Below are positions 1 to 64,000 of a stretch of DNA of 64,000 nt, in pieces. Under the pieces are notes generated by a model. That model saw nothing but the letters and a program-made list of their open reading frames with translations, made no database searches and was not told the DNA's origin. The stretch is from Tilletia caries (Eukaryota > Basidiomycota > Exobasidiomycetes > Tilletiales > Tilletiaceae). The translations under genes were made by a program, and so were the position numbers. The stretch covers positions 1-64,000 of the forward strand of contig JALUTQ010000005.1 in the NCBI GenBank assembly GCA_032718865.1, given 5' to 3'. Position 1 is the stretch's first letter; every line of letters begins with the position of its first letter.

Positions 1-1130
1 AAACTTAGTAGGAATGTAGTATGTAAGGTGCTTGAGGTGCGTGTTTAACAAATTCGGCGGGGACTATGGACCAGTGGTAGGAAGTTTGATTCCTGTATCA
101 CTCCAAGTCCCTTGTTCGAATCCGCGTATGGTCGTCAATTTTTCGCCGATTTTTTCGACGATTTTTTGGCATTATTTTCCCGCAGTCCCCTTAGTGGGTC
201 GGTCAGACGGGTATATCCTATTTAGGGAACGGCTTAGGCCTAGTAATGCCAAAAATTGACATTTTCAAAAGTAGAACACCGATGGCTAGTATAAGGTTCC
301 AGCACCTTATACGCAGAAGTATCGTCTCGATTAACTAGTCTAGTACAAAGACAGTTCTAGAGCGATCACCGGTTAATAAACATTGCACAATCTGATTTGT
401 ACTTTCTGTGAATCCATTTATGACTTAGAGTTACAAATGGAGAATGAACGATGACGCCATCCTATATGGGACCATCGACATAGACAGAAAGACAAAAAGA
501 AGAAACAAACCTCTCTGAGACCTATATCCCTACATCTCGGCTACCTGAGACTTATGACGAATCACCGACTTAGCTCCGAAGGACTCCCAATTTGGTTGAG
601 GTCCCCACACAAATTTGGCTGTGGTAATCGGCCTGTCGTCGGTCTCTGAATTAAGACCCAGCACTGCCACGTCAGTACTCGAATGAGAACCCCCTGAAAA
701 GGGAGCTAGGACCCATCGGCTGACACTGAGATGAAAGGTCATGCGGATCATTCTGAGAAAAAGGGTACTTCGATCCAAAGGCCGAGGGCATGATTTGAGG
801 GCACACCCCAAAGCCACAACGCCATCAGAAATTTGAGGGACTCCCCAAATTAGTTACCCTTCTTTCTTCTGTTGGGACAAGTTCACTTGGACTTTCTGGG
901 CGCGATCACGTCTTCGGAACATCGTAGAACCCCGTAGAAAGCGCACCTTGACAGGGATGCCCAACAGAAATCAGAGAAGTCCCCGTAGGGGATCCAAAAG
1001 GTATAAAGACGACGCCTGAAGGAGTCGGTTTGAGGACGAAACAGTAAGCGCACCTGTAGCCACGTCTTACTCGCCATCCTCGACTCCTCTTCAAGTCTCC
1101 CTCAAGTTGTCACTTCACTTCTTACTTTCA
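1..1130 (+). mobile_element. PLE unit A, 3' region only (cut by window edge)
   Basis: This is the 3' untranslated part of a telomeric Penelope-like unit. It aligns from base 1 with the sequence just after the reverse transcriptase stop in the other units (about 4195, 8359, 13668, 17886, 20602). It ends at CTTACTTTCA and abuts unit B with only a CCCTA between them. It contains the 72-base tRNA-like element (62-133), the GTATAAGGT/ACCTTATAC hairpin region and a damaged hammerhead (1001-1070). Many one-base differences from the other copies suggest decay or poor consensus. Confidence 0.85.
1001..1070 (+). ncRNA. Damaged hammerhead (unit A copy)
   Basis: Stem I, stem III and GAAA are kept. The CTGAAGA box reads CTGAAGG and stem II reads AGTCGG against GAGGAC. 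The core is broken or the read is wrong. Cleavage is not expected as written. Confidence 0.6.
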
Positions 1131-1160
1131 CCCTACCTCACCTCGACAACACCTTTTACG

Positions 1161-4100
1161 ATGAGTACTGTAGTTCCCCCTTCTCCTACTCCTCTCTCCT
1201 CTCCCTTCCCCCACATCCCTCCCCCCACGCCTGGAGCGCAAGCTCTGCGGCTGACCAATCTGTGACGCTTGGACGTCGAAGGACTCCATGGTGGCTCGGA
1301 GCCCAGTCAGACTACCATCAGGGGTATCTGACAAGCAGGTATCCCTCGGGACCTGCTTCAGCTAAGCTGAGCCTGCCCGACCTTGAGAATATCACGAGAG
1401 AGCACCTCGCAAGAGCGTCCTCCGTGTATTCAAAAATACTTCAAGGCCAGGAAAACTTGGCTGCGTTGGAACGTGCAAAGGCCCTAGGCCCAGACCACTT
1501 CCCTCCTGCCATTAAAGGCACAGTGCACTCTCCTCCTCTCCAGATTAGTAAGGAAGCTTTGGAGTCAAACCCAGATGCTTTCCAAACTCTTCAGGAAAGG
1601 ATGGCTGAGAAGAAGGAAAGATGCTTGAGGTTCTACCTCAACATTCTGATCGATGCTAGGAAGAAGACGGAAGTCGACCAGCTGGTCGTGAGGGCAATAC
1701 TCAGGCCCTCCTCCTAAACCTTCCGTAGTGCACTGGAAGCCAAAGCTGAGGCTCTGAAGGATCATGTTGGATCAGACATTCCCCTCGTCAGAGGTAAAGT
1801 GGAGGTCCTCATGACAACCTTTGCTAAAGATCTCGATAAACTTTACCTTCAAGCGGCTAACAAGTCACTTAAGGACAAAGAATTTAAAGAATCTAAGCAA
1901 CAGAAAGCCTGAAGCTCAGCTTGCACTCCAAGAAAAGGTAAATCGCTGCAACAAGCAGTTGGTGAACTGGTCAAGGAGTCGCTCGCTAAAGGCACTTCGA
2001 AAAGCAAAGCACCGGCCCAGCCATTCAAAGGCAAGGGAAAAGGTAAAGCAAAATCGAGTGTCCACAAAGGGAAGAAGCCGAACAACAAAAAGCTAAAGGT
2101 TCAAAAGACCAAGGCTAAGTCTAAGGCCCCCGGCAAAAAGAACAAGTCCAAAGTCCCCTGAGGGCAACTGGTCGGTACCTTCTAACTTTGATATAGCAAA
2201 GATAAGTACTTACGCGGTGGAATTCTAACTACTGCCTCCCTTTCAGAACGAACGCTGTTCCTCGCAAGACATTCCTCACTGGAATATATCGACTCAAGAT
2301 CCTTCAACGATCAAGTCCATAACCTTTCGAAGACACCGGTCCCACACCCTGTACAGAGAATTATCTCTTACAATATGAAATTCATTCCCACTCCTAACCC
2401 AAAGGAAGAACTTTGGAAGAATTCATATGGGGACTTCGTTCGAAGACTAAGATGGAAATGGGCTTACCGTAAGAATCAATACAAGAAAGAATTTAACCCT
2501 AGAATTCCATATTGTATCTAACACGGAAGCACCTAAGGGCAATGCTAAATTTGAAAAGGAATTAGCAAAGGCTATGCCATCTTAGAATCTTTAATGAGTA
2601 AGAAACTCACTCGGCCTAACCCACCAGATTTCTTTGGCCACCCATAAAGACCCTGGACATCTTCTTAAGAGTGAGTCCTTACTAATTCTACCTACAGATA
2701 AGAATATGGGTATGGCAATCGTACCGGTCGAGTGGTACTATAAAGAAGCCTTAAGACAACTGACCGACAAGGCAGTTTACAAGGAGAAGTGGAAAGAGAC
2801 CAGATTGGTTAGATGACAGAAGATGGATCAAGGAAACCATTTTACAAACTTGGAGGGTCCTTGACCCTTCCAGGGTGAACGTAAGTGGCTACTTGTGAGA
2901 TCCGATGTAGAATCATCCCTTCCTTACTTTAAAGTTACTTCCTAAAGTACATAAGAGTCCTGTCCTAGGAAGACCTATAGTGCCTAGCTTTAATACATTC
3001 TATACGAATGCATCCAATCTGGGTTGCAGAAAAACTTAAGGTCATAGTCAAGGACTACCCTTGGATCCTTAAGGACACGACTACCTTCTTACAAACCCTG
3101 CCAATGAGATATACTTCCATTGGATCTCCAGACCCCTGAAGAGGACATCTGGCTGATTTCAGGAGACGTTGAAGCAATGTACCCCTAGCATCCCTACAGA
3201 CTGGGGTCTAGAATGCATGGCAAATATACTTAAACGCTCCTCTCTGCCTATAGAGACCACTAACTCTAGTACTAAAATTACTAGAAAAGATTCTTCGTAA
3301 TAACTACTTTACCTTTATGGGAAAGTACTACCTACAAGTTAAAGGCACAGCCATGGGCACCTCGTGTGCTCCCATGTATGCCAACTTGGTTATGGCAGAA
3401 GCCGAGTATACTGGGACATCTCAGACTAACTCGGGACAGGGACAGAACATAAAGTACTATGGCAGGTATCTTGATGACATCTTTGTGGTAGTCAGAGGCA
3501 ACAAAGACTCTCCACAAAACTTCATCGATAACTTTGAAAGCGAGCATAGTAACTTTAAGTTCACCTGGAATGTTTCAAAAAGCTCAATGACCTTCTTAGA
3601 TGTTGAAGTCGTAACTGCTAAAGTTAAAGACAACATTCAACTCTAACAAAAGACATATCAAAAGCCCACGAATGCATACCAGTATATACCATGGTCCTCG
3701 TATCATCCACTACATGTTAAGAAAAGCATGGATAAAAAGCTGAACTGCTACGACATGTAAGGAACTGCTCAGAATTTCGAACAGCTTCTTAGAGATACGG
3801 AAAAAGTTCTATCTTAGACTGCGTGCACGAGGTTACCCTCACGGGTTCCTCAACAAAGTCTTCCTAACGGTCGATTATCAGAACACTCGTGCATTCACCT
3901 TAACAGGGAAGACAGAGTGTACTCCAACTGAGAAAGACAAGGTTGAAACTCTCATCTTTAAGAGTACATATAATCCCTTATGGGAAGGTACTAACATGAA
4001 GACAGTATGGGATGCTATTCTAACGACTTGGGAAAGTCTAGAATTTCTTCCAACTAACACTAGAGTCATACATAGCCAAAGTAAACCTCCCGCTCTAGGA

Positions 4101-4166
4101 GACTTATTCAACCGTAAGAACAAAGAGACCATAGAAAGGTTTAAGGATAACATTGTTAACTCTTAA
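1161..4166 (+). pseudogene. PLE polyprotein of unit B, many frameshifts
   Basis: Same product as in unit C: Lys-rich N-terminal region followed by a Penelope-type reverse transcriptase. The frame breaks many times. Recognisable pieces are the N-terminal helical region (1343-1717), the Lys-rich tract (1990-2150), the pre-RT DKNMGMAIVP block (2697-2740) and the catalytic GTAMGTSCAP and YLDD blocks (3343-3480). Some breaks are at homopolymers, but others are not (for example near 1903, 2219, 2508 and 3776). So at least part of the damage may be real. As written it cannot encode an active enzyme. Confidence 0.85.
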
Positions 4167-4255
4167 CTTAAGAAAGTACCATATGGATACTATAAACTTA
4201 GTAGGAATGTAGTATATGAGTGCTTGAGGGTAAGTAGTTTAACAAATTCGGCGAG

Positions 4256-4327
4256 GACTATGGACCAGTGGTAGGAAGTTTGATTCCTGTATCACTCCAA
4301 GTCCCTTGTTCGAATCCGCGTATGGTC
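4256..4327 (+). other. tRNA-like element in PLE 3' region (unit B copy)
   Basis: A 72-base segment with tRNA spacing. The ends GACTATG and TATGGTC pair over 7 bp with two G-U wobbles. It has a D-loop-like AGTGGTA and a canonical B-box/T-loop GTTCGAATCC. The T-stem is poor (3 of 5 pairs) and the anticodon arm does not form. A stronger alternative fold pairs AGTGGTA with TATCACT and GGAA with TTCC. Other copies are at 62-133, 8420-8491, 13732-13803, 17949-18020 and 20664-20735, with the two boxes unchanged. I infer a structured or Pol III-like motif, not a working tRNA. Confidence 0.45.
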
Positions 4328-5190
4328 GTCAATTTTTCGCCGATCGACGATGGCATTATTTTCCCGCAGTCCCCTTAGTGGGTCGGTCAGACGGGTATAT
4401 CCTATTTAGGGAACGGCTTAGGCCTAGTAATGCCAAAAATTGACATTTTCAAAAGTAGAACACCGATGGCTAGTATAAGGTTCCAGCACCTTATACATAG
4501 AGAAAGTATCGTCTCGATTAACTAGTCTAGTACAAAGACAGCTCTAAGAGCGATCACCGGTTAGTAACTAGAAAGCCATACACAATCTGATTTGTACTTT
4601 CTGTGAATCCATTTATGACTTAGAGTTACAAATGGAGAATGAACGATGACGCCATCCTATATGGGACCATCGACATAGACAGAAAGACAGAAGAAACAAA
4701 CCTCTCTGAGACCTATATCCCCACATCTCGGCTACCTGAGACTTATGACAGATCACCGACTTAGCCCCGAAAGGACCCAATTTGGTTGAGGTCCCCACAC
4801 CCCCAAATTTGGCTGTGGTAATCGGCTATCCGTCGGTCTCCTGATTAAGACCCAGCACTGCCACGTCAGTACTCGAATGAGAACTGAAAAGGGAGCTAGG
4901 ACCCATCGGCTGACACCGAGATGAAAGGTCATACGGATCATTCTGAGAGGGGTACTTCGATCCAAAGGCCGAGGGCACTTAATTTGGGGCACCACCCCAA
5001 AGCCACAACGCCACATCGAAATTTGAGGGACTCCCCCAAATTAGTTACCCTTCTTTCTTCTGTTGGGACAAGTTCACTTAGTTTTCTGGGGCGCGATGCG
5101 TCTTCGGAACATCGTAGAACCCCGTAGAAAGCGCACCTTGACAGGGATGCCCAACAGAAATCAGAGAAGTCCCCGTAGGGGATCCAAAAG

Positions 5191-5260
5191 GTATAAAGAC
5201 GACGCCTGAAGAGTCCAGTTTGAGGACGAAACAGTAAGCGCACCTGTAGCCACGTCTTAC
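5191..5260 (+). ncRNA. Hammerhead ribozyme, type I (unit B copy)
   Basis: All conserved core parts are present in order. CTGAAGA (5206-5212) fits the CUGANGA box. Stem II is GTCC/GGAC around a 7-base loop (5213-5227), followed by GAAA (5228-5231). Stem III is ACAG/CTGT (5231-5234 with 5244-5247). The cleavage triplet is GTA, with the cut predicted after A5248. Stem I closes the ends: GC/GC next to the core, a 2x2 internal loop, then AAGACG (5196-5201) with CGTCTT (5253-5258). The internal loop in stem I faces loop II, as in natural fast hammerheads. Penelope-like elements of animals are known to carry type I hammerheads. Activity is untested here. Confidence 0.8.
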
Positions 5261-5350
5261 TCGCCATCCTCGACTCCTCTTCAAGTCTCCCTCAAGTTGT
5301 CACTTCACTTCTTACTTTCACCCTACTCCACCTCGACAACACCTTTCACG

Positions 5351-8330
5351 ATGAGTACTGTAGTTCCCCCTTCTCCTACTCCTCTCTCCTCTCCCTTCCC
5401 CCACATCCCTCCCCCCACGCCTGGAGCGCAAGCTCTACGTGACCAATCTGGCACGGCCATGGACGTCGAAGGACTCCATGGTGGCTCAGGCGGTCAGACT
5501 ACCATCAAGGTATCTGACAAGCAGTATCCCTCGGGACCTGCTTCAGCTAAGCTGAGCCTGCCCGACCTTGAGAATATCACGAGAGAGCACCTCGCAAGAG
5601 CGTCCTCCGTGTATTCAAAATACTTCAAGGCCAGGGAAAACTTGGCTGCGTTGGAACGTGCAAAGGCCCTAGGCCCAGACCACTTCCCTCCTGCCATTAA
5701 AGGCACAGTGCACTCTCCTCCTCTCCAGATTAGTAAGGAAGCTTTGGAGTCAAACCCAGATGCTTTCCAAACTCTTCAGGAAAGGATGGCTGAGAAAGAA
5801 GGAAGAATGCTTGAGGTTCTACCTCAACATTCTGATCGATGCTAGGAAGACGGAAGTCGACCAGCTGGTCATTGAGGGCAATACTCAGGCCCTCCTCCTA
5901 AACCTTCGTAGTGCACTGGAAGCCAAAGCTGAGGCTCTGAAGGATCATGTTGGATCAGACATTCCCCTCGTCGAGAGGTAAAGTGGAGGTCCTCACGACA
6001 GCCTTTGCTAAAGATCTCGATAAACTTTACCTTCAAGCGGCTAACAAGTCACTTAAGGAAAAAGAATTTAAAGAATCTAAGCAACAGAAAGCCTATGAAG
6101 CTCAGCTTGCACTCCAAGAAAAAGGTAAATCGCTGCAACAAGCAGTTGGTGAACTGGTCAAGGAGTCGCTCGCTAAAGGCACTTCGAAAAGCAAAGCACC
6201 GGCCCAGCCATTCAAAGGCAAGGGAAAAGGTAAAGCAAAATCGAGTGTCCACAAAGGGAAGAAGCCAGACAACAAAAAGCTAAAGGTTCAAAAGACCAAG
6301 GCTAAGTCTAAGGCCCCCGGCAAAAAGAACAAGTCCAAAGTCCCTAAGGGCAACTGGTCAGTACCTTCTAACTTTGATATAGCAAAGATAAGTACTTACC
6401 CAGTGGAATTCTTTACTGCCTCCCTTTCAGAACGAACGCTGTTCCTCGCAAGACATTCCTCACTGGAATATATCGACTCAAGATCCTTCAACGATCAAGT
6501 CCATAACCTTTCGAAGACACCGGTCCCACACCCTGTACAGAGAATTATCTCTTACAATATGAAATTCATTCCCACTCCTAACCCAAAGGAAGAACTTTGG
6601 AAGAATTCATATGGGGACTTCGTTCGAAGACTAAGATGGAAATGGGCTTACCGTAAGAATCAATACAAGAAAGAATTTAACCCTAAATTCCATATTGTAT
6701 CTAACACGGAAGCACCTAAAGGGCAATGCTAAATTTGAAAAAGGAATTAGCAAAGGCTATGCCATCTTAGAATCTTTAATGAGTAAGAAACTCACTCGGC
6801 CTAACCCACCGATACATGCCATAAAGACCCTGGACATCTTCTTAAGAGAAGAGTCCTTACTAATTCTACCTACAGATAAGAATATGGGTATGGCAATCGT
6901 ACCGGTCGAGTGGTACTATAAAGAAGCCTTAAGACAACTGACCGACAAGGCAGTTTACAAGGAAGTGGAAGAACCAGATTGGTTAGATGACAGAAGATGG
7001 ATCAAGGAAACCATTTACAAACTTGGAGGGTCCTTGACCCTTCAGGAACGTAAGTGGCTACTTGTGAGATCCGATGTAGAATCATCCCTTCCTTACTTTA
7101 AGTTACTTCCCTAAAAGTACATAAGAGTCCTGTCCTAGGAAGACCTATAGTGCCTAGCTTTAATACATTCTATACGAATGCATCAATCTGGGTTGCAGAA
7201 AAACTTAAGGTCATAGTCAAGGACTACCCTTGGATCCTTAAGGACACGACTACCTTCTTACAAACCCTGCCAATGAGATATACTTCCATTGGATCTCCAG
7301 ACCCTGAAGAGGACATCTGGCTGATTTCAGGAGACGTTGAAGCAATGTACCCTAGCATCCCTACAGACTGGGGTCTAGAATGCATGGCAAATATACTTAA
7401 ACGCTCCTCTCTGCCTATAGAGACCATAACTCTAGTACTAAAATTACTAGAAAAGATTCTTCGTAATAACTACTTTACCTTTATGGGAAAGTACTACCTA
7501 CAAGTTAAAGGCACAGCCATGGGCACCTCGTGTGCTCCCATGTATGCCAACTTGGTTATGGCAGAAGCCGAGTATACTGGGACATCTCAGACTAACTCGG
7601 GACAGGGACAGAACATAAAGTACTATGGCAGGTATCTTGATGACATCTTTGTGGTAGTCAGAGGCAACAAAGACTCTCCACAAAACTTCATCGATAACTT
7701 TGAAAGCGAGCATAGTAACTTTAAGTTCACCTGGAATGTTTCAAAAAGCTCAATGACCTTCTTAGATGTTGAAGTCGTAACTGCTAAAGTTAAAGACAAC
7801 ATTCAACTCCTAACAAAAACATATCAAAAGCCCATGAATGCATACCAGTATATACCATGGTCCTCGTATCATCCACTACATGTTAAGAAAGCATGGATAA
7901 AAGCTGAACTGCTACGACATGTAAGGAACTGCTCAGAATTGAACAGCTTCTTAGAGATACGGAAAAAAAGTTCTATCTTAGACTGCGTGCACGAGGTTAC
8001 CCTCACGGGTTCCTCAACAAAGTCTTCCTAACGGTCGATTATCAGAACACTCGTGCATTCACCTTAACAGGGAAGACAGAGTGTACTCCAACTGAGAAAG
8101 ACAAGGTTGAAACTCTCATCTTTAAGAGTACATATAATCCCTTATGGGAAGGTACTAACATGAAGACAGTATGGGATGCTATTCTAACGACTTGGGAAAG
8201 TCTAGAATTTCTTCCAACTAACACTAGAGTCATACATAGCCAAAGTAAACCTCCCGCTCTAGGAGACTTATTCAACCGTAAGAACAAAGAGACCATAGAA
8301 AGGTTTAAGGATAACATTGTTAACTCTTAA
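5351..8330 (+). pseudogene. PLE Lys-rich/reverse transcriptase polyprotein (unit C, five +1-type breaks)
   Basis: Judged against the other copies, one frame of about 990 residues runs from ATG 5351 to TAA 8328. It opens with a Pro/Ser-rich start (residues 1-40) and a helical, charged segment (60-210). A Lys/Gly/Ser-rich basic tract follows (about 278-330). The RT begins with the DKNMGMAIVP pre-RT block (about 509) and LPKVHKSPVLGRPIVPS (about 585). The catalytic motif SGDVEAMYPS (about 660) supplies one Asp, then come KGTAMGTSCAP (about 719) and YLDD (about 761). It ends with a thumb-like GDLFNRKNKE. The Penelope family normally adds a C-terminal GIY-YIG nuclease; none is encoded before the stop. 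Breaks at about 5793, 5971, 6718, 7111 and 7962 are single extra bases or A-run changes. Its predicted role is self-priming of RNA copying at chromosome ends. Confidence 0.85.
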
Positions 8331-8638
8331 CTTAAGAAAGTACCATATGGATACTATAAACTTAGTAGGAATGTAGTATATGAGTGCTTGAGGGTAAGTA
8401 GTTTAACAAATTCGGCGGGGACTATGGACCAGTGGTAGGAAGTTTGATTCCTGTATCACTCCAAGTCCCTTGTTCGAATCCGCGTATGGTCGTCAATTTT
8501 TCGCCGATTGACGATGGCATTATTTTCCCGCAGTCCCCCTTAGTGGGTCGGTCAGACGGGTATATCCTATTTAGGGAACGGCTTAGGCCTAGTAATGCCA
8601 AAAAAATTGACATTTTCAAAAAGTAGAACACCGATGGC

Positions 8639-8662
8639 TAGTATAAGGTTCCAGCACCTTAT
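8639..8662 (+). other. Perfect 9-bp hairpin in PLE 3' region
   Basis: GTATAAGGT and ACCTTATAC pair perfectly around the 6-base loop TCCAGC. The hairpin is present in units C, F, G and H with the same sequence. Truncated unit J starts at the 3' arm of this hairpin (about 21929), as if reverse transcription stopped in or just before the loop. Confidence 0.7.
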
Positions 8663-9371
8663 ACATAGAGAAGTATCGTCTCGATTAACTAGTCTAGTAC
8701 AAAGACAGCTCTAAGAGCGATCACCGGTTAGTAACTAGAAAGCCATACACAATCTGATTTGTACTTTCTGTGAATCCATTTATGACTTAGAGTTACAAAT
8801 GGAGAATGAACGATGACGCCATCCTATATGGGACCATCGACATAGACAGAAAGACAAAAAAGAAGAAACAAACCTCTCTGAGACCTATATCCCCACATCT
8901 CGGCTACCTGAGACTTATGACAGATCACCGACTTAGCCCCGAAAGACCCCCAATTTGGTTGAGGTCCCCACACCCCCAAATTTGGCTGTGGTAATCGGCT
9001 ATCCGTCGGTCTCCTGATTAAGACCCAGCACTGCCACGTCAGTACTCGAATGAGAACCCCCCTGAAAAGGGAGCTAGGACCCATCGGCTGACACCGAGAT
9101 GAAAGGTCATACGGATCATTCTGAGAAAAAGGGTACTTCGATCCAAAGGCCGAGGGCACTTAATTTGGGGCACCACCCCAAAGCCACAACGCCACATCGA
9201 AATTTGAGGGACTCCCCCAAATTAGTTACCCTTCTTTCTTCTGTTGGGACAAGTTCACTTAGTTTTCTGGGGCGCGATGCGTCTTCGGAACATCGTAGAA
9301 CCCCGTAGAAAGCGCACCTTGACAGGGGATGCCCAACAGAAATCAGAGAAGTCCCCGTAGGGGATCCAAAG

Positions 9372-9442
9372 GTATAAAGACGACGCCTGAAGAGTCCAGT
9401 TTGAGGACGAAAACAGTAAGCGCACCTGTAGCCACGTCTTAC
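9372..9442 (+). ncRNA. Hammerhead ribozyme (unit C copy, one extra A)
   Basis: Same stems and core as the 5191-5260 copy, except that the GAAA box reads GAAAA. The extra A could weaken or abolish cleavage, or be a run-length error. Cleavage is predicted in CTGTA/GCC. Confidence 0.7.
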
Positions 9443-9500
9443 TCGCCATCCTCGACTCCTCTTCAAGTCTCCCTCAAGTTGTCACTTCACTTCTTACTTT

Positions 9501-9603
9501 AACCCTAACCCTAACCCTAACCCTAACCCTAACCCTAACCCCAACCCTAACCCTAACCCTAACCCTAACCCTAACCCTAACCCCCCCCCCTAACCCTAAC
9601 CCT
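9501..9603 (+). repeat. Telomere repeat tract (CCCTAA)n between units C and D
   Basis: About 17 CCCTAA units, with one variant (CCCCAA) and one run of ten C. The C-rich strand on + places the original chromosome tip to the left. The tract is the former telomere onto which unit C attached. Confidence 0.95.
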
Positions 9604-10091
9604 CCTGATTAAGACCCAGCACTGCCACGTCAGTACTCGAATGAGAACCCCCCTGAAAAGGGAGCTAGGACCCATCGGCTGACACCGAGATGAAAGGTCA
9701 TACGGATCATTCTGAGAAAAAGGGTACTTCGATCCAAAGGCCGAGGGCACTTAATTTGGGGCACCACCCCAAAGCCACAACGCCACATCGAAATTTGAGG
9801 GACTCCCCCAAATTAGTTACCCTTCTTTCTTCTGTTGGGACAAGTTCACTTAGTTTTTCTGGGGCGCGATGCGTCTTCGGAACATCGTAGAACCCCGTAG
9901 AAAGCGCACCTTGACAGGGATGCCCAACAGAAATCAGAGAAGTCCCCGTAGGGGATCCAAAAGGTATAAAGACGACGCCTGAAGAGTCCAGTTTGAGGAC
10001 GAAACAGTAAGCGCACCTGTAGCCACGTCTTACTCGCCATCCTCGACTCCTCTTCAAGTCTCCCTCAAGTTGTCACTTCACTTCTTACTTT
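9604..10091 (+). mobile_element. PLE unit D, 5'-truncated, 3' region only
   Basis: About 490 bp of the 3' region, starting at CCTGATTAAG and ending at the standard ACTTT end. It is flanked by CCCTAA tracts on both sides. The truncation point shares CT or CCT with the telomere repeat. It includes an intact hammerhead. Confidence 0.93.
9964..10033 (+). ncRNA. Hammerhead ribozyme (unit D copy)
   Basis: Identical in core and stems to the copy at 5191-5260. The cut is predicted after A10021. Confidence 0.78.
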
Positions 10092-10174
10092 AACCCTAAC
10101 CCTAACCCTAACCCTAACCCTAACCCTAACCCTAACCCTAACCCTAACCCTAACCCTAACCCTAACCCTAACCC
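10092..10174 (+). repeat. Telomere repeat tract between units D and E
   Basis: About 13 nearly perfect CCCTAA units. The tract ends in CCCC, which overlaps the start of unit E. Confidence 0.95.
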
Positions 10175-10615
10175 CTGAAAAGGGAGCTAGGACCCATCGG
10201 CTGACACCGAGATGAAAGGTCATACGGATCATTCTGAGAAAAAGGGTACTTCGATCCAAAGGCCGAGGGCACTTAATTTGGGGCACCACCCCAAAGCCAC
10301 AACGCCACATCGAAATTTGAGGGACTCCCCCAAATTAGTTACCCTTCTTTCTTCTGTTGGGACAAGTTCACTTAGTTTTTCTGGGGCGCGATGCGTCTTC
10401 GGAACATCGTAGAACCCCGTAGAAAGCGCACCTTGACAGGGATGCCCAACAGAAATCAGAGAAGTCCCCGTAGGGGATCCAAAAGGTATAAAGACGACGC
10501 CTGAAGAGTCCAGTTTGAGGACGAAACAGTAAGCGCACCTGTAGCCACGTCTTACTCGCCATCCTCGACTCCTCTTCAAGTCTCCCTCAAGTTGTCACTT
10601 CACTTCTTACTTTCA
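10172..10615 (+). mobile_element. PLE unit E, 5'-truncated, 3' region only
   Basis: About 440 bp of the 3' region, beginning at CCCCTGAAAAGGG, a CCCT-GAAA-AGGG hairpin. Its 3' end joins full-length unit F directly through CACCCTACTCC, with no repeat tract. It could therefore supply 3'-region sequence upstream of the unit F reading frame. Confidence 0.92.
10486..10555 (+). ncRNA. Hammerhead ribozyme (unit E copy)
   Basis: Identical in core and stems to the copy at 5191-5260. The cut is predicted after A10543. Confidence 0.78.
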
Positions 10616-10645
10616 CCCTACTCCACCTCGACAACACCTTTTACG

Positions 10646-13642
10646 ATGAGTACTGTAGTTCCCCCCTTCTCCTACTCCTCTCTCCTCTCCCTTCCCCCAC
10701 ATCCCTCCCCCCACGCCTGGAGCGCAAGCTCTACGTGACCAATCTGGCACGGCCATGGACGTCGAAGGACTCCATGGTGGCTCAGGCGGTCAGACTACCA
10801 TCAAGGTATCTGACAAGCAGTATCCCTCGGGACCTGCTTCAGCTAAGCTGAGCCTGCCCGACCTTGAGAATATCACGAGAGAGCACCTCGCAAGAGCGTC
10901 CTCCGTGTATTCAAAATACTTCAAGGCCAGGGAAAACTTGGCTGCGTTGGAACGTGCAAAGGCCCTAGGCCCAGACCACTTCCCTCCTGCCATTAAAGGC
11001 ACAGTGCACTCTCCTCCTCTCCAGATTAGTAAGGAAGCTTTGGAGTCAAACCCAGATGCTTTCCAAACTCTTCAGGAAAGGATGGCTGAGAAGAAGGAAG
11101 AATGCTTGAGGTTCTACCTCAACATTCTGATCGATGCTAGGAAGACGGAAGTCGACCAGCTGGTCATTGAGGGCAATACTCAGGCCCTCCTCCTAAACCT
11201 TCGTAGTGCACTGGAAGCCAAAGCTGAGGCTCTGAAGGATCATGTTGGATCAGACATTCCCCTCGTCAGAGGTAAAGTGGAGGTCCTCATGACAACCTTT
11301 GCTAAAGATCTCGATAAACTTTACCTTCAAGCGGCTAACAAGTCACTTAAGGAAAAAAAAGAATTTAAAGAATCTAAGCAACAGAAAGCCTATGAAGCTC
11401 AGCTTGCACTCCAAGAAAAAAAGGTAAATCGCTGCAACAAGCAGTTGGTGAACTGGTCAAGGAGTCGCTCGCTAAAGGCACTTCGAAAAGCAAAGCACCG
11501 GCCCAGCCATTCAAAGGCAAGGGAAAAGGTAAAGCAAAATCGAGTGTCCACAAAGGGAAGAAGCCAGACAACAAAAAAGCTAAAGGTTCAAAAGACCAAG
11601 GCTAAGTCTAAGGCCCCCCGGCAAAAAAAAGAACAAGTCCAAAGTCCCTAAGGGCAACTGGTCAGTACCTTCTAACTTTGATATAGCAAAGATAAGTACT
11701 TACCCAGTGGAATTCTTTACTGCCTCCCTTTCAGAACGAACGCTGTTCCTCGCAAGACATTCCTCACTGGAATATATCGACTCAAGATCCTTCAACGATC
11801 AAGTCCATAACCTTTCGAAGACACCGGTCCCACACCCTGTACAGAGAATTATCTCTTACAATATGAAATTCATTCCCACTCCTAACCCAAAGGAAGAACT
11901 TTGGAAGAATTCATATGGGGACTTCGTTCGAAGACTAAGATGGAAATGGGCTTACCGTAAGAATCAATACAAGAAAGAATTTAACCCTAAATTCCATATT
12001 GTATCTAACACGGAAGCACCTAAGGGCAATGCTAAATTTGAAAAAAAGGAATTAGCAAAGGCTATGCCATCTTAGAATCTTTAATGAGTAAGAAACTCAC
12101 TCGGCCTAACCCACCGATACATGCCATAAAGACCCTGGACATCTTCTTAAGAGAAGAGTCCTTACTAATTCTACCTACAGATAAGAATATGGGTATGGCA
12201 ATCGTACCGGTCGAGTGGTACTATAAAGAAGCCTTAAGACAACTGACCGACAAGGCAGTTTACAAGGAAGTGGAAGAACCAGATTGGTTAGATGACAGAA
12301 GATGGATCAAGGAAACCATTTACAAACTTGGAGGGTCCTTGACCCTTCAGGAACGTAAGTGGCTACTTGTGAGATCCGATGTAGAATCATCCCTTCCTTA
12401 CTTTAAGTTACTTCCTAAAGTACATAAGAGTCCTGTCCTAGGAAGACCTATAGTGCCTAGCTTTAATACATTCTATACGAATGCATCAATCTGGGTTGCA
12501 GAAAAAAAACTTAAGGTCATAGTCAAGGACTACCCTTGGATCCTTAAGGACACGACTACCTTCTTACAAACCCTGCCAATGAGATATACTTCCATTGGAT
12601 CTCCAGACCCTGAAGAGGACATCTGGCTGATTTCAGGAGACGTTGAAGCAATGTACCCTAGCATCCCTACAGACTGGGGTCTAGAATGCATGGCAAATAT
12701 ACTTAAACGCTCCTCTCTGCCTATAGAGACCATAACTCTAGTACTAAAATTACTAGAAAAGATTCTTCGTAATAACTACTTTACCTTTATGGGAAAGTAC
12801 TACCTACAAGTTAAAGGCACAGCCATGGGCACCTCGTGTGCTCCCATGTATGCCAACTTGGTTATGGCAGAAGCCGAGTATACTGGGACATCTCAGACTA
12901 ACTCGGGACAGGGACAGAACATAAAGTACTATGGCAGGTATCTTGATGACATCTTTGTGGTAGTCAGAGGCAACAAAGACTCTCCACAAAACTTCATCGA
13001 TAACTTTGAAAGCGAGCATAGTAACTTTAAGTTCACCTGGAATGTTTCAAAAAAAGCTCAATGACCTTCTTAGATGTTGAAGTCGTAACTGCTAAAGTTA
13101 AAGACAACATTCAACTCCTAACAAAAAAAACATATCAAAAGCCCATGAATGCATACCAGTATATACCATGGTCCTCGTATCATCCACTACATGTTAAGAA
13201 AGCATGGATAAAAGCTGAACTGCTACGACATGTAAGGAACTGCTCAGAATTGAACAGCTTCTTAGAGATACGGAAAAAAAAGTTCTATCTTAGACTGCGT
13301 GCACGAGGTTACCCTCACGGGTTCCTCAACAAAGTCTTCCTAACGGTCGATTATCAGAACACTCGTGCATTCACCTTAACAGGGAAGACAGAGTGTACTC
13401 CAACTGAGAAAGACAAGGTTGAAACTCTCATCTTTAAGAGTACATATAATCCCTTATGGGAAGGTACTAACATGAAGACAGTATGGGATGCTATTCTAAC
13501 GACTTGGGAAAGTCTAGAATTTCTTCCAACTAACACTAGAGTCATACATAGCCAAAGTAAACCTCCCGCTCTAGGAGACTTATTCAACCGTAAGAACAAA
13601 GAGACCATAGAAAGGTTTAAGGATAACATTGTTAACTCTTAA
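10646..13642 (+). pseudogene. PLE polyprotein of unit F, broken at homopolymers
   Basis: Same polyprotein as unit C. The long open pieces are 10755-11651 (N-terminal region), 11707-12075, 12084-13064 (RT through YLDD) and 13061-13642 (thumb). The breaks coincide with runs: C6 near 10661, A7 near 11418, an A8 near 11625, A7 near 12041 and A7 near 13050. The unit C sequence has the frame-keeping length at most of these sites. The RT core 12084-13064 is intact and shows all catalytic blocks. If the run lengths are wrong, this copy could be functional. Confidence 0.85.
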
Positions 13643-14702
13643 CTTAAGAAAGTACCATATGGATACTATAAACTTAGTAGGAATGTAGTATATGAGTGCT
13701 TGAGGGTAAGTAGTTTAACAAATTCGGCGGGGACTATGGACCAGTGGTAGGAAGTTTGATTCCTGTATCACTCCAAGTCCCTTGTTCGAATCCGCGTATG
13801 GTCGTCAATTTTTTTCGCCGATTTTTTTCGACGATTTTTTTGGCATTATTTTTCCCGCAGTCCCCTTAGTGGGTCGGTCAGACGGGTATATCCTATTTAG
13901 GGAACGGCTTAGGCCTAGTAATGCCAAAAAAAATTGACATTTTTCAAAAGTAGAACACCGATGGCTAGTATAAGGTTCCAGCACCTTATACATAGAGAAG
14001 TATCGTCTCGATTAACTAGTCTAGTACAAAGACAGTTCTAAGAGCGATCACCGGTTAGTAACTAGAAAGCCATACACAATCTGATTTGTACTTTCTGTGA
14101 ATCCATTTATGACTTAGAGTTACAAATGGAGAATGAACGATGACGCCATCCTATATGGGACCATCGACATAGACAGAAAGACAAAAAAGAAGAAACAAAC
14201 CTCTCTGAGACCTATATCCCCACATCTCGGCTACCTGAGACTTATGACAGATCACCGACTTAGCTCCGAAGGACCCCCAATTTGGTTGAGGTCCCCACAC
14301 CCCCAAATTTGGCTGTGGTAATCGGCTATCCGTCGGTCTCCTGATTAAGACCCAGCACTGCCACGTCAGTACTCGAATGAGAACCCCCCTGAAAAGGGAG
14401 CTAGGACCCATCGGCTGACACTGAGATGAAAGGTCATACGGATCATTCTGAGAAAAAAAGGGTACTTCGATCCAAAGGCCGAGGGCACTTAATTTGGGGG
14501 CACCACCCCAAAGCCACAACGCCACATCGAAATTTGAGGGACTCCCCCAAATTAGTTACCCTTCTTTCTTCTGTTGGGACAAGTTCACTTAGTTTTTCTG
14601 GGGCGCGATGCGTCTTCGGAACATCGTAGAACCCCGTAGAAAGCGCACCTTGACAGGGATGCCCAACAGAAATCAGAGAAGTCCCCGTAGGGGATCCAAA
14701 AG

Positions 14703-14772
14703 GTATAAAGACGACGCCTGAAGAGTCCAGTTTGAGGACGAAACAGTAAGCGCACCTGTAGCCACGTCTTAC
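14703..14772 (+). ncRNA. Hammerhead ribozyme (unit F copy)
   Basis: Identical in core and stems to the copy at 5191-5260. The cut is predicted after A14760. Confidence 0.78.
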
Positions 14773-14863
14773 TCGCCATCCTCGACTCCTCTTCAAGTCT
14801 CCCTCAAGTTGTCACTTCACTTCTTACTTTCACCCTACTCCACCTCGACAACACCTTTTTACG

Positions 14864-17859
14864 ATGAGTACTGTAGTTCCCCCCTTCTCCTACTCCTCTC
14901 TCCTCTCCCTTCCCCCACATCCCTCCCCCCACGCCTGGAGCGCAAGCTCTACGTGACCAATCTGGCACGGCCATGGACGTCGAAGGACTCCATGGTGGCT
15001 CAGGCGGTCAGACTACCATCAAGGTATCTGACAAGCAGTATCCCTCGGGACCTGCTTCAGCTAAGCTGAGCCTGCCCGACCTTGAGAATATCACGAGAGA
15101 GCACCTCGCAAGAGCGTCCTCCGTGTATTCAAAATACTTCAAGGCCAGGGAAAACTTGGCTGCGTTGGAACGTGCAAAGGCCCTAGGCCCAGACCACTTC
15201 CCTCCTGCCATTAAAGGCACAGTGCACTCTCCTCCTCTCCAGATTAGTAAGGAAGCTTTGGAGTCAAACCCAGATGCTTTCCAAACTCTTCAGGAAAGGA
15301 TGGCTGAGAAGAAGGAAGAATGCTTGAGGTTCTACCTCAACATTCTGATCGATGCTAGGAAGACGGAAGTCGACCAGCTGGTCATTGAGGGCAATACTCA
15401 GGCCCTCCTCCTAAACCTTCGTAGTGCACTGGAAGCCAAAGCTGAGGCTCTGAAGGATCATGTTGGATCAGACATTCCCCTCGTCAGAGGTAAAGTGGAG
15501 GTCCTCATGACAACCTTTGCTAAAGATCTCGATAAACTTTACCTTCAAGCGGCTAACAAGTCACTTAAGGAAAAAAAAGAATTTAAAGAATCTAAGCAAC
15601 AGAAAGCCTATGAAGCTCAGCTTGCACTCCAAGAAAAAAAGGTAAATCGCTGCAACAAGCAGTTGGTGAACTGGTCAAGGAGTCGCTCGCTAAAGGCACT
15701 TCGAAAAGCAAAGCACCGGCCCAGCCATTCAAAGGCAAGGGAAAAGGTAAAGCAAAATCGAGTGTCCACAAAGGGAAGAAGCCAGACAACAAAAAAAAGC
15801 TAAAGGTTCAAAAGACCAAGGCTAAGTCTAAGGCCCCCCGGCAAAAAAAAGAACAAGTCCAAAGTCCCTAAGGGCAACTGGTCAGTACCTTCTAACTTTG
15901 ATATAGCAAAGATAAGTACTTACCCAGTGGAATTCTTTACTGCCTCCCTTTCAGAACGAACGCTGTTCCTCGCAAGACATTCCTCACTGGAATATATCGA
16001 CTCAAGATCCTTCAACGATCAAGTCCATAACCTTTCGAAGACACCGGTCCCACACCCTGTACAGAGAATTATCTCTTACAATATGAAATTCATTCCCACT
16101 CCTAACCCAAAGGAAGAACTTTGGAAGAATTCATATGGGGACTTCGTTCGAAGACTAAGATGGAAATGGGCTTACCGTAAGAATCAATACAAGAAAGAAT
16201 TTAACCCTAAATTCCATATTGTATCTAACACGGAAGCACCTAAGGGCAATGCTAAATTTGAAAAAAAGGAATTAGCAAAGGCTATGCCATCTTAGAATCT
16301 TTAATGAGTAAGAAACTCACTCGGCCTAACCCACCGATACATGCCATAAAGACCCTGGACATCTTCTTAAGAGAAGAGTCCTTACTAATTCTACCTACAG
16401 ATAAGAATATGGGTATGGCAATCGTACCGGTCGAGTGGTACTATAAAGAAGCCTTAAGACAACTGACCGACAAGGCAGTTTACAAGGAAGTGGAAGAACC
16501 AGATTGGTTAGATGACAGAAGATGGATCAAGGAAACCATTTACAAACTTGGAGGGTCCTTGACCCTTCAGGAACGTAAGTGGCTACTTGTGAGATCCGAT
16601 GTAGAATCATCCCTTCCTTACTTTAAGTTACTTCCTAAAGTACATAAGAGTCCTGTCCTAGGAAGACCTATAGTGCCTAGCTTTAATACATTCTATACGA
16701 ATGCATCAATCTGGGTTGCAGAAAAAAACTTAAGGTCATAGTCAAGGACTACCCTTGGATCCTTAAGGACACGACTACCTTCTTACAAACCCTGCCAATG
16801 AGATATACTTCCATTGGATCTCCAGACCCTGAAGAGGACATCTGGCTGATTTCAGGAGACGTTGAAGCAATGTACCCTAGCATCCCTACAGACTGGGGTC
16901 TAGAATGCATGGCAAATATACTTAAACGCTCCTCTCTGCCTATAGAGACCATAACTCTAGTACTAAAATTACTAGAAAAGATTCTTCGTAATAACTACTT
17001 TACCTTTATGGGAAAGTACTACCTACAAGTTAAAGGCACAGCCATGGGCACCTCGTGTGCTCCCATGTATGCCAACTTGGTTATGGCAGAAGCCGAGTAT
17101 ACTGGGACATCTCAGACTAACTCGGGACAGGGACAGAACATAAAGTACTATGGCAGGTATCTTGATGACATCTTTGTGGTAGTCAGAGGCAACAAAGACT
17201 CTCCACAAAACTTCATCGATAACTTTGAAAGCGAGCATAGTAACTTTAAGTTCACCTGGAATGTTTCAAAAAAAGCTCAATGACCTTCTTAGATGTTGAA
17301 GTCGTAACTGCTAAAGTTAAAGACAACATTCAACTCCTAACAAAAAAACATATCAAAAGCCCATGAATGCATACCAGTATATACCATGGTCCTCGTATCA
17401 TCCACTACATGTTAAGAAAGCATGGATAAAAGCTGAACTGCTACGACATGTAAGGAACTGCTCAGAATTGAACAGCTTCTTAGAGATACGGAAAAAAAGT
17501 TCTATCTTAGACTGCGTGCACGAGGTTACCCTCACGGGTTCCTCAACAAAGTCTTCCTAACGGTCGATTATCAGAACACTCGTGCATTCACCTTAACAGG
17601 GAAGACAGAGTGTACTCCAACTGAGAAAGACAAGGTTGAAACTCTCATCTTTAAGAGTACATATAATCCCTTATGGGAAGGTACTAACATGAAGACAGTA
17701 TGGGATGCTATTCTAACGACTTGGGAAAGTCTAGAATTTCTTCCAACTAACACTAGAGTCATACATAGCCAAAGTAAACCTCCCGCTCTAGGAGACTTAT
17801 TCAACCGTAAGAACAAAGAGACCATAGAAAGGTTTAAGGATAACATTGTTAACTCTTAA
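14864..17859 (+). pseudogene. PLE polyprotein of unit G, broken at homopolymers
   Basis: Open pieces are 14973-15803, 15927-16295, 16304-16741, 16798-17283 and 17363-17560, in the same order as unit F. There is an additional break near 16729 (A-run in GCAGAAAAAAAC) that separates the pre-RT blocks from the catalytic Asp block. The end of the protein is also out of frame because of an A7 run near 17492. Confidence 0.85.
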
Positions 17860-18920
17860 CTTAAGAAAGTACCATATGGATACTATAAACTTAGTAGGAA
17901 TGTAGTATATGAGTGCTTGAGGGTAAGTAGTTTAACAAATTCGGCGGGGACTATGGACCAGTGGTAGGAAGTTTGATTCCTGTATCACTCCAAGTCCCTT
18001 GTTCGAATCCGCGTATGGTCGTCAATTTTTTTCGCCGATTTTTTTCGACGATTTTTTTGGCATTATTTTTCCCGCAGTCCCCTTAGTGGGTCGGTCAGAC
18101 GGGTATATCCTATTTAGGGAACGGCTTAGGCCTAGTAATGCCAAAAAAAATTGACATTTTCAAAAAGTAGAACACCGATGGCTAGTATAAGGTTCCAGCA
18201 CCTTATACATAGAGAAGTATCGTCTCGATTAACTAGTCTAGTACAAAGACAGTTCTAAGAGCGATCACCGGTTAGTAACTAGAAAGCCATACACAATCTG
18301 ATTTGTACTTTCTGTGAATCCATTTATGACTTAGAGTTACAAATGGAGAATGAACGATGACGCCATCCTATATGGGACCATCGACATAGACAGAAAGACA
18401 AAAAAGAAGAAACAAACCTCTCTGAGACCTATATCCCCACATCTCGGCTACCTGAGACTTATGACAGATCACCGACTTAGCTCCGAAGGACCCCCAATTT
18501 GGTTGAGGTCCCCACACCCCCAAATTTGGCTGTGGTAATCGGCTATCCGTCGGTCTCCTGATTAAGACCCAGCACTGCCACGTCAGTACTCGAATGAGAA
18601 CCCCCCTGAAAAGGGAGCTAGGACCCATCGGCTGACACTGAGATGAAAGGTCATACGGATCATTCTGAGAAAAAAAAGGGTACTTCGATCCAAAGGCCGA
18701 GGGCACTTAATTTGGGGCACCACCCCAAAGCCACAACGCCACATCGAAATTTGAGGGACTCCCCCCAAATTAGTTACCCTTCTTTCTTCTGTTGGGACAA
18801 GTTCACTTAGTTTTTCTGGGGCGCGATGCGTCTTCGGAACATCGTAGAACCCCGTAGAAAGCGCACCTTGACAGGGATGCCCAACAGAAATCAGAGAAGT
18901 CCCCGTAGGGGATCCAAAAG

Positions 18921-18990
18921 GTATAAAGACGACGCCTGAAGAGTCCAGTTTGAGGACGAAACAGTAAGCGCACCTGTAGCCACGTCTTAC
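18921..18990 (+). ncRNA. Hammerhead ribozyme (unit G copy)
   Basis: Identical in core and stems to the copy at 5191-5260. The cut is predicted after A18978. Confidence 0.78.
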
Positions 18991-19050
18991 TCGCCATCCT
19001 CGACTCCTCTTCAAGTCTCCCTCAAGTTGTCACTTCACTTCTTACTTTCA

Positions 19051-19096
19051 CCCTAACCCTAACCCCTAACCCTAACCCTAACCCTAACCCTAACCC
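19051..19096 (+). repeat. Telomere repeat tract between units G and H
   Basis: About 7 CCCTAA units with one CCCCTAA. The tract ends in CCCTTAC, which overlaps CCTTAC of unit H. Confidence 0.95.
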
Positions 19097-19123
19097 TTAC
19101 TAATTCTACCTACAGATAAGAAT

Positions 19124-20574
19124 ATGGGTATGGCAATCGTACCGGTCGAGTGGTACTATAAAGAAGCCTTAAGACAACTGACCGACAAGGCAGTTTACAA
19201 GGAAGTGGAAGAACCAGATTGGTTAGATGACAGAAGATGGATCAAGGAAACCATTTACAAACTTGGAGGGTCCTTGACCCTTCAGGAACGTAAGTGGCTA
19301 CTTGTGAGATCCGATGTAGAATCATCCCTTCCTTACTTTAAGTTACTTCCTAAAGTACATAAGAGTCCTGTCCTAGGAAGACCTATAGTGCCTAGCTTTA
19401 ATACATTCTATACGAATGCATCAATCTGGGTTGCAGAAAAAAAACTTAAGGTCATAGTCAAGGACTACCCTTGGATCCTTAAGGACACGACTACCTTCTT
19501 ACAAACCCTGCCAATGAGATATACTTCCATTGGATCTCCAGACCCTGAAGAGGACATCTGGCTGATTTCAGGAGACGTTGAAGCAATGTACCCTAGCATC
19601 CCTACAGACTGGGGTCTAGAATGCATGGCAAATATACTTAAACGCTCCTCTCTGCCTATAGAGACCATAACTCTAGTACTAAAAATTACTAGAAAAGATT
19701 CTTCGTAATAACTACTTTACCTTTATGGGAAAGTACTACCTACAAGTTAAAGGCACAGCCATGGGCACCTCGTGTGCTCCCATGTATGCCAACTTGGTTA
19801 TGGCAGAAGCCGAGTATACTGGGACATCTCAGACTAACTCGGGACAGGGACAGAACATAAAGTACTATGGCAGGTATCTTGATGACATCTTTGTGGTAGT
19901 CAGAGGCAACAAAGACTCTCCACAAAAACTTCATCGATAACTTTGAAAGCGAGCATAGTAACTTTAAGTTCACCTGGAATGTTTCAAAAAGCTCAATGAC
20001 CTTCTTAGATGTTGAAGTCGTAACTGCTAAAGTTAAAGACAACATTCAACTCCTAACAAAGACATATCAAAAGCCCACGAATGCATACCAGTATATACCA
20101 TGGTCCTCGTATCATCCACTACATGTTAAGAAAGCATGGATAAAAGCTGAACTGCTACGACATGTAAGGAACTGCTCAGAATTGAACAGCTTCTTAGAGA
20201 TACGGAAAAAAAAGTTCTATCTTAGACTGCGTGCACGAGGTTACCCTCACGGGTTCCTCAACAAAGTCTTCCTAACGGTCGATTATCAGAACACTCGTGC
20301 ATTCACCTTAACAGGGAAGACAGAGTGTACTCCAACTGAGAAAGACAAGGTTGAAACTCTCATCTTTAAGAGTACATATAATCCCTTATGGGAAGGTACT
20401 AACATGAAGACAGTATGGGATGCTATTCTAACGACTTGGGAAAGTCTAGAATTTCTTCCAACTAACACTAGAGTCATACATAGCCAAAGTAAACCTCCCG
20501 CTCTAGGAGACTTATTCAACCGTAAGAACAAAGAGACCATAGAAAGGTTTAAGGATAACATTGTTAACTCTTAA
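19124..20574 (+). pseudogene. 5'-truncated PLE reverse transcriptase (unit H)
   Basis: It begins at the pre-RT block (DKNMGMAIVP) and lacks the whole Lys-rich N-terminal region. Open pieces are 19124-19708 (to past the catalytic Asp block), 19725-19940 (GTAMGTSCAP and YLDD) and 19996-20574 (thumb to stop). They are separated by A-run changes near 19680 (AAAAA) and 19924. The three pieces use A5 at 19985 where F and G have A7, so this copy confirms the shorter run. It has no start in its own sequence and is presumably dead. Confidence 0.88.
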
Positions 20575-21628
20575 CTTAAGAAAGTACCATATGGATACTA
20601 TAAACTTAGTAGGAATGTAGTATATGAGTGCTTGAGGGTAAGTAGTTTAACAAATTCGGCGGGGACTATGGACCAGTGGTAGGAAGTTTGATTCCTGTAT
20701 CACTCCAAGTCCCTTGTTCGAATCCGCGTATGGTCGTCAATTTTTCGCCGATTTTTTCGACGATTTTTGGCATTATTTTCCCGCAGTCCCCTTAGTGGGT
20801 CGGTCAGACGGGTATATCCTATTTAGGGAACGGCTTAGGCCTAGTAATGCCAAAAAAAATTGACATTTTTCAAAAGTAGAACACCGATGGCTAGTATAAG
20901 GTTCCAGCACCTTATACATAGAGAAGTATCGTCTCGATTAACTAGTCTAGTACAAAGACAGTTCTAAGAGCGATCACCGGTTAGTAACTAGAAAGCCATA
21001 CACAATCTGATTTGTACTTTCTGTGAATCCATTTATGACTTAGAGTTACAAATGGAGAATGAACGATGACGCCATCCTATATGGGACCATCGACATAGAC
21101 AGAAAGACAAAAAGAAGAAACAAACCTCTCTGAGACCTATATCCCCACATCTCGGCTACCTGAGACTTATGACAGATCACCGACTTAGCCCCGAAAGACC
21201 CCCCAATTTGGTTGAGGTCCCCACACCCCCCAAATTTGGCTGTGGTAATCGGCTATCCGTCGGTCTCCTGATTAAGACCCAGCACTGCCACGTCAGTACT
21301 CGAATGAGAACCCCCTGAAAAGGGAGCTAGGACCCATCGGCTGACACCGAGATGAAAGGTCATACGGATCATTCTGAGAAAAAAAAGGGTACTTCGATCC
21401 AAAGGCCGAGGGCACTTAATTTGGGGCACCACCCCAAAGCCACAACGCCACATCGAAATTTGAGGGACTCCCCCAAATTAGTTACCCTTCTTTCTTCTGT
21501 TGGGACAAGTTCACTTAGTTTTTCTGGGGCGCGATGCGTCTTCGGAACATCGTAGAACCCCGTAGAAAGCGCACCTTGACAGGGATGCCCAACAGAAATC
21601 AGAGAAGTCCCCGTAGGGGATCCAAAAG

Positions 21629-21698
21629 GTATAAAGACGACGCCTGAAGAGTCCAGTTTGAGGACGAAACAGTAAGCGCACCTGTAGCCACGTCTTAC
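21629..21698 (+). ncRNA. Hammerhead ribozyme (unit H copy)
   Basis: Identical in core and stems to the copy at 5191-5260. The cut is predicted after A21686. Confidence 0.78.
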
Positions 21699-21757
21699 TC
21701 GCCATCCTCGACTCCTCTTCAAGTCTCCCTCAAGTTGTCACTTCACTTCTTACTTTC

Positions 21758-21841
21758 ACCCTAACCCTAACCCTAACCCTAACCCTAACCCTAACCCTAA
21801 CCCTAACCCCTAACCCTAACCCTAACCTAACCCTAACCCTA
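21758..21841 (+). repeat. Telomere repeat tract between units H and I
   Basis: About 14 CCCTAA units with minor variants (CCCCTAA, CCTAA). The final CCCTA meets GCCACG of unit I. Confidence 0.95.
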
Positions 21842-21911
21842 GCCACGTCTTACTCGCCATCCTCGACTCCTCTTCAAGTCTCCCTCAAGTTGTCACTTCA
21901 CTTCTTACTTT
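21842..21911 (+). mobile_element. PLE unit I, 70-base 3' stub starting at the hammerhead cut
   Basis: The stub begins at GCCACGTCTTAC, the exact first base after the predicted hammerhead cleavage site in every other unit. It runs to the standard ACTTT end, and telomere repeats flank both sides. The preceding TA can belong to either the telomere or the element. Confidence 0.9.
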
Positions 21912-21930
21912 AACCCTAACCCCTAACCCA
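21912..21930 (+). repeat. Short telomere tract between units I and J
   Basis: About three units (AACCCTAACCCCTAACCC) before the CACCTTATAC start of unit J. Confidence 0.9.
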
Positions 21931-22776
21931 CCTTATACATAGAGAAGTATCGTCTCGATTAACTAGTCTAGTACAAAGACAGTTCTAAGAGCGATCACCG
22001 GTTAGTAACTAGAAAGCCATACACAATCTGATTTGTACTTTCTGTGAATCCATTTATGACTTAGAGTTACAAATGGAAAATGAACGATGACGCCATCCTA
22101 TATGGGACCATCGACATAGACAGAAAGACAAAAAGAAGAAACAAACCTCTCTGAGACCTATATCCCCACATCTCGGCTACCTGAGACTTATGACAGATCA
22201 CCGACTTAGCTCCGAAGGACCCCCCAATTTGGTTGAGGTCCCCACACCCCCAAATTTGGCTGTGGTAATCGGCTATCCGTCGGTCTCCTGATTAAGACCC
22301 AGCACTGCCACGTCAGTACTCGAATGAGAACCCCCCCTGAAAAGGGAGCTAGGACCCATCGGCTGACACTGAGATGAAAGGTCATACGGATCATTCTGAG
22401 AAAAAGGGTACTTCGATCCAAAGGCCGAGGGCACTTAATTTGGGGCACCACCCCAAAGCCACAACGCCACATCGAAATTTGAGGGACTCCCCCCAAATTA
22501 GTTACCCTTCTTTCTTCTGTTGGGACAAGTTCACTTAGTTTTTCTGGGGCGCGATGCGTCTTCGGAACATCGTAGAACCCCGTAGAAAGCGCACCTTGAC
22601 AGGGATGCCCAACAGAAATCAGAGAAGTCCCCGTAGGGGATCCAAAAGGTATAAAGACGACGCCTGAAGAGTCCAGTTTGAGGACGAAACAGTAAGCGCA
22701 CCTGTAGCCACGTCTTACTCGCCATCCTCGACTCCTCTTCAAGTCTCCCTCAAGTTGTCACTTCACTTCTTACTTT
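21929..22776 (+). mobile_element. PLE unit J, innermost copy, 5'-truncated
   Basis: About 850 bp of the 3' region. It starts at the 3' arm of the GTATAAGGT/ACCTTATAC hairpin and ends at ACTTT followed by telomere repeats. It is the copy closest to the unique chromosome, so it is the oldest visible attachment in this array. Confidence 0.93.
22629..22698 (+). ncRNA. Hammerhead ribozyme (unit J copy)
   Basis: Identical in core and stems to the copy at 5191-5260. The cut is predicted after A22686. Confidence 0.78.
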
Positions 22777-22826
22777 AACCCTAACCCTAACCCTAACCCT
22801 AACCCCCTTCTAACCCCCTAACCCTG
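22777..22826 (+). repeat. Innermost telomere tract, the ancestral chromosome tip
   Basis: CCCTAA units with two variants (CCCCCTTCTAA, CCCCCTAA) join unit J to single-copy sequence. This marks where the chromosome was last healed before the retroelement array grew. Confidence 0.9.
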
Positions 22827-23083
22827 AGGACTAGGCCGGTGCGGGCGCATAAGGTAGTGAGGAGACGCTTTTTGAACTCTTGGTCGATGCGCCAAACCTC
22901 GGGAGAGGTGGCAATAGTCATCAAGTTGGGGCAAGATGGGTCCCGGAGATTGACGTGATGGGACGCAAGAACAACGGTGTGTACCGGACCGAACCGCTTC
23001 AGAAGGTCTTCGGGATACACCATCACATTGAAGGAGTCGACATCGTCGGGTCCTATGTTGTTCTTGAAGACGTTCGACATGAT
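22799..23083 (-). pseudogene. Gene fragment cut off by telomere addition
   Basis: The minus-strand frame reads as normal protein from an AG acceptor at 23084 (ISNVFKNNIG onward, with VYPEDLLKRFGPVHTVVLAS). It keeps going to about 22827 and then translates the telomere repeats before stopping at 22799. I do not recognise the family. The 3' part of the gene is missing, so the chromosome probably broke inside this gene and was capped. Upstream exons are not clear. Confidence 0.5.
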
Positions 23084-24531
23084 CTGCCGACGATGCAAAA
23101 GGTGTCAGTTTGAGATGCTTTCGGGGGAGGAAGGATCTGGGTGGCCAAAGGACGCTGGGATGGAAAATCATCCACGCCGGGAGGTTTTTGGTCACGAGGA
23201 AAAAAAAGGTCCTGGAATGGAGGACGCTCCATCCCAGGAGATTCCAGGTGGTTACCCCGAAACCTTAAAAGTGCCCTAAATACCGTGGTTTTCACACGGC
23301 GCGTAAAGAGCGCAGACTCACCTGCCTTGTGTGGCGGAACCGGTCCAGAACCGATGGGGGAGGTATGAGGCACTGGTATGAGATGGTGGTGGTCGAGATG
23401 AGAAAACCTGGGATGGAAGATCTGCCCTTATATACCCTACCAGGTCGCACGGGATGTGGAGGTGGCGTGGGAATATCCGGCCAGGTGGAGGTGGAGGTGG
23501 AGGTCCGGGGTGGCCGAAACTTTATTTGTGCGGAATGACGTGATCAATCCAGATCTGCAAACCTTATTTCGCTAGCGCGCTTTGCTGCCAAGAGAACGCG
23601 CTCTAAAGTTATGCGGGACGCGACGCGTCTCAGATCCCGACGCGCCTCGACATGAACCCGTCGGAGGGCACCCTATCTGACCTAGCACCTCAACCAAACA
23701 TCGCCTAGGAACCAAATGGGTATCTATCGGTAGGTATTACCAATGTCTATCTTTTACATTATCTGACCCTACTCGGTTATATTGTGACCCTTAGGGGGTT
23801 AGCTTGCACCGACTGCATCACGCCGGAGGGGTCAGAATCACCAAAACCGTGATTTCTCAGGGAGGAAAAAAGCTGTCAGGCTCATCTTTGGAGGGTCGTT
23901 AGATATCATCAATGCGCATCTTTTGGTGTTGCAATTAGTTCCTATCTCCCAAAATATTTTGCGCACGGTCCATTCCCACCTTGAAAAAGGGTGCCCCCCG
24001 CGCGAACCCAGATTTGACCCCGACTCAATAGGAAAAGGGGGTAAGGGTTGTTTCGGCATTCGAATCTACGTGTCCAGGGCTACAACTTTGATTAAGTGAC
24101 CCTTTCGAAGTTCCGTCGGGCACCCCCTTCTAACCCTAAATAACCCCTAACCCTAAGACCAAGACTGGAAGACGAAAATGACGACATTACAATCTGAGTT
24201 TCAAACCCTCAGCTGGTCAAGTGTGAACCGCCTGTGATTGTCGAGTTTCGAGGGCCAAGGCTTCCAAAACTCACTACACACGGAGCATTGGTCAATGGTC
24301 CTGCTCAACAGATGGGTCTCCTGATCTCAAAATTAGCTGGGTGACTGTCTAGATCTCCGACGCCAGATATCTCGAGTTTGAGATTATGTTCATAGAGCAG
24401 GTTGAGAGTGGCGACGGTACGAAAGAGGGCCAAATCGACATCGGCGGTGGCCGTCCGCCGTTCCCACTCGCAGCGACCACATTTGTCACGAGTGACGAGA
24501 CCCCACCCCAAGGACACTACGGAATTTTACA
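23084..24531. other. Gene-poor subtelomeric stretch
   Basis: No convincing gene is seen. Short open frames overlap on both strands without fungal splice structure or recognisable motifs. A GGTGGAGGTGGAGG microsatellite lies near 23482 and an interstitial telomere island near 24130. Confidence 0.6.
24130..24156 (+). repeat. Interstitial degenerate telomere repeats
   Basis: CTAACCCTAAATAACCCCTAA followed by CCCTAAG, in the same orientation as the terminal tracts. It is preceded by CCCCCTTCTAACCC, a word also present at 22803. Confidence 0.8.
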
Positions 24532-25430
24532 GTGAGGTTTTACAGTACTGTAAAGGTCATGCTGTAAGAGTCTTGGTCATGTTAGGGTGAAGGCGAATTT
24601 TACAGTGCCTCGGAGGCTTTTTACCGCACGAACGCCAATTCTTACAGCCACTGTAAAGGCTCCCGGCGGTAAAAGTCCTGCCCCACTTGGTTGAATCGGA
24701 ATTTTACAGTATATTCGCAACTTTTACCGCCGCTGTAAAGGGCCCGATGCGGTAAAAGTCCAGACAGCGGCTTCCGCAACCTCATTTTTACCGCACGATG
24801 ACCCTTTTACCGCACTATGAGAAGACCACGTGGCACTGTAAAGGTCTGAATCAAAATCGAAAGTCCCCACCGCACGGGCGCTTAAAATAATTTCAGTGGT
24901 TTAATCAAGGCCTCAGTTCCTCAAATGCTGGAACGCTGAGACTTCCGGCCGAGTAGAGACCACGGATGCCCACACCATTACCTCTCCCTCAATGTAAGTG
25001 GCTATGGCTCAGAAACCTGGACAAAAAGAGCGGGAGTGAGCTGGGTAAGCCTAGGAGCCCCATCTGCTCTTTTTTTCCATTCTTTATCGCATGCTGTTTT
25101 GTTGCAGGAGGGCCAAGAAAAAGGTCCTGGAAACCGGAGTCTGGCTTATCAAGACCATCAGTCTCAAGTCTCGCAATTGGACAGATCAGGCTGTAAAAGT
25201 GGGAAGTCACGCTGTAAAATTGCTGGGTCTATCGAGGTCCAGCGCACTTTTACCGGATATGACAGCCATTTTACAGTCCCTGTAAAGGACTCGCTGTAAA
25301 ATTCGGCGTTTAGCGCTGTAAAAAGGAGGGTAGCACTGTAAAACTCAGGGCCACCATAGGCTTGAGCTGAATTTTACAGGGAGTCTCACAACTTTTACCG
25401 CCGCACTGTAAAACCCTGACTGTAAAATTC
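24532..25430. mobile_element. Non-coding inverted-repeat element packed with TTTTAC(A/C)G words
   Basis: The ends are inverted copies over about 25 bases: GAATTTTACAGT, one variable base, AGG, then TTTTACAGT. Inside, roughly 30 copies of TTTTACAG, TTTTACCG or their complements (CTGTAAAA, CGGTAAAA) lie in both orientations at both ends, with a motif-free centre (about 24846-25190). No transposase frame is present. It looks like a non-autonomous DNA transposon with subterminal binding sites. I could not find a clear target duplication. Confidence 0.6.
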
Positions 25431-26478
25431 TGTACCCTCCACCCCAAGGGTCGGGTGTCTCAGCGAGACAAACCTCCCTTCCTGGCCCTTGCCCCCAACT
25501 TCAACCAACTTCAACCTTGATGGCGTCGCGACTATCTGAGATATTCACCATCTCTCACCTGGAGAGTACTCCTGCTGCACTCCTCTACGATTACTGTCGA
25601 GACAAAGTTGGTAACTTACTATGCCAATTGTGTGTGGTTGGTGTTTGAATTTCTGTACAGAATTTTTCTCAAGTAAATTACTATGCTCCGCACCCTTTAA
25701 ATACCATAGCTCCTCGTAGGAACCTCGCAGCGCCTCCAGACTTGGACAGGCTACTCTCTGATACACAGTGCGCAGAATGTGCCCTTTCTCAGCTTTGTAG
25801 CATCTTTGTGTGGTGCGGTGTCGTGGTGTTTCTCTGGGTGATCGCTGTTCCACTGGGCGATGAGGGACTGTACCTTCTCTCTGTCACCATCTCACCACTG
25901 GATCTCAACGTTACCGGAAAAGTCACCCTCTTCAATCTTATTTACCCAATAGAAGCATGATGCATGATGATCGATCTGGTCCGAAGGTTCGGGCGTCCAG
26001 GCGTCCAGGTATATTTGTAGGAGAGGAGGACAGGGCGAACAGAACACAAAGCAAAAAGATCGTGCAGAAATCGAAAAAGGACAGCGGGGTCGACGTGGGC
26101 CAGGAAGATTCCTGGGCAGGATCGTCGAGGAGAGGGAGAGAAGGGGAAAAGATTACCATGAAGGTAGTAATACTGCGAAGGAGAGGACAGACAAAGGGAG
26201 GGGGAACAACGAGTGTGTCGGCGGGATCTGCGTATTGCGATCCGAGAAAGGGAGCTGTACAGGGCGATCGGCGACCGAGCGATATTCATGCGGGGCCCCC
26301 CTGGGCGCGCCGACATGATGTCGATATCGAGGCTGGAGAAGAACGAGTGTGAAGAGAGACGTAGAGGTAGCGAAAAGGTAGTGTCCGTACGTTCCGGCTG
26401 GAGCGAGTAAGGTGGGGAGTGAACCAAGTTGGAGTCGAGGAGGGTGAAGAAGGCTTGGGGTGTGGGGGGGGGGCTCGC
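25431..26478. other. Intergenic stretch
   Basis: No supported gene. There is a 42-codon frame from ATG 25520 and several overlapping frames with simple-sequence composition. AG-rich runs at 26010-26430 lie downstream of the membrane protein gene and are probably its 3' side. Confidence 0.55.
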
Positions 26479-28484
26479 TCAGGCGCTTTCCGCGCTTGCA
26501 CCTAGAGAACCCGTCCCGCCTTTGTCGTGGTATTGAGCCTTCTTCCGATCCCCGACCTGACGGAGATCCTTGCCTTCGCTCGCCAATTCCTGCTTCAATA
26601 GGGCCGGTGCCACTTTGGCTGGTGATGACTGCTGACCAGAAGATCCCAATGGGCCTGTGATCGGGCTGCCATGTTCGTCGTCGTCGGCCCCTGGAGTGTC
26701 GCCGTCCTCCTCGCGCGGGCTCTCCATGTCCACCGATGCGCCGAACCCGCCCCCGGCAGTGAACTCCGGCTTGCGCAGAGCGTTGCGGAACGCATCTGCC
26801 ATGCGAGAGGCCTCCTCCGAGCTGAAGAGGTGGGAGTCACCCGAAGATCGGAACGATCGGGAACTCTGGAGGTAGCCTGTGCCAGCCGCACCGCTTGCCG
26901 CACCCGCAGCTCCAGCTTCAGCAGCAAGGGCAGCCGAACCGAAGCCGATGGAAGAGTCGGGGCCGCCAGCTGTGCTGAGAGCACGAAGCGAGTGTGTCTG
27001 TGTCCCGATGGGCGACATAGCTCCGTCAAGACTGCCTGCTGCACCGAGGCCGCCGATATCTCGCATCATAGGACTTCCGCTCCCTGTTGATTGGCGCGGT
27101 GCGTGTGAACCGCCGGTGGCAGCGGTACGACGCCGGGCCTTTCGCATGCAGAAGTAGACAAACCCGGCAACAAAGGCGACCGCCAACAAGCCAAGAACAA
27201 CGATGACAGCGATGGCCCACCGTGGGATCCCGGGTCCGCCGTCGTCACTAGAGTTGCCGGCGCCGCCCGACCCGTCACTGTTGCTAAGGGTGCCATTTGC
27301 TCTCCCTGTAGCTGTGATGACGACCGTCTGCCCGTCGGAAAGAACTGTGGTCAAAGAGCCTACGAGAGTCTGTGTGCCGGTGAAGCCTTGGGCATTCAAG
27401 GTAGACTGCAATTCGGCGGAATATTGGGCGGCGATGCTGGACGAGATGGCGGCGTAGGTGGCTGCTGCTGCGGTTGCAGTCGCTGCTGATGCGCTTGCAC
27501 TCGCTGCCGCTGCGGCTGAGCGACTGGAAGCGATAGCGGCAGGCACGGCTGTCTGGATGGCATTCCATGTTGATTGCCGGACGGTTTTGCCATCCATATC
27601 AAGACCGGACGGGTTGACGACGAAGTAGAAAGGCCATGAGATGTTCTGCCCTTCCTGAATGTTTTGGGCTCGGGGACGGTCCTCCCACCACGAGTCACTG
27701 GGCATGAAGGAGATGCGACCGGCTTGGTTCTGCTGGGAGGTCCATGATGTCTGAATGCGGTCCTGGTCTTGTCGGTATAAATAGACGTCGACGTATCCTT
27801 GTTGAATAAAGAGTGGGTAGTACGGATTCCAAATAAACTAGATGATGGGAAGATCATGGTGTCAGCATGAGAGCAGCAGCGTCAGAGTCCGGATGGCAAG
27901 GAGAGAAAGAGACGCACCTTGCTGTATCTGCCCTGTGGTACTTCCAGCCCTGCAGTGGGGTAGCAACTCAGTTGCGCATTTCCAACGTAGCACTTTTCCT
28001 GGTCCTCCGTTTGCCGCTGCTCCATCTCTGCGGACATGTCCTCGTTTGCCCTGATCTTGACCCATTCCGATTCTGGGGAGGTGTCGAGATCTGTGCTCCG
28101 CCTCAACAGATCCTGGTCGTTGATGGCATTAGGAACACCTTGACCGCTCCGACCACGAATCCAGACGGCCTGATCGGGTTTGGCTGGCCGAGCCCTCCGC
28201 TTCTTTGCCTGTTCAGCGTCCCACTCGATTTTCGCTCGACGAACGTCCTCCTGCGATCGCGCCCAGAACGGCCCTACGATCTGTTCCTGCTCCTGCCGCC
28301 GCCCGTTTTCCGCTATGTTCCGTTCCTCCTGCCTTCTTGCGACCGATGCCTGTCGCTCGGCGATTTCTGCTGGGGTGAGTCGGACGTGGAGGGGCTGTCC
28401 TGGTGGTGCGGGTGCTGGGGTCGGTGCAGGGCCGTCTGGCCTCAGGGCCCGCACTGACGCTGGGGCTGGAGGGGGTGCCGCCAT
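26479..28484 (-). CDS. Single-pass membrane protein, fungal, function unknown
   Basis: Two exons, 28484-27918 and 27837-26479, close in frame to 641 residues. The N-terminal third is Pro/Ala-rich, then charged and probably helical. A folded region follows around the splice (QGRYSK then FIWNPYYPLFIQQGYVDVYL) with YFVVNPSGLD. An Ala/Ser-rich stalk leads to one membrane span (WAIAVIVVLGLLAVAFVAGF) followed by RKARRR, so the 210-residue Ser/Gly-rich tail should be cytosolic. No signal peptide is visible, so the true start may differ; an in-frame ATG also exists at 28601. The layout resembles surface sensors or plasma membrane proteins, but I assign no function. Confidence 0.75.
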
Positions 28485-29456
28485 GCTGGGAGAGCGCAAG
28501 AGCAAGGGCTGCGTCGGGACGAGTGAGTCTGTGACTCGGGTCTTCCTTCCTTGAACTGTGTTGTTGTGGGTGTACGGGATCGAATCGATGTCGGACAGCA
28601 ACCACGTGTGTCTGTGTGTTTTTTCTTCGAGTCTGTGGGATGTGGAAGACGGGGCAGGGGATAAGAGAGCGGGGCGTGTGTGTATATACGAGACCTAAGG
28701 GTGGCAGCTGGCAGACGGAGAGAAAGAGTAAGCTGAGCGCGAGAGAGCGAGAGCGAGAATAATGCAACCGACGTCCTTCACAATGAGCCCGCTGCCCGAG
28801 CTGCGAACGGATCTCGTCAACAAGAGAGAGAGAGAGGGGGTGCCACTCGCCAGGCAACTGAGACGCCATTACAAACCACTTGTAAGAGCTAACTGACATC
28901 CGTTACAACCCGGTCTCGTTCGAATTTTTCGAACGCACACCGCCTCTCCTCCAGTGCCCGCCCCTGAGATCAACGTCTCATCACATCCGTAATAAGATCA
29001 CCCGTCTCTGAGCTACACAAAACGTCGGAAGGCCGAAAAGATTGATCGGCGTTTATTTCCATCCGGAAAACGCATAAACGCATCTCGTTTCGAATTTTCG
29101 ATGAGATCCAGCCAGCAGCCAGCCGTTCTCGGTTTGCATCCGGACGAAGAGAAGGAAGAGACAAGAGGGAGAGAACCAGACAGGGAGACTGGAGAGGGAA
29201 CCAGGAATGGCTGGAGGGTGGAGGAAGGGAAATGGTATATTGGCATGCCGCTGGCCGCATGCTAGGTCCACCAGGCACCCTCCTGCCAAAGTGCCAAGGC
29301 CAGAGTGCCGCGGCCGCGATCGGGGCATCCCAGCTTCTCGGCTTCGATTGCACACATGGTATTTCTTTCGACTTCGACGCCGTGAGGATATTTTAAAGGT
29401 TATGTACTTGCTGTGAGATGTGAGCCTTGGAGCGGCTTCGATGCGCTGGATCACGC
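28485..29456. other. Intergenic, upstream of the membrane protein
   Basis: CT/AG-rich promoter-like sequence (GAGAGA runs near 28820, CGAACG near 28919). No gene supported. Confidence 0.5.
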
Positions 29457-31145
29457 TCAGTAGACGTAGGGAACGATGCGGTAGGGCACCTTGGAGACCT
29501 GCTCGAAGGGAAGGAATGGAGTTCAGTCCCACGTCTGATGTGAGAGGGTCAGAAAGGGTGAGATCATCAATACGTACGTAGACATCCCAGTCCTTTCCGT
29601 ACTTGCCCCGGCACGCCTCGTCGTCTCGCATCTGGCGGTGTACCAACAAGACGGTAAAGAAGGCCACGTAGAAGTATGGCACGGGTGTCTCGAAGCCCGT
29701 GGGAAGACTCCAGGCCAAAGCCATGATCAGATCGCCAAAGTAGTTGGGATGACGTGACCGTCCCCACCAGCCGGACGTCAACAGCTTGCTGCCCGATGCG
29801 GTCTTCATGAACTGGAGGTCTGCGAGCAGCACAGAATTTCGAACGTGAGGTCAGCGTTGGTCTTGCCTTTGCTTCCCTCATTCCGAGTGAGCAAACTCAC
29901 TCTTGGGGTTCAACCCGCGTCGGAACTTGTCCTTCTCGCCGTTGGCAGAGCGGAAGATGTAGTATCCCGTGAAGTTGACAGCCAAGACTCCGAGGACGCC
30001 GAGAACGCCGAGATCCACAGGGTGGAAGGCGAGGTACCGTGCTTGAAGACTATACACGAATGGAACCCAGGTAAGGTCGCCAACGGAAAGCATGAACCCG
30101 AATCCGTCCGTGGTGATGTCCATGGTGGTGAGGATGGAGCTCTGGTGATGTTCCAAGCCAAAAGTTCCATGATCAGCCCGCTGCGTCAGCTTCCAAAAAC
30201 TCTTCCTTCCCCCCCAGAGACGCGTACTCACCTCATTGTAAACCGCATCGAGCACATACCACGAGTGGAAGAGGACGACGAGGACCATGCTGTCCGTCAC
30301 GCGTCCACCGAGGCGGACGTACTGCTTGCACGCAGCACTGATGTCGAGCACGACCCAGAAAAAAAGACCCGGACGGAGCTCGTTGAACGACTTGATGTCG
30401 AAGAGACCGATGCGCGGGTTCAGCTCGCGACCGATGAACCACTGTTATTGCAAAGGTTGTGCAGGATGTTGGGGGTCAGACGCGTCTCAGAGCACAAAAT
30501 TAGGCGTGTTTGAGGGCACGCGTCACGCGTACGCGCGCGCGCTGAGGGAGACCAACTCACGTCAAAGATAGGGTTACCCGTGTTCCCGCCGAGCGCGGTG
30601 ATCTTGCCGTTCCCGAAACTCGACGCGTAGCAGTACACAGCCTGCCCGACCGCGTTCGCCAGACTGGCCGTGACAAGCGTGGGCCAGTGGTCATACCAGA
30701 TCCCAAAGCTCTTCGGGCCCAGGACGACGATCCAGCCAGCGGCGAGAGCGGTGGTCGCGATGAAGCTCGCGAACGCGTTGATCTTGTACTCGAGCTTCTC
30801 GCCCGTGCGGAGGACGACGCCGGGGACCCACTTGCCCGGCAGGATCGCCCATGCCAGGACGGTGTACGCGTACCAGCTGAAATAGAGCGCCCATCCCGTC
30901 GAGTCCGTCAGCGTCTCGGCCACGCCCTGGCGCAGGAGCGTCAGCGCAGGCGTGAAGTCCATCTTGGCGGGCAAGAGCGGGCATCCGACGGCCTCGTTGC
31001 AGGCGTAGAAGAGGTAGTAGGTCAGGAAGGGGACGATGGTCGAGACGAAGAGGGCGCCGGGCGTGCCTCCGAACTCGGTATGCAGTGACTTAGGGTTGAT
31101 GATGTTCTTTGTCGCGGACGACTGCGCTGTCGACGGCGGCGCCAT
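29457..31145 (-). CDS. ERG24: Delta(14)-sterol reductase
   Basis: Reduces the C14-C15 double bond after lanosterol C14 demethylation in ergosterol synthesis, in the ER membrane with NADPH. Five exons (31145-30561, 30441-30232, 30141-29901, 29819-29578, 29498-29457) give 439 residues, the usual length. Diagnostic blocks are WFIGRELNPRIGLFD and NELRPG in the second exon, GWWGRSRHPNYFGDL and CRGKYGKDW in the fourth, and the C-terminal VPYRIVPYVY. Eight or more hydrophobic spans fit the ERG4/ERG24 family. I chose ATG 31145 because it precedes the conserved TEFGG region and lies after a CT-rich promoter. A C-24(28) reductase (ERG4) is less likely because of the N-terminal pattern. Confidence 0.9.
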
Positions 31146-32418
31146 GCTGGAAGCGGAGGAGGAGAAATTGGCGGTGCTCTTGGGTGTGTCGAGCGAGTTA
31201 TCGGCGGCGGCCTGCTGTCGACTGTGAGTGAACAAGGGAGAAGGTTCAGTCTCTGGGAGAAACTGACTGTATGCGCGGAAGGGGAACGCGACTGACCGGG
31301 TAGTGACCATCTGGCTGCCTTATATAGCGATTAATTCGCCTGCAGCTCAAGCCGGTCCAAAGCTGTTTGAATATGCAGGAGGCTGAGGCGCTGAGGCGCT
31401 GAGGATGGCTGTGGATCTACGGCTGCCGCGCTGACGAGAACAGCAGACTGATTTGTATGACGAGGTTCGAATGTGAGCTGATGCTGAACTTCCGAAGAAG
31501 CGCGCTTGGATCATCTTCTCATGCAACGGCTGCACGGCTGGAATCGACCCACCCATGTCTCAGTCTCTGCCTGCCTGGTTCCTTCCAAGGTTCGTCCCAG
31601 CATGGCCTCCGCAGCTCACACGGGTGTACGGTCAATGCGGAACGCGCGTTGTACACAGGGTTATGTACCAAGGGATGAAGCCAACCGAGACCCAGGAGTG
31701 AAGCCGTGAGGAGACAATGGAGGGACGGGGGGGTTACGAGAGAGAGAATGGAATCAATGCTGACGGGACGCGGGAAGGCCAGGGGAACGAAGGGACAAGA
31801 GGGGTGTGGGTTGTGGGACAACCTATGGATTCACGAACAGGCGCGTTGAGAGAGGAGCGAGCGATTCGACTAGACCGAACGGCACGAGGACCAGAACAGA
31901 GGGACAAAGGGGGGAGCGAGGAGTAAGGGGATGTAAATGCTGGCTTCCAGGTATCCCCTTTGCGTGCGTGGGAAGGGAGAAACGAGGATCGCAACGAAGA
32001 CCGGGGCGCGTGCGACTTCCGACCCTTAGAGTTTGTTGAGTGTCGCCACGGTGAAGGCCAGTAAAGCCTTCTTGGAGTGACCGCATTTCCGTGATCCTTC
32101 TCGCGGGGGAGGAAGCCGATATTAGGGTAGGGCAGAGAGTGTTGCCGGAAACATAAGACCCCCTTCGATCATCCCGTCCGGGAATGCCGAGGTCCAAAAG
32201 TAATTTTTCTTGATATGGTTTTCTCTTGGGTTTTGGTTTGCGTGGAATCCGACCCTCCCCGGGTACACTCGGCCTCCTCGTTGGGATGACTAGTTGGAGA
32301 GCGTATCATGCGGGGGACGTTCGGGTCGTATCCGGTTCATAAAGAAAAAGGCGGGCCTCTTTGAGTAGGTCGCTTTGGATGAAAATATTGGACACGTCGA
32401 GTGGGGCGGCGGCCCTCT
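31146..32418. other. Intergenic between ERG24 and IGO1
   Basis: Contains the ERG24 promoter side and the IGO1 3' side. Only overlapping short frames. A GAGGCGCTGAGGCGCTGAGG short tandem lies near 31385. No gene supported. Confidence 0.55.
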
Positions 32419-33425
32419 CTACTCCTCCATCATGTCCTCAGCACTGAGGGGTTGGGAACGAGCGAGCCCACTGCTAGCCTCTTTCCCTGGGCTTCCACTG
32501 AGCAAGCCTCGGTGGAGATACCGGGAGGCGATGCCTGGGCCCAAGTTCCCGCCTGCTGGTACCGCACCGAACGAGCCGGCCGAGCCAGGTGTGCCGATAG
32601 GAGACGCGCCGGGGAAGGGCGACTCGAAGGTGGGAGTCGAGGACGAGGAAGACGCAGCGGCGGCAGCGGCGGCGGCAGCATGGGACTGTGCATGTGCGGA
32701 CGCGACGGGGAATGATCCCAGAGGTTGGTTCCGTGATGCCAGGCCGAGTGGGGACGATGAGGTCTGTGCTGCCGAGGGAGGAGGGGACATTGCGATAGGC
32801 GAGGAAGAGGCGGAAGAGGAAGAAGCAGATTGCGAGGACGCGCCTGCAATCGGCAGCGGTACGGCTGTCGACCCTGATGCGGCGGTGGGGGAGAAGGGGG
32901 AGGGTGAGGTTGAGGAGTCCGATCCGCTGGTGAGCGAGGGGGGCACCGAGCTCAAGGGAGACACGGCTGACAGGGGTGCCGCAGTGGCAGCGGGGAAAGA
33001 CCCGGTCATACCCACTGCTGCCATTGGCGAGCCGACCGCTGCGGATACGGGGCTGGTAAGACTGCCAACAGTGGCAGGGACGGATCCGCCGCCGACGGTG
33101 GACGCGTGTGGTACGCGCTCTGGGTTAGGGATGGCCGTACCGACGGACTGCTGGGGAGCCTTTCCCGCCTTGGAAAGTGCATAGTCGCCGGAATCGAAGT
33201 ACTTGCGCTCGTGGGACTTGTTGGGGCGGACATTGGCGCGGGAGGGGAGCTTTCCGTAGAGCCTGAAGTTCTTCTGCTCCTCCTCGGACAGGGACTGCAC
33301 CGGGGCAAGCAGAGCGAGCATCAAGTATGAGAGACAAAGGGTCAGCCATGCGCTGTGGGGCGGAGCGGGAGTAGCAATACGACACTCACGGAGACGTCGA
33401 TCTTGTTGCGTTGCGCTGGGAGCAT
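32419..33425 (-). CDS. IGO1: Endosulfine-family PP2A inhibitor with long C-terminal tail
   Basis: Phosphorylated endosulfine (Igo1/ENSA) inhibits PP2A-B55 and controls mitotic or quiescence entry downstream of the Greatwall/Rim15 kinase. Exon 1 (33425-33390) encodes 12 residues, and exon 2 (33294-32419) supplies the rest, for 303 residues in total. The core is EEEQKNFRLYGKLPS, then ERKYFDSGDYALSKAG. Ser47 in FDSGDY is the kinase target in the family. Fungal Igo proteins are usually about 120-170 residues. Here a low-complexity Ser/Ala/Pro tail of about 240 residues follows, whose role is unknown. It lies head to head with the Zn2Cys6 factor across 1.15 kb. Confidence 0.9.
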
Positions 33426-34578
33426 GGTGTGTGTATGCGTATGTATGCGTGTGTGGTTGGTGGATGCGTGGGTGAGGGGCAAGATGGTCGCCGGTCGGCC
33501 TGCTGTGTTCGCGGTGGATGCTCGCTGATATCGAAGCACGGACTGCGAGGGGCGGCGGGAGGAAAGCCTGGACACAGCAGCAGCAGTAGCAGCAGCAGCA
33601 GCGAGTGTGTGAGTGTGAGTGTGAGTGGGCGATCAGTCGACGAGGCAGCGAGCGAGTACGAGTATGCTGAGTGCGTGGGTGACAGGATACATATGTAATA
33701 TGTAGAGCGCGTGCACACCGATTCGGGATGATGCCTGGTTTGTTTGCGTTTGGGAGCGGAGTACCGTATTTTCAAAAATAGCGTCATACAGAGAAGGTCA
33801 CAAGAAAGCTTGAGACTCGCTGCTCTGGTGCTCATGGCTGCTGGCATAGGGCAGTCTGCGATTTTGGAGACTCCCATGCACCTCTCTGCTTGCGGCTGGT
33901 TCAGCTTTCCATAGCTTCTTCCTTCCTCCTTCGAAGAACATCGACGAGCAAGGTCCGCATTGCACGGAGCAGCAGCAGCAGCAGACGCAGTGCACGGACC
34001 GCAGTGCGCTCCGTCCAGACAGCGCTTCGACGTGTGAAAGAGTCGGAGGAGATACATAACGAAGCTTCTGACTTCTGGACTCCCCAAGTCCCCACAGGTG
34101 CAGCATGTTGTCGTACAAACATTATTCATTTCGTGACTCCGCAGACTGGCACTCGAGCGAGTCTGACAAGAGCACCTCCTGCCCCAGTAGTCCCCACACA
34201 AGGAACCATAGGCGGCAGATGAGGTCGGCGACAGCATCTGAGCGCTGAGCTTTCCGTAGCGCTGGACGTTGGCTTCGCGACGATCCCATCTCGACCTCGT
34301 CCTCAACAGAGTCGTTGGGGAAAGCCTCTCGCTTGGCCTGAAGTAGTCAGCTTGAAGTCTGTGCCAGGTCTCAGCGGGTCTGTATGGGGATCGGACGATC
34401 GGACCGGTGTTGCCGCTTCCCCTCCCCCGCCCAGGCATCCCTCACACGATCTATTGCCGCTGGTATCCGATGCGCTGGCAGTGGCTCCCATCGACCATCC
34501 CTCTGATTATTCTCTGGCATCCGCTGCTCAAAACCCAGGCGACTTCGTAATCAGTAATCTCACAGCAGCGCGCGCCTG
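33426..34578. promoter_or_regulatory. Divergent promoter region, IGO1 and Zn2Cys6 factor
   Basis: Rich in simple repeats: a GTGTGTATGCGTATG-type run (33425-33460), CAG/TAG triplets (33577-33604) and GTGAGTGTGAGTG (33604-33630). No recognised binding site. Frames here are low complexity or overlap on both strands. Confidence 0.45.
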
Positions 34579-37500
34579 ATGAGCTCAGGAGAAAAATGGT
34601 CGAGCGCGAGGAACGATAGTGCGAGCTCCGACAGCAGCGGCAGCAGCAGCAGTCACGTCGACCCAGCAGAGACAGCGACGACGACAGCGGCGGGGGCAGG
34701 GGTAGTAGCAGCAGAAGCAGCAGCGGTGGGCACGGACGCGGACGCGGCTCGAGCAGCGACGGACGCAGGGGCTGCCGATACGGCTGCCGATCCATCTGCG
34801 TCCGCATCCAGTGCAAGCGCAGACGCGAACGGCAAGGCCGGGTACCGTCGCTCGTACAAGGCATGCGATTCTTGTCGGGCTCGCAAGGTAAGTACATAGC
34901 ACGCATACACTCTTCCCTGCATCGTTGCGTGCTGATCGAATTTGTCTTCCAACTGCTTTCTGCCGCCAGATTCGATGTGATCTCGGCGATCTCGATGCGC
35001 CATCCGACCCGCCGTGCAAGCGCTGCAAGCGCGAACGCCAGGATTGCACATTCACCACTGGTGTCCGCGGCAACCGACATGGTCGCACTGGCCTCCGCGC
35101 CAGCGTCGGACCCTCGCGCCGATCGACCTCAGTGAACGAAAGCGGCTCGGCTAATCCAGAGCTGTCTCCAGTCGATTCGGGCGATAACAGCACGTCTGCA
35201 TTGAATGACCCAGATCGAGGTCGAGCAGCTGGCGGTTCCTCGCAGAATCAGCAGCATGGGTCGGCAGCATCACCCTCCACTTCCATACTCCCACCGCCGC
35301 TGCCACCGCCTCCGCGCACCATGTCCGCGCCACAGAACTTCGGGCCCAATCAGAGCAACATGCAGCCTCTCGCAACATCGGCTACTTCATTTCTGCAAGG
35401 TGGATCTCATCGCGGCTCCTACGCAGGGCCCATCGTAGGTGGATCCACGCTGCCACTGAGCTATAGCTCGCCTTATACGTTGCCCGCTGGTAGCGCATAT
35501 TCCAGCCTCGCATCAGCTACCACCATGCGCGCGGGGGGTTCCATGCCTCAGCATCATGCTGGCTCAACCTCTGGGCTCGCATACACGTACCTAAATGGGC
35601 CGCATCGAACGCCTTCCGCGCGGGGCTCGTTCGACTTTGCAACACCTCAGCCCCTTCAGCCGCCTCCCCCGCCGCTTGGGCCTCCGTCTTCGTTCGCTGC
35701 AGCGTCTGCAGCGCCTGCTTATGCTCATTCCTCTATCAAGCCCACAGTGCCTTCTCCTGCATACTCCTCCTCTGCCAGTCCCGCTCCGGGTCCATCTCCG
35801 GCCAACAGCGGGCCGTATTCGGCACCTGCTGTTCATGCGCATCATCATCAGCATTCCTCATCCCCAGCGTCCTCCACAGCCTCTCAAGCCGCGTCGGCAG
35901 ATTCCAATAGAGGCCGGGGGCGCGGTGTCAAACGGTCCAACACCGGTTCCTCTTCCTCTCTCCATCCCGTCGGCGAAGGCGGCGCGCTAAATGCTCCCGC
36001 CATGACTCCTTCTGGTTCGTCCATCGACCGAGCCGCCCTGGCCCAAGTCAGCCTTCAAAACTCTCGGGACGCTCTTAAGTTGCTGGCGACCTTGGCCGGT
36101 GGTGCGAAGCATAATGAGGAAGAGCGGGACAGGGATCGCGATCGTGATCGGTCGCGGGAGAGGGTTGCTAGTGTGAGGGAACGCTCTCGGGATCGCACGC
36201 GAGATCGTTCGAGGGACCGGATGCGTGACCATTCTCGTGATCGACTGCGTGACCGGTCGAGGGAACGCTCGCGGGAACGGCCCGCTTTCGTATCTTCGGC
36301 GGCTACCGGCCTTGTTCCCACTGGCCTTTCTGCGGCCTCTCCTGCGTCCGGCTCTGGACAGGCTAGCGGCAGTCATGTCAATGGTCGGAGCAGTCTCAGT
36401 TTGGGAGCGGTTCATCGCATGCAGCGACCAGTTCCGTCCCCGCAGACTTCCTTCCAATTCCAGCCTCCTCCCAGTATTCCAGAGGCAGGACGAGAGAAAG
36501 CACAAGAGCAGGGCGGCATGGCTTCCGTTCCCGCCGCTCAGAGTCAGGCTTCCATACACAAGATTATCAGCGCCAGTGCTCCATCGACGCCTCGAGGCGA
36601 GAGCGGAGCAGGCCGGTTCGGATCAGGGACGGAGCAACGGCCAGATGTTCGCCAATCCCGAGGCGCCCCTTTGGAACCGGCTATGGAGGAGGATGATATG
36701 GCCGACAGTTCGGATGACGATCTTCTGTGGCCGCGGAAAATATACTCGCGGCAGACCACGCCTCAACGCTCGTCGCGGTAAGTTACAGTAGACTTCTCTC
36801 GCCAGCCTGCCTTGCTTTAAAGGCAATTACTGATAATACTTCACTGACATCTCGCGCGCAGACTCTTTACGCTCGCCGACTTCGAACCGGTCCGTCTGAA
36901 AATCTTGAAGCGTGGCGAGGTCAAAATGCTAGTTGAATAGTGAGTGATACTTTTTTTTTTTTTTTGCTACAAACAGGCGCATAACAGCTTTGCCAATGTC
37001 GCTCATTCACTTGCTTGCCTTGCCAGCTTTTTTGAACACATTCACTCTTTCGCGCCGCACTGTCCCGAGCACTATGTCACCTGGACCCCGGAAGTTATCT
37101 CTGAGGTACGTCGCGATCGAAGCAGACTAAGATGCAGTCCCAACTCAACTGAGAAGTCCATTGTTGTACATTTTAGCTCGTCGAATGCGAACCCATCCTG
37201 CTGGGCGCCATCTTGTCTATTGCATCGAGGTACTGCCATAGCGGCGCCATCAACGTTTGGCCGAAGACGAGAGCAACTCAGCCCAGTGCCACCGCGACGT
37301 CGAGCAAGAACGCGGCCGGTAATGGCGGTAATCCCCAGCCTGTCAGCTGGAAAACGCACCTCGAGATCAGCTCTTGGACGCACGCGAAAGTGGGACGGGC
37401 GCTCTTCGATCCTTCCCTCCATACGATCGGTACCGTCGAGGCCTTGCTCATGCTGAGCGAGTGGTCCACCATCGACATTGACACGGCGAACATGTTGGAC

Positions 37501-40049
37501 GCTCATAGCAAGGTCCCTGATCGCGACTTTGGTAACGAGGATGAAGAGGACGAGGACGTCCTGAGCGACGGAGGGAGCAGCGATGATGATACTGCTGATG
37601 GGGCTGACGATGGTGCTGCGCAACGGAATAATGGGCCCAGCACAGGAGCGGATGCCAATTCGGCTGTGGGACAGAAGCGGAAGAGGCGTGCTAGTGCTGG
37701 AGGCAAGCATGAGCGGAAAGTGCGTCGACGGACGAATTTCCTTCCCAAAGCTCATCTGTTTGATGCGATGGCTTGGCAGCTGATATCGATGGCTGCACGG
37801 ATGGCAGAGGCCATGGACATTCACAATGAAGGTGTGTTTCCGACCACAATCCTACACGTCGCTTTTACAAATTTACTGACTTCAACTCTGTTCGTGCAGC
37901 GTCATATTACGGTCTGGACAGCCTTTCGCCCGAAAGTAGAGACAACGCCGAACGAAGACTGAAGGTGTGGATGCGAATCGTGCATGCCGACACACAGCTT
38001 TCGATCCGTCTGGGTCGGCGTGGCATGACCGACGGAGCACTGACACCCGCCTGGCTCGAGATTCTTCGGACCCATGCTTTCCGCGTCGTCGAAACGGCGC
38101 CGATCAGGCTTCGAGCCACAGTCCACATCGACGGCACGCAGATCTCGCCTCGGCGTTCTGTCATCCTGGCCGAGGCTGAGCAACGAGCGCGTCGGGAGAA
38201 TCTTGCCATCCCCGAAGAGCAGGAGGTGCGCGATCGCATGATTCGCTGGGTCGAGACGCGCGCGTTCGCCGAGCTTATGGAGACGGTTGCGCATGCGCGG
38301 GACATGATCCACCTCAAGTCGTCTACGACGGCAGCGATTCTGCTCGATGATAAGTTTGAGGTCACGCTTCGATGCATTCGGACCTCGCTTGAGGCCTGGG
38401 CGCGGTGGGTCAGTGCCCGGGTGGGCAACACCATGAGCGCGTTACGGCTTCGGTTGGAGTACCACGAGGCGCGTCTGTACGCCTACGGTCCGGCCTTGGA
38501 TGCCCTCGTGCAGCGGATCAGTCGGGCCCGCGCTCGTGGAGCGGCACAGGCGAACGACATGCTCTCGGCCAGCGAGAACTTGCTCATCCACCCCGCGTAC
38601 CCATTTGCGGTCGAGGCTGTTGGGGCGGCACAGACGATGATCCGGATGTTGACGAGCGAGATCGAGAGTCTTCGCTGCGCGCCGGCTCGGTACTTCCTTC
38701 TGATCGTGTATGCAAGTTTGTTCCTCCTCAAGGCGTCGGCTGCGAGCTCGGTCCTTCTTCCGCTCCCGCGATGTCTGGCCTCGGTCCAGGCGGTCATCAA
38801 CACGCTCTTGGTGGCGGGACCTGATCGGACCCATTTGTGCAGACGGTACGCGCTCTTAATCCGCAAGTACGCCAAGCAGTTCATCTTGCTCGAGGTCGAG
38901 GACAACACTACCAAGATGCACACTCCCGTCGGTGGTCCTTCCGATACTTTCATAGGGCAAGAAAGCGGTGCGACGACTGCTTCTGGACCTGGTGCGCTTG
39001 ATGAGATATCGGGCTTGTTGGGGATGTCAGCGCCAACGTCCGCACCAACTCATGCCTCCCGGGAAAATGATGCGGGCCCGCATGCTCAGTCTGCCGCTCC
39101 TACGCTCTCTGCTTCGAACAACCTGATCCCGACATCGGAAGCGTGGACTTCGGCCCCTTCGGCAGGCTTAGCGCCCGGCTTCGGTAGCCTCTACGTGCCC
39201 TTTGGCACGGCTGCCAACAATACTGCGAGCGGGGCGACCAATGGAACTGGGTCAGGAACGGCCATGGCCGGTGGCAACATCTTGACGGCCTACGACTGGA
39301 TGTGGGACGATATTGTCAACCCGAACTTTGCGGCGGGGAACGATGTCGTCGATGTCGATGATTTCTTGCAATGGCTTGACACGGCTGGCGGGGCACCGGC
39401 GTCTGCTGGTAGTGGGCTGGATGGGGGAACGTTGGCTGTGAACTTTGAGCAGAATGCAGCTGCTGCTGTTCATCATCAGGACGTGAATGGATCGTCGGCA
39501 CATCTTCAACAGGGGCATTCGCTCGGCCCGTTGCAGACTGGTGGGCCCGCTGCTCTTCATCGGGTGCAACATCAGCAGCAACAAGAGCAGATGCAACACT
39601 CTTCACCTCGTCCGTCATCGCTCGGTGGTGGTGCAGCTCAGCATTCGGGCATGTCAGCACAGACACCGTCACACTACGCCGCTGTGATCACACCCAAGCC
39701 GGATGACGAGCTCAACCTGTTGATGGGAAGCAATGGCTTAGTTCCGCTTGTGGCGGCCGCAAACCCAGGAGACGCCAATATGCACATGCGCGGAGCCAGT
39801 GGCGCTTCCGGTCCGCAAGCGACATCCTCCTCAAGCACGGGCGTGGACGGATTTGTGCCAGCGACGACGAACTCGGCTGTGGCTATGGATGTCGACAGTG
39901 GCATGGCTGCTGCGCAAGGGATGGCTGGGTTGGGTTTCCAGCCCGGGTCGTCGGGGGCTCAGCAGCTGGGTGAGGAGGGCGGTGATCTGCGTCAACTGAC
40001 CAGCGGGTGGTTCGCCTCTGTCATGGGCAGCATCAATCGGATGAGCTGA
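34579..40049 (+). CDS. Large Zn2Cys6 transcription factor
   Basis: Nuclear DNA-binding regulator; target genes unknown. Six exons (34579-34887, 34970-36777, 36862-36939, 37027-37105, 37177-37831, 37900-40049) join in frame to 1,692 residues. The binuclear zinc cluster has Cys at 96, 99, 106, 119, 122 and 129, with spacing C-x2-C-x6-C-x12-C-x2-C-x6-C. The first intron splits it after CRARK. A Ser/Pro-rich linker follows, with an Arg-Asp/Arg-Ser repeat (about residues 487-550). Then comes the fungal regulatory helical region (LFTLADFEPVRLK, LLGAILSIASRYC, LISMAARMAEAM), interrupted by an acidic, Lys-rich insert, and a Gly/Ser/Gln-rich C-terminal tail with the acidic WDDIV...VDVDDFLQWL, a possible activation segment. 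Zn2Cys6 proteins are commonly 600-1,000 residues, so this one is long. Confidence 0.88.
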
Positions 40050-40418
40050 AGGTTATTTGGGCCTGGGGGATCAGGGGGAGTTTTGTGAGTGGAATTGCTT
40101 TGTGTGGGGGCAGATTGGGAGTACCTTTGTTCTATCTTCTATCGCTGTATAGCCTCACAGTCACGCATGCTATGCGCTTTTGACATGCAATACGTGTGTA
40201 TATTTTCATTCCAGATTCTGGTCTTCCACAAGGGAAGTATCGCGTATAGATCACATTTTTGATGTCCATTCCCGTTGGAGCCCGTAACATGACGTGAAGA
40301 GGTGACTGATGGCTGATGCCGAGATGCTGAGGCTGATAAACGTGGATGGCGTTGGTGAGAGTGCGTGATATGTATGGGGTTGTTCGTTTTTAGTTGCCAA
40401 AGAACAGACGATGGCTTT
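40050..40418. other. Convergent 3' intergenic region
   Basis: Lies between two genes that end toward each other. No gene. T-rich stretches are suitable for polyadenylation. Confidence 0.6.
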
Positions 40419-42194
40419 TCAGATGGTGTAGCGGAAGCGACGGTCTTGAATGTCCGTCAGATCGTCGTCCTGGGACGAGGCAACCGCTACCGAAGGCTGC
40501 TGTGCAGCCTGTTCGCGATCGCGAGCGCGGTTCTCGAAGTGCATGCTGACCGCGAGGACACCGCTGAGGAAGATGGTGATGCACATGCAGATGACGATGG
40601 AGAGGAAGATATCGCGGTAGTGCTGAGCAGCCTGGGGCGCCTTGACTAGATACGGTCCTACGATGTTTCCGATGTTGTAGCCGATGAAGATGACGGCGCT
40701 GGCGAGGGACTGTTTGGTACTGCCGCGGACGTTGGCAGTGGCTGAGGAGAGAAGGAGGACAAAAGGCGCGCCGCTATTCATGTCTCTTGATGCGTAAGTA
40801 ACATCGACTACTGACTGGTCGCCTCATTCAACACGGCACTCACAAAATGGACAGCAAGTAAAAGCCTGCTAGTGGCACTCCGCGATTGGACCAGTCTGAC
40901 TTCCAGATCATGATGGCACCAGCGAGGGTGGGTAGACAGCTGAGTGCGAGCAAGGCATGAAGAGAGTACTTGGTCTTGCGAGCCAGGTAGGTGACTACGT
41001 AGATGCCCACGGCAGTGGTAGCGCCTGCAGGTGTCTGGAGGATGATGGTGCGGAGGGAGGAGTATCCGAAGGACTTGAGGATGATCGATCCGAAGCTGGT
41101 GACGCCACCGTTGGTGATGTAGAGTGCTGTGCTCTGGAGGAGGAAGATGTACATCTTGTAGTCGCGTAGGGCCTCGATGCATTGTGCGCGGGACCAACCG
41201 CGCTGGTTGGCGCCAGTGACGCTATCCGTTGTTGTTGTAGCGGTATCTTCTACATACTCTTTCTCGTCCTCTTTGGACAGGGAATGATCGGCGGGAACCA
41301 GATTTCGATCGGCTCGGGTTCTCCGAGCCAGCTCAGCCTTCTCTGTGGGAGTGAAGGTGTTGAAGCCGCGGATCTTGAGGAGCGGGTCGCGCTGTGGAGA
41401 TGGGGGCATGATGAAGAGGACGACCACGCCGAAGAGGATTGTGATGCCGCCTGCAAAGATGTACATGGCCTTCCAGGGAGCGATGGACGACCCAGGTTTG
41501 GAAGCGGCCTTTCCGATGCCGTAGTTGACAAGGCCAGAGAAGATGCTAAAAAGACCCGTGGACGAGCTGAAAGGGAGAGGTATTTTGAGTTGAATGCAGC
41601 AAGAGCGAAACGGAACGGCAGGGAGGGAGACGATCACTCACTACCAGATTCCGAGACGTACGGGGGTCTCGTCTTTGACGTACCACATCCGGGTGACGAG
41701 GATAAAGCCGGGAGACACGGCCGACTCAACAGCTCCGAGGAAGAAGCGCTGGGCAATGAGACCGCGGTAATCGGCAACGACGGGTGTGAGGATGGCGATG
41801 AATCCCCAGAGCATGATGGCTCCCCCGAGGAACCAATTCAGACGCATTCGCTGGACGAGCAGACTGAGTGGCAAGGCTGCGACGAGGTAGCCCCAGTAAA
41901 AGGCCGAGGACGCGGTCGAGAAGCGCTTCAGACTCGTCTTCCCGCCTGGCAGGGGTTGGGCCAGGTCGAGATCGGCCAGGATACCGAAAATACTTGCTGA
42001 GCCGAGGATGGCCTTGTCCTGAAGGAAAAGCCTCGGAGAGTCAGCGAAGGATGTTCTTTCGAAGCCGCAGAAGGCCACGCTCTTACATAGTACTGCAACC
42101 CGAATGCGATTGTGGTCAAGCTCATGAGGAGAATGTCCATCTTCAGCATCAGACGCCGCGGCGTCGTCGGTGTTGCTTTCTCCATCGTCGACAT
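40419..42194 (-). CDS. MFS anion:cation symporter, Dal5/allantoate permease type
   Basis: Plasma membrane transporter of the major facilitator superfamily, probably for an organic anion such as allantoate, nicotinate or a related carboxylate; the substrate cannot be read from sequence. Four exons (42194-42087, 42018-41645, 41576-40854, 40785-40419) give 523 residues with about 12 hydrophobic spans. Family signs are the MLKMDILLMSL first span preceded by PRR, the GYLVAALPLSLLVQRMRLNWFLGG loop, and RFFLGAVESAVSPGFILVTRMWY. A central charged loop (KAELARRTRADRN) and NSGAPFVLLLSSATANVRGSTK also fit. The C-terminal tail is hydrophilic. It is divergent from VPS15. Confidence 0.88.
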
Positions 42195-42751
42195 TATCTC
42201 ACACTTGACGGATTGGGGATCGTGATTCGTGACAGACTTGGTGGTCAGGAAAGGGAAGGAAGGAAGAAGTTGCGCGTCGCTATAAACAAAATATTATGCC
42301 TTGGGACTCTGGGAGCGTGAGAAGCGCCCGGCAACTACGAGTAAACACTCCACCATTACATACCAGACAGGCCGCACTCCGCAGAGCTGGGCGCAGGCAC
42401 AGAGAGGCGCGCATGCATTCAGCATTCCTGGGAAAGGGAAGCATGAGTCACGCCGCCGACTCGCAGAGGAAGGTCAAGGTCGGGCGAGTCAGGGACGAAG
42501 GCATGTTTGAAATTCCATCGCGTTGCTTACGTAAATCGCGCTTAGACACCGGGAGAGATAAGATTAGATAACGGCCACGTGGCTGTCCTTGCTTAAACAC
42601 GCGTCCGCATAGCAACAAGAATCATCTCCGTGCACCCCATCCTCGCATTCAGGCAAGGTGAATGAATATGTGTAGGACCACATTCACTCGACGCGGACGG
42701 GAGCGAGTCAGAATAACAGGTATTGGATAAGCTGCGTCTGCGCTTGCCAGG
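42195..42751. promoter_or_regulatory. Shared divergent promoter, MFS transporter and VPS15
   Basis: 557 bp between the two start codons. No gene. Binding sites are not recognised. Confidence 0.5.
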
Positions 42752-45700
42752 ATGGGAAACTCGAGCTCCAGCCGCCTCGCAGGGATTGAGGATCTCGTCA
42801 GCGAGATTGGGTCCGATGTTCAGTATGAGCGAAGGTGAGAGAGAGATACGCATGCGCACTGGGATCAGCATCGCCCATTGATTCAGTTACTCAATGCCGT
42901 CTGTTCTCCTCGTATACAGCATGGGATCCTCGCGCTTCCTCAAGGCAATTCGCGCGCGGCATCGATGTGGACCGCTCGTCGTCAAAACATTCGTAAAACC
43001 AGATGCAGGTGTCAGTCTCCGGCCGCTCGTACGCAGACTTCGAGGTACGCATACAGCCCCTTAAGCACTCGCCTCCCATGCCTGCAAATGAAATGACTCA
43101 TAGTCCCTCACAATTCTTCCCTCTGTCTTCCCAACAGTCGAACGAGAAGCGCTGGCGAAAGTAGCCAATGTGCTCACCTATCAGACTGTCATCGAAACCG
43201 AGAGCGCAGGTTATCTCATTCGACAATGGCTCGCCTCCGACCTCTACGACCGAATCAGGTGCGCACGTTCGCATAAGCGACGCGCTCTGACCTGGGCTGG
43301 GCTGATTTTATTGTCACTTCTCTTCCTGCAAATCTCCTCAGCACGCGACCTTTCCTTTCCATCATTGAGAAGAAATGGATCACGTATCAGCTCATCCATG
43401 CTATGCGGGATGCAAGGGCAGCCAAGGTGAGCCCCGCCCCGCTGCAACATTGGGTACCTTGACCCAAAATGCTGATCCATCCCTGGATTCCACCACGTCT
43501 CTACGCCGGCGCATACAGGCCCCTCATGGTGATCTCAAATGCGAGAACATCCTTGTCACCTCCTCTCTCTCCATATACATCACCGACTTCGCAGCCTCAT
43601 TCAAGCCTGCATACCTTCCCCTCGACGATCCTGCCGACTTCAACTTCTTCTATGACACATCAGGTCGGCGCGCCTGTTACATCGCTCCTGAGCGCTTTTA
43701 TGACGCAGATTCTGAGATAGCACAGCAGAAACTGCAAGCCAAGCAGCAGGCTAACGTCTCTGCGGCCAAAGCACAGGGCTCTTCCGCCGCGTCTGGAAGT
43801 GGCGCATCTACAGGGGGTGCCAGTGCCGGAGGTTCCAGCTCGGCAGGCGCTGCAAATCAGGGAGGCGCGGCAGGCAAGGCGCAGATCTACTCGACCAACA
43901 GCACGTCCGTTACCTCTTCCGGGGACCCGTACGCCGAGATAATCAGTGGCAAGCTCGGGACCAAGCGCGATGGCAAGGTGACCGAAGCGATGGACGTCTT
44001 CTCCCTTGGCTGCGTCATCGCCGAGCTCTGGCGCGACGGGAAAGCCACCTTCAACTTGAGTCAGCTGTACAAATACCGCGAGAAGCAACTCGACATCACT
44101 CCTGCACTCAATGAAATTGAGCTGCCCGAATATAGGGCTCTGGTCAAGAGCATGATTTCGCACGATCCCGCTGCGCGCGGAACTTTCGACTCCATCCTCA
44201 AAGAGCAGACAGGCGCAGGTCACGGCAAGTGCTTTCCGACCATATTTCCTGATTTTCTCCATCCGTACCTCATCGATCTGCAGCGTGTCAAAGCGGCGGG
44301 ACAAACGAATGCATCTGGGGCGAACAACGAAGGTGGATCGATTGCCAGCTTCTCAACTGCTGCTCAACCCAATGTCGTGCCCAGTTCCAACGCGATACCG
44401 ACCCTTCCGTACGGACTCGGCACGATTCTTCGCACCGAGGCTGATGAGCGACTCGACCACATGTATGAGCAATGGCCTGCCATTGTACAGCAGCTTCTAC
44501 AGGACGGGGGAGCCTCCTTCACACCGAAAGACTCGGCGGACGACACGTACGTTCCAGACGGCTTGCGCAGTCCAGCTCCTGCCGAACTCATCAAATCACA
44601 TCGAACCTCGACCCAAGCAAAACGAGATGTTTTGACGACGATCAACGATCCCAAAGTGACTGCTATTCTGTCGAGCTTAGCGATCCCTGGCCTCTCCGCT
44701 GAACTCAACGTGCATGCCCTTCGAGCCGGGCTGCAACACGATGGTCCAGCACTCGTCCTACTCTCCGTCATCACAGCCAACATTCGGAATTGTCTACGAC
44801 CTTCGAGCAAAAGTCGATCCATTGACATGCTCTTACACCTGACTTGTCTCTTCCTCTCGGACGAGGCCAAGCTCGACCGTGTCCTTCCATTCGTCATTGC
44901 GCTCGTGGACGACGAAGCGCCCGTCGTACGTGCGCAGGCTGTAGTAGCTTGCACGCAGGTCTGCCAACTCGTCCGCCAGATCACGCCATCCAATGCCCTC
45001 GTCTTTCCCGAGTACATCTTCCCGAATCTGCGACACCTGGTCAACGACATGGCCATCGGCGTTCGTTGTGCACTCGCGACGTCCATCTTCACCTTGCAGC
45101 AGGAGGCACAGCGATTCCTTGACATGGCGCATGCGCTACAGGCCGAGGGGTCGCTGAGTGCGGACAACGACGCATTGGGCGAGTTTATCGACGGTGCTGC
45201 GGATGGGTCAAGCAAGGCGGCGCAGAAGGAAGCGCTGATGACCTTTGTGCACGAGTCAGTTTCTGCTCTGCTCACGGATTCGTCGCCGTCGGTCAAGCGG
45301 GCGCTATTGGCACAGATTGGACCATTATGTCGCCTCTTCGGTCCCACGCGGACGAACGACGTGCTCCTCAGCCATATGATCACCTACCTCAATGATCGGA
45401 ATTGGCTCCTTCGCGATGCCTTTTTTGACATCGTTGTTACTGTCGCACTCACCACAGGCGCCCGGAGCTTGGAAGCCTTCATACTGCCCCTCATGACGCA
45501 GGCCTTGGCCGATCCGGAGGAAACGATAATCGCTCGCGTCTTGCTCGGTTTCGCTCGTCTCGCTCAAGCCGGTTTGCTGAGCAAGATCTCCATGCTGGAT
45601 CTGATCGCGGGCTCAGTTGGCTTCCTGTGTCACCCGAATCTTTGGGTGCGGGAGGCTAGCATCGCCTTTGTTGTGGCCGTGTCAAATCGGTTATCGGTCA

Positions 45701-48246
45701 CCGATACCTGGTCGGTCCTCTATCCTTCTGTCCGTCCCCTCTTGCGGGCCGACATTCCGACCTTCTCGGACGCTTCTCTGCGCTCGACGTTGTACAAGCC
45801 ATTGAAGCGATCGACCCTCAACGCCGCGATTGCGTGGGCTGCTGCCTCGGAGGAGTCTGCGTTCTGGAAGCCGCCGGCTGACTTTAGGGTTCGCTTGGGA
45901 CTTTCCGAAGGACTTGGACGTGAAGGAGTGAAGCTGATGGCTGGCCAGGATGTGACGACGTTGCCAAAGGATCTCCTACCGTGAGTTTCAGGATGCTGTA
46001 TTGATACCGACGGGCTGTGGAACTGACATAGAGCTTCAAACCTCAGAGCCAACTCCCAACTTCAGAAAATGCGCTCCTCTGGGCTGTTGACAGAGGATGA
46101 GACGAAGCTAGTCTGTTTGCGCGAGTACCTCTGGCGAAGAGGTCACCAGCCAAATGCGTGAGTTGAAGCTCTATATGGACAGGGCAGGAACAATCTGCTG
46201 AAGCCATAACATCTCTTCAGTACCAACTCGTCGACGAACCAGGAAGGGATCACCGGTCCTTATCCCTTGGCGTCCGGGTTGGAAACACAGAAGCTCGAAA
46301 ACATCACGGCGCAGACAATCTTCTTCACTGCAACGTGGGCGCAGCTGCCCATTGCCGCAGAACCAAACATTCGCACACATCTCGAGGCGGTGTACTCCAA
46401 GATGTACCGTGAGCGTCATGAACTGGGTGGGCCCAGTCTTCTGCACCGTCGAAGTACCCGCGGTCATCTTCGACCTCCGAGAGGAAGCGGGCATCGGCGG
46501 CCGGAGGGCAATTTGATTGCTTATTTCACCGAGCATACGGCCGCTATCACTTCAATCGCTGTGGCACCGGACCACACCTTCTTCGCCACTGGCTCAGAAG
46601 ATGGATCCGTCAGGATCTGGGATACGTCGCGGCTGGAGCGGAACGTGACCTCTCGATCGCGCGCCACGTATGCTGCGCAGAAGGGAGCAATCACCTGCAT
46701 TATTCCCCTCGAGAACAGCCACTGCATCGCAAGTGCGGCTGTGGACGGGAGCGTGCACATCTGGCGGGTCGAAGCCAACTTTGGAAGCACCTTGCCCAAA
46801 TATGGCAAGATCAAGCTCGTCAGCAATTTCCAGCTCAGCCGGCCTGGCGAGTATGTGACGACGCTTCTTCAGAGTGTGACTGAGAACGCCTCCACACTCG
46901 TGCTGGGAACGTCACTTTCTAGGATCACGATTCTGGACCTTCGGACGATGCAGGTGCTCAACACGTTCCAAAATCCGGTTCAGTATGGACCCATTACGTG
47001 CTTGTGCTCGGACTCCAAGAAGCACTGGTTGCTGCTCGGCACATTGGGAGGGTGGCTGTCGTTGTGGGACATGCGCTTCGGTCTCCTGCTCAAGAGCTGG
47101 TCGATTGATGCCGGACGGGGCCGGAATAGCGCGGAGATGACGTCGCCACAGGCCACGCCCAAGGTGACTCGTTGCATCTTGCACCCTAGCAAGGGCAGCA
47201 ATCGGTGGGTCATGGTCTCCTACGAGATGGTCGGCTCGGCGCTCGATGACAGAAGCCGGGGTGCGGACCGCGCAAATGGAGATGCGGATGTCGACCCTTC
47301 CGGGGGAGGAAGCACACCTGGCGTGCTAGTGGAGACCTGGGACATTGATTCTGGGACCTTGGTCGAGACATACGAAAGCGCAGACGCAAGTCTACCCAAA
47401 ATGTCTCGTTCCTCGACAGAGCAGAATGTCACTCGACGACCATCGAACGGACCAGAGACAGCTCCCTCCGGTGCAGCGGACGCCATCGAACGTTTGCTCC
47501 GTCAACGCAAAGCAGACGTAGATGGAGACGACCAGTTACTTGCTGTGGAGGAAGAGGCCTCCGACGAGGAGAATCGCGAACCAGAGGTTACGCAACGGAG
47601 CGTTCGCGAGCGGCTGCGAAAGGTCAACACAGTCCGAGCCGGTGCCAAGGAGATGATTGTCGGCCTGGAGGGGTACGCTTCGTCCAGTGGTGGCGGGACA
47701 ATAGGCAACAACAATGCGGCCATTGGAGAAAGCTGGATCGATGCGGCCACACTGACCGCGGAGGCAGAAGCTGGAGCGAAGTCTGCTGGGACTGGCGCGG
47801 GCAGGCCACAGGGGTACATGATCTGTGCTGGGGAGGACAAGCGTATCCGATTCTGGGACTTAGGTCGGACAGAGAAGAGCGTTTCGATCGCTGGTGTCGA
47901 TGATCGAAGCGAGTTCAAGTAAGTACGGTAGAAGGGTGCAGCTGAGAGCTTGAGCTCAAATCCTCTGTTTCACATGTCTGACCTGCATTTTCTCCCTCGT
48001 TACAGAGCGATTTCAAGCTCAGAGACGCCGAATGCGCCCGGTACACGACATGTCCACACGCTCAACCTGAACAGCAACATGCGCTACCAGTCGAAGTCGC
48101 CCCTTCTCGCACACCAACAGACACCGCAGGCATACGCCCTCGCACGGGCTCACACCGATGCGATCACAAGTCTGGCGGTACTCGAGGCGCCGTTCCGATG
48201 CATCGTCGCTGGCGATCGGCGGGGAACCATCCGTGTCTGGCAGTGA
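42752..48246 (+). CDS. VPS15: Vps15 protein kinase-like subunit of the Vps34 PI3-kinase complex
   Basis: Scaffold and pseudokinase that activates Vps34 for autophagy and endosomal sorting. Eight exons (42752-42834, 42920-43044, 43138-43258, 43342-43426, 43519-45980, 46032-46157, 46221-47918, 48006-48246) join to 1,646 residues. It starts MGNSSS, a myristoylation signal as in other Vps15. The kinase-like domain has SRFLKAIRA, TFVKP with the ATP-site Lys, the family-typical HGDLKCEN in place of HRD, and TDFA in place of DFG. APERFYD and DVFSLGCVIAELW follow. The kinase domain holds a Ser/Ala/Gly-rich insert. Next come HEAT repeats (about residues 490-960) and C-terminal WD40 repeats (SVRIWDTSRL, GGWLSLWDMRFG, DKRIRFWDLG, GTIRVW at the end). 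An acidic insert splits the propeller. Length matches fungal Vps15. Confidence 0.93.
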
Positions 48247-48530
48247 AGGCGATCCCCCTGTCGCCTTCAGCACATTCTGCAGTTCCCAGGAGGCGATCAT
48301 ATACCCAATCCAACCATGGAGATCTGGTTCAGAAGAGATGCGAGATGCCGCGTGTGGATTATAGACTAGGAGGGATGATGCTTGATAACAAGATGGATGG
48401 TTGTAAGAACGAGATTTGCGTAGGTGTTATGGTTGGATGCGGAGACAAAATAAGGAGAGGTGCTCGAAGAGATAGTTGTGCAAGCGTGGGCCTCAATAAG
48501 CTGTCGCAAGATTGAGAAAAATGATAGTGG

Positions 48531-51432
48531 TTAAGTAGGAATAACTGCTTCGTCTATGAGCGCTTTGAGCCAGGCGGCCACCAGCGCAGCGAGTGCTTCT
48601 TCCCAGCCTTCTTCCTGCCGTGCGACCGTGCGCGGTTCGAACCTGACCTTCCTAGGCCCTTCCTCCGCTGCCGCATCGCCCTGCCCCTGCCCTTCGTGCC
48701 TCCGCCCACCCGACCGCACCTGTTCATCCCAATCCCGATCCAAATCCACAACACGCAACTCCTCCCCCACAACAGCATACCTCAACCTCAACGCCGCCGC
48801 CAGGTTGCGCAGATTGTCGATCTTCCGGAACGTCCACTTGGACGCTTCGGCGGGGATGGTATGCCCCACGAGCGCGTGGATGTCTTCTTCGCGGATGAAA
48901 CCCCAGGGTCGACGGGAGCGGCGGAGGGCGGCGTTGTAGGCGAGACAGAGGATGTGGCCGTCGGCGAGGGTGTTGAGGAGGGAGTTGGAGTCGGGACCTT
49001 TGGAGCGGAGGTGGAGCCTTAGATCAGCGGGTAGGATCTCGTCGAACAGGGTGAGCAGTCGTTCTGAAGCCGTATAGAAGCAAGAAGCGAACATTAGAGA
49101 TTACAGGGATGGGATCAGCTTGAGCCCTGAGCGCATTGCCAGACTCGAGATAAACAGGAGCTGGGTATGGTTTAAGTACTCACGTCTCAGTCCACCCTGA
49201 ACTCGTCCCGGCTCGTTCCACCTGGCCGACCCAAAGCCATCCTCATAATCCGAGTCCAAATCCTCCATCTCACCCTCCTCCTGCTCCGCCTCCTCTTCCA
49301 CACTCACACCAACCGCGCCTCCCCTCGACTGCGTGAATCCCAGCACAGACGACGATCGGGAGGAGGAACCCCCATATTCGGAGCCGTAGTTCTGATGGCT
49401 GATCCTCGAGCGGGAACGGACGGAACCCGGCCCGCCTCCTCTGCGCTCGTTCAAGATGGCAGAAAGGACGTAGTCGACGGTGTCTACGTAGTTTCGCACC
49501 GTGATCCGCTCCTCCTGCAACGCGTCGGATCGGACTCCTTGGCGGTACAGGAAGCCGCTTTCCCCTTCCCCTTGCTGTTGCTCCCCCTCTACCGGTTGTG
49601 CACTGCCTTCACTCCCCAAAATGGTTGAGGAGGATGGCGATGCATTCGCACCCGTGCCGGAGACGTCCGAGCCGAATGCTCGCGCCTTCGGAGCTGAGCC
49701 CGTCGAAGCTAACGACCCTGAAGGCTCCAGGGCCGATGAGCGACGGAAATTCGAGGAGGCAGACGCGTATGCGGGATCATCGGGCGGTAAGCGGTAGCTC
49801 TCCTCCAACTGCCGAAGCATACCCAGCACGTCGAGAGCCGATTTACGGATGACGGCGTGCGGGTCGTCGAGCACCTTCATCTTGGAAGGGCTGTTCGTGG
49901 GGCTGACCGTTGCTGTGTGGTTCGAGGCCGAATGGTGGCCAGTCGACGACTGAGCGTCAGATTCGGACGGCTCGCGCGTCGTTGATCTGCGCTTGACTGG
50001 CGACGAGCTTTGAGATGGCATCGACCCCGAGCCGCTATTGGCACCCATCGCAGCACTGATAGCAGCCGTGATAGACGCAGAAGAGGAAGGTCCAGCAGTA
50101 GCGGCTGTAGCAGCCGCCGACGAGCTAGGCCCAAAGGACGAGCCAGAAAAGCGCGACTCAACACGGGGAAGCTGCGAATAGCTACTCATGCGTCTGAATG
50201 TGTGTTTCTGGGTCTTCTTGGGAACCAAAGCAGCCGTTTCGACTTGCGTCAGTGCCAAGCCTGCATGGTCGGCCAGTCGGCTGGCGAGGACGTCGGCGGG
50301 GAAGGCGAGCAAGTAAGCGCGCACGCGTCGGATGGTCTTCGTCGTGTGTTTGATGAGTTCGAGGACGTCGACGGTTTGTTCGGTTCCGCTTCCACTACCG
50401 CCTGTGGAGCCGGTGCGCTCCATGGCGGGAGCTCCGGGGATAGGGTTGTCTACCAGGGCGCTGTTCCGGTTGGAGGCATGTCCGATATCTGAATTTGTGG
50501 AGCGATAGGAGGTCTTGAGGAGGCCGATCAGATCCCACTGCTGGCAGCTGCGCGCACATGGGAAGGGAGGGAGAGTCAGCAACGAGCGTCAGAAAGACGC
50601 ATGTGTGCGGGTGAAATTTGCTCCTAGCGCTTGGATCCATGTGCAAAGGATTGCGGGGGAGAGGGCGGGAGATTTCACGTACGTCTCATCAATGGCTTGA
50701 ATGACGTCTGGCAGAAGTGCCTCTGGGTCGACGTCTGTGGGACGCTGTACGTCCGGGTACGGCAAGCGCTTGTTGGTGGGCGGCGTCGGACTGGGCGGGA
50801 GGACCAAGGTGGGCTGTTGTTGCTGGTGCTGCTGATCTGACGAGAGGGGAGAAGAGGTTCCTTCCAGAGCACTTAATGCATCGGCCCGTCCGCCTGCCAA
50901 AGTAGGACTTGATGGTGGGGATTCCTGTAAAAGGAGGGCGCTCTCGCCAGCATGTCCGATGGCGAGGGTGAGATTTCCTGCCATTTGCGGGCGCTGTTTG
51001 CTCGCACTTTGAATTTGAATGTGAATGTATGCGTCAGCGAAATGTGCGACTACATGCTGTCAAAAGCGACACTCACATTCCCTGTTTGCTGAACAGATGC
51101 TGCAGATGTCCGATGGAGCCGAGCGCAAGGACAGACTCTCGCTTTGCTGCGCTCTTGCTGAATGGTTTTGCGTTTGAGTGTGCCGCGAGTGTTGAGGAAG
51201 GGTAGAATAGACCGGACTTCCGTGGTCGGAGCGAGCGCTTCCCACCTGCTGAAAGTTGCAGACCGTCTTCCGGATCGGCGGGGACGGTCAGGGTGGTGTC
51301 CGCAGCGCCGTCATCGCTGAGGGTGTCTGTGGAAGGACCGGCGCTGGAAGAGGAGCCCGCTGCTGCCATGGTTGGAAGCGTGCCGAGCTGCGCTCGTTGT
51401 TGTCGCGCGTCTGCTTCGTTCTCGAGACCCAT
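48531..51432 (-). CDS. Uncharacterised protein with calponin-homology-like C-terminal domain
   Basis: Four exons (51432-51077, 51006-50683, 50547-49184, 49063-48531) close in frame to 858 residues. The N-terminal half is low complexity (Gln and Pro runs) with short conserved-looking segments such as LLPDVIQAIDET followed by CQQWDLIGLLKTSY. Helical segments occur mid-protein (ELIKHTTKTIRRVRAYLLAFPADVLASRLAD). The C-terminal part has LLNTLADGHILCLAYNAAL and KWTFRKIDNLRNLAAAL, the pattern of a CH or CH-like fold found in actin or microtubule binding proteins. Assignment to that fold is inference. The start is the first Met after a GGGA repeat; an in-frame Met at 51369 is possible. It converges with VPS15. 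Confidence 0.7.
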
Positions 51433-51494
51433 CGGCAGTCTCGCACGGAGCGATTCCCGGTGCGCTGTCGGGGGGGAGAGAGGCCAAGCCAGAT

Positions 51495-51522
51495 AGGGAG
51501 GGAGGGAGGGAGGGAGGGAGGG
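51495..51522 (+). repeat. (GGGA)n microsatellite
   Basis: About seven GGGAGGGA-type units just upstream of the CH-like gene's start. On the + strand it could form a G-quadruplex. On the gene's sense strand it reads TCCC. Confidence 0.8.
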
Positions 51523-51993
51523 TGAGTGCAGTGCGCGCGCGATCGTCTTGCTCCGAAGTGCGATGCAGATGTGAGGCAAATTGCATGCAACTGACTGGAA
51601 GCACGGGCATCCAAAGCGGAGAGATGTTCAAAAGCGCGATCGAGGTGGAGGTGGAGGATCGCCGCTTTCCCACGCTCCCTCGCCACACCTGCCTCCAAGC
51701 GTCGAGACTCGAGCCTGTCGCCTTCGAGAGCAGCGGTAACGATATCGACACGGTCGAACTTGAGTAAAAGGTAGGAGAAACGTTCGAGGAAGCCACTGCT
51801 AACGTGCTGTGTATGTGACTCGGGCTTGCGGCTTGTGAGGCCGAAGTGAGGCAAACACGGAAAAGCTGACTTTCTTCCACTTGCGGCTTATATGTACGCA
51901 GCTCACGTCTCCTTTCCCAGTTCCCAGTCCCCTTCCCGCTCTTTACCTACTCCCAGTCTCCCACTATCACGCCACCCTTTACCACACAGCAGA

Positions 51994-53223
51994 ATGGCGA
52001 CTGCTCAGTCCTCATCGACATTGGACACGAGCGCATCGAACCGGTCATCGGCTGCACATTCGAATGCGTATCCGTGGACCGAGAAAGAAGAGACCGACCT
52101 CCTCCACGCACTTAGGCAATGTCCAGCATACTGCGTTGCTCTCGCCGATTTTTGGTTTCCACACGGTCAAATTCAACATCCCGACGTTACAAACTCTTTC
52201 AAGATCAAAATCATCCAGACACCCGCCTACGGTATAACGACTCTGCAGCGCGTGACCGACATCGTTGCAGGCGAATTTGCGAAGCGGCATCAGCCCTGGC
52301 ATGTCGCGCAGAAGCTGAAAGACATGCGGCTGCGATACGAGGAAGAATATCAGAAGATGGAAGTCGAAAGCCGGAACAAGCTCCTCCAAGAGATGACAGG
52401 ACATGGAGACGATGAGGTACGATGGAGGCAACAGCGTGTCAAACTGCTGTCCGAGCTCCATTGGTGGGAAACTTTCCACGAGACTGTGCATCTTTACATG
52501 CTCATGATGAGGCATGGCACCTCGGATGCTTCCATCTCGAGTGCATCCGGAGCGGACGAAACCGGACGGGTCCACACCCAAAGTACGAGTCAACAGCAGC
52601 GAACATCAAGTTCAAGTGCGAACTCAGCCGAAGAAGGTCGTCGAGACAAAGGGGAGCAGATGCAGCAGCTTCCACACGCCGTCTCGAACTTGGCCGCCTC
52701 CTCAGTCGCATCCACATCAGCAATTCCCAGCACAAACAAAATGGACCTCAACTCGGAAACCCTTGACAACGGAGACGACGACCTTAATGTGCGCGTGACC
52801 ACCGGGACTGCCTCATCGCACAGCACCCAGCAGCAGCCGGAGAGAACCAGCGCGACCGGAACCAAGACTCGTACCATCAGCTCCAAGGCCTTCGTGAAGA
52901 TGCAAAAGCATTTGCAAACGAAGCGCAACATCCGGACCAGTCGCCAGCTCAACAAGAAGACATCATCAACAGAACGAGACAGCCAAAAGTACAAGCTACT
53001 GCGGACCAAACTCCTCATCGAGCGAGAAGCCACCAAGCGACTGGAGCTGAAGCTGAAGGCGAAGGAACAAGAGCAGCGGATGGGTCTTGTCTCCGAACGA
53101 ATGGACGCTCTCGAGGTCAAGATGAAGGTCACGAACGAGGAGATGCAACGTGCACTTCAGCAAGTCGATCGAAGGGTCCAGACATTGGGAGCGCCGTCGT
53201 CGTCGGCCGCGCCAACTTCCTGA
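51994..53223 (+). CDS. SANT/Myb-like DNA-binding protein, paralogue 1
   Basis: 409 residues, single exon. The N-terminal YPWTEKEETDLLHAL fits the first helix of a Myb/SANT-type domain. Further on come VAQKLKDMRLRYEEEYQKM and LHWWETFHETV, then a Ser/Thr/Gln-rich linker. A C-terminal coiled coil closes the protein (YKLLRTKLLIEREATKRLELKLKAKE). The same blocks in the same order are in the next gene, so the two are tandem duplicates. DNA binding and dimerisation through the coil are inferred. Myb/SANT-like proteins of this kind often accompany PIF/Harbinger transposases, and a Harbinger gene lies 9 kb away. Confidence 0.7.
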   Translation: MATAQSSSTLDTSASNRSSAAHSNAYPWTEKEETDLLHALRQCPAYCVALADFWFPHGQIQHPDVTNSFKIKIIQTPAYGITTLQRVTDIVAGEFAKRHQPWHVAQKLKDMRLRYEEEYQKMEVESRNKLLQEMTGHGDDEVRWRQQRVKLLSELHWWETFHETVHLYMLMMRHGTSDASISSASGADETGRVHTQSTSQQQRTSSSSANSAEEGRRDKGEQMQQLPHAVSNLAASSVASTSAIPSTNKMDLNSETLDNGDDDLNVRVTTGTASSHSTQQQPERTSATGTKTRTISSKAFVKMQKHLQTKRNIRTSRQLNKKTSSTERDSQKYKLLRTKLLIEREATKRLELKLKAKEQEQRMGLVSERMDALEVKMKVTNEEMQRALQQVDRRVQTLGAPSSSAAPTS

Positions 53224-53901
53224 GCCGGTTCTTCCTCGTATGTGCCCGTGCTCGACGCCCTTGGCTTCCTCCGTCTTTCGCTCATGGAGATGTGAACTTG
53301 CCCCCCACTTCCCGCAGCGCGACTGCCTCCAAAGAAGACAGGCCCTCCGCCAAAAGAGTCAGCGATCTTCAAGACCTCAACACTAGTCGCCAATCGACAG
53401 ACGACCCACCAATCAGACTGGGCGGCCGGAGACGTATACTAAGCTTTGCATTGTCAACAAGGTCGAATGAGATTCAGGACGCTCTGCGGCTGCGCTCTCG
53501 AAACAAAGAAGAGAGAACCCGCTCACACACTTCAATTCACCAAAGATGAAGTCCAACGAGACCGCTCTTTGCGATATGAGGGCATGTGGCGACTTTGAGT
53601 GAGTGATGAGTTGCAATTGCAGCGGTTGAGACAACGAGACACAGGACTCTTAATCTTACCACGCTCGCCATATCAGGCACGCACCTGGACCAAGAACGAA
53701 GATGAGAAGATGGGTCGGCCATTGGCGCCCATTTCAGAGATACATATGTAAAATGATTGAGACGAGTAGGGGAAGGGCTGACTTCTTCTCGAACCAGCAC
53801 TTCTTCCACTCGCAAGTCGCAGCTCAGACTTCTTCCCGCCCTCGATACCCTTCTGACTCTCCATCAGCGGTCAGCGCTCGCACTTTTTTCCGGACAAGGG
53901 C
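53224..53901. other. Intergenic between the SANT-like paralogues
   Basis: No gene supported. This is the promoter side of paralogue 2. Confidence 0.55.
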
Positions 53902-55101
53902 ATGTCGCAATCGTCGGATCGGCAGCCGTCATCGGCAAGCATCAACGCGCAGCCCAGCTCGTCAGCTGCGGACACATCCCAGGGCAAAACTTGTCCTCGT
54001 TGGACTGAGGCGCAAGAGACGGCCCTGATAACCGCACTCAGCCTCAACATTGGGTATTTGAACGCCCTTCTACATCTCTGGTGCCCTCCTCCTCAGCCAC
54101 AAGACGCCTACCTCTTCCTCAAGGCGACCGATCAGGACGTCCGCGCCGCCCTCCGAGATCTGACCGCCGACGCATTCAGGACCTTTCATGCTTGCGACGC
54201 GAAGAACCCAAAACAGGTCCGCGACAAGCTGCGGACAATGAAGGGCCAGTACATTACCGAGCGCAACCGCGAAACCCCCAACTCGCACATGGACAGAGCG
54301 TACCAGGAGGTCGGCAGGTACCACTGGTGGGACCGCTACAACGACATGGTCCTCGACTTCGAGCGGCGTTTGAAGCAAAATGCTTTCTTCTGCAAGAAAG
54401 AGGAGGCCTGCGAGAACGACAATGGAACTGCTGCCCGACAGCGCGCGGAATTCGACCGGCTCCAGCCCCAGGCGGGACACGGCGGAGAGGATGATCAGAA
54501 TTGTCAAGTCGACGGAGACAGAACGGGGCATTTCGGCAACAAGGGAAAAGGGCGCTGCTACGGCGACATGTCGGCCGGCTCTTCGACCGCGCTCGCCTGC
54601 ACATCGGCCACGTCTCCCGCAGCCGCCGCGGTCGCCAGCTCTTCGACTGCGCTCGCAGTCGCCAGACCTTCGACTGCACTCGTCTTGTCGTCAAATACAT
54701 CTCCCGCGGTCGCCGCAGAGCCCATGGACCTGGACGTGGGAAGCCTCGGCCCGGCAGGTGGAGCTTTGGGTATCAAGCCCACCGAATACGATGTTGTCTC
54801 AAGCAGTAACAATCGACAGCTCATCCTTGCTAACGACGCCATTTCCGCCGCTTCCTCCTCCACGACGCTTGTGTTGCATCAAGAGGGCGGAAACCAGCAG
54901 CGTAAGGTACGATCGAGTTACCATCCCACACTCACCGAAGACAAGGACCTGCTGCGGACTCGAATCATCGAGGAACACCGGACCAAACGACTCGCGCTGA
55001 AGCTCGAGGCAAAGAATAAGGTGCTCGATCGATTGTTGACCTTCATGGGGAGCTCCGGAACGTCTGAGGGGAGCTCCGGAACGCCTGAGAATAGCCAGTA
55101 G
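53902..55101 (+). CDS. SANT/Myb-like DNA-binding protein, paralogue 2
   Basis: 399 residues, single exon. It matches paralogue 1 in order: CPRWTEAQETALITAL at the N-terminus, VRDKLRTMKGQYITERN, HWWDRYNDMV, and a C-terminal coil DLLRTRIIEEHRTKRLALKLEAK. The linker is Ala/Ser-rich with a repeated SSTALA/ATSPA motif. The protein ends in a duplicated GSSGTSE/GSSGTPE. Overall identity looks low outside the blocks, so the duplication is old. Function unknown. Confidence 0.7.
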   Translation: MSQSSDRQPSSASINAQPSSSAADTSQGKTCPRWTEAQETALITALSLNIGYLNALLHLWCPPPQPQDAYLFLKATDQDVRAALRDLTADAFRTFHACDAKNPKQVRDKLRTMKGQYITERNRETPNSHMDRAYQEVGRYHWWDRYNDMVLDFERRLKQNAFFCKKEEACENDNGTAARQRAEFDRLQPQAGHGGEDDQNCQVDGDRTGHFGNKGKGRCYGDMSAGSSTALACTSATSPAAAAVASSSTALAVARPSTALVLSSNTSPAVAAEPMDLDVGSLGPAGGALGIKPTEYDVVSSSNNRQLILANDAISAASSSTTLVLHQEGGNQQRKVRSSYHPTLTEDKDLLRTRIIEEHRTKRLALKLEAKNKVLDRLLTFMGSSGTSEGSSGTPENSQ

Positions 55102-56107
55102 CCGCGGCAAGATGAAACGGGCCTCCAAACATGTCTCCTTCTTCCCTTCCGCTGTCCACATCTGACAGATGGCCGCCCTTCCTTCACGTTCATCTCACAA
55201 AAAGAATTAGCCTTCCATCTCAGCGAATCGTACACACTCTTGATGAAAAACAAAGAACACGTAGTCCATGTTTGAGATTTTAAAAGATCTGGAACGCGCC
55301 TCGCCTCGCCTCGCCTCCAGCCCTCGCTCCTGCTCTCCGCTCAATGCCCCATCGGCACCACAGTCGCCGCCGTTGTCGGAGGAGGAGGAGCCGAAAATCG
55401 AGATCAACAGCGACGGCCCGCAAAGGACCTTGCCAACGATGTGCCCAGACGGCCGACGGGCGAGGGCGGAGAGACCCTCTGAGGATGCGGATGCGGACGG
55501 GATACAGAAAGCATCGAGATCCGCTATTGTAGACCTTTGCCGTGCCAGTCGGGACGTTCCGCCGAAGCGACATTGGGCCTATAAAATCTGCATGGGGGAG
55601 AGGGTGGAAGAGACGATGAAGTAAAGGATGGGAAATATTTGGAGGGAAGAAGGGAAATAAATGGAGCAGGATCGTCAGCGAAGGAGTTAAGAGAAGGGAG
55701 GGGTCTATCGGAGAGCCGAGAGGGCACTGCAGGAGAATCAGAAAAGAGATCAGCCGACAAAAGGAACGTCGCGTGGTTCGCAGCGAGTAGAGGTACGTTT
55801 GTAATTGATAATTTGGATCGATGTGATGAAACTGTAAGAGTGGATTCGGTACAAAGGGTTGTACCTGTCGTTCTATGCTGAGATAAGGAGTCAGGACCGA
55901 ACTGGCGAGAGTGGCGAAAGGACATCGTGACGACTTTGGTGTGTTTTGCGGCGCGGGCATGAAAACCCGTGTGTAATTGGTTCGAATGTGTGTTTTGCTT
56001 GGGAATTGGGATGATAATTCTTGAGGAGATTCTTGAAGTGTCGAGGCCGGGCCAGAAAAGGCAATCCTTCTGGCGCGCTGATATACGACCTGGAACGCTT
56101 ATAAGAC
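55102..56107. other. Intergenic
   Basis: Holds a CGCCT pentamer run (about 55300-55318) and long purine-rich + strand stretches (55600-55750). A 226-codon minus frame here is low complexity and has no recognisable domain. No gene supported. Confidence 0.55.
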
Positions 56108-56649
56108 CTAGTCCTTGGCTGTGGAGCGATTGGCATATCTATGTCAGCGAAAACAATGGAACAAGAACAGTGTCTTCCGAAGTGCGAAAAACTCACGGAG
56201 TGGGAGCACAGGTTCGTTCTGGCCGATGCAGAGACCGCCGAGGGTGTTACCGGCCTCGATGGCCTTCTCGATGTGCTGGTGGAGCAAGAGCGCGCCGACA
56301 ACACCGCCAGCGAAGGCATCACCCGCACCATCGGTGTCGACGATGTCCTCGATGGGCTTGACGGGGAACGAGGTCGTCTTCTCCTTGCCCTGAATGGCGA
56401 TTATGCTGAATCAGCACCGTGGATCAGCATAATGTGTCACCTGAGGGAAGAAGGGAGCTCGGAGGCGAAGTTGGCAATAATGGCCTTGGCGACGGTGGGG
56501 AGGTCTGTGGAGGCGATATCGTGGGAGTCTGCGTAGATCTCTGACTCGGACTCGTTGCCGATGACGATGGAGGTGTAGGACAGGATATGGTCGAGCTGGG
56601 AGGAGAAGAACTGGAGGATGAAAGGAACAGAGAGGCCGATGGCGAAGGT
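56108..56649 (-). pseudogene. Adenosine kinase relic, C-terminal half only
   Basis: Adenosine kinase (Ado1 in yeast) phosphorylates adenosine to AMP. Three segments (56649-56441, 56405-56197, 56118-56108) join in frame to about 142 residues. It begins inside TFAIGLSVPFILQFFSSQLD and has GNESESE. The catalytic anion-hole block VDTDGAGDAFAGG with the base Asp is intact, and it ends VLPLPKD. The N-terminal substrate lid and core (normally about 190 residues) are absent upstream. The block with the TQG-type motif, about 15-20 residues before the final third, is also missing. I read it as a truncated relic. Alternatively, upstream exons were missed, but I searched to 57270 and saw none. Confidence 0.65.
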
Positions 56650-57797
56650 CTGTACATGAACGCACGTTCGACGTGTACGATATTTAGCGATTTTCACACG
56701 CTCCCTGTGCAGCATGCGTACATCGAGTTTGTAATCGAACAAGTTAGAGACGCCTTCGGCGGCGCGCGGTCGGAGACGCGGAGAAGTTGTGAAAGGGAAG
56801 CCAAATACGTTTAGGGAACGCGCAACACTCTTTTTGCTGGAAAATACGGCTCGCAGATCCCTTGTAAGTGAGTGAGTCAAGTTCCAGCGCATCGGACAAT
56901 CGATGCACGGCACTACCAATTACCATGTGTACGGCGTTGATTTTCCTCAGACTTGAATTGACCCTCTCCCCTCTTCAGATTTGGTAGGTATGTATCTCCT
57001 CGTAGACAGACCGCAGATAACACATCGTTCGGACGTATGGATTTGTACGCCCACTTGGGTGCAGGTCACACTTCAACGTAAAAAATCCCACCTTCTGCTT
57101 GTCGCTGACCTCTCTCGTACTGACCGATTAGCTCCTCTTAGCTGACTTATCCTGCTCTTTAATCTCTGCCCTCTGGACTCTGACGCGTCCTCTCTCTCTT
57201 TGTCTCTTTCCTTTTCCCTGCTACCACAGTTGCGCTTCTTCCGACTAATCAAACGCAGCCATGTCACATCTCGCAGGTCAGGTGCTTCTTCGGTTCGTTC
57301 GTGCCTGTCCCTTCACGGTTCACCTTCTCCCTAGACCCTACGCCGTCCCAGCGTCTCCTGTTTTTCTCTTTCTCCATACCTCGACAGCGTCTCTCTCTAA
57401 CGCTTATATGTTTATGTCGGCGTTCTCTTTTTTTCCCTCTCCCTTCTTCATCCGCAGTACCGCGGCCCGCGGTCCGCACGCTATCTCTTCTTTTTTCCCT
57501 TTCCCCCCTCGTGTCTGGGGATCAATGTCAGCGCTCAGCAGTCAATGCCCGTACAGCAGTCACATTTGTCTTGAGGATTCGCCGTGCTGAAATTACCCCA
57601 AGCCGTTGCCTTGACGTCCTGCAGTCTTTCATCTCTCCAGTCCCTCATCCATTGTTTAACTGCAGCGATTGTCCTATCCTCTTTGCAACGCACATTACCG
57701 CACGCCAGGTCGCAACACGGCACCGCCATCATTCATCACCATCGTCACTTTTGATTGCCTCCTCTCAATTTTCATCCTTCCCTTCCGGCTTGAGGTC
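56650..57797. other. Intergenic, CT-rich promoter-like segment
   Basis: Strong pyrimidine tracts (57100-57260 and 57310-57500) precede possible starts at 57261 and 57798, as at fungal promoters. No N-terminal adenosine kinase sequence found. Confidence 0.5.
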
Positions 57798-58173
57798 ATG
57801 ACACAGGTGAGAGTCAACGCTGGCTCACGTCCGACTAAAGATGCTGATATTGAAACGTTCCCTCCTTCTGCTCAACGTCATCATCTTCAAGGACGGTCAT
57901 TTCGCATGGTCTCGAGTACGTTCCATTCAACCATTTCCTCTGCTGCTCATGTCGATTGCGTTTGCTGACTTGGTCGTCCACCCGTTCTCCCTTGCTTGAT
58001 CATTGCCTTTGCAGCCACCCGAGTACCCGACCCTGGCATTCTTATTCTCACCCGACTCCGGCATACTGCTCAACGTCACCGAGTCCGGCGCTCCTTACAC
58101 TTTCTCCGATTCAGGCACGCTGCTCGACCTCGCCAGTCGCCGGTTGCCTGAAGTGGAAGCTGTGGAACTGTGA
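57798..58173 (+). CDS. Possible small three-exon gene, hypothetical
   Basis: Segments 57798-57806 (MTQ), 57892-57915 (DGHFAWSR) and 58015-58173 join in phase with GT-AG introns to 63 residues. The last exon is open for 52 codons (PPEYPTLAFLFSPDSGILL onward). No family recognised. An upstream start (for example ATG 57261 with further introns) cannot be excluded. Support is only open frame, splice signals and the pyrimidine-rich upstream region. Confidence 0.25.
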
Positions 58174-58372
58174 TTCGCCGCTGAAGATGATCACCTTGTA
58201 TTGAAGGGCATCTCTTATTCTCTTTCTCTCTCCCCTCCCTCAGCCCAATCGACAGCTGTGGTGGAGCTCGCATACGGCAGACAGTCCATAGGGGGTTTCC
58301 AGCAGCTGGCATATCAACTCCGATTCTTTTCTCGCCTCTCGGAGTTCATGCCATATATTTTTCTAAGGGCAT

Positions 58373-58650
58373 TTCTAATGGCCGCCCCGGGGCGGCCCTC
58401 CAATTGAGCCCGCCCCCCCTCCCACCGCTGCTTTCCGGACCCAAAACCGCCCCGGGTCTTCAAAGCGTGATCACCGATCACCAACTACACTCTAACGTGT
58501 CGATATGCGAGCCGTGAGATAAGATTCCATAATTGAAACTTACGTAATGATCATGGGGGGGGGGGGCGGAAATTTTGAGGCGCGTTGAAAGGTGGGGGGC
58601 GGGCTTAAGAACATTCTCCATACGTACCCGCCCCGGGGCGGCCATTAGAA
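58373..58650. mobile_element. 278 bp GC-rich inverted-repeat element (MITE-like)
   Basis: The ends are perfect inverted copies over 23 bases: TTCTAATGG followed by the self-complementary CCGCCCCGGGGCGG. The interior has a G10 run and no coding frame. Each end can also fold on itself. No clear target duplication was found. An autonomous partner is not in this window. Confidence 0.7.
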
Positions 58651-58932
58651 AAGTCTTGTGCCGGTTGCGGAGATACGACGTTCCGTCGGCTGCACCCAAG
58701 TCGGGCGTCGAGCAGCCGAAGGCAGTGTGATCTCGGAGCGTTCCAACTCGTTGGAAAATTCTCTGCACCTCCCCCTCTCCTCTCAGCAGAAGAGGAAACG
58801 CAGATCCATCACCACCTCGTCCTCCTCGCTCTCTTCCACTGCCTCTCGGGTCCTCGACACTTCCTGAGCGTGTAACGGTCTTTGTGGAGTCGACTCCGTC
58901 TCGTTGCGTTTTGTTTTCTCTCTCACTGCTCA

Positions 58933-60960
58933 ATGCCTCATAACGCCAGCGACAACTCCAACGGAGAAGACGAAGACGCTCCAGTTCAAATCTTTGGGGA
59001 GCCGACATGGACGCCTCAAGGATGGTCATTGTCTCCCACTCGCATGCTCGAGGCTGCGGAGCTGTCCATTCGGCTATACAGCGAAGGCCAGCCCGACGTC
59101 ACTGCAAGAATCCACGCGGTCTGGCAAACCCATCTGAACGAGGACGACAACCCTCAAGCTGCTCATTACAGAGCCCTGGAGGTCAGCACCGACCGCCTTT
59201 CCGACGACCTCAAGGACGAGTTGGTGCTGGTGCACAACCTCTTGGTCACGTGGAACGACACCCACGAGCGTCTCGGCCGAGTCCCATGGCCGGCGGGCGA
59301 GCAAGACGCCGGATCCCCAGATCCCCGTCCCCCACCAACAGCAGCTTCTTCCTCCTCACGTCGGGCGGAGAAACGTCGCATCGACGTGTCCCCTCCGCTG
59401 CAGGGCCAGCCGGCAGGAAAGCGCGGTCGGACAGCAGAGGAACCCAGCGCCTCAGATCCGGAAGCACCGGCTTCGCGGCCCGACGGCAAACGCAAGACGG
59501 TGCTGATTCACAGGGGGGTCAGCAGCTCGGAGGGAGCAGGATCGCTGCGACCGCCCAAGAAGACCATCAAGAAGCTCGTCGAACTCGACTTCGTTCATCT
59601 CTGGCTTCTCAGCAAAGAGGCGTGTCGGCGCGCGGCGGAGAAGGAGACAGGCTTCAAGAAGCCAATGATGCAGAACACCGACGGAAGCTTCGTGGAGGTG
59701 GACGAGGCATGCCCCGAAGGGTACGTCTCAGAGGGAGAACTCGATTGGATTCTGTGGAACGAATGCACAAAGATGCGTGAGTAGTAGATCTCCCCTTCCC
59801 CTTCCCCGCTTTCCCTTTCGCAGCAGCTGCCGACGTGCGCCAATGCAGCCTCACTTCCGTTGAAGAGGAGGTCGGCCGACGTGCCGTAAGGGGCTAAGGG
59901 CCTGGCCTTCGTGCTGTCGTGCCAGTAGAGCAGGACCACACCTGACACCGCACAGAAACATCAGCTGCGTAGTCAGGAGGGGAGATGCGCCGACGAGCGT
60001 AGCTTTGATGAGCATGGTTGCCGACGAGCATAGCGCCGACGAGCTTGCCTGTGTCGACGAACACTGCGTGCCATTCGCAATGTGCACTGGCCCTCGAGCA
60101 TATGTGCAGTGTGCATTGAAATGGCCGGTGCAGATGAATCCGGGGTGGAGCGTTCATACTGCGAAGGCACAAATCTGACACCTTTTAACTCTATTTCCTC
60201 TCATTTGTGATGTAACAGAAGAGACCCTCATGGCAGAACACGACGTAGACGACGACGTTCAGGAGATGTTCAAGGCGGCGCATCGCACCGTCTTCAACCA
60301 CAACCTCGCCGAGTCTCAGCGCGCCGCGCTGCAGAAATACTACGCTTGGAACCGGAGCACATGGTGCAGACGGTATCAGTTAATCGTGAACTCCGGGTCA
60401 ACAGACCCTATATTCGACCTCGCGGTGGTCGATTCGGCCGATCTCGACGTCTACGTCAGAGAGGAGGAGACTCGCGCTCGCCAGGAGCAGAAGGCGAAGC
60501 TTGCGGCCATGCAGGCCAAGATGGATCAGATCCTGGCCGCCTCCTCAGCTCGAAGTTCCGACGTGTACGCCCCCCTACCCGCAATACAAACCCGCCGTCC
60601 TCGTCGTCGAGGTATCCCAAGGCGAAGCGGCACGGGGAGCGTGGTTCGTTTCGGACCGAAATTGCCGGTGTCGCCGGCACGGCGAGGCTGTACGCCTGCG
60701 CACGATGCGGAGGAAGGGCAAGGCACGACGTCGGACGGTGCGACAAGACCCACTTCGTCAAGGCCAGCTGCGCGACCTACGAGACTATCACACACCGCGA
60801 CAAGGCCGAAGGACCCCTCGTCTTCAAGGACAGCGGGACCCCCGTCTGCCTCAACTTCAACGGCGGGCGAGCCTGCAATCACAAAGGCTGCCCCGGTCAT
60901 CGGTGCTCTCTCTGCGGCGTGCCAACGCATGGCGCTCAGGCTTGCGGGCGCTCAGAATGA
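58933..60960 (+). pseudogene. Gag-like zinc-binding protein, one-base break
   Basis: Exon 1 is 58933-59776 and a 442-base intron (59777-60218) joins in phase to exon 2 from 60219. The N-terminal half has helical segments (WSLSPTRMLEAAELSIRLY, LVELDFVHLWLLSKEACRR). Exon 2 has YYAWNRSTWCRRYQLIV and a coiled coil (EEETRARQEQKAKLAAMQAK). The frame then breaks in a C6 run near 60569; one more C would restore it. The shifted frame gives Cys-rich CARCGGRARHDVGRC and CLNFNGGRACNHKGCPGH followed by CSLCGVPTHGAQAC, a zinc-knuckle-like cluster common in basidiomycete mobile-element proteins. The product may bind nucleic acid. The break may be real or a run-length error. Confidence 0.6.
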
Positions 60961-61642
60961 GCTCCCTCCCCGGCTGTAAGATTTCCTAGTTATAAGGTCG
61001 TTGCAAACACAATAGAATTGGTGTTGGACAGTCGGACGCGTAGTACCGCTCGTTGTATAGAGACAGAAGTGACGCGCTGCTGAACTTTGGCCTATGCTAC
61101 TATGTTTAGATAACTAACCAGTATACCAGTGGTCCTACAGGTGTGTGGGTGAAAGTGGCTCTCTCAATCACTTGATGAAACTTTATGAGACTCAGACTTC
61201 ACACAGTAGACTTTAACTCTGCAATGATCTGTGATTGCTAAGTTAGTTGTCTGGGAGTGTGAGAGGAAAGAGCTGGGGGGGGGACCAGAAGGGAAGAAGG
61301 GCGGCGAGGGCGCTCCTTTTATACCTTTCATGGTGCCCCTGATGCGCAGCGCATTGTGTGGTGTGCGCTGCGCTGAGGTGTGGTGATGTGGATGCGTCGG
61401 TGTGCTGGTGAGTCACAAGAGTCACAGCCACGTGACAACTGACGCGTCAGATAGTAGTCATCCAACAGTCACCATAAATCACCCAGCAGTCAATACACAG
61501 TCATCCTTTGACACGGGCTAAATACATACACAGTCATACAGTCATCATGGGAGCAGGGACGAGTCAAAGGGGAAGTGTGAGTGTGGCGAGGTGAGGTGAG
61601 AGGAAGCGGTGGTGAGTGGTGCGCGCGGTGCGCATGGTGAGC

Positions 61643-61694
61643 GTTGGTTCACCACGCGAAAATGTGTTTCGATGGTAAATTCGCGTGAACCAAC
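61643..61694. repeat. Inverted repeat, cruciform-capable
   Basis: GTTGGTTCAC-CA-CGCGAA pairs with TTCGCGTGAACCAAC around a 19-base spacer, with a two-base bulge. Confidence 0.7.
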
Positions 61695-61769
61695 ACTTCA
61701 CCAAAATTGTAAACAACACGCACCATATGTGGCACGTGACGCGCACCACGCGTTGGGCGCCTGAGGCCC

Positions 61770-61881
61770 TGTCCAGTTGCGAGCGCGCGCCCTGATTTTG
61801 GCGCTCAACCCACTGGGCGCGAGCCCCTCGCGCCGCGCTCTGAAAATTTGCGCTCATAGGGCGCGCGCTGGCAACTGGACA
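61770..61881. mobile_element. 112 bp inverted-repeat element (tiny MITE)
   Basis: The 24-base ends TGTCCAGTTGC-G/C-AGCGCGCGCCCT are inverted with one mismatch. The interior repeats GGCGCTCA/GCGCTCA words. It is non-coding, with no clear target duplication. Confidence 0.65.
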
Positions 61882-62260
61882 ACCCTCGCGCCGGGAAGTG
61901 GGCCCTGGTTCTCATTTTGTAACGATCCAGATTTGATCGCAATACAGGCAATTTTCACTGTGATCATCACTGGCCCTGTGCGCCTGTGCCTTTGCTCCTT
62001 GTTTGTTTATTTACTCTGCAGGCCTACCCACGTCTATTGGAGCAGATCGTGCATGATGACCATTGCCGAGGGGTGCGTATACACTACTAGAGCACGATTG
62101 GCTGGCTATGCCGGCTTGTACTGACCGGATGCCTACTCCTTTCTTCTGGTTATTACAGCACAGCCGATCTCAGACGGAAGCAGCAGACAGCTCGCCGTCG
62201 ACGCTTGTTGGCAGCTCTATCTGCGGCCGCGGCTACGATTTCAATCTACACCCAGCGCCA

Positions 62261-62266
62261 TTACTG
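62261..62266 (+). repeat. Target-site duplication, left copy (TTACTG)
   Basis: Matches 63042-63047 exactly. Removing one copy restores the transposase frame. Confidence 0.75.
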
Positions 62267-63041
62267 TTAAGGAAGAGCACGGAGTGCCCCGGAATTTCCG
62301 TACTCCGGGGAGGACCTCCGCATCAATTCCGGGGCCTCTCAGGGCATTCCGCATTCCGGTAAAATTACTCTTCTTTCGGGCGCAGAGCTCCGTATTCCGG
62401 GGAAAGATTCAGATTCATACATTTGGAATTCCGGCTTCCGTCAAAATTTAGGTTTTTGATCAATTTTTCGATTCCTCATTCCGCAGCTCCCGGAATGCGG
62501 AATTTCGCCGGATTCCGGGACTCTCCTCCGCAGTCACAAAATCATATGAAAACGAGTCGACCCCTTTCTAAATCGGCTTTGTACTCGTCCATAGTCTACA
62601 TTGAAGCTCTGCATTGGCCATTTGATGCCTCACTCGCGTCAATTTGCTCCTCTTCAAGCCTCATATGTCCTGTTGAGACCACAAGACTGGGTCTCCTCAT
62701 ATGTGAAACTCGCCATAGAGTCTCATTTATAGATGAAACCCCAAATGAGACCCCACATCACGTGACCCCCCGGAATCTCCCGGAATCCGGCGGAATTTCG
62801 GGAGAATGAGCTTGTCTCGCCACAGATTCCGCATTCCGCAAGAAAAGTCACGGCCAAAGCAAAATCCATTCCGCATTCCGGTTGAGCGGTACCAGGAAAT
62901 TCCTGCTTCCTGCTTAAAAGGACTAAATTGACAAAAATGGAAAATTAGCATTCCGGGTTCCGGGTACCGCCGGAACTCTGCCCGGAGCCCCCCGGAATTC
63001 CTGCAAACCCATTCCGGGGTATACTCCGTGCTCTTCCTTAA
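62267..63041. mobile_element. 775 bp inverted-repeat element with ATTCCG words, inserted in transposase exon
   Basis: The outer 19 bases TTAAGGAAGAGCACGGAGT are exactly inverted at the two ends, followed after a short gap by CCCCGGAAT on both sides. The interior carries many ATTCCG/CGGAAT copies and no transposase frame. It is flanked by TTACTG at 62261-62266 and 63042-63047. Superfamily unassigned: a 6-bp duplication or, if TTAA is counted as target, a TTAA-type duplication. Confidence 0.78.
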
Positions 63042-63047
63042 TTACTG
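63042..63047 (+). repeat. Target-site duplication, right copy (TTACTG)
   Basis: Right partner of 62261-62266. Confidence 0.75.
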
Positions 63048-64000
63048 TAAACAAAAGCGATCGTCAACAAATAGAGGTCGCGCTTTCGTTCAGAACCTGT
63101 TGAAGGGTGACGGTCTGGCCTGTCGCGAGGTGCTGGGCATGAACAAAGGAACTTTTCTCGCGCTCGTCAAGGAGCTTCGAACACGGACTCGGTTTGGAGA
63201 CACCAAAAAAAGCTTTTTGGCCCGTGAACATTTGGCCCTGTTCCTGTACACCTGTCGCTCGGGTGCTGCTTGCCGGCTGTTGTCCCACACTTTCGGTCAC
63301 GCTAGAGGAACTGTCTCTCTGTGCGTATACAATGAAGCTATCAATCTATGGCTACCTTTCGATGACTTAAATTGCATATTTCCAATTCCAACTACTACTA
63401 CTGCCTGCAGATCGTTTCGGCGCACTGTGGGCTGTCTAGTAGACCCGGCAATGTACAACCTTTATGTGCGGATGCCCCCTGCGGATGCCCCAGTACCGGA
63501 TCGAATTCAGGACGATCCCAAGGTGAAGGCCGCTTTCAAAGATGTCATCGGCGCGCTCGATGGGACCCATCTTCCCGCCCATCCTCCTGCCGCCGAACGA
63601 GCACGGTTTAGGGACAGGAAGGGGAACGTCTCCTTCAATGTCATGGCAGGCTGTTCATTCGATTTGCTCTTCCAGTTCGTGATTGCGGGATGGGAAGGCA
63701 GTGCTTCCGATAGCTATGTCCTCGGAAAAGCCCTGGCTACAACCCTGAAAATACCACAGGGACGAGCTTATCTGGGGGATGCAGGATTCGCACTCAGCAA
63801 GAGTGTGATGGTGCCTTACCGAGGGACTAGGTATCACTTGAAAGAGTGGGCCACAGGAAATGCCAAGTGAGTTCAATTTTCCCGGTGCTTCCAATTTCCT
63901 TCCCTATTGTCTAACGTTCTCTATTGTGTTTGCCTCAGGCCTCGTACTGCCAAAGAGCTCTACAACAGGCGACATGCAGGTCTTCGCAGTGTAATCGAAC

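Follow-up and report, generated by a model that had tools for sequence, protein, structure and literature searches.

Athena and Coprina are endonuclease-deficient telomeric Penelope-like elements (PLEs). The Drosophila elements HeT-A, TART and TAHRE likewise form head-to-tail arrays at chromosome ends with their 5′ ends outward, as the element studied here does, and their reverse transcriptase (RT) belongs to a class unrelated to that of this element. Drosophila has no telomerase, whereas the genome analyzed here has CCCTAA tracts and a gene for telomerase.

Endonuclease-deficient telomeric PLEs occur in fungi, protists, plants and rotifers. PMC3846280 describes them as lacking GIY-YIG and being largely confined to chromosome ends; they are thought to prime from exposed 3′ ends, and their truncated 5′ ends are capped by telomere repeats. 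The element from Tilletia caries is of this kind: it has no GIY-YIG domain, lies at chromosome ends with its 5′ end outward, carries a 3′ end complementary to the telomeric G-strand, and has truncated 5′ ends behind telomere repeats. It also resembles the Terminons, giant telomeric PLEs of rotifers, which according to PMC6431247 carry a hammerhead motif close to the 3′ end, followed downstream by telomere-complementary sequence, form head-to-tail arrays, and have 5′ ends truncated by telomere repeats. Terminons reach up to 40 kb and have the cleavage site immediately beside the telomere-complementary sequence, whereas the element here is 4.2 kb long, has no accessory genes that we could see, and has its predicted cleavage site 77 nt upstream of a CACCCTA end; hammerhead helix III, at 3 bp, also differs from that of Terminons. 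The same paper assigns two ORFs to endonuclease-less PLEs, whereas P0002, a relative 64% identical to our element, is a single 816-aa frame. Penelope/Poseidon PLEs, such as PAc of Anolis (PMC11167929), share with it tandem units with a repeated UTR (pLTR), a hammerhead near the unit boundary and an RT akin to telomerase; unlike the element here, these PLEs possess a GIY-YIG nuclease and cleave the DNA they target.

Composition of the array in the window

The window is the whole stretch of 64,000 nucleotides that was analyzed, beginning at the first base of its contig. The first-pass annotation had described ten units of one PLE in a single orientation, four of them full length, with the 5′ end toward the tip, and mapping bore this out: ten pieces lie within positions 1-22783, all on the plus strand, of which four are full length (about 4.2 kb). 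CCCTAA tracts, located by regular expression, separate the insertion blocks.

1-1135, plus: outermost unit, shortened by the contig start to its 3′ portion (unit 3050-4218)
1139-5325, plus: full-length unit 1, indel-rich, sequence quality likely low
5326-9507, plus: full-length unit 2, its 5′ start fused directly to the 3′ end of unit 1
9503-9603, plus: CCCTAA tract (9503-9599 by regular expression), a buried former chromosome end
9602-10098, plus: 5′-truncated unit (unit 3718-4218)
10094-10171, plus: CCCTAA tract (regular expression), 13 perfect repeats
10172-10620, plus: 5′-truncated unit (unit 3766-4218), followed by a full unit without a seam
10621-14837, plus: full-length unit 3
12042-13061, plus: longest uninterrupted frame in the units of the window, 340 aa, RVT_1 at 1.8e-8, motifs GDVEAMYPSI, GTAMGTSCAP and YLDD
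14708-14770, plus: type I hammerhead ribozyme motif in the 3′UTR of unit 3; predicted cleavage at 14760/14761, 77 nt before the unit 3′ end
14838-19055, plus: full-length unit 4, the reference unit of 4218 bp, with a short leader, coding part, 3′UTR of about 1.17 kb and 3′ end CACCCTA
18185-18208, plus: inverted repeat GTATAAGG...CCTTATAC in the 3′UTR of unit 4
19051-19093, plus: CCCTAA tract (regular expression), C-type joint
19095-21763, plus: 5′-truncated unit (unit 1543-4218)
21759-21841, plus: CCCTAA tract (regular expression)
21840-21918, plus: 79-bp mini-insert (unit 4140-4218), with a 5′ end that matches the predicted site of hammerhead cleavage to within 2 nt of microhomology
21914-21926: telomere tract (regular expression)
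21929-22783, plus: innermost 5′-truncated unit (unit 3362-4218)
22779-22802, plus: CCCTAA tract (regular expression) below the innermost unit, passing into degenerate repeats that run to about 22825
24144-24156: further telomere tract, proximal to the interval first annotated as the array

The claimed addition of about 20 kb to the chromosome end is right, and two other counts needed adjusting. Seven CCCTAA tracts had been reported; the regular expression finds six in that interval, together with the degenerate stretch to about 22825, and another at 24144-24156. Truncated pieces do have telomere repeats on their distal side, and there are five of them (starting at 9602, 10172, 19095, 21840 and 21929), not four. 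The string CCCTAACCCTAA occurs 41 times in the window, compared with 0.02 expected in shuffles. Identity of the copies is 93-99% when measured against the tip-most stretch 1-4200 and mostly 98-100% against an inner unit. The contig begins within a unit, so the tip of this chromosome end is unassembled. On the proximal side, translating positions 22827-23111 on the minus strand yielded no informative product.

Reverse transcriptase and distribution in the genome

The RT frame of the element matches RVT_1 and has 150 homologues at E<=0.001; the motifs KxHK, GRPIVP, GTAMGT and DD are conserved in 35 aligned rows. Identity to the nearest named relatives is about 34-36%. A tree was built from 108 of the best 120 of the 150 homologues, with rows shorter than 440 aa and P0117 left out. 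The element falls in a supported clade of 30 rows whose labelled members are fungal, with no rows named Coprina or Athena, and the three rows with a precomputed GIY-YIG domain fall in a different clade. The predicted RT fold has a pLDDT of 86.8, and its five best PDB matches are all telomerase structures (TM 0.39-0.48 by query length, 10-13% identity). The RT belongs to the PLE/TERT branch. The annotation of an RT with Penelope-type motifs and without GIY-YIG was upheld: no GIY-YIG domain was found in the units, and a genome-wide search gave six matches (C30:531778 and five on C18), none of them beside a unit. No uninterrupted full frame was found in any copy seen, the longest open frame at any RT match being 531 aa. 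Copies differ by more indels than substitutions, and by eye these lie mostly in homopolymers; the frame breaks likely come from unpolished repeats, and all copies of the element could also be dead.

The unit is present at 26 contig ends of the 38 Mb genome, and searches of this genome found no internal copies. Each of the 76 listed 3′-end sites is no more than 27.2 kb from a contig end and has its 5′ side outward, and one additional site, C35:1545130, is likewise terminal. At least 49 3′UTR matches were obtained, all near contig ends (40 of 74 candidates scored), as was every RT match piece, 112 in number, with 105 of 105 candidates scored. Two observations had been set beforehand as counting against the first-pass reading: units at internal sites or in the opposite orientation, and a GIY-YIG frame downstream of the RT. 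The 3′UTR, 3′-end and RT searches found no such units, the GIY-YIG search gave no match beside a unit, and the claim of an endonuclease-less element confined to contig ends with fixed polarity stands. The DNA beneath the innermost joints that were read is not unit sequence and differs between ends, and breakpoints differ at most of the element-bearing ends.

Joints, truncation points and the attachment mechanism

The 3′ end of the element, CACCCTA, is complementary to the telomeric G-strand and is joined to telomere repeats at 51 joints. Its first base is A, in the telomere register, at 39 of these 51 telomere joints, versus C at 24 of 24 exact tandem joints (Fisher p=5e-11). This contrast likely records that the chromosome's own 3′ end served as the primer, and RNA variants could have produced it instead. 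Because ends exchange sequence with one another, not all joints count as independent (breakpoint 596 on C7L and C36R; 3351 twice on C40R). Truncated 5′ starts lie behind telomere tracts in 36 cases. Full-length 5′ starts, whose direct joints the first-pass annotation had overlooked, behave differently: 27 were found genome-wide, all 27 adjoin the 3′ end of another copy (25 at listed 3′ ends, two by reading), and none is capped by telomere repeats. Tandem units with a repeated UTR (pLTR), a hallmark of PLEs, are present, and the tandem boundary CACCCTA/CTCCACC is the same at 27 of 27 joints, with small base changes in four (C5:1136, C21, C34, C35). CCCTAA tracts below insertions have a median of 54 bp (51 readable joints) versus 112 bp for terminal tracts (n=9); insertion on shortened ends and later shrinkage would each fit.

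A type I hammerhead motif is present in the pLTR, as judged from its sequence pattern. Rfam RF00163 aligned to it in register at 13.7 bits (E 0.92; 101-base stretch searched), below the gathering score of 34, and an Rfam search of 25 kb at E<=5 gave just two weak lncRNA matches and no hammerhead. A descriptor with all core bases and three stems, written after the motif was seen, matched once per unit and not at all in 60 Mb of random sequence of unit base composition. Plain folding showed no unusual stability of the region (z=0.10), so the case for the hammerhead rests on the catalytic-core pattern. A tRNA-like stretch near the start of the 3′UTR (about 13732-13815), with a T run and a likeness to the A-box and B-box consensus, is at most a tentative lead: ARAGORN scored none at the default or 90% threshold and one at 80%, but also one in 142 of 1000 shuffles.

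The hammerhead zone stands out among the truncation points, with 5 of 36 at unit 4126-4153 versus 0.6 expected in 4120-4160 (p=0.0002, post hoc). Another 3 of 36 fall in the inverted repeat of the 3′UTR (unit 3351 twice, 3362), and the hairpin stands out by example only. Clustering over all 36 breakpoints is weak (p 0.04-0.22 by distance), and local RNA structure as a general cause of truncation was discarded, as breakpoints showed no excess folding (p=0.28).

Taken together, we consider it highly probable that the element is a telomere-attaching, endonuclease-deficient Penelope-like retroelement working by the following mechanism, whose priming and extension steps we infer from the arrangement of the joints. 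The G-rich 3′ overhang of a chromosome end would anneal to CACCCUA in the element RNA and prime reverse transcription outward. The RT would move upstream along the RNA until it dissociates, in some cases at the hammerhead, leaving one truncated copy; alternatively, it may cross unit boundaries on a template that continues past them, either a multi-unit transcript or a circle, which would yield an array without seams whose outermost copy is truncated. The telomerase of the host would then add CCCTAA to the new end, and the cycle could repeat. In vitro, the Anolis PLE initiates reverse transcription internally, and a multi-unit RNA was proposed by the authors (PMC11167929).

How the tandem arrays arise can be read in several ways. 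Growth mainly by DNA recombination, through unequal exchange or break-induced replication between telomeres, with retrotransposition providing only the seed, is possible if somewhat unlikely. Units are more alike within than between arrays, with means of 2.3 versus 12.2 substitutions when the error-rich C5L_1 is left out (0 of 20,000 permutations as low), 4.7 versus 11.9 when the outer units of C28R are also left out (p=0.009), and 8.6 versus 18.4 for all 12 units (p=0.006); the shared truncation points 596 and 3351 also point to exchange or duplication. However, two neighbours on C6L are 9 substitutions apart whereas units on two other contigs lie at most 3 substitutions from one of the pair, and recombination leaves unexplained both the A/C difference and the lack of telomere-capped full-length starts. 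In template jumping, the RT would pass from a full-length RNA ending at the unit boundary to the 3′ end of the next RNA. This accords with the constant boundary and the dissimilar C6L neighbours, but failed jumps should leave some full-length starts capped by telomere repeats, and 0 of 27 are; we hold it to be improbable. An assembly artefact, with collapsed or chimeric repeats, is barely credible: outer copies are indel-rich, and the assembly opens within a unit at ten of the element-bearing contig ends and with other DNA at six, but a single polarity at 26 ends, the differing breakpoints and the different non-unit DNA below the innermost joints all speak against it.

It is also conceivable, though unlikely, that the hammerhead cuts a multimeric transcript to monomers, which are ligated into unit-length circles, and that telomere-primed rolling-circle reverse transcription lays down identical units. 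The motif occurs once per unit, the joints are seamless, three consecutive units on C28R differ by 0 substitutions and a fourth by 3, and no full-length start is free; hammerhead circles have a precedent in retrozymes (PMC7229834). Against this, the C6L pair is dissimilar, cleavage here is a prediction from the motif, and most of the supporting facts are also accounted for by an RT that reads through a linear multi-unit RNA. The hammerhead of the Anolis PLE was moreover dispensable for insertion in vitro, where unprocessed RNA was the main substrate and reads never began or ended at the cleavage site (PMC11167929). A limited literature search met no model in which telomeric PLEs are copied from a circle; one could be contained in Cervera and de la Pena 2014, Gladyshev and Arkhipova 2007 or Arkhipova 2017. 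If true, such a model would let many identical units lengthen a chromosome end in one event, assign a function to the PLE hammerhead, for which there is no explanation so far, and account for the 0 of 27 free full-length starts.

Telomerase and the meaning of the joints

The genome has a telomerase gene, with RT motifs recognized by eye; its best-scoring named homologues are from basidiomycetes (38-48% identity). Of the 26 ends that bear the element, nine have a CCCTAA tract, 82-125 bp long, that lies at the contig end or no more than 20 nt from it. Among the other 17, whose true tips may lie beyond the assembly, 16 were read at the contig end: ten of these open within a unit and six have other sequence outermost (C12R, C27R, C32R, C39L, C39R, C40R); the remaining one is C5R. 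No element matches were found at five ends with a terminal tract (C1R, C7R, C21L, C22L, C36L). The first-pass description of a telomere built from these elements is therefore not supported, and on this evidence telomerase is not replaced at chromosome ends in the style of HeT-A. Given the telomerase gene and the nine ends with a terminal CCCTAA tract, a maintenance role, including the backup suggested in the first-pass annotation, is unsupported as well. A domesticated system backing up telomerase would fit the presence of the element at 26 contig ends and the shorter buried tracts, but the telomerase gene, the nine CCCTAA-bearing ends, the five tract-bearing ends without an element match and the lack of any intact frame among the copies seen make it very unlikely.

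In summary, endonuclease-deficient telomeric PLEs are a known kind of element, and what is new here is this member and its informative junctions. The activity and in vivo role of the PLE/Terminon hammerhead are still called a mystery in a 2020 review (PMC7761336), and the general questions are how endonuclease-less PLEs attach, how arrays form, and what the hammerhead does. The preserved joints give unusually clear evidence of attachment and of array growth, and the genome that holds them encodes a telomerase as well. Dozens of them display three regularities, namely the single-base A/C difference, the absence of free full-length 5′ starts, and truncations grouped at the ribozyme motif, and these make specific tests possible in an organism that also carries a telomerase gene.

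Array in the window and location of the element

The window is the first 64 kb of contig C5 in an assembly of 38.1 Mb and 40 contigs, and the best named homologues of the telomerase point to a probable basidiomycete. The window begins with an array of pieces of one 4.2-kb unit. One full unit was used as the reference, and it runs from the start CTCCACC through a short leader and the coding part to a 3'UTR of about 1.17 kb with the terminus CTTACTTTCACCCTA.

Features of the window (forward-strand coordinates)
1-22783: ten pieces of the unit in a single orientation, with CCCTAA tracts
~13732-13815: tRNA-like A-box/B-box stretch with a T run near the 3'UTR start; not above the shuffled control
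14708-14770: type I hammerhead pattern, 77 nt upstream of the unit 3' end
14838-19055: reference unit (4218 bp)
22827-24120: second sequence between telomere tracts, then CCCCTTCTAACCC (region 22803-24156)
24510-24850: subtelomeric cluster of palindrome-like motifs, e.g. TTTTACAGTACTGTAAAGG

Genome-wide, the 3'-end pattern was found at 76 sites; the 45 forward sites all fall in the outer 22.8 kb at left contig ends, and the 31 reverse sites all fall in the outer 27.2 kb at right contig ends. An additional site outside the 76, at C35:1545130 (contig:position), is terminal too. Contig tips were inspected at 40 of 40 left ends (the left tips of C3 and C19 being N) and 29 of 40 right ends. Among the 26 element-bearing ends, nine have a CCCTAA tract that is terminal or at most 20 nt inside the contig end, ten begin within a unit, and six finish in other sequence; these classes cover 25 ends, C5R being outside the classification. 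Genome searches gave no element match at five ends with a terminal CCCTAA tract (C1R, C7R, C21L, C22L, and C36L).

Element-bearing contig ends (L, left; R, right)
All 26: C1L, C4L, C4R, C5L, C5R, C6L, C7L, C9L, C10R, C12R, C13R, C21R, C23L, C27L, C27R, C28L, C28R, C30L, C32R, C34L, C35L, C35R, C36R, C39L, C39R, C40R
Reaching CCCTAA: C1L, C4L, C4R, C9L, C10R, C13R, C23L, C28L, C28R
Finishing in other sequence: C12R, C27R, C32R, C39L, C39R, C40R

Other sequences were also observed near telomere tracts. Copies related to the second sequence of the window occur on C32R, where the copies in two stretches (L063 and L114) have 5' truncations behind CCCTAA and share the terminus CCCCTTCTAACCC, and that in a third (L113) has the terminus CCCCTTCTAA with other DNA alongside; the sequence may be a rare second telomere-attaching element or a subtelomeric duplication. 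At L114 1498-1611 (C32:1449287-1449400), about 8 kb short of the contig end, the 5' end of a large-subunit rRNA gene, including by eye an apparent ITS2 end, abuts a CCCTAA tract on the distal side of a truncated unit; either ribosomal DNA lies past former telomere repeats or the assembly is chimeric there. C39L 1-1757 (stretches L038 and L102) is by eye an LTR-retrotransposon pol-like fragment on the tip side of a telomere tract and a truncated unit; its first 60 bases are 83% like the C40R tip, and the C12R and C30R tips are similar by eye. Both ends of contig C11 begin with sequence similar, by eye, to the palindrome-like cluster.

Reverse transcriptase and reading frames

The RT frames of the element matched RVT_1 in a domain search. 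The homology search returned 150 proteins at E ≤ 0.001, and the closest among the 120 listed were a 462-aa fragment at 98% identity and an 816-aa protein at 64% identity; the latter is one frame from a basic N-terminal region through the RT, and the domain search found no nuclease match in it. KxHK, GRPIVP, GTAMGT, and DD were among the invariant or near-invariant positions in an alignment of 35 rows. The element was also placed in a tree made by a quick method, with 109 rows (itself plus 108 of the 120 listed hits) and several long branches. There it belonged to a supported clade of 30 rows that also held elements of Puccinia, Microbotryum, Pyricularia, and Pochonia, and a different clade contained the three rows for which a GIY-YIG domain had been precomputed. 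The predicted RT fold (pLDDT 86.8) had telomerase RTs as its five top-ranked PDB matches, at moderate TM-scores (0.39-0.48), and retrons, LINE-1, and others ranked below. GIY-YIG matches in the genome fell at a single internal position of C30 and otherwise on C18. Contig C18 (113.8 kb) has five such matches and, by eye, an AT-rich end, a combination seen in fungal mitochondrial genomes that carry homing endonucleases.

No copy examined had a single intact frame, the longest listed open frame being 531 aa. Substitutions between units are few and indels more numerous, by eye mostly in homopolymers, and one neighbouring pair showed 8 indels vs 2 substitutions over 4.2 kb. Indels also outnumber substitutions in most pairs of full units from C5L, C6L, C7L, and C28R. 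The telomerase gene has long open exons within the 3.3 kb read. The homopolymer indels suggest long-read consensus errors in repeats, and on our reading the broken frames probably reflect poor repeat polishing and are not proof of decay.

Joints, starts, and truncations

The base at the first position of CACCCTA distinguishes the two kinds of 3' joint. Where the element abuts CCCTAA repeats (51 exact telomere joints), it is A, matching the register of the telomere, in 39 and C in the other 12, whereas it is C in all 24 exact joints with a following copy (Fisher p=5e-11, a test that assumes independent joints, of which some may duplicate others). Two more tandem joints have C as well; C23:1339 (A; one repeat, then a truncated copy) and C21:1148934 (C, one mismatch) were omitted from the count. 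The A at telomere joints would be supplied by a chromosome G-strand primer ending GGGTT or GGGTTA, and the C at tandem joints would be copied from element RNA; a primer-derived vs an RNA-copied base is the simplest reading of the contrast. The telomerase profile PF12009 had a single genome hit, at C30:1098084, with RT motifs in nearby frames by eye. Median tract length was 54 bp for buried tracts (51 readable joints, a set overlapping but partly different from the 51 above) vs 112 bp for terminal tracts at nine element-bearing ends, and insertion onto short telomeres or later repeat loss would both give this.

The unit start was located 27 times with up to two mismatches. A listed 3' end directly precedes 25 of these, the remaining two (C34:4491 and C35:1549308) likewise abut a 3' end when the sequence is read, and CCCTAA directly precedes none of the 27. 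Full-length starts were therefore found inside arrays only, as would follow from a template that does not end at the unit boundary. Truncated starts lie behind telomere repeats at 36 readable places, from unit position 425 to 4153; an extra one, at unit 3158 on C32R, was outside the breakpoint tests.

The hammerhead pattern is type I by the core rules of that class, with stems I (AAGACG/CGUCUU, with GC/GC beside the core), II (GUCC/GGAC), and III (3 bp), core CUGAAGA and GAAA, and a predicted cleavage site UA. Rfam Hammerhead_1 scored 13.7 bits (E 0.92), under the curated threshold of 34. A stem descriptor, written after the motif was seen, matched once in the unit and not at all in 60 Mb of random sequence of the unit's base composition. 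The exact core pattern is present in seven of nine window copies of the region, both non-matching copies being in the outer array. Unit 4126-4153 holds five of the 36 truncations, with 0.6 expected in 4120-4160 under a smoothed null (p=0.0002; interval picked after the data were seen), and one of the five, at window 21840, coincides with the predicted cleavage site, within microhomology. Three others lie inside a hairpin (unit 3351 twice and 3362), and the two at 3351, on the same chromosome end, may be one duplicated event. Clustering across all breakpoints was modest, and the 36 truncations showed no local-folding signal.

Relation to known elements and formation of arrays

In PMC3846280, endonuclease-deficient PLEs are reported from some animals, fungi, protists, and plants, with apparent priming from exposed 3' ends and telomere repeats gained at the truncated 5' end. 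Terminons are described with hammerheads adjoining telomere-complementary 3' ends and with head-to-tail arrays (PMC6431247), and PMC7473861 mentions telomere-linked PLEs in Agaricus; the element thus belongs to a known kind. A literature search that did not extend to the key primary papers turned up, in the texts it covered, no precedent for the A/C difference between joints, for the lack of free full-length starts, or for the hammerhead-grouped truncations.

Units within an array resemble one another. For all 12 full units, the mean substitution distance was 8.6 within vs 18.4 between arrays (p=0.006); without C5L_1, an indel-rich and error-rich unit of the window array, it was 2.3 vs 12.2 (0 of 20,000 permutations as low), and without C5L_1 and the outer C28R units, 4.7 vs 11.9 (p=0.009). 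Three C28R neighbours have 0 substitutions among them, with three in the fourth. Most of these data would fit recombination as well as copying from a circle or read-through of a homogeneous array. Circle copying is the bold alternative. The two neighbours on C6L, nine substitutions apart, argue against it for that pair. The Anolis PLE initiates internally, and its hammerhead is dispensable in vitro (PMC11167929); these results favour read-through of RNA spanning several units as the default source of the arrays, with the circle model kept as an alternative.
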